From Larkinella humicola (lineage in GTDB: Bacteria > Bacteroidota > Bacteroidia > Cytophagales > Spirosomataceae), in contig NZ_VTWS01000001.1 in the NCBI RefSeq assembly GCF_008727875.1, positions 682,001 to 746,000 of the forward strand: a stretch of 64,000 bases of DNA. Reading direction: 5' to 3'. Both the position numbers and the translations under genes were made by a program. Positions 1-64,000 of this stretch are shown piece after piece (position 1 is the stretch's first letter; the number at the start of each line of letters is the position of its first letter). The notes under the pieces are model-generated. The model did not search any database, was not told the DNA's origin, and saw only the letters and a program-made list of their open reading frames with translations.

Positions 1-1
1 G

Positions 2-244
2 CGCGACGAATTGTTTGTGGTGCTGTACGATGAAACCGCCCGGCGAACGTATCTCGCCGGAACGCTGCCCAAAATGGCGGGCTGGCGTCGGTTGCTCACC
101 GAAGGGGTTTATTTTGGGAACGGTTTTTCGACCACGGTGCCTTTAAAAGCCACGCAACCGGGGCACTATCGCCTGGGGTGTTTGCTAAAAGAAGCCGACG
201 GAAAATCGGAGCTCATCATGACGCAGCAAACCGTGACGCTATGA
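2..244 (+). CDS. C-terminal fragment of an unrecognised protein
   Basis: The frame is open from the left edge to a TGA at 242-244, so only about the last 80 residues are present. The fragment reads through VVLYDE, a glycine-rich middle (VYFGNGFS) and a hydrophilic end, and could be a C-terminal beta-rich domain. No catalytic motif is visible. The next gene is convergent and starts 9 bases away on the other strand. I do not recognise the family, and the real start lies outside the window. Confidence 0.55.
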   Translation, partial: RDELFVVLYDETARRTYLAGTLPKMAGWRRLLTEGVYFGNGFSTTVPLKATQPGHYRLGCLLKEADGKSELIMTQQTVTL

Positions 245-253
245 ACCAGCCGG

Positions 254-1033
254 TTACGGTTGACTCAGCCGAACCAGTAATTTGCGAAGCTTGCCAACCG
301 CTCCTTCATCGCCGATGATGGCCGTACTGGTTTCATACCATTCCGGCGTTCCCAGATTCAGATACCGACCGGGTTTGCGCGGAGCATCGAGCAGGGCTTC
401 CTCGCTGTTGTAATCCACCGCGAAAAAAACCTCCATCAGCGCCTTCAGTTCTTTCCACGGCAGGGTTTTGGTTTGGGTCTGGTTCGCGCGCCGGGTTTCC
501 AGACGCACTTCCCGTCCGGCAAACGATGCGGTCAGGTGCGCTTCCGTCCGGCTGCCCGACTCGATTTCCAGATAAGTCGCTTCAAACGGTTTTTCTTTCC
601 CCGAAACTTCGTACACGGCCTGAATCAATTCCTGGCTCAAAAACTGCCATTCGGAACGATGAGAAGGCGTTCCGGACTGGCTGCCCTGCGCATGGGTGTC
701 GATGGTGACCAGAAAGTAGTCCTGATTATCACTTAACTTTTCTTCGTCAAACGCTTTGAGTTGGACTTTTCGAGCCAGATCGCCAACGGTTTGCTCCCAT
801 ACGGCTGACAGATGCCCCGACCATTGGTAGTCATCCGTGGTGGTGAAGCCTTCGCCGGTAATTTCTTCCTCGTCCAGTTCTTCCCGATCGGTGTAGGTCA
901 TCGTCAGGTTGATCGACAAACGGCCGTCGCTGGTCGGATGCAGTAGGATGGTAAAAAAATGGGCGTATGGTGGTGGAACTACCAGAGCGGTTTGGTACCG
1001 GATTTCGATCATTTTAAAGCGCTGCTCAATCAT
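254..1033 (-). CDS. Hypothetical protein, about 259 aa
   Basis: A long, mostly polar protein of about 259 residues with no signal peptide, membrane segment or recognised motif. It contains several acidic stretches (for example EELDEEEITGEGF near residue 55) and a C-terminal basic tail (KLRKLLVRL). The start is either the ATG at 1033 or the one at 1012 (MIEIRYQ), and the sequence does not decide between them. It lies 44 bases downstream of menE on the same strand and may be co-transcribed with it. I cannot assign a function. Confidence 0.6.
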   Translation of the reverse strand: MIEQRFKMIEIRYQTALVVPPPYAHFFTILLHPTSDGRLSINLTMTYTDREELDEEEITGEGFTTTDDYQWSGHLSAVWEQTVGDLARKVQLKAFDEEKLSDNQDYFLVTIDTHAQGSQSGTPSHRSEWQFLSQELIQAVYEVSGKEKPFEATYLEIESGSRTEAHLTASFAGREVRLETRRANQTQTKTLPWKELKALMEVFFAVDYNSEEALLDAPRKPGRYLNLGTPEWYETSTAIIGDEGAVGKLRKLLVRLSQP

Positions 1034-1077
1034 GTTGCAAGAATAGGGATTAAAGACCGGAGAAAAAAGACGCCCGG

Positions 1078-2130
1078 CTACTGGTATGCCGAAACAATCG
1101 CTTTTCGGTCGATCTTCCCGGTGGGTGTTTCGGAAAAAACCGGCACCTGCACGGTTTTCCGGGGAACGGCATATGGTCCCATGGAAAGCTGTACGGCTTC
1201 TTTAATAACCGCATGACGGCTTTCCGGCCATTCTTTTCCTTCCAGAAACAATACCACCTGCTGCCCCAATCGCTCGTCCGGCACACCCGCGACAAAAAAC
1301 CGGGCAGCCATGCCTTCCTTCGCCAGTAGTTCGGCAATCACCTCCTCCACCCTTTCCGGCTGAATTTTCACCCCCCCGCTGTTGATGATCGAGTCGGCAC
1401 GGCCTAAAAGGCGAAAATGAAAAGAATCAATCAGGTCGACCACATCATTGGTTTGAATCGTTGCAAAGTCAGAAGCTGCGGCTTTGATAAAAAGGCAATT
1501 GCGCGCATCGACCCCGATTTCAACGCCTTTCAGTGCCTGAAATACATCCGTTCGATTCGGACCATTGATGCGCCGGACCGCAACGTGGGAGACGGTTTCG
1601 GTCATCCCATAGGTACTAAAAACCGGAGCCGAGACAGTTTGCAACCGGTCTTCCAACGTTCGATCCACGGCGGCTCCCCCCACCAGAATTGCCTTCATGC
1701 GGTTCAGAATAGGCAACGAATGCCCCGGATGGTCGAGCATCGCGTGCATCTGTAAAGGAACAAAAGCCGCAAAATTAACCGGTTCGGTTTCCGGATTGAG
1801 GGCTAGCAACGGATTGGACGACGGTTCAACGACGTTTATCACCAACCCGAGTTCAAGCCCCCGGACCAGCATCATGACCCCGGCGATGTAATCCACATTC
1901 AGGCAAGCCAGCGCGTGATCGCCCGGCACCAGACCGAAGGTATGGCCCGTCAGGAGCGCACTGGCTTTCATTTGGCGTCGACTCAGGGTGATCGGTTTCG
2001 GCGTTCCGGTCGATCCGGAAGTACGGAGCGTGAATTCCGACTGGCCGGAAAGCCAGGCCCGGCAAAACGCAATGGCCTTCGCTTCGTATTCCGTTTGGGG
2101 TATCGGTAAATTACCGGGTGCTATTCGCAT
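1078..2130 (-). CDS. menE: o-Succinylbenzoate-CoA ligase (short Bacteroidota form)
   Basis: This is an AMP-forming acyl-CoA synthetase of about 350 residues, much shorter than the 450-500 residues usual for the family but typical of MenE in Bacteroidota. The P-loop-like motif TSGSTGTPK is near residue 40, the YGMTET motif near 170, the GRAD hinge near 245, and the C-terminal catalytic lysine in PTGKIDRK near 340. It would activate o-succinylbenzoate with CoA in the cytoplasm, the step before MenB in menaquinone synthesis. menB lies less than 1 kb away on the other strand, which supports the assignment over other acyl-CoA ligases. Confidence 0.85.
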   Translation of the reverse strand: MRIAPGNLPIPQTEYEAKAIAFCRAWLSGQSEFTLRTSGSTGTPKPITLSRRQMKASALLTGHTFGLVPGDHALACLNVDYIAGVMMLVRGLELGLVINVVEPSSNPLLALNPETEPVNFAAFVPLQMHAMLDHPGHSLPILNRMKAILVGGAAVDRTLEDRLQTVSAPVFSTYGMTETVSHVAVRRINGPNRTDVFQALKGVEIGVDARNCLFIKAAASDFATIQTNDVVDLIDSFHFRLLGRADSIINSGGVKIQPERVEEVIAELLAKEGMAARFFVAGVPDERLGQQVVLFLEGKEWPESRHAVIKEAVQLSMGPYAVPRKTVQVPVFSETPTGKIDRKAIVSAYQ

Positions 2131-2305
2131 GGAGAGTACGGTATGAATCGTAAAAATAAGCTACTTTTGCCCCGATTTTTGTTCCTGACAAAACTCTGAA
2201 GGCCCGCATCGGTTTTCAAGTTTATCGTTTCTGGTTTATCGTTACGGATCATGAGCACGCTTTCCGAAACAATGAGCCGTAAACTTAAAACTGACCCACT
2301 TTACT

Positions 2306-2764
2306 ATGGCGAACGAAGCGTTTGTAAATCCGATTTCAGTCGATAAAGTTACGGATAAACCCGGATTGCTCGAATATGCCCACTCGGTCGGTGGTGCATT
2401 GATCAAACCGGAAGATAAAGGAAAAATGAAAGGCCGGGCGGTGACGGCCATGCGTGAACAAACGGATTTGCAACTGTCGCAGTTATACCGGCAGATGCAG
2501 TTGCTGGCAGAACAGGCGACGGCTATCCGTAACCGCGTGGAAGTGTCGGAACGGATTTACGGTGCCCAAATGGGTTTTGAACCCATTGTCGGACACACGT
2601 ATTATTTCTACGAGAAAAAAGACGGGACCGATGTATTGTCCATGATCGCACCGAATGAGTGGGGACGGACGTATCCGTTTCGCCGGTGTGTTGCTACGGT
2701 TCGCATGATGGCCGACCACACCTGGGACGTGGTTTACCACGATAGTGAGTTTACAGAAGAATAA
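2306..2764 (+). CDS. DUF2452 family protein
   Basis: This 152-residue cytoplasmic protein matches what I know of the DUF2452 family: a start rich in NPI/VDKVTD, a central helix with QLYRQMQLLAEQA, and a C-terminal part with GHTYYFYEKKDG and APNEWG. The function of the family is not established. It is divergent from menE and precedes menB on the same strand, separated from it by a long palindrome. I see no membrane segment or signal peptide. Confidence 0.75.
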   Translation: MANEAFVNPISVDKVTDKPGLLEYAHSVGGALIKPEDKGKMKGRAVTAMREQTDLQLSQLYRQMQLLAEQATAIRNRVEVSERIYGAQMGFEPIVGHTYYFYEKKDGTDVLSMIAPNEWGRTYPFRRCVATVRMMADHTWDVVYHDSEFTEE

Positions 2765-2769
2765 ATCAG

Positions 2770-2901
2770 ATGGTTAACTATGGTTTTATGGTTAAATGGT
2801 TTTGATGGTTAAAATGGTTAAATGGCTAGTTGGTTGTCATTCAGCCCTTTAACCATAAAACCATAATTAACCATCCATCCATAGTTAACCATTTAACCAC
2901 A
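2770..2901. repeat. Long intergenic inverted repeat built from the word TGGTTAA
   Basis: The left arm (about 2770-2825) holds four copies of TGGTTAA, spaced by TATGG and ATGG words. The right arm (about 2848-2901) holds four copies of TTAACCA. The arms pair imperfectly over about 50 nt around a 20-25 nt centre. It fills most of the gap between the DUF2452 gene and menB, which face the same way. No T-run follows it, so it is not a classical terminator. A single-arm relative lies at 28551-28581. Confidence 0.85.
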
Positions 2902-2921
2902 AAACTTTAACGTGTAAATCA

Positions 2922-3746
2922 ATGCAAAGCAAATATCCTTGGGAAACCATTAAAGAATACCGCGAGATTCTGTTTCAGTATTACGAAGGAGTTGCCAAAA
3001 TCAGCATCAATCGACCCGAGAAGCACAATGCCTTTACGCCGTTGACGGTCAGGGAAATGAGTGAAGCCATGGAACTCGCCCGCCAGGACGAGCGCGTGGG
3101 TGTTGTGATTCTGACAGGTGAAGGCGGCAAAGCGTTTTGCAGTGGCGGTGATCAGTCCGTCCGGGGCCATGGCGGTTATGTGGGTGAAGACAGCGTTCCG
3201 CGCTTGAATGTGCTCGATTTCCAGATGCAGATCCGGCGGATTCCAAAACCGGTGATTGCGATGGTGGCCGGCTGGGCCATCGGCGGTGGTCACGTCCTGC
3301 ACGTGGTTTCCGACCTGACGATTGCGGCCGAAAACGCCCGCTTCGGCCAGACCGGCCCGAAAGTCGGGAGTTTCGACGGCGGTTTTGGAGCCTCATATCT
3401 GGCCCGGATTGTCGGACAGAAAAAAGCCCGCGAAATCTGGTATTTGTGTGACCAGTACGACGCCCAGGAAGCCCTGCAAATGGGGCTGGTCAACAAAGTG
3501 GTTCCGCTGGAACAACTCGAAGAAACCACCCTGGAATGGTGCCGTAAAATGCTCGAAAAAAGTCCGATTGCGCTGCGGATGCTGAAGGCATCGTTCAATG
3601 CCGAACTGGATGGTCAGGCCGGCATTCAGCAACTGGCGGGTGATGCCACCCTGTTGTATTATTTGTCGGATGAAGCGAAAGAAGGCAAAGATTCGTTTCT
3701 GGAGAAACGCAAACCGGATTTCAGTAAATTTCCAAAATTCCCTTAA
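2922..3746 (+). CDS. menB: 1,4-Dihydroxy-2-naphthoyl-CoA synthase
   Basis: This 274-residue crotonase-fold enzyme closes the second ring of the naphthoquinone in menaquinone synthesis. Visible family features are NRPEKHNAF near the N-terminus, the oxyanion-hole segment KAFCSGGDQ, the AIGGGH motif, [16 protein letters not shown] with the MenB-type Asp, and the C-terminal [13 protein letters not shown], which is diagnostic of MenB. Length and motifs are all standard. menE is close by on the other strand. The next gene, a GntR regulator, begins 9 bases after the stop and is probably co-transcribed. Confidence 0.95.
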
Positions 3747-3755
3747 ACCCTGTCC

Positions 3756-4772
3756 ATGATTGATCTTCATATCGAATCTCAGTCGAGCGTTCCGAAATAC
3801 CGTCAGATCGTCAACGCGGTGATTAATGGCATTGAAATTGGCACCCTGAAACGGGACCAGCAATTGCCGTCGATCAATGAACTGAGTGAAGAATATTACC
3901 TGGCCCGCGATACGGTCGAGAAAGCCTACAACTTCCTGAAAAAAGAAGGGGTGATTCAGGCGGTTCAGGGCAAAGGATTTTTTATCCGGCGCGATGGTCC
4001 AGGCCAGTTGCGGGTTCTGTTTCTAATCAACAAGTTTAGCGCCTACAAAAAAATCATTTATTATTCGCTGGTGAATGCCCTGGGCCACAACGCCGTGGTC
4101 GACCTGCGCATTCACCACCACAGCGCACAGCGGTTCAAAAAATTGTTGGAAGAAAATCTGGGGCAATACCACTATTACGTGGTGATGCCGCATTTTTACG
4201 AGGAAACCGAACAGGTGAACGTCGTCAAGTTGCTGGAGCAGATTCCGGCCAACGAACTGATCATTCTGGATCGGGAGATTTCGGAATTACACGGCAACTA
4301 TTCGGCGATTTACCAGCAGTTTGACCGCGATATTTATGAAGCCCTAGAATCGGGCCTGGACGTGCTGGAAAAGTACAAAAAACTAACACTGGTTTTCCCG
4401 AAAGAAGTCTATTATCCCCGGGAAATCGTACGCGGTTTTCGCAATTTCTGCGTGCATTACCATAAAGAGTTCGAGCTGCTCGACACGCTGACGGGGCGCG
4501 AATTGCAAACCGGTACGGCATATATTGTGCTGGAAGATGGCGACCTCGTCGAACTAGTTCGGCAGGTCAAACAGCGGGGCCTGAAGCTGGGGCAGGACAT
4601 CGGGGTGCTGGCCTTTAACGAAACGCCCCTGAAAGAAGTCCTGGCCGACGGCATTGCGGTGATCTCTACCGATCACGAAAAAATGGGCGAAACCGCGGCC
4701 CGGCTAATTCTGGAAAAACGACACGAAAAAGTAAAAAACCCCTTTCAGTTGATTCGGCGGGCGTCTTTGTAA
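3756..4772 (+). CDS. GntR-family transcriptional regulator with a sugar-binding-like C-terminal domain
   Basis: The protein has 338 residues. Residues 1-75 form a winged helix-turn-helix of the GntR type (PKYRQIVNAV, LPSINELSEEY, ARDTVEKAYNFLKKEGV, GKGFFI). The rest resembles a LacI/periplasmic-binding-protein-type effector domain ending in DHEKMGETAARLIL. Such proteins bind operator DNA and respond to a small ligand, here unknown. It follows menB by 9 bases. Its last 28 bases overlap the convergent DUF1460 gene. The nearest plausible targets are the menB operon or the glucan genes further right, but this is only inferred from position. Confidence 0.85.
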   Translation: MIDLHIESQSSVPKYRQIVNAVINGIEIGTLKRDQQLPSINELSEEYYLARDTVEKAYNFLKKEGVIQAVQGKGFFIRRDGPGQLRVLFLINKFSAYKKIIYYSLVNALGHNAVVDLRIHHHSAQRFKKLLEENLGQYHYYVVMPHFYEETEQVNVVKLLEQIPANELIILDREISELHGNYSAIYQQFDRDIYEALESGLDVLEKYKKLTLVFPKEVYYPREIVRGFRNFCVHYHKEFELLDTLTGRELQTGTAYIVLEDGDLVELVRQVKQRGLKLGQDIGVLAFNETPLKEVLADGIAVISTDHEKMGETAARLILEKRHEKVKNPFQLIRRASL

Positions 4773-5644
4773 GAGAGGTTTTGCGGACTGTTTTCTTTCA
4801 AACGCGCCACCCGAATTCCCGAAAATTGCCGGTTCCATAACACGTAATCGGCCAGCGGTTCTTCCGAAATCATCACTTCACCATAATGCGACGACGCATG
4901 CAGCAAATGAGCCCTTTTCTCCCCGTTGGGGCCATTTTGCCAGACCACAAAGCCGACGTGCTTCATATCCAGGCCGGGCCGGGAAGCCGTCAGCATGATG
5001 ATGTCGCCTTCTTTCAGGCTGCTTTCGATCTCTTTGATGCGTTTTTTGGGAATAAACCAGAAGCTCTGCTGGCTGATGGCTGACTCTACCAGCGCGATCT
5101 GCTGGCGGTTTCTCGGGTCCGAAAGCTGCGGGTATTTCCAGGTGCTTTTGGTCATATACGAGACCGGTTTTGACACCTGCATACCGCCGATTTTTCGCGT
5201 CACATCCTGTACAATCCCCTTTTGCTCGTTATCGACCAGCCATTCCGAAAAGTAATGCAGACGACTGGCAAACCCGTCGATGGTGCCGTTGCGATACCGC
5301 AGTCTGGTCAGGTTCTTGCGAAAAAGCCGGTCGAACTGAACGGAATCCTGCTCGTTGAGCAACTGATGACGGGCCAGCGAAAGCGCGAGGGTGGTTTCCA
5401 GAAACGTGGTGCAATCGAACGCCCGAAAATTGACCACCAACTGTTCGGTTTCATTGCCGTCGAGCGTATGGGCCACATACGGCCGTCCCTGAAACGATTT
5501 ACTGATGGCAATTGCCGTTTCGGCCGGGGAGATTCCGGGCGCAACGGCCACCTGCCGGAGTGGCGAAGTTGGCACGGTTTCCTGGGCAATCGAACGGGTA
5601 AAAGGCACTAACGCAAGCAGAACGGTAAACAGTTTCTTCATCAA
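4745..5644 (-). CDS. DUF1460 (N-acetylmuramoyl-L-alanine amidase-like) secreted protein
   Basis: This 299-residue protein has a signal peptide of about 21 residues (MKKLFTVLLALVPF...SIAQ). The body matches DUF1460: FRAFDCTTFLETTLAL with the likely catalytic Cys, the EGDIIMLTASRPGLDMKHVGFVV block with the His, and the HASS segment. The family is NlpC/P60-like and probably acts on cell-wall peptides in the periplasm. Its 3' end overlaps the convergent GntR gene by 28 bases. It is separated by about 90 bases from the next upstream gene on the same strand. Confidence 0.8.
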   Translation of the reverse strand: MMKKLFTVLLALVPFTRSIAQETVPTSPLRQVAVAPGISPAETAIAISKSFQGRPYVAHTLDGNETEQLVVNFRAFDCTTFLETTLALSLARHQLLNEQDSVQFDRLFRKNLTRLRYRNGTIDGFASRLHYFSEWLVDNEQKGIVQDVTRKIGGMQVSKPVSYMTKSTWKYPQLSDPRNRQQIALVESAISQQSFWFIPKKRIKEIESSLKEGDIIMLTASRPGLDMKHVGFVVWQNGPNGEKRAHLLHASSHYGEVMISEEPLADYVLWNRQFSGIRVARLKENSPQNLSYKDARRIN

Positions 5645-5736
5645 GTACGGTGGTTAAGAAAACGCAGGATTGGAAAAGCAAGACCGGTTTTCCGTGAAAA
5701 TAGAAAAAATCGGGTCATGATGCCAATGCACCCTTT

Positions 5737-7608
5737 TTATTTGATTTCCAAAACCAGCACGCTCAACGGTGGCAATTCGACCGGAACTCCGGAAGTCGCG
5801 GCTGATTTCAATTTGGTCTTTGTTCGAAAAATATCGCTAAACGAATACGTTTTGGCCTCGTCCAGCTTCATCGTTTTCCAGGCTTCTACCGGAATGCGCA
5901 CCGTCGTTTTAGCGGTTTTCTGTTTGTCGAAATTGCAGACAATCAGCAGTTTCTGTTTGGCCGAGTGCCGCAGGTAACTATACAGCCGGTGCTGGTCGTA
6001 GCCGGGGCTTTTGCCGGTGTTGTTTGCGTATTGCAAGTCGTAAAAAGCACCCGTCCGGATGGCGTCGCTGATGTTGACCAACTGGTTCAACTGCTGGTAA
6101 AATTTGCGCAGATTTTTCTGGTCGTCCGTGAGCTTGCCACCATCGAACTTCGCGGGTTTGCCAACGCTGCCATTGGTCCAGGCCTGAAATTCCGGAACGC
6201 CCCAGTAATCAAAAATGGTCGTCCGGCCATCCTCCCCCTGAAACCCTTCGGCCTGCGTCGGATTGACGCCCAGTTCCTGCCCGAAATAGATCATCAGCGG
6301 GCCGGTGTGCAAGGTCGCCGAAAGCGTCATGGCCGGAACCGCCGTCCAGGGGTCACCGGCAAAAAACCGGGAGGCCACGCGCTGTTCGTCGTGGTTTTCC
6401 AGAAACCGCAGCATGTGATTGGCATAATCGCCCGACTCCTGTTGCCACACCCGCGTAATGTCTTCCGTCGTGCCGTGTCCTTCCATCAACCGCCGAACGG
6501 CATCATACAGGCCAACCTTGTCGTAGAGGTAATCGAATTTGCCGGTAAAAATATAGTTGCGGTATTGCTGCGGGTTGTAGATTTCGGCGATAAAAATCAC
6601 GTCGGGAAAAGCCGCTTTGATCTGCGAAATGGCCCAGCCCCAGAATTCGACCGGCACCATTTCGGCCATATCACAACGAAAACCGTCGACGCCTTTGGCC
6701 GCCCAGAACAGGAGAATGTCCTTCATTTTCACCCAGGTCGACGGAACCGGATCGAAGTGCGTCTGGCGGTTGTTGAGGTAATCGACTCCGTAGTTCAGTT
6801 TGATCGTTTCATACCAGTCATTGAGGTCGGGCCGGGCTTTAAACACGTCATTGCCCGTCGCCTTGGCCGGTTGCTCAACGTAATTCGCCACCGGTTCTTC
6901 CGGCGTAACAACGCCCTGCGGAACCTGGAACGATTGACCGGGCAAATAATAGAAATTGTTTTTCGGATCGAAGGGTTTGCTGGTGTCATCGCCTTCTCCC
7001 ATGTCCTGCACGCCCGCCGGTTTGGCGTCGGAATGATACTCCCGGGCCACGTGATTGGGAATAAAATCGATCAGCACTTTCAGATCGTTGGTGTGCGACC
7101 GTTTCAGTAAATCCTCGAATTCCTTCATCCGGTTCGGCACATCGACCGCTAGATCCGGGTTCACGTCGTAATAATCTTTGATGGCATAGGGCGAACCCGC
7201 CCGGCCTTTCACCACCTGCGGATTGTCTTTCCTGATCCCGAATGCCGAGTAATCCGTCATCAGCGCATGTTCGATAATACCGGTGTACCAGACGTGTGAA
7301 ACCCCAAACTTCTTCAGTTCCTGCAAGGCTTTGGCAGTGATGTCATTGAATTTGCCAACTCCATTTTCATCCCGGCTTCCCCAGGGTTTATTGGTCGTAT
7401 TTTGATTACCGAAAAGACGCGTAAAGATTTGGTAAACAACAAGTTTGTCTGATTTTTCTTCGATGGGCACAGCTGTATTCATGTTCGACAGTAAGGGTTC
7501 AACGGAATAAGCCGCCAGGGTATGCAGGATACCGGAAGCCACCAGTCCACCGGCAAAAGCCCGGCGGTTTATTTTTATGGAATCTGGAGCGGATGAATTC
7601 GTCTTCAT
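5737..7608 (-). CDS. GH13 alpha-amylase-family hydrolase with a Tat-like N-terminus
   Basis: I start this roughly 623-residue protein at the ATG at 7608; a TTG two codons upstream is less likely. The N-terminus carries INRRAFAGG followed by a hydrophobic stretch, suggesting Tat export. The GH13 regions are complete: DFIPNHVA (I), GFRCDMAE with nucleophile Asp313 (II), FIAEIYN with acid Glu342 (III) and ENHDEQR (IV). It would cleave alpha-glucans in the periplasm. It is divergent from a second GH13 gene, and the two flank a shared promoter region. The exact substrate cannot be read from the sequence. Confidence 0.88.
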   Translation of the reverse strand: MKTNSSAPDSIKINRRAFAGGLVASGILHTLAAYSVEPLLSNMNTAVPIEEKSDKLVVYQIFTRLFGNQNTTNKPWGSRDENGVGKFNDITAKALQELKKFGVSHVWYTGIIEHALMTDYSAFGIRKDNPQVVKGRAGSPYAIKDYYDVNPDLAVDVPNRMKEFEDLLKRSHTNDLKVLIDFIPNHVAREYHSDAKPAGVQDMGEGDDTSKPFDPKNNFYYLPGQSFQVPQGVVTPEEPVANYVEQPAKATGNDVFKARPDLNDWYETIKLNYGVDYLNNRQTHFDPVPSTWVKMKDILLFWAAKGVDGFRCDMAEMVPVEFWGWAISQIKAAFPDVIFIAEIYNPQQYRNYIFTGKFDYLYDKVGLYDAVRRLMEGHGTTEDITRVWQQESGDYANHMLRFLENHDEQRVASRFFAGDPWTAVPAMTLSATLHTGPLMIYFGQELGVNPTQAEGFQGEDGRTTIFDYWGVPEFQAWTNGSVGKPAKFDGGKLTDDQKNLRKFYQQLNQLVNISDAIRTGAFYDLQYANNTGKSPGYDQHRLYSYLRHSAKQKLLIVCNFDKQKTAKTTVRIPVEAWKTMKLDEAKTYSFSDIFRTKTKLKSAATSGVPVELPPLSVLVLEIK

Positions 7609-7749
7609 GTCCAAGATACAAATTTAGCACGGTCTGCCCGACCCGGCCGACCAGTTTCAGCGTCAAATTTCAAAATTGCTGGCAATATGAAAACAAATCC
7701 TTTATTTTACCATATTTAAAATCGCGTTTCCATCTCTCCGCTAACCGTT

Positions 7750-9627
7750 ATGAATCGTTCGATTACCCTCCTGCTTCTGGTCATCCAGCTTGTCTTGTGC
7801 CGGGCCCTGGCGCAGTCCGCTGCCATCCAACGCATCGACCCAACCAACTGGTGGGTCGGCATGAAAAACCCCAACCTCCAGCTCCTGGTCTACGGCCCCA
7901 AAGCCGGATCGATGACGTACACGATCAACTACCCAGGCGTCAAACTGGTAAAAACACAAAAGGCCGAAAACCCCGATTTTGTTTTTCTGGATTTGCTTAT
8001 TTCCACAACGGCCCAACCGGGCATCTTTCGGATTGTAGGAAAAACCGGCTCCGAAACCGTCAGCCGAGCCTATGAATTAAAGCCTCGAACAACCGGGCCG
8101 AAAGGGCAGGGCGTTTCGGCGGCCGACTTTATTTACCTGATCATGCCCGACCGTTTTGCCAATGGCGACCCAGCCAACGATGCGTTTTCGGATCTGCTCG
8201 ACACCAAAGCCGATCGATCAGTTCCGCATCTGCGGCACGGCGGGGACTTGCAGGGCATCACTAACCACCTCGATTATTTGCAGGAACTGGGTGTCACGGC
8301 CCTGTGGATGACGCCGGTTTTGGTGAACGACGAAACCTTGAAACAGGAAGCTCCCGACCGGATGCAGGCGGGGTACCATGGCTATCATTTTACGGACCAC
8401 TACCAGATCGACAAGCGGTTTGGCGGCACGGAGGGCTACCGAAAATTGGGCCAGGCACTCCACCAGCGCGGCATGAAACTGGTGCAGGATGCGGTCTATA
8501 ACCACGTGAGCGACGACCACTGGCTTTATAAAAATCAGCCGTTCAAAGACTGGTTCAACCAATGGTCGGCCTACACCGGCAGTTCGCACAAAGAACAGGC
8601 CTTGTACGACCCCTATTCCGCGGCATCCGACCGAAAAGTGTTGCTGGATGGCTGGTTTACACCTTTTCTGCCTGATCTGAACCTGAGAAATCCTTTTTTG
8701 GCAACCTATCTGATTCAGCACGCGATCTGGTGCACGGAGCTTTTTTCACTGGATGCGTGGCGCGTCGACACCTATAAATACAACGATTTGAACTTCCTGA
8801 ACCGCTGTAATCAGGCCCTTTTAAGTGAGTATCCCAAACTTCATATTTTCGGAGAAGCCTGGGTAGGAAACCCGGTGGCGCAGGCCTTTTTTGTCAAGAA
8901 CCGGATCGATCAGCCCTTCAAATCCAACCAGCCGGGCGGTCTGGATTTTGTGCTCTATGATGCTTTGAATGCAGCTTTGAAAGAGACTTTCGGCTGGGAT
9001 TCGGGCGTCAACCGGGTTCATCAGGCGTTGGCGACGGATGCGGTTTATGCGGATCCGCAAAAGCTGGTTACGTTTCTGGACAACCACGACACCGACCGCT
9101 ACCTGTCGGTGATTGGCGACGATTACGCCAAATACAAGATGGGCGTCACCTGGCTCCTGACGACGCGCGGCATCCCGTCCTGGTATTACGGAACGGAAGT
9201 GCTGATGAAGAACACCAAAAACCCGTCGGATGCGGAGGTACGCCGGGATTTTCCGGGCGGTTTTCCCGGTGATCCGGCGAATAAGTTTACCGATGCCGGG
9301 CGAAGCGAAAAAGAAAAAGACGCCTTCAATTTTGTCAAAAAACTGGCGAATTACCGAAAAAATACGCCGACTTTGCAGTCGGGGAAACTCATGCAGTTTA
9401 TTCCCCAAAACGGCACCTACGTCTATTTTCGCTATGATTCGTCCAAAACCGTGCTGGTGGCCACCAATTCGACGGAGCAGGAAATCAGTCTGGAAACCGG
9501 CCGGTTTGCCGAACGCATGGCGGGTTTCACCAAAGCCCGAAATGTGCTGACCGACGAGGTAATCAACAGCTTGATTACCCTGAAATTACCGGCCAAAACT
9601 GCGGTGGTGCTCGAACTCACTCTCTGA
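7750..9627 (+). CDS. GH13 cyclomaltodextrinase/neopullulanase-like enzyme
   Basis: The protein has 625 residues with a signal peptide (MNRSITLLLLVIQLVLC...ALAQ), an N-terminal beta-sandwich of about 110 residues of the kind found in cyclomaltodextrinases, and a GH13 barrel beginning near YLIMPDRFANGD. Catalytic regions are DAVYNHVS (I), AWRVDTY with Asp340 (II), FGEAW with Glu369 (III) and LDNHDTDR with Asp447 (IV). It probably degrades maltodextrins or pullulan in the periplasm, like SusA. pgmB and a GH65 phosphorylase follow on the same strand, forming a maltose-handling cluster. Confidence 0.9.
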   Translation: MNRSITLLLLVIQLVLCRALAQSAAIQRIDPTNWWVGMKNPNLQLLVYGPKAGSMTYTINYPGVKLVKTQKAENPDFVFLDLLISTTAQPGIFRIVGKTGSETVSRAYELKPRTTGPKGQGVSAADFIYLIMPDRFANGDPANDAFSDLLDTKADRSVPHLRHGGDLQGITNHLDYLQELGVTALWMTPVLVNDETLKQEAPDRMQAGYHGYHFTDHYQIDKRFGGTEGYRKLGQALHQRGMKLVQDAVYNHVSDDHWLYKNQPFKDWFNQWSAYTGSSHKEQALYDPYSAASDRKVLLDGWFTPFLPDLNLRNPFLATYLIQHAIWCTELFSLDAWRVDTYKYNDLNFLNRCNQALLSEYPKLHIFGEAWVGNPVAQAFFVKNRIDQPFKSNQPGGLDFVLYDALNAALKETFGWDSGVNRVHQALATDAVYADPQKLVTFLDNHDTDRYLSVIGDDYAKYKMGVTWLLTTRGIPSWYYGTEVLMKNTKNPSDAEVRRDFPGGFPGDPANKFTDAGRSEKEKDAFNFVKKLANYRKNTPTLQSGKLMQFIPQNGTYVYFRYDSSKTVLVATNSTEQEISLETGRFAERMAGFTKARNVLTDEVINSLITLKLPAKTAVVLELTL

Positions 9628-9717
9628 TCTGGCTTGGATGAAAACGGGCGAACGCTGACGGATAAGTCCATTTTTATCGCTTTATTGCAGTACACAACCT
9701 GCATAATCAATCAGCCA

Positions 9718-10383
9718 ATGCCCATAAAAGCCTTACTTTTTGACCTGGATGGCGTTATTGTCGACACCGCCATTTACCATTATCAAGCCTGGCGACGGAT
9801 GGCCAACTCGTTGGGTTTCGATATTACGGAAGAATTCAATGAGCAACTGAAAGGCATCAGCCGAACCGAATCCCTGGAAATTATTCTGGCTCACGGTGGC
9901 CTGACGGTTTCGGAAGATCATAAACTGGCGCTGGCTACGCAGAAAAACGAGTGGTATTTGGAACTGGTTTCACAGATGACCCCCGCAGCAATTCTGCCCG
10001 GCGTTACGGATTTTTTTGTGGCCGTTAAAACCGCCCACCTGAAAACCGCCATTGGTTCGGTGAGTAAAAATGCGCGCCTGATTCTGGAACGCATCGGCAT
10101 GATCGACGATTTCGATTCCATCATCGATGGCACCAAAATCAGCCGGGGCAAACCCGATCCGGAGGTTTTTCTGAAAGGAGCCGCCGAACTACACGTCCGG
10201 CCCGACGAATGCGTGGTTTTTGAAGATGCCGTTGCGGGTGTCGAGGCCGCCAAACGGGGCGGGATGCTGGCCGTTGGCATTGGCTTGCCGTCGGTCTTGA
10301 CCCAAGCCGATCTGGTGGTTCCGTCGCTGGCGAAATTGACGCTGGAGGAGGTTTTCACCCTGTCAGCGGTCGAAAGACCCTGA
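9718..10383 (+). CDS. pgmB: Beta-phosphoglucomutase
   Basis: I choose the ATG at 9718 because the HAD motif LLFDLDGVIVDT follows at once; the frame extends upstream without family-like sequence. The 221-residue protein has the HAD nucleophile region (DLDG), the GSVSKNA loop, a Lys in SRGKPDPE and the acidic EDAVAGVEAA motif. It converts beta-glucose 1-phosphate to glucose 6-phosphate, the partner step of GH65 phosphorolysis. The last nine or so codons, including TLEEVFTLS, lie in the left arm of a palindrome that continues past the stop, so the C-terminus appears to have been remodelled by that repeat. Confidence 0.9.
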   Translation: MPIKALLFDLDGVIVDTAIYHYQAWRRMANSLGFDITEEFNEQLKGISRTESLEIILAHGGLTVSEDHKLALATQKNEWYLELVSQMTPAAILPGVTDFFVAVKTAHLKTAIGSVSKNARLILERIGMIDDFDSIIDGTKISRGKPDPEVFLKGAAELHVRPDECVVFEDAVAGVEAAKRGGMLAVGIGLPSVLTQADLVVPSLAKLTLEEVFTLSAVERP

Positions 10384-10552
10384 CAGCGGTGAAGACCTCC
10401 TCCAGAGCCGTCGCATGATCGACAACCCTAACAGCGGTCGAAACCCAATCAGCGGTCGAACGGTGGCTCAACCGATCATATCATGCCAGCAGCGGCTATC
10501 CTTTTCATTAAATCAAAACCGCTGTCAGGGTCTACCGATCATGCGATGACCC
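10342..10552. repeat. Two successive inverted repeats with AGCGGTCGAA direct repeats, overlapping the end of pgmB
   Basis: The first inverted repeat spans 10342-10405: CTGGAGGAGG in the pgmB coding end pairs with CCTCCTCCAG after the stop, and the arms agree over about 25 nt with one mismatch and one indel. A second runs from about 10410 (CGCATGATCG, then CCCTAACAGCGGT) to about 10552 (ACCGCTGTCAGGG, then CGATCATGCG). Between and within them CAGCGGT recurs at 10364, 10384, 10432 and 10450, mostly followed by CGAA. There is no long T-run. It fills the gap before the DinB gene. Confidence 0.85.
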
Positions 10553-10575
10553 GGCGCTAACCGGGTTAGAAAAAT

Positions 10576-11148
10576 ATGCAAAAAATAGAAACCGCGCACC
10601 AACTCCAGCAGCGGATCAAAACGGTTCTGGAAACCGTTGAGCGGGAATTGCGTCCGCTGTCCGATGAGCAACTTAATTGGAAACCCGATACTAAACGCTG
10701 GAGCATCACGCAGTGTCTGCAACACCTCAACCTGGCCGAACGGTTTTACATTCGAAACCTCCAGAAAAAAGTGGATGACCTGGGCTTCATTCAGACCAGC
10801 CCGATCGATCAACCCTTAAAAAGCACGCTGGTCGGCCGAATGCTGCGCAAAGCCATCGACCCGAATACAAAAATGAAACTGCCGACGGTTTCGTTCATGA
10901 CGCCCCGCAACGATCTGGACGCCCGCGATGTGATGAAGCAGTTTGTGGAATTGCAGCAACTGTTGCACGAATTGCTCGATAAGGCCCCGTACATCGACTG
11001 GAACGAGGAAAAAATGATGACCCTCTTTGGCAACTGGCTTAAAATCAACGTCGGCGATGCGTTTCAAATGCTGGTGGCCCACACCGAGCGTCACCTCAAC
11101 CAGGCGCTGCGGGTCAAGCAGGAAGCCGCTGGTTTTCTGGCGAAATAA
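10576..11148 (+). CDS. DinB-superfamily protein
   Basis: This 190-residue protein is predicted to be a four-helix bundle. It has the DinB-type histidines in QCLQHLNLAERFY near residue 50 and VAHTERHLNQ near residue 170, which probably bind a metal. The WSITQCLQHL motif is common in DinB_2 members of Bacteroidota. The family includes thiol-dependent transferases, but most members have no known substrate. It lies between the palindrome after pgmB and the GH65 gene, on the same strand, and has no clear link to glucan metabolism. Confidence 0.8.
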   Translation: MQKIETAHQLQQRIKTVLETVERELRPLSDEQLNWKPDTKRWSITQCLQHLNLAERFYIRNLQKKVDDLGFIQTSPIDQPLKSTLVGRMLRKAIDPNTKMKLPTVSFMTPRNDLDARDVMKQFVELQQLLHELLDKAPYIDWNEEKMMTLFGNWLKINVGDAFQMLVAHTERHLNQALRVKQEAAGFLAK

Positions 11149-11264
11149 GTATATTTACGCCCAGCCCTCGATCAAAAAACCATAAGTATTTACCAATCAA
11201 TTTATTAACAGCGCACCCTATCACATAGTGTTTTCCATCTCGCTAAAAATAACCTTAACCCGGA

Positions 11265-13595
11265 ATGAAACAGTACTTAAAGCACGACCCCTGGCTGATT
11301 GTTGAAGAGGATTTCCACCGTTCCTACAATGAAATTACGGAGAGTGTCATGAGCCTCGGTAACGGGCGCATGGGACAACGGGGTAATTTTGAAGAGAATT
11401 TTTCGGGTAAAACCTTGCAGGGTAACTACGTCGCCGGGGTCTATTACCCCGACAAAACTCGGGTTGGCTGGTGGAAAAACGGGTATCCCGAGTACTTCGC
11501 CAAAGTGCTGAACGCGGCCAACTGGATCGGTATTTCCATCAACATCGAATACGAAACGCTGGATCTAAACACCTGCGAAGTCCGCGATTTCCGGCGGGTG
11601 CTGAACATGCAGGAAGGGTATCTGGAACGGTCGTTTGTGGCGTTGTTGAAAAGTGGAAAAGAACTTCAGGTGAATGCGAAGCGGTTTTGCTCCATCGTCG
11701 ACGACGAAGCCGGGGTGATCCGGTATAGCCTGACGCCGTTGAATTTCGACGCCAAAATTACCATCGAACCGTACATTGACGGCAACATCCGCAACCGCGA
11801 CTCCAACTACGACGAAACGTTCTGGGATGAAGTGCGGAAAGAAACCGGGTACGGGGAAGCCTACATCGAGCTACGGACCCGAAAAACCGGCTTTCACGTT
11901 TGCACGGGCATGGCCATCGAAATTGAGCAGGACAACGCCCGGATCGATTTTCAATCCCAGCCCATCCGGCAGGAAAAATACGTCGCCAACCGCCTGACGC
12001 TGGATTGCCGGAAAGGACAGGAAACGGCGATTTATAAATACGCCGTGAACCTGTCGTCGCTCAATTACGACAGCGATTCAGTCGTTTCGGAAGCCCGAAA
12101 ATACCTGCAGCGGATTACCGGAAAAGGTTTTGACCGGATGCTGATCGAACAACAGCAGGCCTGGGCTGACAAATGGAAGATGAACGACATTACCATCGAA
12201 GGCGATGTTGCGGCTCAACAGGGCATCCGGTTTTCGATTTTTCAATTGAACCAGACCTATACCGGCGAAGACGAACGGCTGAACATTGGCCCGAAAGGCT
12301 TTACTGGGGAGAAATACGGCGGCTCGACCTATTGGGACACCGAAGCGTATTGCCTGCCTTTTTACCTCGCCACGGCCGATCAGAAAGTCAGCCGAAACCT
12401 GTTGCTGTATCGGTACAAGCACCTTGAAAAAGCCATCGAAAACGCCCAAAAACTGGGTTTCAAAGCCGGGGCAGCCCTCTACCCGATGGTGACAATGAAC
12501 GGCGAGGAGTGCCACAATGAGTGGGAAATTACGTTCGAGGAAATCCACCGCAACGGCGCCATTGCCTACGCCATCTACGATTACGTCCGGTATACGGGCG
12601 ATTCGGAGTATTTGACAGACTATGGCCTGGAAGTGCTGATTGCGATCAGCCGGTTCTGGAGCCAGCGCGTCAACTGGTCGGAGGCCAAACAACAGTATGT
12701 GATGCTGGGCGTGACCGGGCCGAACGAATACGAAAATAACGTCAACAACAACTGGTACACGAGTTACCTGGCCGCCTGGACATTACGCTATACCGTCGAA
12801 ACCGTTGGTCGGGTGAAGCAGCTCAATCCGGAGAAATTCAACGAGTTGTGCGACCGGATTCATTTCCGGGAGGAAAAGGAAGTAGCCACCGCCCTGCACA
12901 TCGCGGAGAATATACACCTACCTTACGACCATAACCGGCAGGTTTTTCTGCAACAGGAATCGTTTCTGGACAAAGAACTGATGCCGGTGAGCGAGATTCC
13001 AAAAGGGCAACGCCCCTTGAACCAGCACTGGTCGTGGGACCGGATTCTGCGCTCCTGTTTCATCAAACAAGCCGACGTGCTGCAGGGCATGTATTTTTTT
13101 GAAGACGACTTCGACCGGGAAACGTTACGCCGGAATTTCGATTTCTACGAGCCGATGACCGTTCACGAATCATCACTCTCGCCCTGCGTCCACTCGGTGC
13201 TGGCGTCGCAACTGGGCATGAAGGAAAAGGCGTATGAGATGTACCTGCGCACCGCCCGGTTGGACCTCGACGACTACAACAACGACACCGAAGACGGCTG
13301 CCACATCACCTCGATGGCTGGCACCTGGCTAGCGGTGGTGAAAGGGTTCGGCGGTTTCCGGATCAAGGATGAGCAGGTTGTTTTAGAGCCGCATTGCCCA
13401 GACAACTGGGCGTCGCTGGCATTCAAAGTCCGGTTTCGGGGGGCCTTGCTGGAAATTAAAGTGACACAGACCGATGCAAGTGTGCAGAACTTTTCGGAAA
13501 AACCCGCTGAGATTCTGCTCTTCGGAAAACTGCTGACGCTGGAAGGGAAAAGCCAGAAAACCGTGCAGCGTCCGACTGAGTCTGACGCGATTTAA
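11265..13595 (+). CDS. GH65 maltose-phosphorylase-like enzyme
   Basis: This 776-residue enzyme has the full GH65 layout: an N-terminal beta-sandwich, a linker, an (alpha/alpha)6 barrel and a C-terminal beta-sheet domain. GPNEYENN contains Glu488, the position of the known catalytic acid in maltose phosphorylase. WDTEAYCLPF and a Lys-Gln pair at about residues 600 are further family features. It lacks a signal peptide, so it works in the cytoplasm, splitting a disaccharide with phosphate into glucose and beta-glucose 1-phosphate. pgmB just upstream and the GH13 genes make maltose the likely substrate; kojibiose or trehalose specificity is possible. Confidence 0.9.
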   Translation: MKQYLKHDPWLIVEEDFHRSYNEITESVMSLGNGRMGQRGNFEENFSGKTLQGNYVAGVYYPDKTRVGWWKNGYPEYFAKVLNAANWIGISINIEYETLDLNTCEVRDFRRVLNMQEGYLERSFVALLKSGKELQVNAKRFCSIVDDEAGVIRYSLTPLNFDAKITIEPYIDGNIRNRDSNYDETFWDEVRKETGYGEAYIELRTRKTGFHVCTGMAIEIEQDNARIDFQSQPIRQEKYVANRLTLDCRKGQETAIYKYAVNLSSLNYDSDSVVSEARKYLQRITGKGFDRMLIEQQQAWADKWKMNDITIEGDVAAQQGIRFSIFQLNQTYTGEDERLNIGPKGFTGEKYGGSTYWDTEAYCLPFYLATADQKVSRNLLLYRYKHLEKAIENAQKLGFKAGAALYPMVTMNGEECHNEWEITFEEIHRNGAIAYAIYDYVRYTGDSEYLTDYGLEVLIAISRFWSQRVNWSEAKQQYVMLGVTGPNEYENNVNNNWYTSYLAAWTLRYTVETVGRVKQLNPEKFNELCDRIHFREEKEVATALHIAENIHLPYDHNRQVFLQQESFLDKELMPVSEIPKGQRPLNQHWSWDRILRSCFIKQADVLQGMYFFEDDFDRETLRRNFDFYEPMTVHESSLSPCVHSVLASQLGMKEKAYEMYLRTARLDLDDYNNDTEDGCHITSMAGTWLAVVKGFGGFRIKDEQVVLEPHCPDNWASLAFKVRFRGALLEIKVTQTDASVQNFSEKPAEILLFGKLLTLEGKSQKTVQRPTESDAI

Positions 13596-13642
13596 AACTC
13601 CGGCTGGTTCCTGCGCATGAACCAGCCGGAGTTCTTTTTTTT
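13596..13642 (+). terminator. Intrinsic terminator of the GH65 gene
   Basis: A perfect 15-bp stem (AACTCCGGCTGGTTC with GAACCAGCCGGAGTT) and an 8-nt loop begin directly after the stop codon and are followed by CTTTTTTTT. This closes the maltodextrin operon. Confidence 0.95.
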
Positions 13643-13713
13643 GTAGAATGCCATTTTCCGAATGGTAGCAAGGGCAGCACCTAACGGGGAATTTTGAAGA
13701 AGTAGTCCACCCC

Positions 13714-14766
13714 ATGAACAAAACCCGTTGCCGTTTCAAGCTACCCAGTGGGCTGGCCCTACTTTCCATAACGGGTTTCCTGATAACCCTTTCCTGCCAG
13801 ACGCCCGATTCGAAACAACTCACTCCGGCTTTTTATTTCTGGCAAACCACCTACAGCCCTTCCCCTACCGAACGTCGGTTGCTCGATCAGCTTCAAATCC
13901 GGAAGCTTTACCTCCGGTATTTCGACGTGGACTGGGACCCGGCCACCCAATCGGCGGTTCCGAAAGCGGTCGTCCGGTTTGCCCAAAAGCCTGCCGGACT
14001 GACCATCGTTCCGGTGGTATTTATCACGAACCAGACACTTCTTCGCTGCCCTGTGTCGGCCATTTCGGGGCTGGCCGAAAATCTATTTCGAAAAATTACG
14101 CAGATCTCCCGGCAGAATGGCATTTACAGTCCGGAAATCCAGTTGGATTGCGACTGGAGCGCGGGAAGCCGGGAGCGATATTTTCACCTGCTCCGGGAGC
14201 TTAAGAACCGCTTCAAGGGTCCGGTTTCGGCCACCATCCGGCTCCACCAGATCAAGTATCCGGAACAAACCGGGTTGCCACCCGTCGACCGGGGCATGTT
14301 GATGTTTTATAACATGGCCGACTGGAAACGCGCTGAAACCCGCAATTCGATTTATGATCTGGCTGTAGCCCTGCGCTACACCGACTTTCTGGAACGCTAT
14401 CCCTTGCCGCTGGATGTGGTCCTGCCGTTGTTTCGCTGGACGGTCGTTTACCGGAACAACCGGTTCCTGAGCTTGCTCAACAACCTCGATTCCAAAACGT
14501 TGACGACCTGTTCTTTTTTGAAACCGGAGACCGAAAACCGGTTCGTCGCCAACCGCGACACCAGCGCCCTTGGTTTTTCCATCCGCCGGGGCGATGTATT
14601 CCGGGCAGAAGCCTGCCAAATCGATGATTTGACGGCGGGGAAGCACCTTTTGCTATCGAAAATTCGAAATCAAAAACTTACATTTGCCCTCTATCATCTC
14701 GATTCTACCGTAACCTCCTCCTATACCAATGCGTTTCTTCACTCTCTTGTCCGGTCGTCTCCGTAG
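13714..14766 (+). CDS. Hypothetical lipoprotein, possibly a TIM-barrel fold
   Basis: The protein has 350 residues with a lipoprotein signal ending in ITLSC near residue 28. The segment FYFWQTTYSP at the start of the mature part and PEIQLDCDWS near residue 145 recall DUF3142-like proteins, which are predicted to be glycosidase-like barrels; I hold this weakly. No confirmed catalytic pair is visible. The last 38 bases overlap the start of the next gene in another frame, so the two are surely co-transcribed and probably act together at the membrane. Confidence 0.65.
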   Translation: MNKTRCRFKLPSGLALLSITGFLITLSCQTPDSKQLTPAFYFWQTTYSPSPTERRLLDQLQIRKLYLRYFDVDWDPATQSAVPKAVVRFAQKPAGLTIVPVVFITNQTLLRCPVSAISGLAENLFRKITQISRQNGIYSPEIQLDCDWSAGSRERYFHLLRELKNRFKGPVSATIRLHQIKYPEQTGLPPVDRGMLMFYNMADWKRAETRNSIYDLAVALRYTDFLERYPLPLDVVLPLFRWTVVYRNNRFLSLLNNLDSKTLTTCSFLKPETENRFVANRDTSALGFSIRRGDVFRAEACQIDDLTAGKHLLLSKIRNQKLTFALYHLDSTVTSSYTNAFLHSLVRSSP

Positions 14767-17182
14767 CGCCCTGCTGTCGGTTGCCATTCTGATTGGTTTT
14801 GCCTGTGGCCCGAGTTCGTACGACATCAACGAGTTTATGAGTTTTTTCATGCCGGAAAGCAGCCAGACCTCCCTCCGTGACCAAATTTACCACTTTACGC
14901 CACAACTCTACCGCTACGATGAGTATTTCGATACGGATGAAGACACGGTTGTAACGGACGAGAATGTGCTGGCCTGGAAAGCCTACTGCCGGGGCAAAGC
15001 ACCTGACACCGAGATTTCTGCCGCTTTGTACAGCCGCGATAACCAGCCGTCGAACGGCCTGGTCCGTTGGGCCGCAGCCGCCAATCCGGCCGCATTGACC
15101 TATCTGAAGCTGGCCTGGCAAGCCGAAGCGGCCGCACCCCGTCCAGTCAATGCCTGGGAAGCAGATTCCGTTCGTCAGGACACCTCAGGCTCAGTGTTGC
15201 CGACGCTTCTGGCCGAAGCCAGAGCCGGTTTTGAGTCAACGCAGGATCCGTTTTTGAAGGAGCGTTACGCTTTTCAGGCCGTCAAACTGGCGGCTATGTC
15301 GAAGAAGTATGCCCTGAGCCGCACGCTTTACGATGAAATGGTTCGCCCGTTGTCCAAAAAAACCTTCCTGAGTGACTGGTCGTTGTGCCGTCACGCGGGG
15401 GCGACGATGGCATTGGGTGATACGGCCCTGGCCCTGTATGAATTCGCGCAGGTTTTTGACCGCTGCCCGTCGCGCCGTCGCGAAGCCGAAACCAGTCTGC
15501 GGATTTACGGCATTCGGTTTCGGGAAAAAGCCCTTGATTTTTGCAAAAATGACCGCGAAAAAGCCGCCGTCTATGCCATTTGTGCCATTCAGCCGAAACA
15601 GGATGCTTTGCCGTTTTTGAAAGAAATGGCGAGCCTGAACCCAAAAAATCCGCTGATTGAATTGGTGATGGCACGGGAGATCAATCGAAATGAATATTTT
15701 TTCTTTCAGGATTCGTCACCCATCAGCGTCTATGATGACAAAACGCGGACGGACTCGCTCAACTTTGTGAATCGGAAAAACGAAGCACCCGACTACTTCC
15801 AACAGCTTCGGGACTTTGCGCTGCAGTCGGCGGGAAATACAAAGTTGGGCAATCCGGCATTCTGGTACACGGCAACCGCGTACCTGGACTATCTGGCTAA
15901 AGCCTATCCTGATGCCAAGACCAACCTCGATCTGGCCACTCAGCAACCGACCACCAACCCGATGTTGAAAAAGCAAATCGTTCTTCAACAGATGCTTTTG
16001 CTTACCGCCCAAACAGAAACCCTCAGCCCGGATGTTGAAAACCAGTTGATTGGCTACCTCGAACAGTTTGGCAATTCAACAAGCTTTCACATGACCAATG
16101 CGTTTGTTGAAACCTGTAAACAGTTGGCTCAGAAATACGGGTACGGAAAACCGGTTGAAAAAGAATCGGGCGGTTGGCTGGCGGGTTGTTTTCGGTCCAA
16201 GTCCGGCCAGTCGGACGCCCCTTCAACCGCCAAAGCGTTTTTACTCACCGCCCTGACGTCGTCGCAACTCAACCGGAATGACCTGTATTTTGACAGCCAC
16301 TCCGATTTATACGACATTGAAGACACGACCTCATCCGCCACGATTCGGAACGTCGTTCAGTTTGCCACCAACCCAAATCCTACCGGGTTTGACCAACGGC
16401 TCTTGAAACTCACCGGATTTACCAACGACGCCCTCTATCTGCTCTTGGGAAGACGGCTTCTGGCCGAAAACCAGTATGCCGAAGCCGCGGAAGCCTACGC
16501 GAACGTCTCCCAAAAAACCTGGAAAACCGAGCCTTTTTCGTCCTATTTCAGCGAAAATCCGTTCGTCGTCAATCTTCTCGGTAAGCCGCAAGGAACAAAA
16601 ACCGCCAACGCTTACACCCCGGTTTCCTTTCTCAAAAAAATGGTTGACCTGGAATCGAAGGCCAAAACCGCATCGGGCGATGAAGCCGCCGACCTGTATT
16701 ACCAACTGGGCTGCGGAGCGTTCAATCTGAGCTGGTTTGGCAATGCCTGGCTCTTGGTGCGGGCGCGCTGGAGCGGTGCCGAACCGGTTCTATATCAGTA
16801 TACTTACCGGCAGGTTCAGCAACCTCAACGGGATCGCGGTTTTCGGCTGATTGGCGAGCAGGATTACTATACCAATGCAACTGCTAAGTCTTTTTTCGAG
16901 AAAGCAATGGCGGCTGCCAAAAATCCGGAACTGGCTGCCAAAGCCTGCTTTATGGCCGCTCGCTGCGAACAAAATGCGTTTCGCACTCGGCAGGAACTTG
17001 AATATGCCAAGCGCAATTACACCATCGATCCCAAACCGTTCGACACCGAAATGAAAACTCTGCGTCGGCAACAGTACAGTGCCTCCCTGACCAGACTGGC
17101 CAAAGTCTATGCGCAAACCCGGTTTCACAAAGAGATGATTCGCGAATGTGCGACGTATTCGGATTTCCTGGCCGGGAAATGA
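14729..17182 (+). CDS. Large hypothetical lipoprotein with helical repeats
   Basis: The 817-residue protein has a hydrophobic N-terminus ending in IGFACGP, consistent with a lipoprotein. The body is rich in Ala, Leu and Tyr with repeated helix-turn-helix segments (for example EAAEAYANVSQ and AKACFMAARCEQ) that look like degenerate TPR or SEL1 units, so a scaffold role is likely. No enzyme motif is visible. It overlaps the preceding lipoprotein gene by 38 bases. I know no function for the pair. Confidence 0.7.
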   Translation: MRFFTLLSGRLRSALLSVAILIGFACGPSSYDINEFMSFFMPESSQTSLRDQIYHFTPQLYRYDEYFDTDEDTVVTDENVLAWKAYCRGKAPDTEISAALYSRDNQPSNGLVRWAAAANPAALTYLKLAWQAEAAAPRPVNAWEADSVRQDTSGSVLPTLLAEARAGFESTQDPFLKERYAFQAVKLAAMSKKYALSRTLYDEMVRPLSKKTFLSDWSLCRHAGATMALGDTALALYEFAQVFDRCPSRRREAETSLRIYGIRFREKALDFCKNDREKAAVYAICAIQPKQDALPFLKEMASLNPKNPLIELVMAREINRNEYFFFQDSSPISVYDDKTRTDSLNFVNRKNEAPDYFQQLRDFALQSAGNTKLGNPAFWYTATAYLDYLAKAYPDAKTNLDLATQQPTTNPMLKKQIVLQQMLLLTAQTETLSPDVENQLIGYLEQFGNSTSFHMTNAFVETCKQLAQKYGYGKPVEKESGGWLAGCFRSKSGQSDAPSTAKAFLLTALTSSQLNRNDLYFDSHSDLYDIEDTTSSATIRNVVQFATNPNPTGFDQRLLKLTGFTNDALYLLLGRRLLAENQYAEAAEAYANVSQKTWKTEPFSSYFSENPFVVNLLGKPQGTKTANAYTPVSFLKKMVDLESKAKTASGDEAADLYYQLGCGAFNLSWFGNAWLLVRARWSGAEPVLYQYTYRQVQQPQRDRGFRLIGEQDYYTNATAKSFFEKAMAAAKNPELAAKACFMAARCEQNAFRTRQELEYAKRNYTIDPKPFDTEMKTLRRQQYSASLTRLAKVYAQTRFHKEMIRECATYSDFLAGK

Positions 17183-17183
17183 C

Positions 17184-17963
17184 TCAGTTTTTCGTAAACC
17201 GCTCACCGAAATACAAATTCAGTCCCACGGTCACAAAGCCCCATTTGTCGGGGCTGTTTTTCCCATAGTGGTTTCCTTCCGTAAACGCCGGACCCGTTGT
17301 TTGCATCACCTGGTTGTTATCGTCCAGGGTAGCATCCAGTTTGTCAGTACGGACGAGATTGAGCCGGACATCCCCGAAAATACTCATCCGGCGCGACAGG
17401 GCGGTTGCGCCCCGCAGCCCCACCAGCCAAACCAGTTCGTGGGTGCGTTTGACCCCGGCTTTTCCGCGCGCTTCAACTCCGTCGCGCGAACGGTGACTGC
17501 CCGGGCTGTTGGTTACCCGCTGTACCGCTCCCGTGGTCAGATCCAGGGCTTCTGCCCGGAAAAACACCAGACCTGCACCGCCATAGGGGCGTAGTTCCAC
17601 CAGCTTCTGCCCCTGCCTGAAGCATTCCAGTATATCCACAGACACGGCACCGGCTGCCTGGATAAACCGTGTTTTGGCACTGGAATGATAATACTCATCC
17701 TGTTGGGATTGCAACCTTCCGACATCGAACGGCAATTCGACCGTCACGGTTTTTGTGATCGGTATTAGCAGTGAAGCCCCGGCGAACGGAGTCGATATGG
17801 GATCTTTCAGATCTCCATACAATTGATTGAGTCCGGCCCGAACCGCGACGCTTGCGGGTTGTGAAGTTGTTTTAGGCGACGTTGATTTGGGCTGAGCGAA
17901 TGCCTGTACAATACTCATACCGAGCAGAAACAGACTGAAACCGGGGCGTAGTTTTCTTTTCAT
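17184..17963 (-). CDS. Predicted outer-membrane beta-barrel protein
   Basis: The protein has 259 residues with a signal peptide (FSLFLLGMSIVQAFAQ). The mature part has alternating hydrophobic segments and ends in FVTVGLNLYFGERF, typical of a small OmpA-like or porin-like barrel strand near the C-terminus. It is convergent with the TPR-like lipoprotein and the two stop codons are only one base apart. Nothing in the sequence shows a ligand. Confidence 0.6.
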   Translation of the reverse strand: MKRKLRPGFSLFLLGMSIVQAFAQPKSTSPKTTSQPASVAVRAGLNQLYGDLKDPISTPFAGASLLIPITKTVTVELPFDVGRLQSQQDEYYHSSAKTRFIQAAGAVSVDILECFRQGQKLVELRPYGGAGLVFFRAEALDLTTGAVQRVTNSPGSHRSRDGVEARGKAGVKRTHELVWLVGLRGATALSRRMSIFGDVRLNLVRTDKLDATLDDNNQVMQTTGPAFTEGNHYGKNSPDKWGFVTVGLNLYFGERFTKN

Positions 17964-18064
17964 CCGTCGACAGGTTTATGTGTTTCCCTTAGACGCAAAT
18001 CCGGTAAAAAAGTCATCCCGATTGCCTTCATTTGTAATGTGAACCGCAAATTGGTTCTTCCGCT

Positions 18065-18736
18065 ATGGCCGCTTTTACACCCGTTGACACTGGATTTGAT
18101 GGCATAGCCCCCTTTTACGATGCCCTTTCGCGGCTGGTTTTCGGTAATTCGCTGCGAAAAGCGCAGGTTTACTGGCTCGGATCGGTTCCCCAAAAAGCGG
18201 ACATCCTGGTGTTGGGGGGCGGTTCGGGATGGTTGTTGTCGCGCATTCTGGCAGTTTGCGATCCCCGATCCGTTCTCTACATCGATGCGTCACCAGTCAT
18301 GATTTCTTTGGCAAAAAAAGAAGTAAAAAACGACAGTCGGGTCATCTTCCGGGTTGGCACCGAAACCGCCATTTGGCCCGGCGACGGGGTTGATGTCCTC
18401 TTTACGCCGTTTGTTCTCGATCTGTTTACGGAGGAACGTCTGCAAACCCAGCTGCTGCCCCGGCTGCTGGACTGCCTACACAGGGACGGGTATTGGTTTT
18501 GCTGCGATTTCGACCAACCGGTTTACGGGTGGCAACGCCTGCTACTGTGGGCTCAATACCGGTTTTTCCGCACGCTGAGTCACATTGAAGCGCATCGACT
18601 GCCCCATTGGTTAACGCTACTGAATTCGCTGCCTTCTTTGCGCCCTGTTGAATCAAAAGCCTTTTTTGGGAAAATGATTCTGAGTGGTTGCTGGCAGAAA
18701 ACCGCTGTCGGACGCCCGGAACAAGCGGTCAGGTAA
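18065..18736 (+). CDS. Class I SAM-dependent methyltransferase
   Basis: The 223-residue protein starts with an AFTPVDTGFDGIAPFYDALS segment, as in UbiE-like methyltransferases, followed by motif I LVLGGGSGWLLSR near residue 50, acidic motif LYIDASPVM and post-motif VDVLFTPFVLDLF. The substrate is unknown. A weak hydrophobic stretch near residue 155 (RLLLWAQYRFF) may associate with the membrane. It stands alone, with dnaK convergent downstream. Confidence 0.8.
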   Translation: MAAFTPVDTGFDGIAPFYDALSRLVFGNSLRKAQVYWLGSVPQKADILVLGGGSGWLLSRILAVCDPRSVLYIDASPVMISLAKKEVKNDSRVIFRVGTETAIWPGDGVDVLFTPFVLDLFTEERLQTQLLPRLLDCLHRDGYWFCCDFDQPVYGWQRLLLWAQYRFFRTLSHIEAHRLPHWLTLLNSLPSLRPVESKAFFGKMILSGCWQKTAVGRPEQAVR

Positions 18737-18752
18737 GCCGGTAAGAAAGGAG

Positions 18753-18786
18753 CAAAAAAAGCCAGCCTGTTTATCACAGACTGGCT
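18753..18786 (-). terminator. Intrinsic terminator of dnaK
   Basis: On the minus strand an 11-bp stem (AGCCAGTCTGT with ACAGGCTGGCT, one wobble pair) and a 5-nt loop are followed by TTTTTTT, about 20 bases after the dnaK stop. Confidence 0.85.
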
Positions 18787-18807
18787 TCCCAATTCTATCG
18801 GCACGTA

Positions 18808-20739
18808 TTATTTTACTTCTTCAAAGGGCACATCCGAAACGTTATCCTGGCCGGTTGGCTGACCAGTCTGCCCGTTGGGTTGACCGCCGTCACCCGCGAA
18901 ACCGTCGGCCGGGTTGGGGCCTTGCGCACCGCCCGTGGCGTTGTACAGTTCCTGCGAAGCGGCTGCCCAGGCAGCATTCAGTTTTTCCACACCGCTTTCG
19001 ATCGCAGCTGCGTCGCGGCTGCTGTGGGCCGAACGCAATTCGCTCAAGGCACCTTCGATGGCGGTTTTGTTACCTTCCGACAATTTATCGCCATACTCTT
19101 TCAACTGCTTCTCGGTTTGGAAAATCAGTGAATCGGCCTGGTTGATTTTCTCAATCGTCTCCCGTTCTGCTTTATCGGAAGCCTCGTTGGCCTTCGCTTC
19201 TTCGCGCATCCGGTTGATTTCTTCATCGCTCAAACCGCTCGAGGCTTCAATCCGGATTTTCTGCTCTTTGCCGGTTCCTTTGTCGCGGGCGGTCACGTGC
19301 AGAATCCCATTGGCGTCGATGTCGAACGTCACTTCAATCTGCGGAATCCCACGCGGGGCCGGTGGAATACCGTCGAGGTGGAATCGTCCGAGTGAGCGGT
19401 TCTGGCTCGCCAGGGGACGTTCTCCCTGCAAAATGTGGATTTCAACGCTCGGCTGATTGTCGGAAGCCGTCGAGAATGTTTCTGATTTTTTGGTCGGAAT
19501 GGTTGTATTGGCGTCGATCAGGCGGGTCAAAACACCACCCATCGTTTCAATCCCCAGCGACAGCGGAATCACGTCCAACAGAAGGACATCTTTCACTTCA
19601 CCGGTCAGAACACCACCCTGAATGGCGGCACCAACGGCCACAGCTTCATCGGGGTTAACGCTCTTCGACGGTTTCCGTCCAAACAGTTTTTCTACTTCGT
19701 CCTGCACTTTCGGAATCCGGGTTGAACCACCGACCAGGATGACCTCGTCGATCTGGCTGGCCGCATACCCGGAGTTTTTCAACGCCCGGCGGCAGGGTTC
19801 CAGACTCCGCTGAATCAGCGAATCGGCCAGTTGCTCGAATTTCGCACGGCTCAAAGTCCGCACCAGGTGTTTCGGAATACCATTTACCGGCATAATGTAC
19901 GGCAGGTTGATTTCCGTCGAGCTGGAGCTGGACAGTTCCACCTTCGCTTTTTCAGCCGCTTCTTTCAGCCGTTGCAACGCCATTGGATCTTGCCGCAGGT
20001 CGATGTTTTCGTCGTTTTTGAATTCCTGCGCCAACCAGTCGATAATCACCTGATCAAAGTCATCACCACCCAGGTGTGTATCACCGTCGGTCGATTTTAC
20101 TTCGAACACGCCATCGCCCAGTTCCAGGATGGAAATATCGAACGTTCCACCACCGAGGTCAAACACGGCAATTTTCATGTCGTGATGCTTCTTGTCGAGG
20201 CCATAAGCCAGGGCAGCCGCTGTCGGTTCGTTAATGATCCGCTTGACATCCAGACCGGCAATTTGACCAGCCTCTTTGGTCGCCTGACGTTCGGCATCGT
20301 TGAAGTAGGCCGGTACGGTAATAACGGCTTCCGTAACGGTTTGACCCAGATAATCTTCGGCGGTCTGCTTCATTTTTTGCAGAATCAGGGCCGAAATTTC
20401 CTGTGGCGTATATTGACGATCGCCAATCCGGACGCGGGGTGTGTCGTTAGGCCCCCGTTCGACCGTGTAAGCGATGGTTTTAATTTCGTTCTGAACTTCA
20501 TTGAAACGTTTCCCCATGAACCGTTTGATCGATGAAATCGTGTTCTTGGGGTTTGTGATGGCCTGGCGTTTGGCCGGATCACCGACCTTGCGTTCGCCGT
20601 TGCCATTGTCCATAAAGGCCACCACCGATGGAGTGGTCCGACGGCCTTCGCTGTTGGCAATGACCACCGGCTCGTTGCCTTCCATGACAGACACGCACGA
20701 GTTGGTTGTTCCTAAGTCAATTCCTATAATCTTTCCCAT
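18808..20739 (-). CDS. dnaK: Chaperone DnaK (Hsp70)
   Basis: This 643-residue protein is a full-length DnaK. It has the ATPase signature [14 protein letters not shown] at the N-terminus, [12 protein letters not shown] near residue 195, [13 protein letters not shown] near 340, a substrate-binding beta domain ([15 protein letters not shown]) and a Gly/Gln/Asn-rich lid tail ending in VPFEEVK. It folds proteins together with DnaJ and GrpE in the cytoplasm; neither partner gene is nearby. A terminator follows. Confidence 0.98.
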
Positions 20740-21029
20740 GATACTTTTACGAATGTCTTGCTTTTAGTCGTTTGACAAACTACAATTGCCTAATGAACAA
20801 GACCTATGCCAGCCCACGCAATTGCCCCAAAACGTGACAGATTGACAGCTAAAGCTGACTGAATGGCTTTACTGGTTAAAATTTTTTCGGCGTTTTCTGA
20901 CAAGATTGTAAACTGCTGAGTCCGTCGGCATCTTTCCTGGCATGACCATCCGGAGACGCACCCCAACCCGCAGAAAACGGCTTTTCGACACCCGGATTTT
21001 AGTGCTTTCAGGGGTTGGAGGCATTTCCG

Positions 21030-21608
21030 TTATTTCCCGAACAACCCACCGAGCAAACCGCCCAGTCCGCCACTGTTCGACTGATTTTGCTGGGCGTTGT
21101 TTCCGCCACCCATAAAACCGCCCGCAACGCGCATCAAATCGTTCATGTCCAGTTTGCCATCGGCCATAGCCGAGCTGGCCGCTCCCATCCAGTCGACGCC
21201 CTGATTACCAGTTGCCGCTCCCAGAATCTGATTACCGTCGACACTTGAATCGTTCGGATCCCTGGATTTGTTCATTAGCTTGCTCAACACCATCGGCACT
21301 ACCACCGTTGCAATTGACATGGCCATCTGGGGCGAAATTCCCAGTTTTTGCATCAGGTTTTGTTGCACATTCTGCTGCACACCCTGAGTCACCGGGCTTT
21401 CCTGCACATTGGCTCCATTGCCCTGGCCGGTCACCATGCTCAATAAGTCGCCCAGATTACCACCCTGGGCCTGTTGTTGCAACCCCCCGAGAATCCCGCT
21501 CGAGATAGCCTGCATAGCGTCTTCATTCTGGTGGTTCGGTATGGCAGGGTTGTTAATGACTGCATCGCCCGACTGCTGGCGAATCAAGTTCATAAGGGTT
21601 TCCATCAT
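21030..21608 (-). CDS. DUF937 (YidB-like) protein
   Basis: This 192-residue protein has the DUF937 pattern: an N-terminal METLMNLIRQQSG, Gln-rich helices, LGISPQMAMSIATVVVPMVLSKLM in the middle, and a Gly-rich tail (GGLGGLLGGLFGK). The family function is not established. The tail is low-complexity. It stands alone upstream of dnaK, and the start could also be the second ATG at 21605. Confidence 0.75.
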   Translation of the reverse strand: MMETLMNLIRQQSGDAVINNPAIPNHQNEDAMQAISSGILGGLQQQAQGGNLGDLLSMVTGQGNGANVQESPVTQGVQQNVQQNLMQKLGISPQMAMSIATVVVPMVLSKLMNKSRDPNDSSVDGNQILGAATGNQGVDWMGAASSAMADGKLDMNDLMRVAGGFMGGGNNAQQNQSNSGGLGGLLGGLFGK

Positions 21609-21739
21609 GATCGTACGTGTTTTGAGTGGTTAAAAAATACTATGAAGTTCCGGACTGACCGAGTTATACTGTTTCTTTGTAATAACTTCCCGGTACGGAA
21701 TCAGTTTAATTGAGACGCAATTAATTATGGATTGTAACA

Positions 21740-22150
21740 ATGCCGCCCCAAGAATCTACCCCCGAATTTTCCCTGCCTGATTTCCTGACCGACCTGTTTT
21801 ATCCCAGCGAGTCGGACGAACCCGTTGAATACGTGGACTATACGATTGATTTCGAGCCGCCGTTGACCGTTAGCCAGGTGAAGGATTTGTTACTGATAAC
21901 GCCAGAAATTTACGTTGAAGAAATCCCGGAAGACGGTTTTTGGAAACCGGTTGTCACCGATCAGGATTGGTATGATGAGGATGAAAAAAAGCGAACGGCC
22001 CGGTTTATCGAACTGCAAAAAACCGTTCAGGCTACCTTGAGCGATCGTCAGGTGTTTCGGGTTGGTGAAACGGAAGTGGGGTTGTATTTGCTGGGCCGAA
22101 AAGCGGACGGCTGCTGGGTGGGACTGAAAACGCTGGTCGTAGAAACCTAA
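21740..22150 (+). CDS. Small acidic hypothetical protein
   Basis: The protein has 136 residues, strongly acidic at the N-terminal half (SESDEPVEYVDYTIDFEPP) and with many aromatic residues. There is no signal peptide or membrane segment. A central EDGFWKPVVTDQDWYDEDEK and a C-terminal LYLLGRKADGCWVGLKTLV suggest a small beta-rich fold resembling nuclease-inhibitor-type or immunity-like proteins, but this is only an impression. It converges with the ribosomal operon. Confidence 0.6.
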   Translation: MPPQESTPEFSLPDFLTDLFYPSESDEPVEYVDYTIDFEPPLTVSQVKDLLLITPEIYVEEIPEDGFWKPVVTDQDWYDEDEKKRTARFIELQKTVQATLSDRQVFRVGETEVGLYLLGRKADGCWVGLKTLVVET

Positions 22151-22182
22151 AAAAAAGCAGGCAGCCGGTGAGGGCTGCCTGC
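22151..22182 (-). terminator. Intrinsic terminator of the thrS-infC-rpmI-rplT operon
   Basis: A perfect 10-bp GC-rich stem (GCAGGCAGCC with GGCTGCCTGC) with a 6-nt loop is followed on the minus strand by TTTTTTTT. It lies just after the rplT stop and also abuts the end of the convergent gene. Confidence 0.92.
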
Positions 22183-22189
22183 GGACTAG

Positions 22190-22534
22190 TTATTTCACAG
22201 TTTCAACAACGGCTTTGAAAGCCTCGGGGTGGTTCATGGCCAGATCAGCCAATACCTTTCTGTTTAATTCAATACCGGCTGAGTGAATTTTTCCCATCAG
22301 GGCCGAGTAGGAAACACCGTGCAGACGCGCACCGGCGTTGATCCGCTGAATCCAGAGGGCGCGGAAATCGCGTTTCTTCTGGCGACGGTCGCGAAATGCA
22401 TAAACGAGGCCTTTTTCAACCGCGTTTTTCGCTACCGTCCAAACATTTTTACGACGACCAAAGTATCCTTTGGCCAATTTCATTACTTTCTTGCGACGCG
22501 CCCTGGAGGCTACGTGGTTCACTGAACGTGGCAT
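22190..22534 (-). CDS. rplT: 50S ribosomal protein L20
   Basis: I start at the ATG at 22534, since [16 protein letters not shown] is the standard L20 N-terminus; an in-frame upstream extension is not family-like. The 114-residue protein has the usual Arg/Lys-rich N-terminal tail, the [10 protein letters not shown] segment and the [14 protein letters not shown] domain. It binds 23S rRNA early in 50S assembly and in some bacteria represses its own operon. It is the last gene of the operon. Confidence 0.97.
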
Positions 22535-22575
22535 TTTTGATTTTGTTTGTTTTTGACAACAGGCGACAAAAATCA

Positions 22576-22662
22576 ATTAAAAATTAAGAATGAAAAGTTA
22601 AAAATAGGCCTGAACACCGCAGTATTCGAAAACCGGTTTTCACTTTTAATTTTTAACTTTTA
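22576..22662. repeat. Inverted repeat between rpmI and rplT, inside the operon
   Basis: The left arm (22576-22598, ATTAAAAATTAAGAATGAAAAG) pairs with the right arm (about 22639-22662) over about 22 nt with few mismatches. AGTTAAA/TTAACTTT words repeat in both. In the centre lies a perfect 14-nt palindrome GAAAACCGGTTTTC (22628-22641). The repeat sits in the gap between two co-transcribed ribosomal genes. Confidence 0.75.
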
Positions 22663-22740
22663 ACCTTTAACTGCACTTGAAAGGCCTGAGATCGGGTTGA
22701 ACATGAAACCGCGCGGAGAATCCGCGAAAGGGGGCGTTGC

Positions 22741-22938
22741 TTACGCCAGGTTGAGCATAACCTTGATCCGACGCTCATCGCCTTTGAAAACCAGCGCATC
22801 GTGAACCAGGTTCCGCTTGCGTTTGGTCGACTTTTTCGTCAGGATATGGCTGTGGAAGGCATGCTTCCGTTTGATTTTGCCGGTACCAGTCAGCTTGAAA
22901 CGCTTCTTGGCGCCCGAATTGGTTTTTACTTTTGGCAT
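22741..22938 (-). CDS. rpmI: 50S ribosomal protein L35
   Basis: I start at the ATG at 22938, giving the canonical [17 protein letters not shown] start. The 65-residue protein contains [18 protein letters not shown] and ends near KVMLNLA, as in other L35 proteins. It is part of the 50S subunit. It lies between infC and rplT, but each gap holds a long inverted repeat instead of a short spacer. Confidence 0.97.
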
Positions 22939-22995
22939 TGCTTTAAACAGAAATGTTGCTGATTGTGAAACAGGCCGCAAAGATAGGCAAAAAAA

Positions 22996-23106
22996 GTGTA
23001 AGGTTTAGTAAGCGTTTGAGGTTTAAAGTATAAGGTTTAACGTTACCGGGATAGTGGCAACGTTAAACTTCACACGCTAAACCTCAAATCGTACTAAACC
23101 TTAAAC
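22996..23106. repeat. Inverted repeat between infC and rpmI, inside the operon
   Basis: The left arm (22996-23047) and right arm (about 23057-23106) match over about 50 nt with roughly 80 percent identity around a 9-nt centre. The words AGGTTTAGTA, GTTTGAGGTTTA and GTTTAACGTT appear in both orientations. It starts 4 bases after the infC stop and has no T-run, so a stable hairpin would form in the mRNA between infC and rpmI. Confidence 0.85.
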
Positions 23107-23110
23107 GGAT

Positions 23111-23671
23111 TTATTTCTTCACCTGAACCACTTTGGGTGCCAGGAACATACTCATCCGCTTGCCTTCCAGTTTGGGCTCAGCCTCAACGCGGCCGATGTC
23201 TTCCAATCCTTTGGCAAACCGCTGGAGCAGTTCAACACCGCGTTCTTTGAAGACGATGGAACGCCCCACAAACTGGACGTATGCCTTCACCTTCGAACCT
23301 TCTTTCAGGAAGTTAATGGCGTGTTTCAATTTAAATTCAAAATCGTGGTCGTCGGTATTCGGACCGAACCGGATTTCTTTGATAACGACTTTCTGAGCCT
23401 TCGCCTTGATTTCCTTTTGCTTCTTCTTCTGTTCGTATTTGAACTTCGAGTAGTCGACAATCCGGCAGACGGGCGGCACGGCGTTGGGAGAAATTTCGAC
23501 CAGGTCGAGGGCCTGCGACTTGGCCAGGTCAAGGGCCTGCTGAATATCGTAAACGCCCTGTTCGACGTTTTCACCAACTACCCGAACCGAACGGGCTAGA
23601 ATACGGCCGTTGATCCGGTAAGGTTCTTCGACCACACGCGGTGGGCGCATGGGTCTGCGCTGTAATGCCAT
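23111..23671 (-). CDS. infC: Translation initiation factor IF-3
   Basis: The 186-residue protein has both IF-3 domains: the N-terminal part with [16 protein letters not shown] and [25 protein letters not shown], and the C-terminal part with [19 protein letters not shown] and [19 protein letters not shown]. Unlike the AUU start in enteric bacteria, this gene starts with ATG, so the same self-control by start-codon choice is not visible. It follows thrS in the classical operon with a 207-base gap. Confidence 0.97.
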
Positions 23672-23878
23672 AGATAATATTTAGAGTTGAAAATGGGTCC
23701 GCTGTTGCGGGTGATTACGTGCCTATAACGTAATGTGTATTATAAAGTTTCCCGTAAAATACGCATTTTGAGCATTCGGAGCAAGAAAATGAGGTTAATG
23801 AACAATTAACCGGGCGTAATGCATAGTGGAAAACCACCCGGTCTGTTCATGAACCCCGTTCCTTGTTCATATATTTCA

Positions 23879-25828
23879 TCAAACGGCCTTCGCTACGGGC
23901 TTGATTTCATTCTGGAAAAACGCCACAAATTCATCAATGGTCATCGATCCAATGTCGCCTTCGCCTTTCTTGCGAACGGAAACACGCCCTTCGGCCTGCT
24001 CCTTTTCGCCCAGAATCAGCATGAATGGCACCTTGTTCAATTCCGAATCCCGGATCTTGCGACCGATCTTCTCATCGCGGTGATCGACGTACCCCCGAAT
24101 GTCGCTTTCCTGCAAAGTTAGGAAAACTTCGTTGGAATAGTCCTCATATTTCTCCGAAATCGGCAAAACCGCAATTTGGTCGGGCGACAGCCAGAGCGGG
24201 AAGTTGCCTCCCGAGTTCTCGATCAGGATCGCAATAAACCGTTCCATCGAACCAAACGGCGCACGGTGAATCATCACCGGCCGGTATTTCTGGTTGTCGG
24301 AACCGGTGTATTCCAGTTCAAACCGTTCGGGCAGGTTGTAGTCGACCTGGATGGTTCCCAATTGCCATTTGCGGCCCAGGGCATCCCGGACCATGAAATC
24401 CAGCTTGGGGCCGTAAAAAGCCGCTTCGCCCAGTTCAGTCACGGTTCTCAGGCCCCGTTCGGCCGACGCTTCGATGATGGCTGCTTCGGCTTTTTCCCAC
24501 AGCTCATCCGAACCAATGTATTTCTGCTTGTTTTCGGGATCGCGCAATGAGATCTGGGCGCTGTAATCGTCGAAACCCAGCGATTTGAAAACATACAGCA
24601 CCAGGTCGATGACTTTGATAAACTCCTCTTTCACCTGATCCGGGCGGCAGAAAATGTGTGCATCGTCCTGCGTAAAACCGCGAACCCGGGTCAAGCCGTG
24701 CAGTTCACCGCTTTGTTCATACCGATAAACCGTGCCAAACTCCGCCAGCCGCAGGGGCAAATCCCGGTAGGAACGGGGTTTGGTTTTGTAAATTTCGCAG
24801 TGGTGCGGGCAGTTCATGGGTTTCAGCAGAAACTCCTCGCCCGCTTCCGGCGTCAGAATGGGCTTGAACGAGTCTTCACCGTATTTCTCCCAGTGGCCCG
24901 AGGTCACATACAATTGCTTCGAACCGATGTGGGGCGTAACGACCTGCTGATAACCGGCCCGAACCTGCGCTTTCCGCAGAAAATTCTCCAGCCGTTCGCG
25001 CAGCATCGTTCCTTTTGGCAACCACAGCGGCAAACCGGCGCCGACTTTTTCCGAAAAAGCAAACAGTTCCAGTTCCTTGCCCAGTTTCCGGTGGTCGCGT
25101 TTTTTGGCTTCCTCCAGCAGGTGCAGGTAATCGTCCAGTTCTTTCTGTTTCGGGAACGTGACGGCATAGACGCGGGTCAGCATCTTGTTCTTCTCGTCGC
25201 CCCGCCAATAGGCCCCAGCCACATTCATCAGTTTCACGGCTTTGATAAAACCGGTATGCGGAATGTGCGGTCCCCGACAGAGGTCGGTGAAGTTGCCCTG
25301 GGTGTAGAACGAAATCGTTCCGTCTTCGAGCCGTTCCAGCAGGTCGAGTTTGTAGGGATCACTTTTCTTTTCAAAATAGGCGACGGCTTCGGCTTTGCTG
25401 ATCGGCTGACGGATAAATTCCTGTTTCTGCCGCGCCAATTCGAGCATTTTGTCTTCCACCTTTTTAAAATCCTCCTGCGAGAAATGCTGCCCGTTCAGAT
25501 CGACGTCGTAATAGAAGCCTTTCTCAATCGGCGGTCCGATCCCGAACTGAATGCCCGGATACAGTTCTTCCAGGGCTTCGGCCAGCAAGTGGGCGGATGA
25601 ATGCCAGAATGTCGCTTTTCCTTCGGTATCGTTCCACGTCAAAAGGGTAACCGCTGCATCCGTTGTGATGGGGCGCGTGGCATCCTGCACGGTGCCATTC
25701 ACTTTGGCAGCCAACACATTGCGCGCCAGCCCTTCGCTGATGCTCAGGGCAATTTCCAGACTGGTTACTCCGTTGGGATACTCCCGGACACTGCCGTCGG
25801 GCAGTGTAATGCGAATTTGGTCACTCAT
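23879..25828 (-). CDS. thrS: Threonine-tRNA ligase
   Basis: The 649-residue protein has the N-terminal TGS domain ([15 protein letters not shown]), the editing domain with [16 protein letters not shown] near residue 75, the class II catalytic core with [11 protein letters not shown] (a Zn-binding Cys and His) and the [17 protein letters not shown] motif 2, and a C-terminal anticodon-binding domain. It is the first gene of the thrS-infC-rpmI-rplT operon. Confidence 0.98.
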
Positions 25829-25871
25829 TTTTATAAAGTTTATCAGTGGTACTCAATCGGCAATTCTTTTG

Positions 25872-25964
25872 AATGCTAAATGTAAAATGAGAAATGGTGA
25901 ATGTAAAATTGAATACACTCTAACTACTTTTACATTCACCATTTCTCATTTTACATTTAGCATT
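25872..25964. repeat. Perfect 37-bp inverted repeat between a TPR gene and thrS
   Basis: The arms 25872-25908 and 25928-25964 match perfectly over 37 nt around a 19-nt centre. The arm contains AAATGTAAAATGAG and GGTGAATGTAAAA words. It lies 10 bases after the TPR stop (minus strand) and about 45 bases upstream of thrS. It is AT-rich and without a T-run. Confidence 0.92.
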
Positions 25965-25974
25965 TTTCTTCATC

Positions 25975-27147
25975 TCAATTTCTGGTTGAATCGCGGCTAA
26001 ATCGGGATCGGGGCTGAATCATCATGACGCGAACGCGCGTGGTGTCGAGCACCTGACCGGGACGGGTTAGCGGAGCGGGGCGTTCTTCGTACGGAAGATC
26101 GGTGGCATCGCCATACATTTTTTTCTTCTGCACCCGCCAGTAGCCATAATAGGCCTGCTGATCGGCGGCATTCTCCTGCATCGCTAACGCATATTGTTTA
26201 CCGGCTTGTTCCCACTCCCGGAATTGTTCGTAGCACATGGCGATGTAATAATGGATGCGGGGAAATTGCGGGGCCTGTTTCACCACCTGATCGAAATGCT
26301 GCAGGGCCTGCGCCATGTTCCGCAGCTTCATCATTACCAGACCCGACTGAAAATGCGCCTGCACCATGGTGGGGTCGAGTCGCAAGGCTTTCTGGTAAAA
26401 AAAGTAGGCACTGTCGGACGCAGCCGTTTGCTGGTAAATGTGGCCGAGGGCATACAGCAAACCGGGGTCGTTCGGGAAGTAACTGGCACCCCGTTTGTTG
26501 TAAGCAATGGCCGACGCATAATCACCCCGAACAGAATGGATGATCGACAACTGCACATACGGTTCCAGAAACCGGGGTTTCAGCGTCAGGGCCCGTTTAT
26601 AAAACGTAACCGCCCGGGTGGTGTCTCCCGATTTGGCCGCTACCAGACCGTTCAGGTAAAACGCTTCGCCTTCGTAGGGCGCCATTTGCAGGGCTTTCAC
26701 GAGGTAAAACCGGGCGCGGTCCAACTGTTTTTCGTGCTGGAGCAAATCCCCGATGGCAATGTATAATTCCGGGGTGTTGACGCCCAGCCCTTCGGCCCGT
26801 AAGGCACTTTCCAGCCCATCGTCATACAACTGCTTTTTCCGCAATACCTGCGCCTTCACAAAGTGATACCGCCCTTCGTTGTTTTCCCGTTCGAGGGCTT
26901 CGTTGATGTCGGCCAGGGCTTCATCGGTTTTTCCGAGATCCATGTACAGAGCCGCCCGTTTGGCGTAGGCCGACGCCGGGCCGCTTTGGTTGATCGCCCG
27001 CGTCAGGGCTTCCAGAGCGGCCTGATTCCGGATGTCAGCCGAATTTTCCGGCACAGCCGGAATCCGGGTCTGCCGGCGGTCATCGTCGGAACAGGCCATC
27101 AGAAAACAAACAGTAATCAGACACCAGAGGCTACAAAATTTGCCCAT
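25975..27147 (-). CDS. TPR-repeat lipoprotein
   Basis: The 390-residue protein has a lipoprotein signal (LITVCFLMACSDDD) and then about eight tandem TPR units, each with the W/Y-x-x-L/G-x-x-Y-A pattern (for example AYAKRAALYMDLGKTDEALADINEAL). The last 50 residues are Arg/Pro-rich and likely unfolded. It would act as a protein scaffold on the periplasmic side. The perfect palindrome after its stop may set its 3' end. Confidence 0.8.
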   Translation of the reverse strand: MGKFCSLWCLITVCFLMACSDDDRRQTRIPAVPENSADIRNQAALEALTRAINQSGPASAYAKRAALYMDLGKTDEALADINEALERENNEGRYHFVKAQVLRKKQLYDDGLESALRAEGLGVNTPELYIAIGDLLQHEKQLDRARFYLVKALQMAPYEGEAFYLNGLVAAKSGDTTRAVTFYKRALTLKPRFLEPYVQLSIIHSVRGDYASAIAYNKRGASYFPNDPGLLYALGHIYQQTAASDSAYFFYQKALRLDPTMVQAHFQSGLVMMKLRNMAQALQHFDQVVKQAPQFPRIHYYIAMCYEQFREWEQAGKQYALAMQENAADQQAYYGYWRVQKKKMYGDATDLPYEERPAPLTRPGQVLDTTRVRVMMIQPRSRFSRDSTRN

Positions 27148-27234
27148 TCTAATTCCCGGAAATCAAGGCGGACTGCCGCTTCCGAAATACCGGATGGCCA
27201 GACAGCCCAGTTCGTTTCCAACTGCAAATATAGG

Positions 27235-28134
27235 TCATTCGATGGAAGAAAACCGATAAAATACGCCCAGGGGAAGGCGTTTGGAAAAACCATCGCGGAG
27301 ATATAATTCGCCAAATTCGGAGTTGGCACGCTCGCCAAAATGGGCTTTCATGAGGTTTTCCAGAATCAGCGCGGAAAAACCGAGGGAGTAGAGGTTGATG
27401 ATCAAAAAATACTGCTCCTTGTCCAGTAATTCGGCGCAAACCTGCAACAACTCATTGAGGTGTTCTTCCAGCAGCCACTTCTCCCCTTCCGGTCCGCGAC
27501 CGTAGGCCGGAGGGTCCAGAATCAAGCCGTGGTAGGTGTTGCCCCGACGAACTTCCCGTTTCACAAACTTCAGCGCATCTTCCACCACCCAGCGGATGTT
27601 GTCGAGCCCGCTGGCTTCCATGTTTTCCCGCGACCAGGTAATGACCTGCCGAACGGCATCGACGTGGGTCACCTCCGCACCAGCCTGCCGGGCCGACAGC
27701 GATGCCGCACCGGTATAAGCAAACAGGTTCAAAATACGCGGTTTTTCGACGGGTAGTGCCGATACGTTCCGGTGAATAAATGGCCAGTTGACGGCCTGCT
27801 CCGGGAAAATTCCGACGTGTTTGAAGGACGAAAGCGAGAGTTTGAACGTCAGATCCAGACCTTGTTGCTGATACGGAATGAACCATTTCTCGTCCATTTT
27901 GGCGTTTAGCACCCACTCCCCTTTTTCCTGCGATCCCTTGTCTTTTTTGAAAACTGCATGAGCCCGGTTTTGCCATTCAGCATCCGTCAATGACTTGGGC
28001 CAGATGGCCTGCGGTTCCGGGCGACTGAGGACAACGGAGCCAAAGCGTTCGAGTTTTTCAAAACCGCCCGTGTCGATTAATTCATAGGAAGACCAGCTTT
28101 CGGGGGTCAGCAGCGTCAAATGGTTGTTACTCAT
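27235..28134 (-). CDS. Class I SAM-dependent rRNA methyltransferase of the RlmI/RlmL type
   Basis: I start at the ATG at 28134, which overlaps the EVE stop in an ATGA, a typical translational-coupling junction. The roughly 300-residue protein has RILNLFAYTGAASLSARQAGA (SAM motif I) and LILDPPAYGRGPEG (the DPPxxG active-site motif of the C5-methylcytosine/N2-methylguanine group). It probably methylates 23S rRNA; the target base cannot be read. It is shorter than RlmI because the N-terminal PUA domain is missing, and the gene just upstream encodes an EVE domain, a relative of PUA. Confidence 0.82.
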   Translation of the reverse strand: MSNNHLTLLTPESWSSYELIDTGGFEKLERFGSVVLSRPEPQAIWPKSLTDAEWQNRAHAVFKKDKGSQEKGEWVLNAKMDEKWFIPYQQQGLDLTFKLSLSSFKHVGIFPEQAVNWPFIHRNVSALPVEKPRILNLFAYTGAASLSARQAGAEVTHVDAVRQVITWSRENMEASGLDNIRWVVEDALKFVKREVRRGNTYHGLILDPPAYGRGPEGEKWLLEEHLNELLQVCAELLDKEQYFLIINLYSLGFSALILENLMKAHFGERANSEFGELYLRDGFSKRLPLGVFYRFSSIE

Positions 28135-28538
28135 GAGCCCAGGGCTAAAATACACTCAAATTCGTTGACGCTCACGGGAACGACGGACAGCCGGGACTGC
28201 CGGACCAGCAACAGATTCTGCAACAGCGGTTCCGCTTTGATCTGCTGTAGTGAAACCGGTCTCGAAAGCCGGGTGACGGGCTCAAGTTCCACCACCACCC
28301 ACCGTGGATCTTCCGGAATGGTCGGATCAGGATAGGCTTCGTGGCTCACTTTGGCCAATCCGACCACTTCTTTGCCCTCCACACTGTGGTAAAACAGGAC
28401 CGGATCGCCCAGGCGCATCGAAGCAAGGTTGTTCCGGGCCTGGTAGTTGCGCACGCCATCCCACACGGCCTTTCCCTGCCTGACGAAATCGTCCCACGAA
28501 TACGCGTCCGGTTCGGACTTAACGAGCCAGTAGTTCAA
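28131..28538 (-). CDS. EVE-domain protein
   Basis: The 135-residue protein is a single EVE domain: MNYWLVKSEPDAYSWDD, WDGVRNYQARNNL, GDPVLFYHSVEGKEVVGLA and PDPTIPEDPRWVVVE are the family marks. EVE domains are related to PUA domains and bind modified nucleobases in RNA or DNA. The stop overlaps the start of the methyltransferase gene by 4 bases, so the pair may act on the same nucleic acid. This inference rests on the gene overlap only. Confidence 0.9.
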   Translation of the reverse strand: MNYWLVKSEPDAYSWDDFVRQGKAVWDGVRNYQARNNLASMRLGDPVLFYHSVEGKEVVGLAKVSHEAYPDPTIPEDPRWVVVELEPVTRLSRPVSLQQIKAEPLLQNLLLVRQSRLSVVPVSVNEFECILALGS

Positions 28539-28550
28539 AGCGTTGGTGTA

Positions 28551-28581
28551 TTAAATGGTTTTGGTTTGATGGTTAAAAAGG
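28551..28581. repeat. Single-arm copy of the TGGTTAA repeat
   Basis: TTAAATGGTTTTG, then GTTTG, then ATGGTTAAAAAGG closely matches the left-arm stretch TTAAATGGTTTTGATGG at 2792-2808, with an extra GTTTG. There is no opposite arm nearby. It lies in the short gap before the EVE gene. Confidence 0.7.
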
Positions 28582-28602
28582 CTGGAACGGGTCGCCGACG
28601 GT

Positions 28603-29157
28603 TTAATAGTCGTCGAATTCGTCGCCGTATTTGGACCCGAACTCGTCGTGCGAATGGTCTTCGTCCAGCCCTTTGAATTTCAGTCCTTTCTTAATGATAG
28701 AAATCTGCCCGGAGTGGTAGGTATCGTGGTTGATAATCCCGTGTAACATATCGTAGTACGTATAGTCCCTACCGGGAACGATATCTTCCAGAAATTCATC
28801 ATCGTCGCGTTTGTCGAGTTCGTTGATCAATTCTTCCTGACTCAGGCTCAGTTCCATTTGCAGGGCTTCCCATTCAAAATCGTCGATAACCTGAAACGAC
28901 CCGAAATTTTTCTCCGGCGTCTTGATGTCGAAATCCTTATCTCCCTGCATTTTTTTAACGCAAAAAATCCGCCAGCTCGTCATGTGGAAAACCAGTTCGG
29001 CGATGGAATGCGTGTTAGGCGTCAACCGGTGACCCGCCATTTCGGGAGAAACGCCACTCAGCACTTCTACCAGTGAAGGCCCGTGCCAGGCTTCCTCCCC
29101 TTCGTAGGTGGTATTGAGCAGGTCAATGATTCGTATCAATTCGTCGTTCTGTACCAT
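28603..29157 (-). CDS. DinB-superfamily protein
   Basis: The 184-residue protein has the DinB helical-bundle pattern: AELVFHMTSWRIFCVKK with His near residue 75 and GIINHDTYHSGQISIIKKGL with two His near residue 145, which together likely bind a metal. The C-terminal tail is acidic (DEDHSHDEFGSKYGDEFDDY). The substrate is unknown. It is a second, more distant relative of the DinB gene at 10576. Confidence 0.82.
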   Translation of the reverse strand: MVQNDELIRIIDLLNTTYEGEEAWHGPSLVEVLSGVSPEMAGHRLTPNTHSIAELVFHMTSWRIFCVKKMQGDKDFDIKTPEKNFGSFQVIDDFEWEALQMELSLSQEELINELDKRDDDEFLEDIVPGRDYTYYDMLHGIINHDTYHSGQISIIKKGLKFKGLDEDHSHDEFGSKYGDEFDDY

Positions 29158-29567
29158 TGGAATCGTGTTGAAAAATGATCGGAGGGCGTGAGGCCTCTTT
29201 CGGTTCTTTCGGCAAAGGTAAAAGGGTTTGTTATTTTTTCATTGTGTTACTTCCCGATTCTATCCCAAAAAAAAGATATAACTTATTGAAGAATATGACT
29301 AAAAAGGCACTTTTTCCCACTCCTGACAATAATACAAGTCCGTCTTCTGAATCCGGTTCATCTCCTATAATCAATCCAATATTTTTTCAGGATGGACTGT
29401 TTATAAACTAATGGTGAAAATCAAATAAAAGTAAAGTTACCCCTTGACATTTGTATGGACAATCAATAGTTTTGGATCATTGAGCGATTGCTCAGTTATT
29501 ATTACTCAAAGGGTCAGCCTCCTCTTTGTGTTCAATACATAGTTCACGATTTCTGTGCTATCAACTT
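29158..29567. other. 410-base intergenic region before the ECF sigma gene
   Basis: The region is AT-rich. It holds a strong promoter for the sigma factor gene (29444-29474) and probably the promoter of the DinB gene on the other strand. No convincing open frame or RNA gene is visible. Confidence 0.6.
29444..29474 (+). promoter_or_regulatory. Bacteroidota-type promoter of the ECF sigma gene
   Basis: TTG at 29444-29446, inside TTGACA, is followed after 20 bases by TAGTTTTG at 29467-29474, which matches the -7 element TANNTTTG. The spacing is in the usual range. The start codon at 29568 lies about 85 bases past the predicted transcription start. Confidence 0.6.
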
Positions 29568-30125
29568 ATGAACACCAATCGTCACACCGACGAGGAGCTG
29601 GTACGGTATTACCTTGCTACCCAACAAAGCGACTATTTTGGTCAACTCTACAAGCGTTATTCAAACAAGGTATACCGCCGGTGTTTGACCATTACCAAAG
29701 ACCCCGTCGATGCGGAAGATTTCACGCAGGACATTTTTATGCGGGTTTTGTCCGGGCTACACAATTTCAAGGAAAAGTCCACCTTCTCGACCTGGCTCTA
29801 CACGGTTTCGACCAACTATTGCATGGATCGCATGAAAATGGGCCGCCGGCGAAGTGACTGGGTCGAACTGGATCACGAGATCGTCAAGACGCTGGCCGAA
29901 ACCAACGATTACGCCGGGATGGAAGAACGCTACCAGCTCGTGGATCTGATTCTGGAAAAAATCGCCCCCAGCGAGTCGATGTATTTGCGAATGAAGTATG
30001 AAGATAACATGAACATCCGGGAAATGGCAATACTACTACAGGTTAAAGACAGTGCCGTCAAGATGCGACTGAAACGCGTTCGGGATAAAGTAAAAGATAT
30101 ACTCATTTTTTATCAATTGAATTGA
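29568..30125 (+). CDS. ECF-type RNA polymerase sigma factor
   Basis: I start at the ATG at 29568 (MNTNRHTDEELV); the frame upstream is not family-like. The 185-residue protein has region 2 (YSNKVYRRCLTITKDPVDAEDFTQDIFMRV and STWLYTVSTNYCMD) and region 4 (MYLRMKYEDNMNIREMAILLQVKDSAVKMRLKRVRDKV). It would direct RNA polymerase to a specific promoter set. No anti-sigma gene is adjacent: the next gene is on the opposite strand behind a terminator, so regulation is probably at the transcription level. Confidence 0.92.
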   Translation: MNTNRHTDEELVRYYLATQQSDYFGQLYKRYSNKVYRRCLTITKDPVDAEDFTQDIFMRVLSGLHNFKEKSTFSTWLYTVSTNYCMDRMKMGRRRSDWVELDHEIVKTLAETNDYAGMEERYQLVDLILEKIAPSESMYLRMKYEDNMNIREMAILLQVKDSAVKMRLKRVRDKVKDILIFYQLN

Positions 30126-30135
30126 TTCCGAATAG

Positions 30136-30196
30136 ACCGGGTAAAATGGCCTAAAGCCGTCTGGATTTCAGGCCATTTTACCCGGTTATTTTTTTT
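30136..30196 (+). terminator. Intrinsic terminator of the ECF sigma gene
   Basis: A perfect 17-bp stem (ACCGGGTAAAATGGCCT with its reverse complement) and a 17-nt loop are followed by TTATTTTTTTT. The right arm touches the stop codon of the convergent DUF421 gene. Confidence 0.92.
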
Positions 30197-30683
30197 CGAC
30201 TACGCTGATGTTTCCGCTGCCTTCGAGGTAGCATTTTTTTACTTTCTGATAATCGTCAACGCCCTTTTCCCGGAGGATGCTGACCAATTCTTCTTCCGTG
30301 ATCATTTCCCGCTTCATATTCTGGCGCATCAACTGACCGTCTTTCACCAGTAAAATGGGATCGGGCTCCACGATTCTTTTCAGAAGAACGGATTGATACC
30401 CCAACCAGTCGATCGAATAGTCCCAGAAAACCAGTGTTCCGACCAGAACGAAACCTTCCGTCACGGATTCGTACGGCCCGGCCATTGCATTTTGAGCGGC
30501 ATCCGAAATCATCGTGATGAGCAGCAAGTCGCTGAGATTCAGTTGCCCGGTGCCGCGCCTGAAAAACCGCAGGTACACAAAAATAAACCAGTAGGTCAAT
30601 GTCCCGCGGATCACCATCTCCAGAATGGACGTTGTGGGTATGAACACGGATTGCCAGTCGACGCCAATTAGTTTTTCCATCAT
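30186..30683 (-). CDS. DUF421 (YetF-like) membrane protein
   Basis: The 165-residue protein has two or three membrane segments in the first 100 residues (MVIRGTLTYWFIFVYLRFF, GFVLVGTLVFWDYSIDWL) and a soluble C-terminal domain (PILLVKDGQLMRQNMKREMITEEELVSILREKG). This is the DUF421/YetF layout; the function is not known. It is convergent with the sigma gene. The last base overlaps the terminator. Confidence 0.82.
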   Translation of the reverse strand: MMEKLIGVDWQSVFIPTTSILEMVIRGTLTYWFIFVYLRFFRRGTGQLNLSDLLLITMISDAAQNAMAGPYESVTEGFVLVGTLVFWDYSIDWLGYQSVLLKRIVEPDPILLVKDGQLMRQNMKREMITEEELVSILREKGVDDYQKVKKCYLEGSGNISVVEKK

Positions 30684-30816
30684 GTCTGTAGTAGAGTAGA
30701 CATCTGAAACGGATTCGCTCCAGAAAGCAGCGGAAAGATAGCAGCAAATTGAGCGTTTGGCCTCCCAATTCGATTGAGGTTTTGACAGTTTTTAATTTTC
30801 GGTGTAACTTCACGCC

Positions 30817-31356
30817 ATGAAGCTTATTCACATTCGTACGGCATCGTTAGCAGCCATCATCGTAGTAACGGCTCTGAGTCGCTTGTTACCTCACCCGTAT
30901 AATTTTACACCCATTGCTGCCCTGGCTCTTTTTGGCGCGGCCACCTTTGAGCGCAAATGGCTCGGGCTGGCCATTCCGCTGGCCGCCATGTTGCTCAGTG
31001 ACCTCTTTCTTGGTTTTCACAGCGGGATGATGAGCGTCTACAGTGCTTTCACCGTAATCTGGTTGCTGGGCGTTGTTCTGTTACGCAAAGTCACCTTTGG
31101 CCGGGTCTTAACCGCTTCGCTCCTGTCTTCCGCCCTGTTTTTTTTGATCACTAATTTCGCGGTTTGGTACGGCAGCTCATTTTACCCGCAAACACCCCAG
31201 GGCCTCCTGGCCAGCTATGCAGCCGGTCTGGCGTTCTACAACGGCCAATCGTTTTTTCTGAATGCCGTGCTGGGCGATCTGACTTTCAGCACGGTTTTAT
31301 TCGGCAGTTATTACCTTTTACAACGACAGTTTCCGGTTTTCAGGCTCGCCCGATAA
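30817..31356 (+). CDS. DUF6580-type integral membrane protein
   Basis: The 179-residue protein has about five hydrophobic segments and the motif LPHPYNFTPIAALALFGAA near residue 25, which marks the DUF6580 group of ECF-transporter S-component-like proteins. A vitamin or metal substrate is possible but not shown. It lies divergent from the DUF421 gene and is followed by its own terminator. Confidence 0.78.
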   Translation: MKLIHIRTASLAAIIVVTALSRLLPHPYNFTPIAALALFGAATFERKWLGLAIPLAAMLLSDLFLGFHSGMMSVYSAFTVIWLLGVVLLRKVTFGRVLTASLLSSALFFLITNFAVWYGSSFYPQTPQGLLASYAAGLAFYNGQSFFLNAVLGDLTFSTVLFGSYYLLQRQFPVFRLAR

Positions 31357-31380
31357 ATTCAGTCATCTTATCGATACCCT

Positions 31381-31419
31381 AAAGACCTGTAAGCTTTCAA
31401 ACCTTGCAGGTCTTTTTTT
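31381..31419 (+). terminator. Intrinsic terminator of the DUF6580 gene
   Basis: A 13-bp stem (AAAGACCTGTAAG with CTTGCAGGTCTTT, one wobble pair) with a 9-nt loop is followed by TTTT. The left arm starts about 25 bases after the stop. Confidence 0.85.
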
Positions 31420-31457
31420 AGTGATCTTCCACCGACTCAACCAACTTCCTATCCATC

Positions 31458-32471
31458 ATGTATACCTCCAAACGGGTTCCTCTTCACCTTATTATTCCGT
31501 TCGCCTGGCGCTCGGTTTTATTCTTTCTGGGCTATTCCACCCTCATTTGTCTGTTGTATGTCATGGCGGGCTGGCAGTGTCTGGCCATCCCATTTCTGCC
31601 CATCGGCCTGATCGGAACCGCCGTTGCGTTCTACGTCGGTTTCAAAAACAATTCCTCTTATGAACGGCTGTGGGAAGGGCGACGGATCTGGGGCAGTCTC
31701 GTCAACGTCAGCCGGTCGTGGGCCATCATGGTGCTAGACTATGTCACCCCCCTGAACGCCACCGGGCCGGTTTCGGAGCAGGAAGTAAAGGCGGCCCACC
31801 AAAGTTTGATCTACCGCCAACTGGCCTTTCTGAATGCCTTGCGGCTCCAGCTCCGCCGTCGCACGGTTTGGGAAGCCTGTGTGGGGGCCGAACATACCCT
31901 GATCGAACGCATCGAAGCCTTTCGGCTACACCAACTGGATGAAGACCTGGCGCCGTTTTTAGCCCCCGAAGAAATGGAATTGATCATCAAGCGACAGAAT
32001 GCCGCCACGCACCTGATCCGGAACCAATCCGCCCAGCTCAAAGAACTGCGGGCCAAAGGGCTGATTTCGGAGTATTATCACGCTGAAATGGAACGCCTGC
32101 TGGTCGAATGTTACAGCCAGCAGGGCGCCTGCGAACGGATCAAGACGTTTCCGTTTCCCCGCCAGTACGCCTTTTTCAGCTACATCTTCATCTGGCTTTT
32201 CGTCCTGATTCTGCCCTACGGTTTGCTCGGCGAAATGGCTAAACTGGGCGACTGGTACGTCTGGCTCACCATTCCGTTTTATACCCTCATCTCCTGGGTA
32301 TTCAATACGATGGAGATCATTGGCGATACGAGCGAAAATCCGTTCGAAAACAGCATCAACGACGTGCCGATGACGGCCATCTGCCGCAATGTGGAGATTG
32401 ATTTGCGTGAAATGCTGGGCGAAACCAAACTGCCGGAGCGCATGCAGGCCGTTGATAATATTCTGCTCTAG
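31458..32471 (+). CDS. Bestrophin-family anion channel
   Basis: The 337-residue protein has the bestrophin pattern: a first membrane segment (VLFFLGYSTLICLLYVM), FKNNSSYERLWEGRRIWGSLVN near residue 65, a long helical middle, and FIWLFVLILPYGLL with ISWVFNTMEIIGDTSENPFE near residue 290. Bacterial bestrophins form pentameric ion channels in the inner membrane. It precedes the transglutaminase gene by about 80 bases and may share its transcript. Confidence 0.88.
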   Translation: MYTSKRVPLHLIIPFAWRSVLFFLGYSTLICLLYVMAGWQCLAIPFLPIGLIGTAVAFYVGFKNNSSYERLWEGRRIWGSLVNVSRSWAIMVLDYVTPLNATGPVSEQEVKAAHQSLIYRQLAFLNALRLQLRRRTVWEACVGAEHTLIERIEAFRLHQLDEDLAPFLAPEEMELIIKRQNAATHLIRNQSAQLKELRAKGLISEYYHAEMERLLVECYSQQGACERIKTFPFPRQYAFFSYIFIWLFVLILPYGLLGEMAKLGDWYVWLTIPFYTLISWVFNTMEIIGDTSENPFENSINDVPMTAICRNVEIDLREMLGETKLPERMQAVDNILL

Positions 32472-32552
32472 ATGGCACCAGAGGAGGAATTCACCGGCGG
32501 AAAACAATAAACGGGGGCGGTTTTCAGTTTTATCGACAAGTGTAGAACGAAT

Positions 32553-33527
32553 ATGTGTCGCCGATTCCTGCCCATCGTACTTGTATTGGTTTTTTGCGTC
32601 GGATTGAAGCCTGCGTCGGTGGTGTCGCCCAGCGATCACTACGGCCAGATCGATTACTACGCGCGTCATGCTCCGGACTCGTACGCCCGCAGCATTACCA
32701 GTTTATCGGACTACCTGACGGCTCCTGCCCGCACGGATATGGACAAAGTTCGGGTGATTTACGCCTGGATGGTTTCCCACATCCGCTACGATCAGGAGGC
32801 CGTTCACAACCGGAGTTCGCAAAAGTATTATTCTGAATTTGAATACGCCAACCGCGTTCTGCGCCAGCGAAAAGGGCTCTGCACCGGGTATGCGCTGTTG
32901 TTCAAATACCTCCTGAAACGGGCGGGTGTTCAGGCCGTCAACATCCGGGGGTATGCGCGCACGGAGGATAAGGAAGCGGGACGCCCCGTTGCGGTGGTCG
33001 ACCACGAATGGAACGCCGTTAACATTGAGGATGAATGGTTTTTGCTGGATCTGGCCTGGGCCGTTACCACCGCTTCGGAAGGGGCTGGCAGCAATGATTT
33101 CTATTTCCTGACGCCACCTGAAGTATTCGTTTCCCAACACTTTCCTACAGACTCCCGCTGGCAGTTTCTGGATCAGCCGCTCAGCAAAAGTGAATTCGAC
33201 CGGTTTCCCAAACTCTATGATCCGTATTTCCAGATGGGATTTGGGCCGGACTTCCCGCGCGACGGCCAGATTCGGGCTCAGGGAAAAGCCGAACTGACCC
33301 TACAAAACGAACAGGCGCTGGAATACCTCTGCACGGTCAGTCGCTTCGGACAATCGAAGGGGTCAGAAGTTCCGGTGAGAGTGGCCCGTTCCGGCAATCA
33401 GCACCAGTTGCAGTTCAACGTCCCGATCCGGGGCTGGTCGACGCTCCATATTTTTGCCCGATCCCGTGGGAACGCCCGCGTGAAGAAATACGACTGCATC
33501 GCGTCGTTCTCGATCTATAATTCGTGA
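32553..33527 (+). CDS. Secreted transglutaminase-like protein
   Basis: The 324-residue protein has a hydrophobic N-terminus (FLPIVLVLVFCVGLK) and a transglutaminase-like core with the triad in RKGLCTGYA (Cys110), VVDHEWNAV (His151) and FLLDLAW (Asp166). The C-terminal 100 residues are beta-rich and follow the KYDCIASFSIYNS end. It may cleave or cross-link peptides on the cell surface. Its stop codon TGA is also the beginning of the following long inverted repeat. Confidence 0.85.
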   Translation: MCRRFLPIVLVLVFCVGLKPASVVSPSDHYGQIDYYARHAPDSYARSITSLSDYLTAPARTDMDKVRVIYAWMVSHIRYDQEAVHNRSSQKYYSEFEYANRVLRQRKGLCTGYALLFKYLLKRAGVQAVNIRGYARTEDKEAGRPVAVVDHEWNAVNIEDEWFLLDLAWAVTTASEGAGSNDFYFLTPPEVFVSQHFPTDSRWQFLDQPLSKSEFDRFPKLYDPYFQMGFGPDFPRDGQIRAQGKAELTLQNEQALEYLCTVSRFGQSKGSEVPVRVARSGNQHQLQFNVPIRGWSTLHIFARSRGNARVKKYDCIASFSIYNS

Positions 33528-33617
33528 ATAGACATGAGAGGATAGACAAGAGAGTAGAGACCAAAACAGGAAGGTTTCCCATTCTCTATTCTCTTGTCTA
33601 TCCTCTCTTATCTATTC
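33526..33617. repeat. Inverted repeat of GACAAGAGAG words between convergent genes
   Basis: The left arm 33526-33561 and right arm 33582-33617 match at 32 of about 36 positions around a 20-nt centre. The word GATAGACAAGAGAGTAGAGA is shared, with small changes, with the repeat at 42647-42722. The left arm begins inside the TGA stop of the transglutaminase gene, and the right arm ends 5 bases before the hyuA-like gene. Confidence 0.9.
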
Positions 33618-33621
33618 TAAC

Positions 33622-34926
33622 CTACCGCAAAAAAATCCGCAGATTCCGGAAGGCGTCCATGCGGGCGTAGCTTTTTTCGTGCATCACCACCGTGGATTCC
33701 GGGCCTTCAATGATCGCCGGTCCCGACAAAGTGTCTTCGGAGCGAATACCGGCGCGGTCGTAGATCGGGCAACCGCAGGGAGTCAAATCCTTCTCGTAAT
33801 ACACCGAGCGATAGCCTTTCAGGGCGTGAAAATCACCCGTCCGATGGGTTGGGTTGTAGTAGCCAGCGCGCTGCATAGCCGCCGGTATTTGCCATTCCGG
33901 GTCATTTTCGGCCAACACGAGCAGATACCCCAAGGCCGACGACACCCCGGCTCCTACCGGCACCACCACCTGTTTAATGCCCAACTGCCGGGCAATTTCA
34001 CAGGCATGAACCGGTCCGGCACCCCCAAACGCCAACAGGCTATACGTCTCCAGTTCAGCGGTATGCGCCCCGGTTAATTCTCGGATTTGTGCCGTCAGAT
34101 TCGCTTCAACGCCGTTGGAGACCCGCATGGCGGCTTCTTCCACCGAAATGTTGAGGGGCGTTGCGAGGTGTTCCCGAATGGCCTTTTTGGCCAAATCCAC
34201 CTTGAGGGGAATGGCCCCATATAGAAAATAATCTTTATTCAGATACCCCAACACCAAATCCACATCCGTCAACGTCGGCACGGTCCCCCCCCGATCGAAG
34301 CAAGCCGGGCCAGGTCCGGGAGTGGCATGCTCGGCAAGCAGAACGGGTTCTTTATTTTCATTCAGCCCGATGTAACTATTGCCTCCCATATCGAAACTGC
34401 GTACCTGACTTTCCAGCGATTGATCCAGTGAATCCATCGAAGTGGCCGACAGTTCGTTCTGCAGGGAGACAAACGCCGACGATCCGCCAATTCGCAGTAC
34501 CACGAGGTTTTTCTGCCCGATCTGGTCCCCAAAATACCGCCCGGTCATGAGCCCGCCAATCCGGGGCGACATAATGGATTCGGGATGTTCAACCGCTTCA
34601 TCGAGGAGAAGTAGACGTCCGTGGCCGGTTACCAGCCGAATCGGTGTTGCCCAACCGGCCGCCAACAGTTTCTCTTCCAGATCCCGGGCGCAGGTGATGG
34701 CCATGGACGGCGGAATTTGTACGCTCATTCCCACCACCAGGGCTTCCACCACCGCCGGATCCACATTTTTTTCTGCCATGAAATACCCGATTTCCTCAAC
34801 CAATCGCTCAGTTGAATCATGAATGGTGGTGGGAATTTTCTTGATGGATAGACGGCCAGCGTCGTCCATCAACACAAAATCCGTAAACGTTTCTCCCAAA
34901 TCAATGCTAAAACGGTAACGACTCAT
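33622..34926 (-). CDS. Shortened and degenerate hydantoinase/oxoprolinase (HyuA-like) protein
   Basis: I start at the ATG at 34926 (MSRYRFSIDLG). The protein has 434 residues, against about 680-700 for HyuA. The first phosphate motif reads GETFTD, where HyuA has GGTFTD, and the usual DMGGTSTD block is replaced by LRIGGSSAF. The later HyuA marks PGPACFDRGG, TVPTLTDVDLVLGYL and LLAFGGAGPVHACEIARQLG are intact. A catalytically changed or dead homologue is likely. It lies in a group with an NTF2-like protein and an HDAC-like gene on the same strand. Confidence 0.75.
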   Translation of the reverse strand: MSRYRFSIDLGETFTDFVLMDDAGRLSIKKIPTTIHDSTERLVEEIGYFMAEKNVDPAVVEALVVGMSVQIPPSMAITCARDLEEKLLAAGWATPIRLVTGHGRLLLLDEAVEHPESIMSPRIGGLMTGRYFGDQIGQKNLVVLRIGGSSAFVSLQNELSATSMDSLDQSLESQVRSFDMGGNSYIGLNENKEPVLLAEHATPGPGPACFDRGGTVPTLTDVDLVLGYLNKDYFLYGAIPLKVDLAKKAIREHLATPLNISVEEAAMRVSNGVEANLTAQIRELTGAHTAELETYSLLAFGGAGPVHACEIARQLGIKQVVVPVGAGVSSALGYLLVLAENDPEWQIPAAMQRAGYYNPTHRTGDFHALKGYRSVYYEKDLTPCGCPIYDRAGIRSEDTLSGPAIIEGPESTVVMHEKSYARMDAFRNLRIFLR

Positions 34927-34955
34927 GGTAGTCTTTTTGGCTGTGAGAAACGATT

Positions 34956-35462
34956 CTACTTTGACGTAATGCGCATGTCCGTAATCCGCCACCGGCCGTC
35001 CGGGTCTTTCCGTAATTGGCTGGTTACCGTTGCAGAACGGGACGCCGAACCGGTCGTTTCGGCCGGAACATACGAGTATACTTCAACGGATTGGGCCGTG
35101 TTTTCGTTGATTTCCAGCTTCCGGACGCGATAATTCTGGTACTTTATTTTTCCACCCGACGCCTGGTATTCCGCCGGGGATTTCCGGCTACCGTCCGAAT
35201 CGGTGATCTTTGCCTCTTCCGAAAACCAGGTCGCTACACTGCTTGGGGTGCCCGAACCAGGATTCAGAACGGCCATGCGGCTTTTGAGCAGTACCAGAAT
35301 TGAATCCCGCTCCGGATACAGTTTCGTGGTCGTGGTGCGGGTTTCCGTACGGCGCAAACGCCGTTGCGTGTCTTCTTTTGCCTGGTTTGGCGTCGTTTGC
35401 TGGGCTACGGCAGATGCCGAAAATCCCATTCCCAACACGAGTATCAACAGTTGTAGTTTCAT
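34956..35462 (-). CDS. Secreted hypothetical protein, NTF2-like C-terminus
   Basis: I start at the ATG at 35462, which gives a good signal peptide (MKLQLLILVLGMGFSASAVAQ); the upstream frame has none. The 168-residue protein ends in the LRKDPDGRWRITDMRI pattern often seen in NTF2-like or DUF4440 folds. The middle is polar with Ser/Thr/Glu. No active site can be named. Confidence 0.6.
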   Translation of the reverse strand: MKLQLLILVLGMGFSASAVAQQTTPNQAKEDTQRRLRRTETRTTTTKLYPERDSILVLLKSRMAVLNPGSGTPSSVATWFSEEAKITDSDGSRKSPAEYQASGGKIKYQNYRVRKLEINENTAQSVEVYSYVPAETTGSASRSATVTSQLRKDPDGRWRITDMRITSK

Positions 35463-35481
35463 TTGTTTTCGTTTTCGTCGC

Positions 35482-36384
35482 TCAAAAGTAAAGTTTTTCT
35501 GCCAATCGAAACGTATTGCAATGCGCTTCCACAATGTCGGCCATTCGGGGCGAATAACCGCCCCCCATCGAAACCACGATCGGCAAGCCAGCTTTGCGGG
35601 CCTGCTCAAAGACAAACTCGTCGCGCTGTTTGCAGCCCTCACGGGTCAGGCTCAGCTTCCCAAGCCGGTCGGACTTTAACACATCGACACCGGAAATATA
35701 AAACAGAAAATCGGGCTTTTGTTCTTTTACCAGACGGGGCAAGGTATCGGCCAACTGTTGAAGGTAGGCTTTGTCGGACATTCCGGTCGGCAATTCCACG
35801 TCCAGATCCGACTGTTCCTTGTGCAACGGGTAATTGTCTTTGCCGTGCATACTGAAGGTAAAAACTCTCGGCTCCTGCCGAAAAATAACTGCCGTCCCGT
35901 TTCCCTGGTGAACATCCAGATCGATAATCAATACTTTCTGCGCGAGTTGCTGATCGAGTATATACCGGGCCGCCACGGCCACGTCGTTCAGGAGGCAAAA
36001 CCCTTCGCCCCGATCCGGGAAGGCGTGGTGGGTGCCGCCCGCAATGTTGAGGGAGATACCGGATTTTAAGGCAATCAGGCAACAATCGATGGTTCCCTGC
36101 GTAATCATCCACTCCCGCTGAATTAAGCCCTCTGACAGCGGAAAACCGATCCGGCGCACCATAACCGGCGGAACACTCAGCGTTTTTAACTGCCGGACAT
36201 AGTCGGAAGTATGAACCGCCAGTACCCAGCGATCATCGACCAGACCGGGGGAAAAAAAGTTACCAGGCCGACACGTGCCCTCATACAACAACTGATCATA
36301 AATCAATTCATATTTCGACATCGGAAAGCGGTGGCCTTCGGGTAGCGGGTGTCGGTAAATAGGATTATAAGCAATTTTCAACAT
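35482..36384 (-). CDS. Histone-deacetylase-family hydrolase
   Basis: I start at the ATG at 36384 (MLKIAYNPIYRHPLPEGHRFPMSKYELI), the family's usual N-terminus. The 300-residue protein has the zinc site motifs GGTHHAFPDRGEGFCLLND near residue 120, LIIDLDVHQGNGTAV near residue 155 and ISGVDVLKSDRLGKLSLT near residue 235, and MGGGYS near the end. Bacterial members deacetylate acetylated amines, such as polyamines or acetoin-like substrates; which one is unknown. It precedes the hyuA-like group on the same strand. Confidence 0.92.
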   Translation of the reverse strand: MLKIAYNPIYRHPLPEGHRFPMSKYELIYDQLLYEGTCRPGNFFSPGLVDDRWVLAVHTSDYVRQLKTLSVPPVMVRRIGFPLSEGLIQREWMITQGTIDCCLIALKSGISLNIAGGTHHAFPDRGEGFCLLNDVAVAARYILDQQLAQKVLIIDLDVHQGNGTAVIFRQEPRVFTFSMHGKDNYPLHKEQSDLDVELPTGMSDKAYLQQLADTLPRLVKEQKPDFLFYISGVDVLKSDRLGKLSLTREGCKQRDEFVFEQARKAGLPIVVSMGGGYSPRMADIVEAHCNTFRLAEKLYF

Positions 36385-36427
36385 CCATCGGTAAGTTAGC
36401 GGACAGTAACCAGCTATGTATCCACTT

Positions 36428-37177
36428 ATGCAAACTGTCATTGTGACCGGAGGAGCCCAGGGTATCGGGCGCGTAACGACTCAGTATTTATTGACCCACG
36501 GCTACCGGGTTGCCATTTGGGAAAGCGACGCCGAAGCGCTCGAAGAGTTCAGCGAAACCATGAAATCGTCGAACTCCAAGGCGCTCGTGCTCAATTGTGA
36601 CATCACCTCCGAAACCGCCGTAAAAAACGCGGTCAAATCCACCATCGAGCGATTCGGACAAATCAATCACCTGATCAACAATGCCGCCATCCAGATTGAA
36701 AAACCGCTCGAACGGTTTACGCTCGAAGACTGGAATAAAGTCATTGGCACCAACCTGACTGGCACCTTTCTCTGCTCCAAATATACCGCCCCACACCTCG
36801 CCGAACAACAGGGCAGCATTGTCAACCTCTGCTCTACCCGTGCCTTTCAGTCGGAACCGGAAACCTTTGCCTATTCGGCGTCGAAGGGCGGTATTTTTGC
36901 CCTGACCCACTCGCTGGCGGTTAGTCTGGGGCCGGACGTCCGGGTCAACTGCATCAGTCCGGGCTGGATCGATGTGGCGGCACTGAAGAAAAAAGGCAAA
37001 GCCCGGAACGAACAGCTCCGACCCGAGGACCACGCGCAGCATCCCGCCGGCCGGGTTGGACAGGCCGACGACATCGCCCGGATGATCCTTTTTCTGATCA
37101 ACGATTCCAACTCGTTTATTACCGGACAAAATTTCACTGTAGACGGCGGAATTTCGCGAAAAATGATTTATACATAA
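36428..37177 (+). CDS. Short-chain dehydrogenase/reductase
   Basis: I prefer the ATG at 36428 (MQTVIVTGGAQGIGR); an in-frame ATG at 36416 adds only four residues. The roughly 250-residue protein has the Rossmann glycine motif TGGAQGIG, NNAAIQ near residue 80 and the catalytic Ser and YSASKGG (Tyr-x-x-x-Lys) near residue 150, ending with the PGWIDV and DGGIS segments usual for classical SDRs. The substrate is unknown. It is divergent from the HDAC-like gene. Confidence 0.9.
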   Translation: MQTVIVTGGAQGIGRVTTQYLLTHGYRVAIWESDAEALEEFSETMKSSNSKALVLNCDITSETAVKNAVKSTIERFGQINHLINNAAIQIEKPLERFTLEDWNKVIGTNLTGTFLCSKYTAPHLAEQQGSIVNLCSTRAFQSEPETFAYSASKGGIFALTHSLAVSLGPDVRVNCISPGWIDVAALKKKGKARNEQLRPEDHAQHPAGRVGQADDIARMILFLINDSNSFITGQNFTVDGGISRKMIYT

Positions 37178-37321
37178 CTGGTCATAACTTACTGATCGAC
37201 AAATACTTAATGCCAAGTAAAAAAAATAAACTTACATGTGTTTTTTATGTATAATTACTTATGTATTTTTACGCAACGATTTAGTCATTTACGGTAGATC
37301 GCCATTCGCGTGGTTGCTCAA

Positions 37322-37663
37322 ATGTCAAACAAAAAGGAAACTAATTTACCCAGTCATTCGGTGATTGAAACCCGATGGTTGACTATGGTAAATGAAATCC
37401 AGCAGCAACACAATGTATTGATTGACCTGATCGAACAACTAGAACAAAATCCGGTAAACAATCAGAAAACCGTTTTTCGGTTGACAACCCTGCAGCAGCA
37501 TGTGCTGGATACACTGACCCACCTTTTGGCCGAATCGTTGACCGAGATTGAATCCGTTGTTTCAACTCAGGTGGAGCGACTGCAAAAAAAACACGCTCAC
37601 AGCCAGATTTTGATTCAACTCAAAGACCAGATCGATCTGGAACTCAATCAACTCCGGACGTAA
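37322..37663 (+). CDS. Small coiled-coil hypothetical protein
   Basis: I start at the ATG at 37322; an in-frame GTG at 37310 is possible. The 113-residue protein is almost entirely helical with long heptads (TRWLTMVNEIQQQHNVLIDLIEQLEQ and VERLQKKHAHSQILIQLKDQIDLELNQL) and no membrane segment. I do not recognise the family. Confidence 0.6.
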   Translation: MSNKKETNLPSHSVIETRWLTMVNEIQQQHNVLIDLIEQLEQNPVNNQKTVFRLTTLQQHVLDTLTHLLAESLTEIESVVSTQVERLQKKHAHSQILIQLKDQIDLELNQLRT

Positions 37664-37740
37664 TGGATTCTGAATCGGGTTTTCAACCCGGCACGCGTTC
37701 CAATCTGCATTCCCGCTTTTCTCTGTCCTACATAAAAAAT

Positions 37741-37770
37741 AACCCCGGCACAGGTGCCGGGGTTTCTTTT
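37741..37770. terminator. Bidirectional terminator
   Basis: An 11-bp stem (AACCCCGGCAC with GTGCCGGGGTT) with a 2-nt centre is followed on the plus strand by TTCTTTT and on the minus strand by TTATTTTTTA. It closes the coiled-coil gene and the small gene on the opposite strand. Confidence 0.9.
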
Positions 37771-37791
37771 GCAGTCAATTTTCGTGGTGTT

Positions 37792-38004
37792 CTACAGGGT
37801 TTCAACTTTTATGGTACCCGGATCATAAGTGGTTGGAATATGCACCTCCAGCCACTCTTCAAGCTGCATGAGTGCCCCTTCTTCCGTGTATGAATTGTAA
37901 ATGCGGCTTGCCAAATACGTGCCATCTTTGGCATATACCGTGCATTTGAACTTCTTTTTGTTCAAGGTTCCTCGCAGAGTTTTCATTTCCATGTTCATGA
38001 TCAT
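37792..38004 (-). CDS. Small hypothetical protein, 70 aa
   Basis: The 70-residue protein (start 38004, or one of several nearby in-frame ATGs) has the pattern CTVYAKDGTYLASRIYNSYTEEG followed by LMQLEEWLEV. It may be a single small beta-alpha domain. The terminator at 37741 follows it on the minus strand, which supports a real gene. The 62-residue gene at 38969 has a vaguely similar layout. Confidence 0.5.
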   Translation of the reverse strand: MIMNMEMKTLRGTLNKKKFKCTVYAKDGTYLASRIYNSYTEEGALMQLEEWLEVHIPTTYDPGTIKVETL

Positions 38005-38518
38005 TAAAGTTCAGCATACAGAGAGGGGGTGCATTAAAACCGTACAGACAGGCAATCAAAATCAATTCAACTCATTGAAGTCTTTTCGCAATTTACTCGA
38101 ATTAAAGGGCGGAGGTTACGAATAAAAAGAATGGAAAAACGAATTTTGATTACCGGTCTAATGAGTTATCAACTCCTTTTAAATCGAGCAAAAATCAAAC
38201 CAAGAGCACTATGTATAATTACATATTTTCTTAATTTATAATTATTTTAAAAAGACGAACAGATTTCTTTTTGGCTGCTTCTGTGCAACCATTGCTCCTC
38301 TATTCGGGTCTATACCGTCAGAATGACCCCATTTATCTCGGAAAACCTCTCCCTGTTTCGGATATAAAGATCAGATTTACTTTACGATGGTGAAACGAAT
38401 GTCCGGAAGCTTTGCATTCGGACATTTTTGTTTTACAAGCTGTAAATAATTTATTGCACAAGCAATATACTTTGCCGGGTTAGGTTGCACGTATTCATCT
38501 TAAAAAAAAGGTGCACAT
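38005..38518. other. 514-base intergenic region with an orphan plus-strand terminator
   Basis: At 38398-38435 an 8-bp stem (AATGTCCG with CGGACATT) is followed by TTTGTTTT on the plus strand, but no plus-strand gene lies upstream. Either a short RNA gene ends here or it is left from an older gene. The rest is AT-rich without an open frame I trust. Confidence 0.6.
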
Positions 38519-38788
38519 TCAGCGTGCCACATTTTTATTAATCTGTTCTTTTTTCTGTAAGACCTTGCCCTGTTCAATTAATTCCTGGTAGGTAAAATCT
38601 TCGTTGCGGACGTCATTGATTTCATTTTCAACCGTAGCCCGGTTGAATGCCGACCGACTCACAGAATCGGCATGAGCTTCCATTACTTTCGAATACTTTT
38701 CCGGATCGTATTTTTTATCCAGAGGATCGCAACTCAGGAGGGTGAAAGAAACAGAAGCCGTCAGAAAGAGTGTCAGCAGCTTTTTCAT
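38519..38788 (-). CDS. Small lipoprotein, 89 aa
   Basis: The 89-residue protein has a lipoprotein signal (MKKLLTLFLTASVSFTLLSCDP). The mature part is helical and highly charged (KYSKVMEAHADSVSRSAFNRATVENEINDV). Its function is unknown. It has no visible partner. Confidence 0.7.
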   Translation of the reverse strand: MKKLLTLFLTASVSFTLLSCDPLDKKYDPEKYSKVMEAHADSVSRSAFNRATVENEINDVRNEDFTYQELIEQGKVLQKKEQINKNVAR

Positions 38789-38968
38789 GGATATTAGGGT
38801 TTGACTGCATTAACCCGCATTCCCGCAGGATTGTTGCAAAAACAGGGTGCAATCAGCCCCAATCCGACAACACTGGCTTGGTGCCGGAAAGACTCCCAGA
38901 CCAGCCGTTATGACTACCTACCTGATGCCGGTTGCAATCAGCCACCGGAACCAATCATTTTGGTGAAT

Positions 38969-39157
38969 TTATAGAAGCTTTTCTTCCACATTGGCAGTCG
39001 AACTACCATCGTATTTGGTAATGGCTTTGTTAACCCTAACCAGTGTTCCCGCGTTTTGGGCGAGAAATCTTCGTTTGGCATCTAGCCGGTTGCTCGCTTC
39101 AACATAGGTGGTCCAGGACTCATCCCCTTTTAAAAAAGTTACTTTGTAGGTTTTCAC
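38969..39157 (-). CDS. Small hypothetical protein, 62 aa
   Basis: The 62-residue protein reads MKTYKVTFLKGDESWTTYV, then a helix with ASNRLDAKRRFLAQNAG. Small proteins of this shape are common in Cytophagales, but I know no name for it. No motif gives a function. Confidence 0.55.
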   Translation of the reverse strand: MKTYKVTFLKGDESWTTYVEASNRLDAKRRFLAQNAGTLVRVNKAITKYDGSSTANVEEKLL

Positions 39158-39753
39158 GCTTCGTTTTTTTCCGGTCTAGTGTTCGATGGGATGAGCAAAT
39201 GCCTGGTGCAGTGAATTTTGCCACACAAGCACTGATCGATCCGCTAACATACTCAATTATTCAAATGATTAATTGAATACTATGACAATCAAATCAGATG
39301 CCGGTTTAATCTTGAATTCTGAATATTGATAATACGGTCCAAAACGGGTAGAAAACGCAAAAAAATAGCCCGACCTCTTTGCAGGGCGAGCCATAAATAC
39401 GTGTCTAAATACCAATCTACAGGAAAAAAAACGACCAGAAGAAGCCGAAAGCGCGTTTCGGCATTCGTCTTAAAAACAAGACCCGTGAAATGATTCCGGG
39501 TCTGTTTGCTTACCAATCTCTATTAACGGAAGATTATGAGCCTTCCTTGCAAAATTAGGGCTGATAACCGTCAAAATATGGTACGATTCTACGATTATTC
39601 AACACTTTTATGCACAATAAAACCGGGACTGGCTCTGAGCCTCATTGCACGAATTTTATCGTCGGGCACGTTTTTTTTTCAACTGGTGCAATTGAAGGAA
39701 TGCAGCATCCGAAATTGAGTAGTTTTGACGAAGCGGGCGGAGTCAATTTTCCA
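39158..39753. other. About 600 bases with structured, possibly non-coding DNA
   Basis: Between 39360 and 39510 there are hairpins in a row: GCCGAAA with TTTCGGC (39443-39461) and AGACCCG with CGGGTCT (about 39480-39505), the second followed on the minus strand by TTGTTTTT. No convincing gene is visible. It may hold a small RNA or the end of a lost gene. Confidence 0.5.
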
Positions 39754-39789
39754 CAAAAAAATAACCCCGACAAAGTTTGTCGGGGTTAT
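39754..39789 (-). terminator. Terminator of tRNA-Glu
   Basis: A perfect 14-bp stem (ATAACCCCGACAAA with TTTGTCGGGGTTAT) with a 1-nt centre is followed on the minus strand by TTTTTTT. It lies 5 bases after the tRNA. Confidence 0.9.
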
Positions 39790-39794
39790 CGGAG

Positions 39795-39866
39795 TGACCA
39801 ATACGGGAATCGAACCCGTGTTTCAGCCGTGAAAGGGCCGCGTCCTAACCGCTAGACGAATCGGCC
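39795..39866 (-). tRNA. tRNA-Glu (UUC)
   Basis: On the minus strand GGCCGAT pairs with ATTGGTC to form the acceptor stem, the anticodon arm reads CCCTTTCACGG with anticodon TTC, and the T-arm contains GGTTCGATTCC. The 72-nt gene ends with A73 and does not encode CCA. Its terminator follows directly. Confidence 0.97.
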
Positions 39867-39989
39867 ATATCCAGTTTTCAGTTGGTCGGCGACTCATTTG
39901 CCAACCCTGATTCTGAAATTGTGGTGCAAAGATACGGCTAAAATTGATAGCTGCAAATCTCCAACTAAAAAAAAATGATTTTTCTGCGA

Positions 39990-40023
39990 TTTGACGGGGT
40001 TTTGTGGTTTCGACTTATTTTTG
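39990..40023 (+). promoter_or_regulatory. Predicted promoter of the M14 peptidase gene
   Basis: TTTG at 39990-39993 and TATTTTTG at 40016-40023 match the -33 and -7 elements with 22 bases between, slightly longer than usual. The start codon lies about 35 bases downstream. Confidence 0.45.
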
Positions 40024-40056
40024 GGGATTGCCCGATAAATTCATTATTTGCACTTC

Positions 40057-42633
40057 ATGAAAAGACTCTCCTTATTTGGTCTATGCCTGTTAATGGCTTT
40101 GACTACGCTCGCTCAGAACACGTTACAACATCCCGATCAGTTTTTAGGATACACCATCGGCAAGCGGTTTTCGCCCCACCACCGGGTGCTGGCCTACGCC
40201 GAACAGGTTGCCCGGCAAGCTCCTTCGCGGGTAAAAATAATTCCGTACGGAACCACTTTTGAAGGTCGCCAACTGCTGGCGGTGGTGGTGGCCTCCGAAA
40301 AAAACATGGCGCGGCTGGAAGAAATCCGTACCACGCACCTCAAACAGATCGGGCTGGGAAATACCCCCGCTGCAACGCCACAGGCCGCTAATTCGACGCA
40401 GCCGCCCATTGCCTGGCTGAGTTACAACGTCCACGGCAACGAAGCCATCAGCTCCGAAGCCTTCATGCTGGTCCTCCACGATTTGCTCAATCCCACGAAT
40501 TCGGTTTCCCAGAAAATCCTGTCCAATACCGTCGTCATCCTGGACCCCGGCCTGAACCCCGACGGCCACGACCGGTATGTCAACTGGTATAACCAGATGA
40601 GTGGAGCCAACCCCGACCCAACGCCCCTGGCGCGCGAACACAGCGAGCCCTGGCCCGGTGGCCGCTACACCCACTACCTGTTCGATCCGAACCGCGATTG
40701 GGCCTGGCAAACCCAGGAAATCACGCAGCAACGAATGGCACTATACCAACAATGGATGCCTCACCTGCACGGTGACTTTCACGAAATGGGACCGGAAAGT
40801 CCGTATTATTTTGCCCCTTCGGCCAAGCCTTACCACGAAGACATTACGCCCTGGCAGCGGGAATTCCAGCAGATTATCGGACAGTACAACACCCGGTATT
40901 TTGATAAAAACGGGTGGTTGTATTACACGCGGGAGAATTTCGACTTGTTCTATCCGAGCTACGGCGATACCTGGCCAACCTACAACGGCGCCATCGGCAT
41001 GACCTTTGAGCAGGGCGGTGGTGGCCGGGCCGGACTGGCCTATCGCAAAAATGACGGCGACACGCTCACCCTGCGCGAACGCATCGACCACCACTACACT
41101 GCCAGTTTCGCTACCCTCGAATCCGTGGCCGACCGCCCGGATGATGTCGTTAAAAACTTCAACCGCTTTTTCGAAAAATCGCTGACCAATCCAGTGGGTG
41201 AATTCAAAAGTTACGTCATCAAAACCGCCAACGATGAAGGCCGGATAACGGCACTCCGGAAACTGCTCGACAACAACCAGATCTGCTATGGGCTGGCCGG
41301 GAAATCCCAGAAACTGACGGGTTTCAATTACCAAAACCAGAAAAACGAAGCAGTCACGACGGAAAGTAATGACCTGGTGATCAGCGCCTACCAACCCAAA
41401 TCAACGCTCCTGAAAATTCTCTTCGAACCCAAATCGACGCTGGAAGATTCGGTGACCTACGACATCACCTCCTGGTGTATTCCCTACGCCTACGGTTTGA
41501 AAGCCTACGGTTTGAAGGAAAAACTGACGCCGGTGGCGTATATCAGTCCGGCGACTGCGACGGTACCGGGAGCCACCGGTTCCGGGCCAAAACCGTATGC
41601 CTACCTGGTGCGCTGGCAATCGGCGCAGGAGGTGCAGTTCCTGGCTGGTTTGCTGAAAAACAAAGTGCGGGTTCGGGTGGCGGAACGGACGTTCAAGCAG
41701 GGCGAACAACGGTTTGAAGCGGGTACACTCATCATCACCCGCGCCGGAAACGAACGCCTGGGTGACCGTTTTTACCAGATCATCCAGCAGGAAGCCAGCA
41801 AACGGAACATCCCGCTCATCCCCGCATCGACCGGTTTTGTGGCTGAAGGAGCCGACTTTGGTTCGGGTAGTGTTTTCTCCCTCAGAACCCCCCGGGTTGC
41901 CGTTATTTCCGGCGACGTCACCTCCCCGACGTCCATGGGCGAAGTCTGGCATTATTTTGATCAGGACCTCGATTATCCACTGACGTTGATCGAAGCCAAT
42001 TCCTTCCCGAATGCTTCACTCGCCGAGATCGATGTGCTGATTATGCCGCAGGGATACGGCTACGGAAAAATTCTGAACGACCGGACGTTGACCAAGTTGA
42101 AAGAATGGGTTCAGGCGGGCGGCAAACTCATTGTGATGGAACGCGTCACCTCATTTTTTGCCGAAAAACCGGACTTTGGTCTCAAGAAAAAGGTGGATAA
42201 ACCGGACGCCAAAAAAGAGAAAACTGATAAAAAGCCGGGTACTGATACCGACGAGTCGCTGCGGGAATACGGCGAACGCGAACGCGAAGCGATTTCGGAA
42301 GAAACGCCGGGCAGTGTCTACCGCGTCGATCTGGACCGGACGCATCCGCTGGCCTTTGGCTATCCCAACGGCTATCACGCGCTGGTTCAGAACGTCTACG
42401 ACTATGATTTCCTGAAAGATGGCTGGAATGTCGGCTATTTGAAGAAAGACAATTACGTGGCCGGTTTTGTGGGAAAAAATGCCCGGTCGAAGCTCAACAA
42501 TACCTTGCTGTATGGCGTGCAGGAACTCGGCAAAGGAAGCATCGTCTACATGATGGACAACCCGCTGTTCCGCGGTTTTTGGTACAACGGGAAGTTGTTG
42601 TTCGGCAATGCCGTGTTTATGGTGGGGAATTGA
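40057..42633 (+). CDS. Secreted M14-family zinc carboxypeptidase
   Basis: I start at the ATG at 40057, giving a signal peptide (MKRLSLFGLCLLMALTTLAQ). The roughly 858-residue protein has the M14 zinc site: His126 and Glu129 in VHGNEA, and His238 in HGDFHEMG, with a catalytic Glu in TFEQGGGG near residue 315. The C-terminal third adds a glutamine-amidotransferase-like segment (VLIMPQGYG) and a polar lysine-rich linker. It would trim peptides in the periplasm or outside the cell. A long inverted repeat follows. Confidence 0.9.
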   Translation: MKRLSLFGLCLLMALTTLAQNTLQHPDQFLGYTIGKRFSPHHRVLAYAEQVARQAPSRVKIIPYGTTFEGRQLLAVVVASEKNMARLEEIRTTHLKQIGLGNTPAATPQAANSTQPPIAWLSYNVHGNEAISSEAFMLVLHDLLNPTNSVSQKILSNTVVILDPGLNPDGHDRYVNWYNQMSGANPDPTPLAREHSEPWPGGRYTHYLFDPNRDWAWQTQEITQQRMALYQQWMPHLHGDFHEMGPESPYYFAPSAKPYHEDITPWQREFQQIIGQYNTRYFDKNGWLYYTRENFDLFYPSYGDTWPTYNGAIGMTFEQGGGGRAGLAYRKNDGDTLTLRERIDHHYTASFATLESVADRPDDVVKNFNRFFEKSLTNPVGEFKSYVIKTANDEGRITALRKLLDNNQICYGLAGKSQKLTGFNYQNQKNEAVTTESNDLVISAYQPKSTLLKILFEPKSTLEDSVTYDITSWCIPYAYGLKAYGLKEKLTPVAYISPATATVPGATGSGPKPYAYLVRWQSAQEVQFLAGLLKNKVRVRVAERTFKQGEQRFEAGTLIITRAGNERLGDRFYQIIQQEASKRNIPLIPASTGFVAEGADFGSGSVFSLRTPRVAVISGDVTSPTSMGEVWHYFDQDLDYPLTLIEANSFPNASLAEIDVLIMPQGYGYGKILNDRTLTKLKEWVQAGGKLIVMERVTSFFAEKPDFGLKKKVDKPDAKKEKTDKKPGTDTDESLREYGEREREAISEETPGSVYRVDLDRTHPLAFGYPNGYHALVQNVYDYDFLKDGWNVGYLKKDNYVAGFVGKNARSKLNNTLLYGVQELGKGSIVYMMDNPLFRGFWYNGKLLFGNAVFMVGN

Positions 42634-42646
42634 GTTTTTAGAGGAA

Positions 42647-42722
42647 AGAGAAAAGACAAGAGAGTAAAGATTAGCCGTGTTTTCAAAAAACCGGTTTGTC
42701 TTTACTCTCTTGTCTTTTCTCT
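42647..42722. repeat. Inverted repeat of GACAAGAGAG words between convergent genes
   Basis: The arms 42647-42670 and 42699-42722 match perfectly over 24 nt. AAGACAAGAGAGTAAAGA is nearly the same as the arm of the repeat at 33526-33617, 9 kb away. The centre contains AACCGG. It lies between the M14 gene and the kelch gene, which converge. Confidence 0.92.
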
Positions 42723-42732
42723 CTAGTCTGAT

Positions 42733-45570
42733 CTACCTTTTAACCAGCTTCAGCGTCTGACTCTGGCCGTTGCTGCTCACGTTCAGAAACAGCAGACCTG
42801 CCGGAACACCGGAAATACCGAAGCTTTGTCTATCATTGAGAGCCGCTTTTTGAATCTGGCGCTCACCAATGACCCGGCCCTGAACGTCCGTCAGAGAAAA
42901 CCGCAGCGGCTGGCCTTCGGCTCCGCGAACTTCCACCTCTACCCGATCGTTCACCGGATTGCCCAGCACAGTCACCTGAATACCTTCGGTCCGTTCAGCC
43001 GAAAGCCGACCCGGGGAAGGACAATTCAGGGTTTTGCCGGAATCCTTCAGAATGTAGGTGCTGCCCTGCACCCGGGCGTGAATTACGGTTGGACCGATGC
43101 CTTTCAGGGTTTCCGGCACCACAAAACTGTAGGCATGTGACCCGTTGCCCTTCCCGGCATTCTTCAAATCGACCCGGTAAATGTTGGCCACCGTGCTGCC
43201 CCACACCGTACTTGTGCTGATGGTATAGAATTCGACCGTCACCGGGGCATTGGGCTTCTTGCGATCCCAGACCCAGCCGCGAATCGTGCCGCATTCCACT
43301 TTGTCCAGATAGCCTTCAAAATCGCCGGTAACACCACCGGAAGAAGCCGGGCTAACCGTCAGCGGAAAGCTCACACTGTTGCTGGCTCCACCCTCATCCG
43401 TGGCCTGATACGTTAACACAAAGGTTCCGTCCACCGTTGGAATTCCGGTGATGATGCGGGTGGACATATCCAGGGATAAACCGCTGGGAAGTCCCGTCAA
43501 CCCGTACGAAAGCGTCGTTCCTTCCGGATCGGTAAAGGCGACCAGTGTGGCCGAAAACGGTACACCCACCTGGGCGGCCAGGGGGGCGATCATGACCGTC
43601 GGAGTCGGTGGTTTGGGCAGTTCGTTGCCCGGATTGGCCCCGCTGCCCTGGCAAATCAGAGCTTTTGGCGAATCTTTCAGAATAAAGCTGCTGTTGGTCA
43701 CCCGGGCCGACAGTAGGTGCGACTGGTTGTCTTTAATCGATTCCGGGATGGCAAACAGAAAGGCATGCTTCCCGTTTCCTTTGCCCGCGTTCAGCAAATC
43801 CTGCCGGAAAACATCCGCCTGAATGGTAGCAATAACGTTTGGCCCATCCAGAATTTCAACTGAAACGGCGGTGTTGACCTTGTTACGATCCCAGGCCCAG
43901 CCCCGGAACGTGCTGCAATCGGCACCGTAGATAAAGCCGTCGAAACTACCAACTGCGGTACCTGGCGCCACGACAACCGTGGCGCTTCCTGGCAAGCTTG
44001 TGCAACTGCCAATGGTGCAGGTTGCCGAATAAACCAGGGTCGCCGTTGCGGAGGTCGGTACTGAAATACTGGTGCCGGAACCACTGCTGCCACCCGGCCC
44101 TGTCCACGATACCGACCCGGCCTCACAACCGGTGATAGAAAGCTTCGTAAAAGGGGTATTCTGAAAAACCGTCACATTGCTCTGGCCCGAGAAAGCCACG
44201 GTGGGAGTCGGAGGCAGCGAAAGAACCGTCAGGGCGAAGGCTTCCGACCAGGCGACTCCACCGTCACCGCTAACCCGGCAATAGTAAGAATCCGAATCGG
44301 TAGTCTGCACATTCGTCAACGTTAGGGTAGCCGAGGTTTGATCCGTCACGACGGCAGCCGAGGTGCTGGCCGATCCTTTGTACCATTGATAGGTCAGGTT
44401 ATCACCCAACGCCGTGATGGTCGTGGTAACGGTGCTGCCCTGGCAAACCGTAGACGAACCGGGGGATGGTTGCTGATCAACGGCTGTTGCCGTGTAAATG
44501 TCGACCAGAACCGTTGATCCCCCGTCCAAAACGCCAACAAAGCCTCCGGCAAAAAGCGCTTTATTTCCGACACTGGCTGATGCCAGATCTTTCCGCTTCT
44601 TGGTAAGATTGTCCGTTGTCCAAGTGTCTAAAGTCATATCGTAAACATCGACGACGGTCGAGCTCCCCGAAAGATTTTCACCGCCGGCAAAAAAGACCTT
44701 GTCACCCACGGTAGTTGCGGTCAGATTGGTTCGTTTACTGGATAAGGTAGCCTGCGACCAGGTACTGGTAGCGAGGTCATAGATATCTACCCGGTCGGAG
44801 TAATCTAATAAACCTTTAACACCGCCCGCAAAAAAAATCTTACCCCCGGCAACCACGGCAGCTAGACCACCCCGGGCTTCCGATAAGTCACTCGCTGTCG
44901 ACCAGGTGCTGGTAGCAACATCATAAATATCCACCTTTTTTGAAAAACCGCCCACCAGACTTTTGTACCCTCCGGCAAAATAGATCTTGCCATTGGCCGC
45001 AACCCCAGCCAGACTGGAGCGGGCTTCCGATAATTCGCCAGTCGTCCAGTTTTTATCAATTAAATCGTAAATATCGACGGTTTTAACCGTTGTAAGGAGT
45101 TTAATAAAACTACCTTCCAGGTGAATACCGCCGGCAAAAAGGACTTTTCGTCCTGCCTGGGCCGATGCCAGTAAGGAACGACTCACCGAGAGATTGGTCT
45201 GGGACCACGTAGCATTGGCAACGCTGTAGATGTCTACGCGTTTGGAAAAACCCTTCTGGTCTAAACTACCTCCGCCGGCAAAAAATACGGAATCCGGTGA
45301 AGCGGTTGCGGTCAGGTCACCCCGGCTTTCGCTCAAATCGGCCTGCGACCAGGAATCCGTACCCAGGGTATAGATGTCGACCCGGTTGGTAGCCGTCAGG
45401 CCTTCAAAACCGCCCCCAAAAAAGGCTTTGCCACCGGCACTCGTACCGGCCAGCTTGTTGCGACTCTGGCTTATACTGGCGGTGGTCCACTGCGCCAAAG
45501 CACCGGGTATGTGCAATCCCCAGGCAAGCAACAGACAAAAGGACAAGGAAAACTGGAAATTTTTCTTCAT
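42733..45570 (-). CDS. Kelch/Ig-like surface protein with a type IX secretion C-terminal domain
   Basis: I start at the ATG at 45570, where a signal peptide begins (KNFQFSLSFCLLLAWGL...ALAQ); the upstream frame is not family-like. The roughly 945-residue protein has about seven kelch units (residues 30-350; VDIYDLATSTWS and FFAGG recur), an Ig-like domain with CRVSGD, further beta-sandwich repeats (FEGYLDKVECGTIRGWVWD and its partner), and a T9SS type A sorting domain at the end (VTVLGNPVNDRVEVEV, LLFLNVSSNGQSQTLKLVKR). It would be exported through the T9SS to the cell surface. The ligand is unknown. Confidence 0.9.
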   Translation of the reverse strand: MKKNFQFSLSFCLLLAWGLHIPGALAQWTTASISQSRNKLAGTSAGGKAFFGGGFEGLTATNRVDIYTLGTDSWSQADLSESRGDLTATASPDSVFFAGGGSLDQKGFSKRVDIYSVANATWSQTNLSVSRSLLASAQAGRKVLFAGGIHLEGSFIKLLTTVKTVDIYDLIDKNWTTGELSEARSSLAGVAANGKIYFAGGYKSLVGGFSKKVDIYDVATSTWSTASDLSEARGGLAAVVAGGKIFFAGGVKGLLDYSDRVDIYDLATSTWSQATLSSKRTNLTATTVGDKVFFAGGENLSGSSTVVDVYDMTLDTWTTDNLTKKRKDLASASVGNKALFAGGFVGVLDGGSTVLVDIYTATAVDQQPSPGSSTVCQGSTVTTTITALGDNLTYQWYKGSASTSAAVVTDQTSATLTLTNVQTTDSDSYYCRVSGDGGVAWSEAFALTVLSLPPTPTVAFSGQSNVTVFQNTPFTKLSITGCEAGSVSWTGPGGSSGSGTSISVPTSATATLVYSATCTIGSCTSLPGSATVVVAPGTAVGSFDGFIYGADCSTFRGWAWDRNKVNTAVSVEILDGPNVIATIQADVFRQDLLNAGKGNGKHAFLFAIPESIKDNQSHLLSARVTNSSFILKDSPKALICQGSGANPGNELPKPPTPTVMIAPLAAQVGVPFSATLVAFTDPEGTTLSYGLTGLPSGLSLDMSTRIITGIPTVDGTFVLTYQATDEGGASNSVSFPLTVSPASSGGVTGDFEGYLDKVECGTIRGWVWDRKKPNAPVTVEFYTISTSTVWGSTVANIYRVDLKNAGKGNGSHAYSFVVPETLKGIGPTVIHARVQGSTYILKDSGKTLNCPSPGRLSAERTEGIQVTVLGNPVNDRVEVEVRGAEGQPLRFSLTDVQGRVIGERQIQKAALNDRQSFGISGVPAGLLFLNVSSNGQSQTLKLVKR

Positions 45571-46196
45571 AAAAAAGGGATTAGAGGGTTTGGAATGGGT
45601 AAAATAAAACGCTGCCCCGGGCATCAAATGTCCGGATCAGATACTGAACGAAAAGAGGTACAATCAGGCGGTGTTAACCGTTGTAAGAATCGGGAAATAC
45701 GTCTTAAAAACGGGGACTGGAGATCGGGAAATCCGTAGCGTAAATTTCATTCAATTGAGCGATAAGGGGACAGGATTTATAAGACATTGCAAAATATGAA
45801 TAAATAATAAAATAATACTAATGACAGATCTAAACATATGAAAAAAAAGGTAAGCTACTACTTTACCAGACAAAAAATCCCGACAAGTGTGCAACTTGCC
45901 GGGATTAAAAAAAACAGAAATCAGCCTGAAAGCACCGGCTATTTACCCTGACAGACTTACTAGTTCTTTGTATAACTCTCTGCTTATCAAAACGTTAAAG
46001 ACTCACACTTGCCCCATTATGCTGACCCGGAAAAGCATCAAATCCGGCAGTTGATGGCAGAGATCAACCTGATGTCACTCCCGGCTGACGCGTAGAAATG
46101 GCAGGAATTCAGTCCACAAAAAATACAAATACGATTTTAATCATCCCGCCATGACTTGCCGTATCTTTGTCTGTTTACTTTTGAAAACCACTAAAA
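45571..46196. other. 626-base intergenic region with an orphan hairpin
   Basis: At 45876-45906 a 13-bp stem (AATCCCGACAAGT with ACTTGCCGGGATT) is flanked by A-runs on both sides, so it would end transcription on the minus strand, although no gene upstream on that strand is visible within 8 kb. Otherwise it is AT-rich. The predicted promoter of the next gene is at 46162. Confidence 0.6.
46162..46169 (+). promoter_or_regulatory. -7 element upstream of the DUF5916 gene
   Basis: TATCTTTG matches TANNTTTG. A transcription start near 46175 would give a leader of 20-35 bases, which fits the non-ATG start at 46197 or 46209. The -33 region is weak. Confidence 0.4.
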
Positions 46197-48395
46197 TTGC
46201 GAGCATTTGTGAGATTTTTCCGGTTGTTCCTTCCCTGCCTGATTTTTTGTACTTCCCTTTATGCCCAAAAGAAAAACGAAACCTATCAATACCACATTCG
46301 ACAGACGACCTCGCCCGTCCGAATCGATGGGGTGATGGACGAGCCGGGCTGGCTCGAAGCCGATACAGCGACCAATTTTTACATGGTTCTGCCGATGGAC
46401 ACCAGTTTTGCCCGCCTTCGGACGGACGTCAAAATGACGTACGATCAGCAAAATCTGTACATCATCGCGGTTTGTTATTACGATCCCACCGCTTCAGTTC
46501 GGCAAAACCGACCGTTTGTCCAGTCGCTCCGCCGTGATTGGGAATTTGGCAAAAATGACAATTTCATTTTCTTCATGGACCCCTTCGACGACCAGACCAA
46601 CGGTTTTACATTCGGGGCCAATGCCGTTGGGGCGCAGTGGGACGGTTTGTTGTATGAAGGTGGAAAAGCCAACCTGAGCTGGGATAACAAGTGGTATTCG
46701 GAAGTAAAAAATTACGACGACCGCTATGTGTTCGAAGCCGCCATTCCGTTCAAAACCATCCGGTACAAAAAAGGCATTACCCGTTGGGGAATCAATTTCA
46801 GCCGCCAGGATTTACGAACCACCGAAAAGTCGAGCTGGGCGCCGGTTCCGCGGCAGTTTCCGACGGCTTCGCTGGCCTACACCGGCACCATCGTCTGGGA
46901 TCAGGCTCCTCCGCAGGTTGGCTCCAACATTTCGCTGATCCCCTACGCCCTCGGCGGGTTGACGCGCGACTACGCCAACCAAAAACCGTCTTCCTACCGG
47001 GGTGATGTCGGTCTGGATGCCAAAGTGGCCGTAACTTCGTCGCTGAATCTGGATTTGACCGTCAATCCGGATTTTTCCCAGGTCGACGTCGACCGTCAGG
47101 TGACGAACCTCGACCGGTTTGAGTTGTTTTTCCCGGAGCGAAGGCAGTTTTTTCTGGAAAACGGCGACCTGTTCACCAACTTCGGCTACGCCAACATTCG
47201 CCCGTTTTTTTCCCGTCGGATCGGTCTGGGCGTGCCCATTCGCTTCGGAGCGCGGCTGAGCGGCAAACTCAACAAGGACTGGCGCATTGGTTTGATGGAT
47301 ATGCAGACCGGGAAAGTGGCTGAAACCGGCTTGCCCGCCCAGAATTTTGCGGTCGTCGCACTGCAACGGCGGATTTTCTCGCGCTCCAACATCGGCGCCA
47401 TTTTCATCAACAAGGAATCGCTTAACTACGAGCCCGAAGCCGGAAAACCGGCCTATTCCAGATACAACCGGAACATCGGACTGGAATACAATCTAGCCTC
47501 ATCCAACAATGCCTGGACGGGCAAGGTCCTGTTTATGAAGTCGTTCGATCCCCAAACGGGCGGAAAGCGGAACCACGTTCATGCCGCCAACCTGCTGTAC
47601 AGTACCCGCAAGTGGATCGTTGGCTGGCAGCATGAATACGTCGGCAATAACTACACGGCCGAAGTCGGGTACGTCCCGCGACGGGGGTACATCAAAGCCA
47701 ATCCCACGGTCAGTTACCTGATGTTTCCGAAAGGCGGAAAAGTGTTGAGTCATGGTCCGCAGATTACCTCCTACTACGTTTACAACGAATCGTTCCGAAA
47801 GACGGATAATGAAACCGTGGCGATGTACCTCACAACGTTTCGAACCAAGAGTGTGTTCGCGGTCTGGGCTGGGCGTGATTTTGTCCGGCTTTTGCAACCG
47901 TTCGACCCCACCAACACCGGTCGCGACACGCTGGCACGCGGAACCGAACACCGCTGGAATGCTGTTGGCGTCGATTACATTTCCAAACCGCAGAGTGTGT
48001 TTACCTATGCTTTTTCGGGTCGATATGGCGGGTATTACGCCAACGGAACCCGCTTGTTTCTGTCTACCGATCTGGGCTATCGGTTTCAGCCCTACGTGAG
48101 TTTGGCGCTGAGTGCCAATTACAACGACATCCGGTTGCCCGAAACGAACTCCTCGACCAAATTTTGGCTGGTTGGCCCCCGCATCGACCTGACGATGACG
48201 AACCGGGTCTTTTTCACGACGTTCATGCAGTACAACGAACAGGCCCGGAACGTGAATCTGAACGCCCGGTTCCAGTGGCGCTACCAACCTGCTTCCGACA
48301 TCTTTCTGGTGTATACCGACAACTATTTGCCGGGCTCCCTTTCGGTCAAAAGCCGCGCGCTGGTGCTGAAGCTCACCTATTGGTGGAATGTGTAG
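46197..48395 (+). CDS. DUF5916 outer-membrane protein with a CBM9-like N-terminal domain
   Basis: No ATG fits: the start is TTG at 46197 or GTG at 46209, both giving a signal peptide (RFFRLFLPCLIFCTSLYAQ). The roughly 730-residue protein has a CBM9-like domain near residues 30-200 (PVRIDGVMDEPGWLEAD, TDVKMTYDQQNLYIIAV) and a C-terminal beta-barrel part (VDVDRQVTNLDRFELFFPERRQFFLENGDLF and later FRLSK-type strands) typical of DUF5916. The function is unknown. It stands alone with its own promoter-like element. Confidence 0.85.
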   Translation: MRAFVRFFRLFLPCLIFCTSLYAQKKNETYQYHIRQTTSPVRIDGVMDEPGWLEADTATNFYMVLPMDTSFARLRTDVKMTYDQQNLYIIAVCYYDPTASVRQNRPFVQSLRRDWEFGKNDNFIFFMDPFDDQTNGFTFGANAVGAQWDGLLYEGGKANLSWDNKWYSEVKNYDDRYVFEAAIPFKTIRYKKGITRWGINFSRQDLRTTEKSSWAPVPRQFPTASLAYTGTIVWDQAPPQVGSNISLIPYALGGLTRDYANQKPSSYRGDVGLDAKVAVTSSLNLDLTVNPDFSQVDVDRQVTNLDRFELFFPERRQFFLENGDLFTNFGYANIRPFFSRRIGLGVPIRFGARLSGKLNKDWRIGLMDMQTGKVAETGLPAQNFAVVALQRRIFSRSNIGAIFINKESLNYEPEAGKPAYSRYNRNIGLEYNLASSNNAWTGKVLFMKSFDPQTGGKRNHVHAANLLYSTRKWIVGWQHEYVGNNYTAEVGYVPRRGYIKANPTVSYLMFPKGGKVLSHGPQITSYYVYNESFRKTDNETVAMYLTTFRTKSVFAVWAGRDFVRLLQPFDPTNTGRDTLARGTEHRWNAVGVDYISKPQSVFTYAFSGRYGGYYANGTRLFLSTDLGYRFQPYVSLALSANYNDIRLPETNSSTKFWLVGPRIDLTMTNRVFFTTFMQYNEQARNVNLNARFQWRYQPASDIFLVYTDNYLPGSLSVKSRALVLKLTYWWNV

Positions 48396-48460
48396 TCTAC
48401 TTTCTGTAAACAAATACTTAAAATCGGGAGTTGATTAGCTGAACATTAACCCCACAAACC

Positions 48461-48652
48461 ATGCGTAATTTCACTCATTTTCTGTCTACACTGGCGATCT
48501 CTCTTTTTCTGCTGGTCGGGATGACCAGTTGCGAACTGGTCGGCGATATTTTCAAAGCTGGTCTTTGGGTTTATGGCATAGGATTTATTCTCGTGTTATT
48601 CGTGGCCATCTGGCTCTTTAGAAAAGTGTTCGGCGGTGGCCGGAGCGATTAG
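48461..48652 (+). CDS. Tiny membrane lipoprotein, 63 aa
   Basis: The 63-residue protein has a lipoprotein-like start (SLFLLVGMTSCELVGD) and a single membrane segment (WVYGIGFILVLFVAIWLF). This shape is common and unnamed in Bacteroidota. A clear terminator follows. Confidence 0.75.
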   Translation: MRNFTHFLSTLAISLFLLVGMTSCELVGDIFKAGLWVYGIGFILVLFVAIWLFRKVFGGGRSD

Positions 48653-48677
48653 TTTGTCAATGGCCCCTTATTCGTAT

Positions 48678-48710
48678 AGCAGCTACCGTCAAACCAGTAG
48701 CTGCTTTTTT
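48678..48710 (+). terminator. Terminator of the tiny lipoprotein gene
   Basis: A 9-bp stem (AGCAGCTAC with GTAGCTGCT) with a 10-nt loop is followed by TTTTTT. Confidence 0.9.
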
Positions 48711-48981
48711 ATACCCTTGCCGCCGTACCGGATTCTTTTGCCCAATGCCACATTCCAGCCCTTCATTTTCCAGCTCACCGGCTTTCTCATAGGTTTCAAT
48801 GATCTGATTATCATAACGTTAGACAACAACGTACACACCAACCGTTAAATCAGAACTTCGACCGAATAGTAAAGTAAAAGTACAATACGTCACCTTCTTC
48901 TCTTACATTCAGTTGCCTTCCCGGGAAAGCCTGCAGGCCGACGCCGGAAACATTTCACGTCCAAACTACCATCCTCGAATT
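48711..48981. other. Upstream region of the DsrE-like gene
   Basis: Together with the terminator in front of it, this gap exceeds 300 bases. No promoter with a clear TANNTTTG element or RNA gene can be named. Confidence 0.5.
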
Positions 48982-49674
48982 ATGAAATCTTCCAAAACCC
49001 GTCACTCAACCCGGCGTCGTGAATTTTTAGGTTCACTCACCGCCGGTGCGGCCGCCCTCAGTGTGGCCACGTTGCTACCTGCGCAAGCTGCCCTTGCCGA
49101 TCGACCCCTCAACCTGGATGATACCAACGCCTGGTTTGAAGGGATCAAAGGAAAACACCGGGTAGTTTTTGATGTACCCCGTCCCCACGAATTGTTTCCT
49201 TTTGCATGGCCCCGCGTATTTCTGCTCACCAACGCAGCGACGGGCACACCGGAAAAAGAAAATAGTGTGGTGGTGGTTTTGCGACACGACGCGATTCCCT
49301 ATGCCTTCGAAGACCGGCTGTGGGAGAAGTATAAATTCGGAGAACTCTTCAAGGCCGACGATCCGGCCACCAAAACCGCTTCAACGCGCAACCCGTTCTG
49401 GAAACCCAAACCGGGTGCGTATAAATTTCCGGGGATTGGCGAAGTGGCCATCGGTATCAATGAATTACAGGCGAGCGGGGTCATGTTTTGCGTGTGCAGT
49501 GCGGCCATTGGCGTTTACTCAGCCGCCGTGGCGCAGGGCATGAATCTGAAAGCGGAAGATGTAAAAAAAGACTGGATGGCGGGTTTATTGCCGGGTATTC
49601 AACCGGTCCCTTCCGGTGTGTGGGCGTTGGGAAGGGCCCAGGAGAAAAACTGTGCCTACATTTTTGCGGGATAA
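48982..49674 (+). CDS. Tat-exported DsrE/DsrF-like protein
   Basis: I start at the ATG at 48982, because a Tat signal follows (RRREFLGSLTAGAAALSVATLLP) and the upstream frame is not family-like. The 230-residue protein has a DsrE-like fold: a core strand FDVPRP and a Cys pair in GVMFCVCSAA (Cys170, Cys172), then GMNLKAEDVKKDWM and PGIQPVPSGVWALGRAQ. DsrE-like proteins bind persulfide sulfur on a Cys. It precedes a predicted thiosulfate-dehydrogenase fusion gene on the same strand with a terminator between, so the link is by function and position, not by transcript. Confidence 0.7.
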   Translation: MKSSKTRHSTRRREFLGSLTAGAAALSVATLLPAQAALADRPLNLDDTNAWFEGIKGKHRVVFDVPRPHELFPFAWPRVFLLTNAATGTPEKENSVVVVLRHDAIPYAFEDRLWEKYKFGELFKADDPATKTASTRNPFWKPKPGAYKFPGIGEVAIGINELQASGVMFCVCSAAIGVYSAAVAQGMNLKAEDVKKDWMAGLLPGIQPVPSGVWALGRAQEKNCAYIFAG

Positions 49675-49679
49675 AAAAG

Positions 49680-49716
49680 AAGGCTGGTAGACGTTCCGGT
49701 TCTGCCAGTCTTTTTT
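49680..49716 (+). terminator. Terminator after the DsrE-like gene
   Basis: A 12-bp stem with two wobble pairs and an 8-nt loop, followed by TTTTTT, lies just after the DsrE stop. Confidence 0.85.
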
Positions 49717-49741
49717 CCAGGTCATGCATCACCAACCTGGT

Positions 49742-51457
49742 ATGACGCTCATGCAGGTTCTTGGCTTTTTTTGTTCGCTGTTAATTGGCATCAGTCTCGG
49801 CCTTCTGGGGGGCGGGGGGAGTATGCTGACCCTCCCGGTGCTGGTCTATCTGCTGGGAATCAACCCCGTAGTTTCTACGGCCTATTCGCTGTTCGTGGTG
49901 GGAATCACTTCGCTCATTGGCTCGATTCACTCCATTCAGAAAGACGAAATCAATTACCGGGTAGCTTTCATTTTTTCACTTCCATCGCTCTTGTCCATCT
50001 TTCTCGTCCGCAACTTTCTACTGGCCAGAATACCCGATCGTTGGTGGCTAACCGAGACCTACCTGCTGAGCAAAGACAGCCTCATCATGGTTTTTTTTGC
50101 GCTGCTCATGCTCGTCGCTTCCATTTCTATGCTAAGGGACCGGCACACAGAAACAACCGTCGCAACGCCTTCTGTTCGATTTCACGATTCCCTCGTCGCT
50201 TTAGCCGGTTTTTTTATCGGCGCAGTGACCGGGGTGGTCGGCATCGGGGGCGGTTTCCTGATTATTCCTGCCCTGGTTTTGCTGGTTCGTCTGCCGATGA
50301 AAAAAGCGATCGGAACGTCGTTATTGATCATCACCATCAAATCTCTGGTCAGTTTTTGGGGTGATCTGCCAGTCATTTCAATCAACTGGCCGTTTTTAAC
50401 GGCCTTCACCGCGTTTTCAGTCGTCGGAATTCTGGTTGGTTCCCACTATGCGAAGTCTATTTCCGGCTACTGGCTCCGGCGGACTTTTGGCTGGTTTTTA
50501 GTTGCCCTGTGCGTGTTTATTCTCAGTCACGAAATCCTGATTGCTCCTTCGCCGGTTTCGGCCAAAACCGTTGCTCAACGGCAACGCTCGTACCATCAAA
50601 TTCCCTGGAAAGCCCCGAACCCTGCCGAAATCACCCAACAACCGGATGCGCAACTGGTCCGGTATGGGCGGGAATTAATTGCCAATACGGCCTATTATCT
50701 GGGTCCGAAAGGCAAGGTAATCCCACTCTCCAACGGGATGAATTGTCAGAATTGCCATTTGGATGCCGGAACCAAGCCCTGGGGCAATAACTTTGGAGCC
50801 GTGGCAGCTACTTACCCCCGGTTTCGCGAACGCTCCGGAAGCCTGGAGACGGTGGTGAAACGAATTAGCGATTGCTTCGAACGCAGCTTGAACGGTTTTC
50901 CTCCCGACACGGCCAGTCGGGAAATGCGGGCGATGGTGGCCTACATCCAGTTTGTCGGACAGTCAGTATCCAAAGGGGAAAGCCCGAAAGGGTCGGGAAT
51001 CTGGCCCCTGCCGTTTCTGGAGCGCGCGGCTGATCCCGAGAAAGGGGAACTGGTTTTCCGGCAAAAATGCGTCGTCTGCCACGGTCTCACCGGTCGCGGA
51101 AAACGCAGTACCGGTGGTTCAGGTTTCGTCTATCCGCCCCTTTGGGGTAAAAACAGCTACAACACCGGAGCAGGTTTGTACCGCCTTTCCCGCTTTGCGG
51201 GGTATATCAAAGCCAACATGCCACTGGGAGCCACCTGGGACAAACCGCAGCTCACGGATGAAGAAGCCTGGGATTTAGCCGCTTACATCAATTCACAACC
51301 CAGACCCTTGAAGGAATTCCGGAAAGACTGGCCCCGAATCGAAGGAAAACCCGTCGATCACCCGTTTGGCCCCTTTGCCGACCCTTTTTCCGAACAGCAA
51401 CACAAATACGGCCCCTTCAAACCGATTGATCAATACCGAAAAAAAGCAACCGGATAG
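49742..51457 (+). CDS. TauE/SafE-type permease fused to a TsdA-like dihaem cytochrome
   Basis: I take the ATG at 49742 (MTLMQVLGFF); in-frame ATGs at 49724 and 49751 are alternatives. Residues 1-270 form a TSUP permease with about seven or eight membrane segments (GISLGLLGGGGSML, GAVTGVVGIGGGFLIIPAL). Residues 290-571 match TsdA thiosulfate dehydrogenase: two CxxCH haem sites, Cys335 in CQNCH and Cys443 in CVVCH; Cys378 in DCFERSLNG, the position of the unusual Cys haem ligand of TsdA; and NMPLG near residue 500 for a Met ligand. The frame is continuous over 1.7 kb. It could import or export sulfur oxyanions and oxidise thiosulfate to tetrathionate on the outer face. Confidence 0.82.
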   Translation: MTLMQVLGFFCSLLIGISLGLLGGGGSMLTLPVLVYLLGINPVVSTAYSLFVVGITSLIGSIHSIQKDEINYRVAFIFSLPSLLSIFLVRNFLLARIPDRWWLTETYLLSKDSLIMVFFALLMLVASISMLRDRHTETTVATPSVRFHDSLVALAGFFIGAVTGVVGIGGGFLIIPALVLLVRLPMKKAIGTSLLIITIKSLVSFWGDLPVISINWPFLTAFTAFSVVGILVGSHYAKSISGYWLRRTFGWFLVALCVFILSHEILIAPSPVSAKTVAQRQRSYHQIPWKAPNPAEITQQPDAQLVRYGRELIANTAYYLGPKGKVIPLSNGMNCQNCHLDAGTKPWGNNFGAVAATYPRFRERSGSLETVVKRISDCFERSLNGFPPDTASREMRAMVAYIQFVGQSVSKGESPKGSGIWPLPFLERAADPEKGELVFRQKCVVCHGLTGRGKRSTGGSGFVYPPLWGKNSYNTGAGLYRLSRFAGYIKANMPLGATWDKPQLTDEEAWDLAAYINSQPRPLKEFRKDWPRIEGKPVDHPFGPFADPFSEQQHKYGPFKPIDQYRKKATG

Positions 51458-51473
51458 CGTTCCGGTTGCTTTT
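51442..51473. terminator. Bidirectional terminator over the fusion gene's end
   Basis: A perfect 13-bp stem (AAAAGCAACCGGA with TCCGGTTGCTTTT) has the TAG stop of the fusion gene in its loop. It also lies 30 bases after the convergent dapA gene. Confidence 0.9.
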
Positions 51474-51502
51474 CAGTCCCTGTATTTTCTCGACGGAACG
51501 GT

Positions 51503-52399
51503 TTAGGCCACCAGTTCCACCAGTTTATCGCGTTGCAAAACCTCCCGCATCCGGTCGCCCAGATCGTCCGATGCCGTGTAAAGCGGCAGACGCACCGTGG
51601 AAGAAATCAGACCGAGAATTTCCAGAATTTTCTTGATTCCCACCGGGTTTCCTTCTTCATACAACAGCGGATCGATGCGCAGGAAATGGCCGAGTTCGGT
51701 GCGGGCAAACGCAAAATCACCTTGCAGGGCCGCGTGGATCATGTTCGTAAACTTGGCCGGTAACGCATTGGCAACTACCGACATCACACCAACGCCCCCG
51801 ATGCTGATGATGGGAACGCCCTGCACATCGTCGCCCGAAATCAACAGGAAGTCCTCCGGTTTGTCGCGGACAATTTCCATGCACTGTTCGATGATGCACG
51901 AGGCTTCTTTTACGCCGATGATGTTCGGGTGTTCGGCCAGGGTGCACACGGTTTCGGCGGTCATGTTGATGCCGGTCCGGGGCGGAATGTTGTAGAGAAT
52001 AACCGGCACCGGGCTGGCGTCGGCGATGCGCGTAAAGTGTTCGATCACCCCGCGTCGGCCCGGTTTGTTGTAATACGGACACACCGACAAAATGGCGTCG
52101 ATGCCTTCGAAATCGGTATCTTTGATGGTTTCAATGACTTCCGGCGTGGCATTGCCGCCAATGCCGTAGACGATCGGCAATTTTTTCGGGTTATTTTCCT
52201 TAAGATACTGAAGTAGCTGTTTCTTTTCCGATTTCGTCACCGTCGGCGATTCACCCGTGGTACCTTGCAGCACAATGTAATCGACACCTCCGTCGGTAAT
52301 GTGCTGAACGACCCGGCCAAAACCATCGAAATCGATGGTCAGGTCGTCGTTAAACGGGGTAACAATGGCGACCCCAACGCCGTGGAAACGAGCATTCAT
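51503..52399 (-). CDS. dapA: 4-Hydroxy-tetrahydrodipicolinate synthase
   Basis: The 298-residue enzyme has the DapA pattern: VLQGTTGESPT near residue 42, ILYNIPPRTG near 135 and VKEAS with the Schiff-base Lys164. It condenses pyruvate with aspartate semialdehyde at the head of the lysine/diaminopimelate branch. No other lys genes are adjacent. Confidence 0.96.
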   Translation of the reverse strand: MNARFHGVGVAIVTPFNDDLTIDFDGFGRVVQHITDGGVDYIVLQGTTGESPTVTKSEKKQLLQYLKENNPKKLPIVYGIGGNATPEVIETIKDTDFEGIDAILSVCPYYNKPGRRGVIEHFTRIADASPVPVILYNIPPRTGINMTAETVCTLAEHPNIIGVKEASCIIEQCMEIVRDKPEDFLLISGDDVQGVPIISIGGVGVMSVVANALPAKFTNMIHAALQGDFAFARTELGHFLRIDPLLYEEGNPVGIKKILEILGLISSTVRLPLYTASDDLGDRMREVLQRDKLVELVA

Positions 52400-52487
52400 G
52401 TATTTCGTACTGGATTAGAAGGAATATGCAAATCGGAAATTGGGACAAAGGTACGGTTTTTCAGTATGAAACCGTATTTCTGTTGAC

Positions 52488-54545
<2,058 letters not shown>

Positions 54546-54655
54546 CTAAAATTGCACCGGGTTTTCACAGCGTCAGTAAAATCGAATTAGACTGCAATCT
54601 TACTAAATCCTGTACGGACTCGGGCATCCGGTTCGAATTGTTCAAACAAAAGAAT

Positions 54656-54663
54656 TAATTTTG
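54656..54663 (+). promoter_or_regulatory. -7 element upstream of rpe
   Basis: TAATTTTG matches TANNTTTG. A TTG at 54638-54640 lies only 15 bases upstream, closer than usual. The rpe start codon is about 45 bases downstream. Confidence 0.35.
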
Positions 54664-54711
54664 GTGTCAACTTTTGCAATTCGGAAACATTATTTCACTA
54701 AAAACGCCTTC

Positions 54712-55404
54712 ATGATTCCACCTTTGATTGCCCCATCTATCCTGGCTGCTGATTTTGCAAACCTGCAACGCGACGTTGAAATTCTCAACCGCAGTGAGGC
54801 TGATTGGATTCACGTGGACGTGATGGATGGCGTTTTTGTACCCAATATTTCGTTTGGCATTCCCGTCTGCGAAGCCGTTAACCGCCACGCTACCAAACCG
54901 TTAGACGTTCACCTGATGATTGTGCAACCCGAACGGTATATCGATGCGTTTGCCCGGGCGGGGGCTGCCCATCCCGACCGACCCGGCACGATTACCGTTC
55001 ACCTTGAAGCCTGTACACACCTGCACCGGACGCTAACCCAAATCCGGGAAACCGGCTGCCGGGCGGGCGTTGCGCTGAATCCGCACTCGCCGGTGGAGTT
55101 GCTGGCAGATGTGCTTGATGAAATTGATCTGATTCTGCTGATGTCGGTCAATCCGGGATTTGGCGGACAATCATTTATTCCCCATACCTTGCAGAAAATC
55201 CGGAAACTGCGCAGGCTCCTGGCGGCTTCGGGTCAAACTGCGTTTATCGAGGTAGATGGTGGAGTAGGGAATGATAATGTGGCGGCTTTGGTAGAGGCTG
55301 GTGCCGATGTGCTGGTGGCCGGCAGTTCCGTTTTTCGGGCCGACGACCCCACTGAAGCGATTCATACGCTGAAACACTTCGGCCAAACCGCCCGGCCGGT
55401 ATAA
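54712..55404 (+). CDS. rpe: Ribulose-phosphate 3-epimerase
   Basis: I choose the ATG at 54712 (MIPPLIAPSILAADFANL), the family N-terminus. The 230-residue TIM-barrel enzyme has HVDVMDGVFVPNISFG with metal His and Asp, DVHLMI, ALNPHSPVE and MSVNPGFGGQSFI, and EVDGGVG near the end. It interconverts ribulose 5-phosphate and xylulose 5-phosphate in the pentose phosphate pathway. A GH13 gene follows on the same strand. Confidence 0.95.
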   Translation: MIPPLIAPSILAADFANLQRDVEILNRSEADWIHVDVMDGVFVPNISFGIPVCEAVNRHATKPLDVHLMIVQPERYIDAFARAGAAHPDRPGTITVHLEACTHLHRTLTQIRETGCRAGVALNPHSPVELLADVLDEIDLILLMSVNPGFGGQSFIPHTLQKIRKLRRLLAASGQTAFIEVDGGVGNDNVAALVEAGADVLVAGSSVFRADDPTEAIHTLKHFGQTARPV

Positions 55405-55444
55405 ACGGAAGCTTAGTCAATTTACACGACCTTTTTAATCAGGC

Positions 55445-56860
55445 ATGTATACGAAAATATTTTGTGGTTTACTGTTGGGAAGTTTGCTGTTGTTCTCGGT
55501 TCTGTCCTGCAAGCAAACACCAACCACCGGGAACGATCCGACCAATGTCAATGATTCGAGCGTGGTACAAAGTCGAATTCCTACCGTGGATTGGGCCAAA
55601 AACGCGACCATATATGAGATCAATATCCGGCAATTTTCACCGGAAGGCACGTTCAAAGCCGTTGAAACGCAACTCACGCGCCTGAAAGAACTGGGTGTCG
55701 ATATTCTCTGGTTCATGCCCATTCACCCCATCAGCAAGGAAAACCAGCGCACCCTGCCCGGCAATCCGTATGCCGTAGAAGATTACAAGGCCGTCAATCC
55801 CGACTATGGCACGCTGGCCGATTTCAAGGCCCTCGTCAAACAGGCCCACGACCTGGGCATGCACGTGATCATTGACTGGGTGCCTAATCACACCGGCCGC
55901 GCGCACACCTGGGTGAAACAGCACCCCGACTGGTATACTCAAATCAACGGCAAGATGAGTCCGCCGATTGACGACCAGGGCAAGGTGACCGATCGACCCG
56001 ACGTGTTCGACCTCAACTACAAGAACCCGGAACTCCGGAGCGCCATGATGGACGCCATGCAGTTTTGGGTGCGCGAATGCGACATCGACGGCTACCGTTG
56101 CGAAGTCGCCGGCTATGTCCCGGATGATTTCTGGAGCGAAGTCCGCCCCAAACTCGACAGCATCAAAACCGTCTTTATGCTGGCCGAGTGGGAAGACAAG
56201 CCCGAGCATTTCAAGGAATGTTTTAACATGAATTATAGCTGGAGTACCTACCAGCTTATGAAGTTGATTGCGAAAGGCAAACGCCCGGCTTCTGCCCTCG
56301 ATTCGCTGCTGGCCCACAATAAGGAACGGTTTCCGCGTGGGTATTATCAGATGCAGTTTACGCAGAATCACGACGAAAATGCCTGGGTCGGCACCCCAAC
56401 CGAACTATTTGGCAATGGCGTCGATGCCTTCACGGTACTGGCGTTCACCTTCGATGGCATGCCGCTGGTGTATAACGGAATGGAGTCCAACCTGAATAAA
56501 CGACTGAAATTCTATGAAAAAGACCCGATTTACTGGGGCAATTACAGCAAAACGGATTTCTACAAAACCCTGTTGACGCTGAAACACCGCAACCGCGCTC
56601 TCTGGAACGGCCTGGCCGGTGGTTCCCTCATCAAAATTCCGACGGAGAAAGACGACAAAGTGTACGCTTTTTACCGCCAGCAGGAAAACGACCGGGTCAT
56701 CGTCATCGTCAACCTCAGCCCTACGCCCCAAACCATTCGGCTGAACGGCGACGGTTTTGAGGGCGTTTATACCGAGGTGTTCAGCCGCCAGCCCGCCGAA
56801 CTGCGCAACTCCCTGACGTTCGCACTCAAACCGTGGGAATATAAGGTGTATACCAATTAA
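55445..56860 (+). CDS. GH13 lipoprotein with Glu at the nucleophile position
   Basis: The 471-residue protein has a lipoprotein signal (GLLLGSLLLFSVLSCKQ) and a GH13 barrel: DWVPNHTG (I), GYRCEVAG with Glu220 where the family nucleophile is Asp (II), LAEWED with Glu248 (III) and QNHDENAW with Asp310 (IV). Codon 56102-56104 reads GAA, so the change is in the DNA. Such a substitution usually alters or lowers hydrolysis, so a transferase or binding role is possible. It would sit on the periplasmic side of a membrane, acting on alpha-glucans. Confidence 0.88.
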   Translation: MYTKIFCGLLLGSLLLFSVLSCKQTPTTGNDPTNVNDSSVVQSRIPTVDWAKNATIYEINIRQFSPEGTFKAVETQLTRLKELGVDILWFMPIHPISKENQRTLPGNPYAVEDYKAVNPDYGTLADFKALVKQAHDLGMHVIIDWVPNHTGRAHTWVKQHPDWYTQINGKMSPPIDDQGKVTDRPDVFDLNYKNPELRSAMMDAMQFWVRECDIDGYRCEVAGYVPDDFWSEVRPKLDSIKTVFMLAEWEDKPEHFKECFNMNYSWSTYQLMKLIAKGKRPASALDSLLAHNKERFPRGYYQMQFTQNHDENAWVGTPTELFGNGVDAFTVLAFTFDGMPLVYNGMESNLNKRLKFYEKDPIYWGNYSKTDFYKTLLTLKHRNRALWNGLAGGSLIKIPTEKDDKVYAFYRQQENDRVIVIVNLSPTPQTIRLNGDGFEGVYTEVFSRQPAELRNSLTFALKPWEYKVYTN

Positions 56861-56968
56861 GAGTTATGAGTGAAGAGTTATGAATTATAAGTGCTATCTT
56901 GGTTTAAGGATGCGCATTCATCCTTTTAACTCTTAATTCTTCACTCATAATTCTTAACTCTTCAATCC
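56856..56968. repeat. Inverted repeat of GAGTTATGAGTGAAGA words
   Basis: The left arm (about 56856-56891) holds AAGAGTTATGAGTGAAGAG and the right arm (about 56924-56968) its reverse complement with small changes. A short hairpin AAGGATG with CATCCTT lies at 56907-56926. The left arm touches the TAA stop of the GH13 gene. The next gene, in the same direction, starts 14 bases after the right arm. Confidence 0.85.
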
Positions 56969-56981
56969 TAAATTAACTTGC

Positions 56982-59018
56982 ATGATCCGGGGAGTCTTAC
57001 TGGTGCTGGGATGTGTGGTGCTTCTTTTACCTGCGGTTTCGGGTCAAACCGTGCAGTGGGCCAGCTCCGTCGTGGGTTTTTCGTCGGAAGGCCGGGGGGA
57101 AGCCTACACGCAGCAATACCGGGCCAATCAGATTTTAGGAAAACCGAATCGGCTCCCGCAGGTCGGTGACAACGTCTGCGCCTGGTCACCGCTCTACCCC
57201 GACGGTCCGAACGAGGAGTGGATTACCGTCCGGTTTGCCGAAACGATTCCCATTCACCAGATCGCCATCTTCCAGAGCGGAAACCCCGGAGCCATCAGCC
57301 AGGTTCTGATCATCGACGGTTCGGGCCGGGAAATCCCCGTGTACAAAATGGGGCCATCTGCCCAGATTGCCGAGAGTGGCCAAACTCCCATTCTTCGCAT
57401 CGCCCCCACCGACCCGGTTATCACCGCCAACACCGTTAAACTGGTCATCAGCCCCAACCGGATTAAAGGGCCCAACCAGATCGACGCCATCGGGATTTCG
57501 TCCGACCCTCAGCCCATCGACATTGCCATCAACGTGTCCAAAGACGCTCCAAAAGATCTGGTAAAAGAAAACATCGGTTCGCAGGTCAATTCGCGGGGTC
57601 AGGAAGTGGCTCCGGTGATTTCGCCGGATGGCAAAACACTCTATTTCACCCGGGGTCAACACGAACGCAATACCGGCGACCCCAAAAGCCAGGATGTCTG
57701 GTATTCGACCCTGCAACCCAATGGCGAATGGGGAAACGCGATCAACATTGGACCGCCAATCAATACGACCGCCGATAATGCCGTCAGTGGCATGTCGCCG
57801 GATGGCCGAACCATTTACCTCATCAACGTCTACAAACCCGACGGTTCTGTTACCTACGGTTTATCCAAGTCGACGCTGGGCAAGAACGGCTGGTCGTTTC
57901 CGGTCGAGTGTGTAATTGCCAACAACCACAACCTGCACCGCAATGCCTACACCGAATACGCCATTGTGCCAGATGGCAAAACGATGATTCTGTCTGTTCA
58001 GCGCCGGAATTCATTGGGAAACAAGGATTTATACGTCTCGTTTTTACAGCCGAATCAAACCTGGAGCGAACCGCTCAGCATGGGCCCGGTTCTGAATACC
58101 GCCGAATACGAAGGGGCTCCCTTCGTGGCTTCCGACTCCCGCACGCTCTATTTTACGTCGGCCGGGCGGCCCGAATACGGCAATGGAGATATTTTTGTCA
58201 GCCGACGGCTCGATGATTCCTGGACCAACTGGTCGGAACCGGAAAACCTGGGGCCGGTCATCAACACCCCGGAATGGGATGGGTATTTCACCATTCCGGC
58301 CACCGGCGATTACGCCTACCTGAGTTCCATCCAGAATTCGATGGGTGGCGAAGATATTTTTCGGCTGAAACTGTACCCAGCCATCAAACCCGATCCCGTG
58401 GCCATCGTGTCGGGCCAGGTCATCGACGGTGTTACCAAAAAGCCGGTCGCTGCGGAGGTTTTTTCAACAATTGCCCCCGAAAACAAAGAAAACAGCCGGG
58501 TTAATTACGATCCCGAAACCGGCGATTTCAAGCTGTTGCTGGCCATGTCGAGCAGTTATAACCTGACGGCCAAACGCGAAGGCTACTTCCCGTCTACCGA
58601 ACTGGTTGACCTCAGCAAAGACAAACGCTTCAAGGAAATCCGGAAAAATCTCATTTTAACGCCCATCAAAGCCGGGCAGCGGGTCGTCCTGCGCGACGTC
58701 CTGTTCGAACAAAGCAAAGCCATTCTTTTAACCGGCTCCACGGCCGAACTCGACCGCGTGGTGCAGATGCTGAAAGAATACCCAACGATGGAAATTCAGG
58801 TCGATGGACACACTGATAACCAGGGCATTTGGGACCTCAACATGAAACTGTCGCAGGACCGGGTCCGGGTCGTGAAAGAGTACCTGCTGGCGCAGGGCAT
58901 CCCCGACCTCCGCATCCAGACCAAAGCCTGGGGACCGAGCAAACCGATCGCCAGTAACGAGACCGAAGAGAAGCGTCGATTGAACCGAAGAGTAGAATTT
59001 ACGATCCTGAAAATGTAA
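56982..59018 (+). CDS. OmpA-family protein with PD40 beta-propeller repeats
   Basis: The 678-residue protein has a signal peptide (GVLLVLGCVVLLLPAVSG), an N-terminal discoidin-like segment (residues 20-185), PD40/WD40-like propeller blades (VISPDGKTLYFTRG, GMSPDGRTIYLIN, VASDSRTLYFTSAG), a carboxypeptidase-regulatory-like strand domain (GQVIDGVTKKPV) and a C-terminal OmpA peptidoglycan-binding domain (VDGHTDNQG, LSQDRVRVVKEYL, RRLNRRVEF). This layout is common in gliding Bacteroidota, near PorE-type proteins. It would anchor to the cell wall from the outer membrane. Confidence 0.88.
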   Translation: MIRGVLLVLGCVVLLLPAVSGQTVQWASSVVGFSSEGRGEAYTQQYRANQILGKPNRLPQVGDNVCAWSPLYPDGPNEEWITVRFAETIPIHQIAIFQSGNPGAISQVLIIDGSGREIPVYKMGPSAQIAESGQTPILRIAPTDPVITANTVKLVISPNRIKGPNQIDAIGISSDPQPIDIAINVSKDAPKDLVKENIGSQVNSRGQEVAPVISPDGKTLYFTRGQHERNTGDPKSQDVWYSTLQPNGEWGNAINIGPPINTTADNAVSGMSPDGRTIYLINVYKPDGSVTYGLSKSTLGKNGWSFPVECVIANNHNLHRNAYTEYAIVPDGKTMILSVQRRNSLGNKDLYVSFLQPNQTWSEPLSMGPVLNTAEYEGAPFVASDSRTLYFTSAGRPEYGNGDIFVSRRLDDSWTNWSEPENLGPVINTPEWDGYFTIPATGDYAYLSSIQNSMGGEDIFRLKLYPAIKPDPVAIVSGQVIDGVTKKPVAAEVFSTIAPENKENSRVNYDPETGDFKLLLAMSSSYNLTAKREGYFPSTELVDLSKDKRFKEIRKNLILTPIKAGQRVVLRDVLFEQSKAILLTGSTAELDRVVQMLKEYPTMEIQVDGHTDNQGIWDLNMKLSQDRVRVVKEYLLAQGIPDLRIQTKAWGPSKPIASNETEEKRRLNRRVEFTILKM

Positions 59019-59071
59019 AGTCCCACAAATCAGTTTAATTTTACCCGCAGAAAAGTTATAGTATTGGATTA

Positions 59072-60862
59072 ATGTCTCTATCGCCCCCTCGTCGAACGTC
59101 TGTTTTTATTCTGTCCGGAATTATTCTGTTGGCTTTTATCCTCCGGATTTACCGATCCGACACCTACGGTATCTGGTTTGACGAAAAGGCGACGCTCCTC
59201 ATCAGCCAGTGCATTGCGATGGAAGGAGCTAATCAGCACGATGTATTCGACAAGAAAGATTCGCCTTATTTTACGCCCAAAGAGTTCTGGAAACCCAAAA
59301 CCTTCGCCGACTTCAGTGAAGCCGTTCAACGGAGTGACATTGGCCACAGCCCCGCTTATTATGCGGTTTTATGGATTTGGGAAGAGATTTTCGGCCTCAG
59401 CGATTTATCGATCCGGTTTCCTTCGATCATCTTCAGCACACTAACGGTTTTACTCGTTTATTTTTTTGCCAAGCGTCATTTCCGGCTGGAACCGGAATCG
59501 GCGACCCGGCTGGCGTTCATCAGCGCGTTCATTGCCGCCATCGAGCCGTTGTTCATTGCCCACAGCCACATCGCCCGCAACTATTCGATGACGTTCTTTC
59601 TGACGCTGCTGTCGACGCACGTTTTTCTGATCATCATGGAAAAAGAGCAGAAAAAGAAAGCTCCGACAAAACTCTATGCAGGCTATTGCGCGCTCATTGC
59701 TATTTCAATTCTATCTCATTACCTGACGGTTACGGTTTTTCTGTGTCACGGTCTGTACACCCTGCTCTACGTCCGCAAATGGCCGATGTGGTATAAACTG
59801 GGTGCATCCTTTGCCGTTGCCATTGGGTTCGTATCGCTGTGGATGATTTTCGGCGGGGGGCAATCCACGTTTTTCACTCTAAACCATCAGGCCGTATTCT
59901 ATCGTAACCTGGCGCTGACAAACCCTGTAAATAGCGGATTTGGCCTTATTCTGCCAGCCACGATTCCCAACGTTTTCTGGCGATCGTTGCCCATCTGGAG
60001 CGATCTGGTGTTGTTTACCAACGGCCTGGCGACTGCAACGGCCGGTTACCGGAATGTGGGGGTTGCACTGCTCATCGGTCTGCTATCGGTATTTCTTATT
60101 TACCGGTATCGGAACCAGCGCCAGCCCCCTCAATGGGTCAAATTCGTGCTGCCCGTTCTGATGCTGGCCGGGCTGGCTTTCTACAGCATCTATCCGTTGC
60201 AGCACCTGGTTTTGTCGGCGACGCTGCCGCTTTTTTACCTGATGATGGTGGCTCTGCTGGAAGATTTCAGGACGAACGACCGCCCGTTGATCGTTTTTCT
60301 GGTATTGCTTTCCGTGGTTCCCACTCTGTTTCTGATCCTGATGGCGTTCCGCTCCGGGCATACCTACGGGCTGACCCAGCGGTATTCGGGCTTTTCATTT
60401 CCGTACGTGATCATCCTGGTTGCCATCCTGATTCGAAAACTCGCGACGCAAAAATTATGGCTTAGTTTACCCCTGACGGCGGTTTTGATCATTCAGGGCG
60501 GTTTGGTCATTCAACTGCTGCAACGCATCTATAACGATACGGCAGCCAAGTATACGTCGTTTTCCGTTCCCCGCACCACCAATCCGTTTCGGGAATCCGC
60601 GAAAAAAATTGAAGCACTCTATGTCCCCGGCGATACGGTTTTGTACCCGTCGCTGAAACGCCGGGAATACTCCGATATCGACAAAAGCGGTCGACCCTAT
60701 GCCATTATCGATGCCCAGTTGGTTAACATCTATTTGCCGAAAGACGCCACCTATTTCCAGCGCATCGACCCCATGGAACGGGATAAGATTGTACTGGTCA
60801 AAGGCAAGACGGGCCAGAAAATCACTATCTTTGACCTCGAAGGAACGAAATACAGGTATTAA
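59072..60862 (+). CDS. GT-C membrane glycosyltransferase (ArnT/PMT-like)
   Basis: The 596-residue protein has about 11 membrane segments and the GT-C metal-binding-type DE motif, Asp37-Glu38 in GIWFDEKATL, in the first outer loop. It would move a sugar from a polyprenyl-phosphate carrier to an acceptor outside the inner membrane. It touches the transketolase gene stop-to-start (60862/60863), so one transcript is likely, and a predicted polyprenyl-phosphate glycosyltransferase follows downstream. Confidence 0.85.
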   Translation: MSLSPPRRTSVFILSGIILLAFILRIYRSDTYGIWFDEKATLLISQCIAMEGANQHDVFDKKDSPYFTPKEFWKPKTFADFSEAVQRSDIGHSPAYYAVLWIWEEIFGLSDLSIRFPSIIFSTLTVLLVYFFAKRHFRLEPESATRLAFISAFIAAIEPLFIAHSHIARNYSMTFFLTLLSTHVFLIIMEKEQKKKAPTKLYAGYCALIAISILSHYLTVTVFLCHGLYTLLYVRKWPMWYKLGASFAVAIGFVSLWMIFGGGQSTFFTLNHQAVFYRNLALTNPVNSGFGLILPATIPNVFWRSLPIWSDLVLFTNGLATATAGYRNVGVALLIGLLSVFLIYRYRNQRQPPQWVKFVLPVLMLAGLAFYSIYPLQHLVLSATLPLFYLMMVALLEDFRTNDRPLIVFLVLLSVVPTLFLILMAFRSGHTYGLTQRYSGFSFPYVIILVAILIRKLATQKLWLSLPLTAVLIIQGGLVIQLLQRIYNDTAAKYTSFSVPRTTNPFRESAKKIEALYVPGDTVLYPSLKRREYSDIDKSGRPYAIIDAQLVNIYLPKDATYFQRIDPMERDKIVLVKGKTGQKITIFDLEGTKYRY

Positions 60863-61678
60863 ATGACTTCACCAGCACTCACAACCGATATTACGACCCT
60901 CAGCGGCCAACTGCGGCTGAAGGTCCTCGAATTGTATAATAAGGCCCATGCCGGCCACATTGGCTGCTCGCTGAGCTGCCTCGATATGATGATTGCCTCG
61001 CTGATTCTGCGTAAACAGGAAGAAGATACGTTCATTCTGTCGAAAGGTCATGCCGCAGCGGCCTTATACGTCTGCCTCAATCATCTGGGCGAAATCTCGG
61101 ACGAACAATTGCAATCGTTCTACAAAAACGGCACCACCCTGCCCGCTCACCCCGCACCCAACAAACACAAAGGCATTCCGTTTGCCACCGGCTCACTCGG
61201 CCACGGTTTTCCCATTGCGTCGGGTATTGCGCACGCGAACAAATTACAGGGCAACACCAACGCCGTGTATGTGCTGATGTCGGACGGGGAAACCAACGAA
61301 GGCACCACCTGGGAAGCCGCCCACTACGCCCTGCAACAGGGACTGGATAACCTGACAGTGCTGATCGACAAGAACGGTTTGCAGGGGTTTGGCCCCACCG
61401 CCGAGGTGTTTGGCGACACGGCCGACGTGGCGAAATGGAAAGCCATCGGGTTTGACGTGGTCGAAGCTGATGGTCATGATGTGGAAGCCCTGCTCGTGAT
61501 CCTCGACACGCTACGGCTGCAAACCAATGGCAAACCCAAAGTCATTATTGCCCACACGGTGAAAGGCAAAGGCGTTTCGTATATGGAAAACCGGCTTGAA
61601 TGGCATTATTTGCCGATGACTGCCGACCTCTACGACCAGGCCTGCAACGATATAAACGACCGGTATTTTACCGCTTGA
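60863..61678 (+). CDS. Transketolase N-terminal (thiamine-diphosphate-binding) subunit
   Basis: The 271-residue protein covers only the first domain of transketolase: AGHIGCSLSCLDMMIASL, KGHAAAALYV, FATGSLGHGFPIASG, and the ThDP motif SDGETNEGTTWEAA with Asn near NGLQGFG. The C-terminal half begins at 63882 as a separate gene. It follows the GT-C gene with no gap. A split transketolase inside a glycan operon may make sugar precursors rather than serve the pentose pathway. Confidence 0.9.
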   Translation: MTSPALTTDITTLSGQLRLKVLELYNKAHAGHIGCSLSCLDMMIASLILRKQEEDTFILSKGHAAAALYVCLNHLGEISDEQLQSFYKNGTTLPAHPAPNKHKGIPFATGSLGHGFPIASGIAHANKLQGNTNAVYVLMSDGETNEGTTWEAAHYALQQGLDNLTVLIDKNGLQGFGPTAEVFGDTADVAKWKAIGFDVVEADGHDVEALLVILDTLRLQTNGKPKVIIAHTVKGKGVSYMENRLEWHYLPMTADLYDQACNDINDRYFTA

Positions 61679-61679
61679 G

Positions 61680-61736
61680 ACATTTTTACTGACACCTGTC
61701 AGGTTTTCAAAACCTGACAGGTGTCAGTAAAAATGT
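61680..61736. repeat. Perfect 28-bp inverted repeat
   Basis: Arms 61680-61707 and 61709-61736 match perfectly around a single C. ACCTGTCAGG and its reverse complement recur, and each arm holds an inner CTGACA/TGTCAG palindrome. It begins right after the transketolase stop and is followed by TTACTACATTT. The 57-nt element could act as a strong hairpin but has no long T-run. Confidence 0.95.
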
Positions 61737-61761
61737 TACTACATTTACCAGTTAACCACGA

Positions 61762-63759
61762 ATGTCTAAACAGATCCTTCCGTACCAGGACAGCATCCTT
61801 CAACTAAAAGGACCCATTTTCGTCTTCGGAGCCAGCGGCTTTATCGGTGCCAATTTATTCGATCAGATTTTTCAGCTCCGCAAGGATTGCTACGCCCTGA
61901 CGCACGACGCAACCAAAGCCTGGCGGCTGAAGTTGCTGAACGTTCCGACGGAAAATGTCATTCACTGCGATATACTTTCCCATAAATCGGTTCAGGAAAT
62001 TTTTGACCGCTACAAACCCCGCACCATCTTCAACCTGGCGGCATACGGGGCCTACAGCAAACAGAAAAACGTCAACCTGACCTACGAAACCAACGTCAAC
62101 GGTACGGTCAACATTCTCGAAAACTGCACGCCCGACACGGTGTATATTCACGCCGGCAGCAGCTCGGAATACGGTTTTAACTGCACTGCCCCGAAAGAAA
62201 CCGACCGCGTCGAGCCCAACAGCCACTACGCCGTTTCGAAAGTTTCGGCGGCTTACATGCTGGAATTTTACGCCCGCGTCCACGGCCTCAAAACCCTGAA
62301 CCTGCGGTTGTATTCGATTTATGGCGGCTGGGAAGAACCCGACCGGCTGATTCCCCGCCTGGTGGAAGAAGCCCGGAAAGACACCCTGCCTCCGCTGGTT
62401 TCGCCCGACATCAGCCGCGATTTTGTTTACATCGACGATTGCGTGGAAGCCTTTGTTCAGGCCGCCCTGAAAGTCGACAAAACCATCAGCGGACGGTCGT
62501 ATAACATCGCAACGGGTCAGAAAACAACCATGCGCGAGCTGGTTGACGAAACCCGCAACACATTTGGGTTGACCATCGATCCCGTCTGGGGCAGCATGGG
62601 AAACCGGCAGTGGGACCTCAGCGACTGGTATGGCGATCCCGAAGCCGCCAACGCCGACCTGGGCTGGAAAGCCCGGACGCCCCTGGGCGTCGGACTCCGA
62701 AAAACCGCCGACTGGCAGATCCAGCACGACTATGCCGAACGCGTGTTGCCTGCGTTTGCCAACCCGACGCTCAACCCCGTCATCACGGCCATCATTGCCT
62801 GCTACAAAGACGCACAGGCCATTCCGTATATGTATGATCGGCTGGTCAAGACGTTCAACGAGATGAAGGTGCGGTACGAAATCATTTTCGTGAACGACAA
62901 TTCACCGGACAACCAGGAAGAAGTCATCGACGGAATTTGCGCGAAAGATCCCAACGTGATCGGCATTACCCATTCGCGCAACTTCGGTTCGCAGTCGGCT
63001 TTTCTGAGCGGCATGGAAATTTCGTCGGGCGACGCCGTGGTGCTGATGGACGGCGATTTGCAGGACCCCCCCGAAATCATTCCCAGCTTCTACGAAAAAT
63101 GGCAGCAGGGTTTTGACGTCACGTACGGCGTTCGGGTGCAGCGCGAAATGCCACCCCACGTTCATTTCTTTTACCGGACATTCTACCGGCTGTTCAAGAA
63201 AATGTCGTACATCAACATTCCGGTCGATGCGGGAGATTTCTCGATGATCGATCAGAAAGTGGTGCGTGAACTCGTGGCCCTGCCCGAAACCGAGCAGTTT
63301 CTGCGTGGTCTGCGGGCCTGGGTGGGATTCAAGCAAACCGGCGTCGGTTACGTGCGGCCGGAGCGGATGTTCGGCGTATCGACCAACAATTGGACGAAAA
63401 ACATCTGGTGGGCCAAAAAAGCCATTTTCTCCTTCAGTTTTGCCCCGCTCGAACTGATGTCCTACGCCGGATTCCTGCTAACCGGGCTGTCGCTGCTGGG
63501 CATTCTCTGGCAGATTTTGGCTAAATTTGTGTTCTTCCCCAACACCCCCGCCGGTATCTCGACCATCATTGTGCTGGTTATGCTGTTCGGTGGCATCAAT
63601 TTGCTGGGGGTGTCATTTGTCGGCGAATACATCAGCAAGATTTTTGAAGAAACGAAAAAGCGACCCAAATTCATCCGCACCAAGGTTCGAAAAGGCGAGC
63701 ACCTCTACAAAACCGCATCCGAAATCCGGGCGCTGGTGGAAGCGAGAAAAACAAAATAG
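61762..63759 (+). CDS. NDP-sugar epimerase fused to a polyprenyl-phosphate glycosyltransferase
   Basis: The 665-residue protein joins two complete domains. Residues 15-325 form an extended SDR with GASGFIG (Gly23-Gly29), NLAAYGAYS and HYAVSK (Tyr156, Lys160). Residues 338-665 form a family 2 glycosyltransferase with ACYKDA, VNDNSPD, MDGDLQDPPE (Asp430, Asp432) and two C-terminal membrane segments, like GtrB/ArnC proteins. The joint would let one polypeptide make a nucleotide sugar and load it on undecaprenyl phosphate. It lies between the two transketolase halves and near the GT-C gene. Confidence 0.9.
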   Translation: MSKQILPYQDSILQLKGPIFVFGASGFIGANLFDQIFQLRKDCYALTHDATKAWRLKLLNVPTENVIHCDILSHKSVQEIFDRYKPRTIFNLAAYGAYSKQKNVNLTYETNVNGTVNILENCTPDTVYIHAGSSSEYGFNCTAPKETDRVEPNSHYAVSKVSAAYMLEFYARVHGLKTLNLRLYSIYGGWEEPDRLIPRLVEEARKDTLPPLVSPDISRDFVYIDDCVEAFVQAALKVDKTISGRSYNIATGQKTTMRELVDETRNTFGLTIDPVWGSMGNRQWDLSDWYGDPEAANADLGWKARTPLGVGLRKTADWQIQHDYAERVLPAFANPTLNPVITAIIACYKDAQAIPYMYDRLVKTFNEMKVRYEIIFVNDNSPDNQEEVIDGICAKDPNVIGITHSRNFGSQSAFLSGMEISSGDAVVLMDGDLQDPPEIIPSFYEKWQQGFDVTYGVRVQREMPPHVHFFYRTFYRLFKKMSYINIPVDAGDFSMIDQKVVRELVALPETEQFLRGLRAWVGFKQTGVGYVRPERMFGVSTNNWTKNIWWAKKAIFSFSFAPLELMSYAGFLLTGLSLLGILWQILAKFVFFPNTPAGISTIIVLVMLFGGINLLGVSFVGEYISKIFEETKKRPKFIRTKVRKGEHLYKTASEIRALVEARKTK

Positions 63760-63772
63760 AGAAGTAAAAGTT

Positions 63773-63866
63773 GTTTCGCGGAGTTGAGCTGAGAAAAGAA
63801 GAGATAAGCGGAGAGGTATAAAAACTCCGCTTATCTCCCCCTTTTCTCAGCTCAACTCCGCGAAAC
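63773..63866. repeat. Inverted repeat, about 41 bp arms, inside the glycan operon
   Basis: Arms 63773-63813 and 63825-63866 match over the first 26 nt perfectly and then with one gap and two mismatches. GTTTCGCGGAGTTGAGCTGAG and AGATAAGCGGAG words repeat. It sits 14 bases after the epimerase-GT stop and 15 bases before the transketolase C-terminal gene. Confidence 0.93.
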
Positions 63867-63881
63867 CAAAACCATACTAGC

Positions 63882-64000
63882 ATGCGTAAAGAATTTTCTG
63901 CTGCAATGGAACGGATTGCTGCGGCTGATGAGAAAATCATCTTCATCACGGGCGATCTGGGATATAATGCGCTTGAAAACGTGGCCGCCATCATGGGGCC
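63882..64000 (+). CDS. Transketolase C-terminal subunit, cut by the window edge
   Basis: The frame starts with an ATG at 63882 and runs to the end. MRKEFSAAMERIAAADE and IIFITGDLGYNALE match the pyrimidine-binding domain at the start of transketolase C-terminal subunits. It completes the subunit at 60863, with the epimerase-GT gene between. Confidence 0.85.
   Translation, partial: MRKEFSAAMERIAAADEKIIFITGDLGYNALENVAAIMG

Follow-up and report, generated by a model that had tools for sequence, protein, structure and literature searches.

The window, a 64,000-nucleotide stretch of the Larkinella humicola genome, contains real, long palindromes. They belong to sequence groups dispersed across the genome and sit at gene 3′ ends; in surviving copies, changes in one arm tend to be matched in the other, and some loci carry a loop that has been inverted in place. 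We consider it probable (about 0.6) that 3′-end slots are occupied by about 15 dispersed groups with changing occupants, that replication template switching keeps the arms paired, and that the palindromes spread by copying and persist as harmless or mildly useful elements. This reading would comprise two layers, one in which palindromes spread and replace one another and one in which template switching keeps each copy self-complementary.

Palindromes and their sequence families

Window loci were located by inverted-repeat search and RNA folding (Table 1). Among the ten inverted-repeat loci proposed by the first-pass annotation, seven passed a strict scan (≥20 matched, ≥85%, loop ≤100), whereas those at 10342, 22576 and 22996 are weaker and failed. 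Matches to Rfam 15 at gathering score consisted of one tRNA in the window, with no hairpin matched. Over 864 kb of the genome (the window plus 800 kb), the scan returned 105 hairpins, 91 of them mostly intergenic and 9 mostly within predicted ORFs; predicted intergenic DNA amounts to 87.6 kb, and gap contexts are approximate, as ORFs were greedy longest-ORF calls. Shuffled gaps yielded no hairpin (one dinucleotide shuffle per gap, gaps ≥45 bp), so the frequency does exceed that of shuffled intergenic DNA.

Table 1 Palindromes of the window, with neighbouring genes and the same slot in related genomes (G004, G006 and G007 are genome handles).
Position	Feature	Arms	Gene context	Relatives
2769–2875	Hairpin, family H (ATGGTT words)	31 nt, 94%	DUF2452 gene stop 4 nt upstream; enoyl-CoA hydratase gene downstream	Scan passed here and in G004; failed in G007, L. 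knui, L. rosea and G006
10342–10405	Composite palindrome, CCCTGTCAGCGG-type words (J-like)	18 nt, 94%; weaker, different structure	Overlaps predicted 3′ end of HAD hydrolase gene ending at 10383	Variants in G004 and G007; L. knui without
22577–22670	TTAAAAATTAAG-word hairpin	22577–22656, 20 nt, 90%	Between rpmI (stop at 22741; L35 assigned by eye from sequence) and rplT (L20)	AAGAGTGAAGAG words in G007; AATGACTAATGA in L. rosea; no hairpin in G006
22996–23105	GGTTTA-word hairpin	23015–23088, 33 nt, 82%	Between infC (IF-3, stop at 23111) and rpmI	Purine-word hairpins (AAAAGGAACAAGGGAGG type) instead in G004 and L. rosea
25872–25964	Hairpin, family A (AATGTAAAATG words)	37/37	TPR gene stop 10 nt away; thrS downstream	Loop holds second palindrome (F or I type) in G004 and G007; no hairpin in L. 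knui, L. rosea and G006
33526–33617	Hairpin, family G (GATAGACAAGAGAG words)	35 nt, 91%	Occupies whole convergent gap	Family G words shared by G004 and G007, the latter's loop being a possible inversion (similarity only 0.68); L. rosea has family K (GACGATTGACC type), L. knui an unrelated, weaker fold, and G006 no hairpin
42640–42729	Hairpin, family G	44 nt, 82%; 24/24 part at 42647–42722	Occupies whole convergent gap	L. rosea has family K, L. knui a shorter hairpin
56857–56957	Hairpin, family C (TTAAGAG words)	35 nt, 86%	Overlaps alpha-amylase gene stop codon	Words shared by L. punicea and sp. C7; L. rosea and L. terrae have AATGAACAATGA-type words instead
61680–61736	Hairpin, family J (CCTGTCAGG)	28/28, 1 nt loop	1 nt past stop of transketolase N-terminal gene; next start 25 nt on	L. 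punicea and L. terrae have long J-type palindromes; those of sp. C7, L. knui and L. rosea are short
63773–63866	Hairpin, family B (GTTTCGCGGAG words)	26/26	Stop codon 13 nt upstream	L. punicea, L. rosea and L. terrae share family B; sp. C7 and L. knui have family E (GGTTTACGG); L. arboricola has other words

The arms are indeed built of repeated short words, as had been noticed at the outset: in 88 arms of at least 24 nt, 5-mer repeats account for 49% of the arm length, compared with 26% once the arms are shuffled. The accompanying claims of a single family and of words peculiar to each locus did not hold. In 746 kb, 89 of 103 hairpins cluster into 15 sequence groups of at least two members; the hairpins at 33526 and 42647 form one family, most others fall into groups that occur elsewhere, and one window hairpin has 48 genome-wide matches (itself and both orientations included). 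Across groups, arms measure roughly 20–58 nt and loops mostly 10–50 nt, with many arms consisting of degenerate 7–10 nt repeats. All four copies of family G lie in convergent gaps, which is too few for a claim.

Families A and E, the two largest, combine a mean identity of 75–76% between copies with an arm-to-arm identity of 94–96%, the latter inflated by ungapped extension. A search for family A with one arm and no pairing threshold recovered a partner arm at 21/21 loci, with a median arm-to-arm identity of 0.97 versus 0.83 between copies, the latter in turn inflated by free end gaps. A family E 23-mer has 129 sites in this genome; among 148 genomes of the order, it is present in 7 (counting this one), spanning four taxonomic families, against 0 for the reversed control. 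At four E sites from the two most distant of these (f14 and f20), no E hairpin was found.

Cyanobacterial STRR elements are heptamer direct repeats. Such repeats, together with the TAACTGA direct repeats of Maribeggiatoa, which are described as lying mostly just before start codons (PMC4679880), resemble the Larkinella words in being short, intergenic and patchily distributed, Bacteroidetes included; unlike these direct repeats, the Larkinella words pair into hairpins at 3′ ends. Among the literature matches listed, titles and abstract openings contained no report of word-built hairpins in Cytophagales.

Gene-end slots, their occupants and possible RNA roles

Most hairpins lie no more than 20 nt from a stop codon, with convergent and co-directional gaps as their slots: 39 hairpins against 69 convergent gaps and 48 against 200 tandem gaps, compared with 7 against 83 divergent gaps. 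Between sister species the place tends to persist and its hairpin sequence to be rewritten. Specifically, in orthologous convergent and tandem gaps an unrelated hairpin occupied the same slot in 18/44 versus 13/141 cases for G007 (p=6e-6) and in 10/26 versus 4/67 for L. rosea (p=3e-4). Removal by eye of four doubtful pairs from each comparison (G007: 380355, 576424, 704577, 707829; L. rosea: 578863, 649912, 704577, 645418) left p=2e-4 and 0.013, respectively. Slot 568936 carries a hairpin in 4/4 genomes, made of three kinds of words. Elsewhere a slot holds a different family, a leftover arm, or a palindrome lying inside or next to the earlier one, or it is empty. The same sites thus hold differing sequences among relatives. 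An insertion hot spot would likewise yield slot conservation.

At slot 549487, a core (GGCTGACGCA) is present in three genomes, surrounded by TTAAGAG-type words in G007 and L. knui and by GGTTTACGG words here. The palindromes at this slot may have arrived independently, since the loops differ among all three genomes. A tentative possibility, to which we give well under even odds, is a Cytophagales class of self-maintaining 3′-end palindromes, in which the slot would be inherited, template switching would keep the pairing, and whole outer arms would give way to different "word dialects", in some cases with a core retained between them.

The hairpins may be kept for an RNA function, as suggested in the first-pass annotation; a role at the 3′ end or between cistrons is plausible. 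The 3′-end position, the conservation of slots and the residual structure in emptied tandem slots fit such a function, but in some relatives a slot has no long hairpin, and any function at such a slot must be dispensable. In addition, G–U wobble bias is not significant, with 63 G–T versus 48 A–C mismatches on the sense strand (p=0.18) when orthologous hairpins from several genomes are pooled. Candidate uses would include 3′-end protection, weak bidirectional termination and the uncoupling of neighbouring genes.

An intrinsic (Rho-independent) terminator is a hairpin just after the stop codon, with a T-run directly after the stem. The Larkinella hairpins share this place but differ from intrinsic terminators in the absence of a T-run, in longer stems, in genome-wide sequence families and in often lying between co-directional genes. 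For the 48 tandem hairpins, the 8 nt past the stem contain on average 2.40 T versus 2.21 further on, and at least five T follow the stem in 5/48 versus 3/48 in the control. The initial separation of these palindromes from T-run terminators is thereby borne out; lacking a T-run, they are not ordinary intrinsic terminators.

We regard as unlikely the reading that they are nevertheless ordinary transcription terminators which in this lineage happen to be long and often AT-rich, with a sequence free to drift since only the stem matters. It would account for the 3′-end placement and the convergent-gap enrichment, and inverted repeats are described as enriched after stop codons across bacteria generally (PMC13155455). 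Tandem slots without a long palindrome, but with one in a relative, are also structured (z<-2) in 29/39 cases versus 17/50 never-occupied ones; the corresponding counts are 12/17 versus 15/30 for convergent slots and 11/50 for never-occupied divergent gaps (gaps of 30–200 nt, at most 50 per class). Against it stand, besides the missing T-run, the 28/48 tandem hairpins whose end is no more than 35 nt from the next start and the two located inside the thrS-infC-rpmI-rplT gene row, where full termination would presumably be costly. Moreover, at locus 594755 a hairpin with an A/T run, on the side of the right gene, is conserved in 5/5 genomes, whereas the word hairpin is missing in three, and independent drift neither flips loops nor shares words genome-wide.

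Possible spread of the palindromes and transposase neighbourhoods

REP, BIME and REPIN elements, which are associated with RAYT transposases, are also dispersed intergenic palindromes that can touch stop codons, and the accounts cited propose roles for them in termination and mRNA stability (PMC3733652, PMC6006769). The Larkinella palindromes differ from the REP elements described there in the longer, degenerate-word arms of many groups, in their many unrelated families and in the lack of a RAYT link for most of them.

It is decidedly improbable that the palindromes belong to the REP/REPIN elements, in an atypical Bacteroidetes form mobilised by RAYT (TnpA_REP) transposases. The genome does have seven Y1_Tnp hits, groups I1 and I2 resemble REPINs (I2: GTAGCTCCGGAGG), and RAYT subclass 2.6, mostly from Bacteroidetes, is described with atypical flanking structures that have copies elsewhere (PMC6006769). 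A role for RAYT in moving the word families was nevertheless rejected: a BLAST comparison with 1.15 Mb of genome sequence showed no word-family repeat within about 1.5 kb of 6/7 Y1_Tnp loci, and no repeats of families A, B, C, D, G or H were found around the seven loci. Close to the remaining locus, L049, lie a copy of family F, an E-like fragment and a short piece resembling I, while L047, L048 and L051 carry inverted repeats of their own. Judged by eye for families A–H, the degenerate-word arms also do not look like the GTAG or CGTC super-families as described (PMC3733652); I2 contains GTAGCTCCGGAG.

No clear target-site duplication, the insertion mark expected of a MITE or TIR transposon, was seen by eye in eight gap alignments between this genome and G007 (one mis-mapped) and three others. 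Long composite elements, with family arms at both ends and a transposase in between, have few candidates, since arm pairs 150–4000 bp apart occur only a few times in 1.15 Mb (families A, B, C and G); neither this search nor the Y1_Tnp neighbourhoods revealed an enzyme for the word families or an autonomous copy. The first-pass suggestion of a mobile palindrome family that is rewritten locally stands in part: species turnover and concerted arms agree with it, but there are many families with shared words, and their transposition is putative. In the reading that we prefer, some copying process would disperse the palindromes, which would last at 3′ ends either because they are harmless there or because they form mildly useful RNA hairpins.

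Concerted arms, inverted loops and proposed template switching

Paired changes in both arms are usually taken as a sign of a functional RNA stem. Comparison of this genome with G007 (23 loci, 710 pairs) revealed 26 double changes versus 5.8 expected (0/2000 permutations), 20 of which keep pairing, alongside 65 one-sided changes. The test ignores the clustering of changes and includes non-word hairpins, and 5 of its 12 rows gave p>0.05, all of them comparisons of 3 to 5 loci. Loops are inverted in place at 649912 (20/20), at 625437 (16/17, with identical arms) and at 564689 (25/27), where the hairpin is short, is not built of words and has a paired change across its arms. Nine loci compared with G007 had an arm similarity of at least 0.85 and comparable loops, of which five were direct, two inverted and two ambiguous (594755, probably inverted but partly self-complementary, and 544052, equivocal). 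A second region (C15 against 71 kb of G007:C266) contained no same-arm pair for the arm and loop comparison.

Selection on the RNA stem alone, with compensatory mutations keeping the arms paired, is very unlikely as the cause. It agrees with the excess of paired double changes and with slots conserved across species, but G–U is not significantly above A–C mismatches, and point compensation does not explain the inversion of a whole loop. Arm-to-arm recombination, in which a site-specific invertase or RecA inverts loops and gene conversion rather than polymerase switching homogenises arms, is highly improbable: near-identical inverted arms do frame the flipped segment, but such segments measure only 17–27 nt, with arms of 18–45 nt, lengths that we consider too short for known invertases, and their sequences differ, with no common site seen.

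Template switching, by contrast, could produce both features. During replication, the growing strand would switch template between the arms, copying one arm onto the other and sometimes flipping the loop; each copy would thus stay almost perfectly self-complementary even as the copies grow apart in sequence. Arm homogenisation and spacer or loop inversion are published footprints of template switching, and template-switch mutation at inverted repeats resembles the present case in these features and in clustered paired changes (PMC8604942, PMC8794818). The cases described there concern yeast coding DNA and RNA genes, whereas here many dispersed intergenic palindromes of one bacterial genus are involved, which additionally show whole-arm replacement.

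The paired changes, the in-place loop flips and the lack of a significant wobble bias together point to replication as a source of the covariation. Covariation-based RNA discovery in such genomes would therefore need a template-switch control. With sister genomes about 92–93% identical and dozens of slots, Larkinella offers a natural system for palindrome birth, flipping and loss, and one that allows asking whether gene-end hairpins serve a purpose or are merely tolerated.

Dispersed families of word-built palindromes

Palindrome families built from short repeated words are dispersed through the genome of L. humicola. The ten palindromes listed in the first-pass annotation are all present at or near their coordinates and seven pass a strict scan (arms of at least 20 matched positions, at least 85% matching, loop of at most 100), while those at 10342, 22576 and 22996 have shorter or less well-matched arms. 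Across 864 kb of the 7.86-Mb genome (the window, which sits in contig C11, plus 800 kb), the scan returned 105 hairpins, of which 91 lay largely between genes and 9 largely in coding sequence; the excess over shuffled DNA anticipated by that annotation held, with 0 hairpins after dinucleotide shuffling (one shuffle per gap). In C11:1-746000, 89 of 103 hairpins were grouped into 15 sequence groups of at least two members, leaving 14 singletons. Repeated 5-mers covered 0.49 of the arms versus 0.26 of shuffled arms (88 arms), and an inner core, GGCTGACGC or GGCTAACGC, is common to hairpins of the E, C, H and AATGAACAATTA word types. Groups I1 and I2, which look like REPINs, lack word structure (coverage 0.00 and 0.16 versus 0.07 and 0.13 when shuffled).

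Hairpin families and other features of the window and its contig
Feature	Location	Words or description
Family A	C11:1-746000	AATGTAAAATGATGAATG; among larger groups
Family B	C11:1-746000	GTTTCGCGGAGTTGAGCGGAG; among larger groups
Family C	C11:1-746000	TTAAGAGTTA; among larger groups
Family D	C11:1-746000	GGGAACACGGATTGAACGGATT; among larger groups
Family E	C11:1-746000	GGTTTACGGTTTTCAGTTTACGG; among larger groups
Family F	C11:1-746000	CCCCTAAATCCCCTAAAGGGG; among larger groups
Family G	C11:1-746000	GATAGACAAGAGAG; among larger groups
Family H	C11:1-746000	ATGGTTAAA; among larger groups
Nested palindromes	window 10342-10560	CCTGACAGCGG-type, variable length; at end of HAD hydrolase gene
Stretch of ~2.4 kb	window 37663-40048	no ORF of at least 100 aa
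tRNA	window 39795-39866	only Rfam match in window; within the ~2.4 kb stretch
Hairpins in predicted, possibly spurious ORFs	C11 394676, 647985, 649059	GTGAATGAGTGAATGAGCG-type

A family E 23-mer (at most 2 mismatches) matched 129 sites in the L. humicola genome, both arms counted; of 148 genomes from the order, 7 carried it, L. humicola included, across four taxonomic families; the reversed 23-mer gave 0. In the other six genomes, 9 of 20 stretches held an E-worded hairpin with one end lying about 20 nt or less from a predicted stop, a weak association because the ORFs are short (at least 40 aa). The core was present in 4 of the 20 fetched E stretches, and the four from the two most distant families, f14 and f20, held no E hairpin. 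Over 80 loci around the gene of the 61680 slot, hairpins per 100 kb numbered 13.0 in Larkinella (10 hairpins), 12.9 in Siphonobacter (6), 2.0 in Runella and 1.3 in Spirosoma (2 each). GTTT-word hairpins lie directly 3' of this gene in two Siphonobacter loci and close to the putative counterpart of the 63773 slot in three.

Turnover at orthologous slots

For one window gene, the closest proteins were those of L. punicea and Larkinella sp. C7 (100% identity), followed by L. knui, L. rosea, L. terrae and L. arboricola; relatives G004 and G007 are each about 92% identical to the L. humicola genome (one 1.5 kb query). Comparison of orthologous gaps, as the first-pass annotation had proposed, revealed that the occupant is replaced at window slots. 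At the 63773 slot, sp. C7 and L. knui carry family E and L. arboricola a hairpin of other words, family B being the occupant in L. humicola, L. punicea, L. rosea and L. terrae. At 33526 and 42647, L. rosea carries family K versus family G in L. humicola. The loop of the 25872 hairpin (family A) contains an F-type palindrome in G004 and an I-type in G007, and the hairpin is missing from three other relatives. Slot 568936 is occupied in 4/4 genomes by three word kinds, of which G007 and L. knui share the C-type, and an outer-arm piece was left behind after hairpin loss at 179106 and 432987.

Counterparts were mapped in G007 for 270 of 436 gaps and in L. rosea for 125. With convergent and tandem gaps taken together and slots with a related hairpin in the relative (23 and 3, respectively) set aside, an unrelated hairpin was present in G007 at 18/44 slots occupied here versus 13/141 unoccupied (p=6e-6), and in L. 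rosea at 10/26 versus 4/67 (p=3e-4); removing four doubtful pairs per comparison, judged by eye, gave p=2e-4 and 0.013. These data are compatible both with selection for a hairpin and with an insertion hot spot. Tandem slots without a long palindrome but occupied in a relative were structured in 29/39 cases versus 17/50 never-occupied slots, with a small difference for convergent slots (12/17 versus 15/30); the extra structure fits either function or decayed remnants.

In the gap starting at C11 594755, all five genomes compared retain a GAAGGTATC/GATACCTTC hairpin accompanied by an A/T run, and two of them have a word hairpin next to it. The nested palindromes at 10342-10560, longer in G004, shorter in G007 and missing in L. 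knui, may supply the HAD hydrolase stop codon in L. humicola.

Concerted arms and inverted loops

The two arms change in concert, and some loops are flipped. Between L. humicola and G007 (23 loci with arm identity of at least 0.85, word and non-word hairpins alike), both partners had changed in 26 of 710 pairs versus 5.8 expected, the observed count being matched in 0/2000 permutations; pairing was preserved in 20 of them, and 65 changes were one-sided. Starting from G007 gave 27 versus 6.2 (28 loci), and G004 gave 5 versus 0.8 (6 loci, 0/2000 permutations). The remaining rows were mixed (3 to 5 loci each), p exceeding 0.05 in 5/12 rows overall. Sense-strand wobble bias among mismatches was not significant (63 G-T versus 48 A-C, p=0.18).

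Loops were clearly flipped in place at 649912 (20/20), 625437 (16/17) and 564689 (25/27). The arms are identical at 625437; the hairpin at 564689 is short and not built of words, and its two arms carry a matched change. Among nine loci with arm similarity to G007 of at least 0.85 and comparable loops, 2 were inverted, 5 direct and 2 others; the 594755 loop is probably inverted and that at 544052 ambiguous, and weaker inverted flags at 578863, 615234, 661657 and 715528 (0.65-0.73) were left out of the count. Published accounts of template switching within inverted repeats, from one arm to the other, describe footprints of this kind (PMC8604942; PMC8794818), and this process probably maintains the palindromes. 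No mover was found in a survey of Y1_Tnp transposase loci, gap alignments read by eye and the positions of distant arm pairs in 1.15 Mb. Y1_Tnp genes at L047, L048 and L051 have inverted repeats of their own nearby, those of L047 and L048 without a similar copy in 1.15 Mb of genome.

Placement at gene 3' ends

The palindromes are placed at gene 3' ends. Among 102 hairpins flanked on either side by a neighbour, the context was convergent for 39, tandem for 48, divergent for 7 and a predicted ORF for 8, compared with 69 convergent, 200 tandem and 83 divergent available gaps of at least 60 bp. The upstream stop was no more than 20 nt from the beginning of the hairpin in 35/48 tandem cases, and the next start no more than 35 nt from its finish in 28/48; in 27/39 convergent cases, one end lay 20 nt or less from a stop. 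Within C11:480-746 kb, hairpins occupied 0/36 divergent gaps in L. humicola and 0/114 across five relatives; left of 480 kb, a few were occupied (4/62 of those mapped in L. humicola). The infC/rpmI and rpmI/rplT gaps, both 3' of thrS on the same strand, each hold one window hairpin (thrS, infC and rplT assigned by Pfam, rpmI by eye). No T-run followed the hairpin stems on their 3' side. We infer that the hairpins would have a mild RNA role at gene 3' ends.
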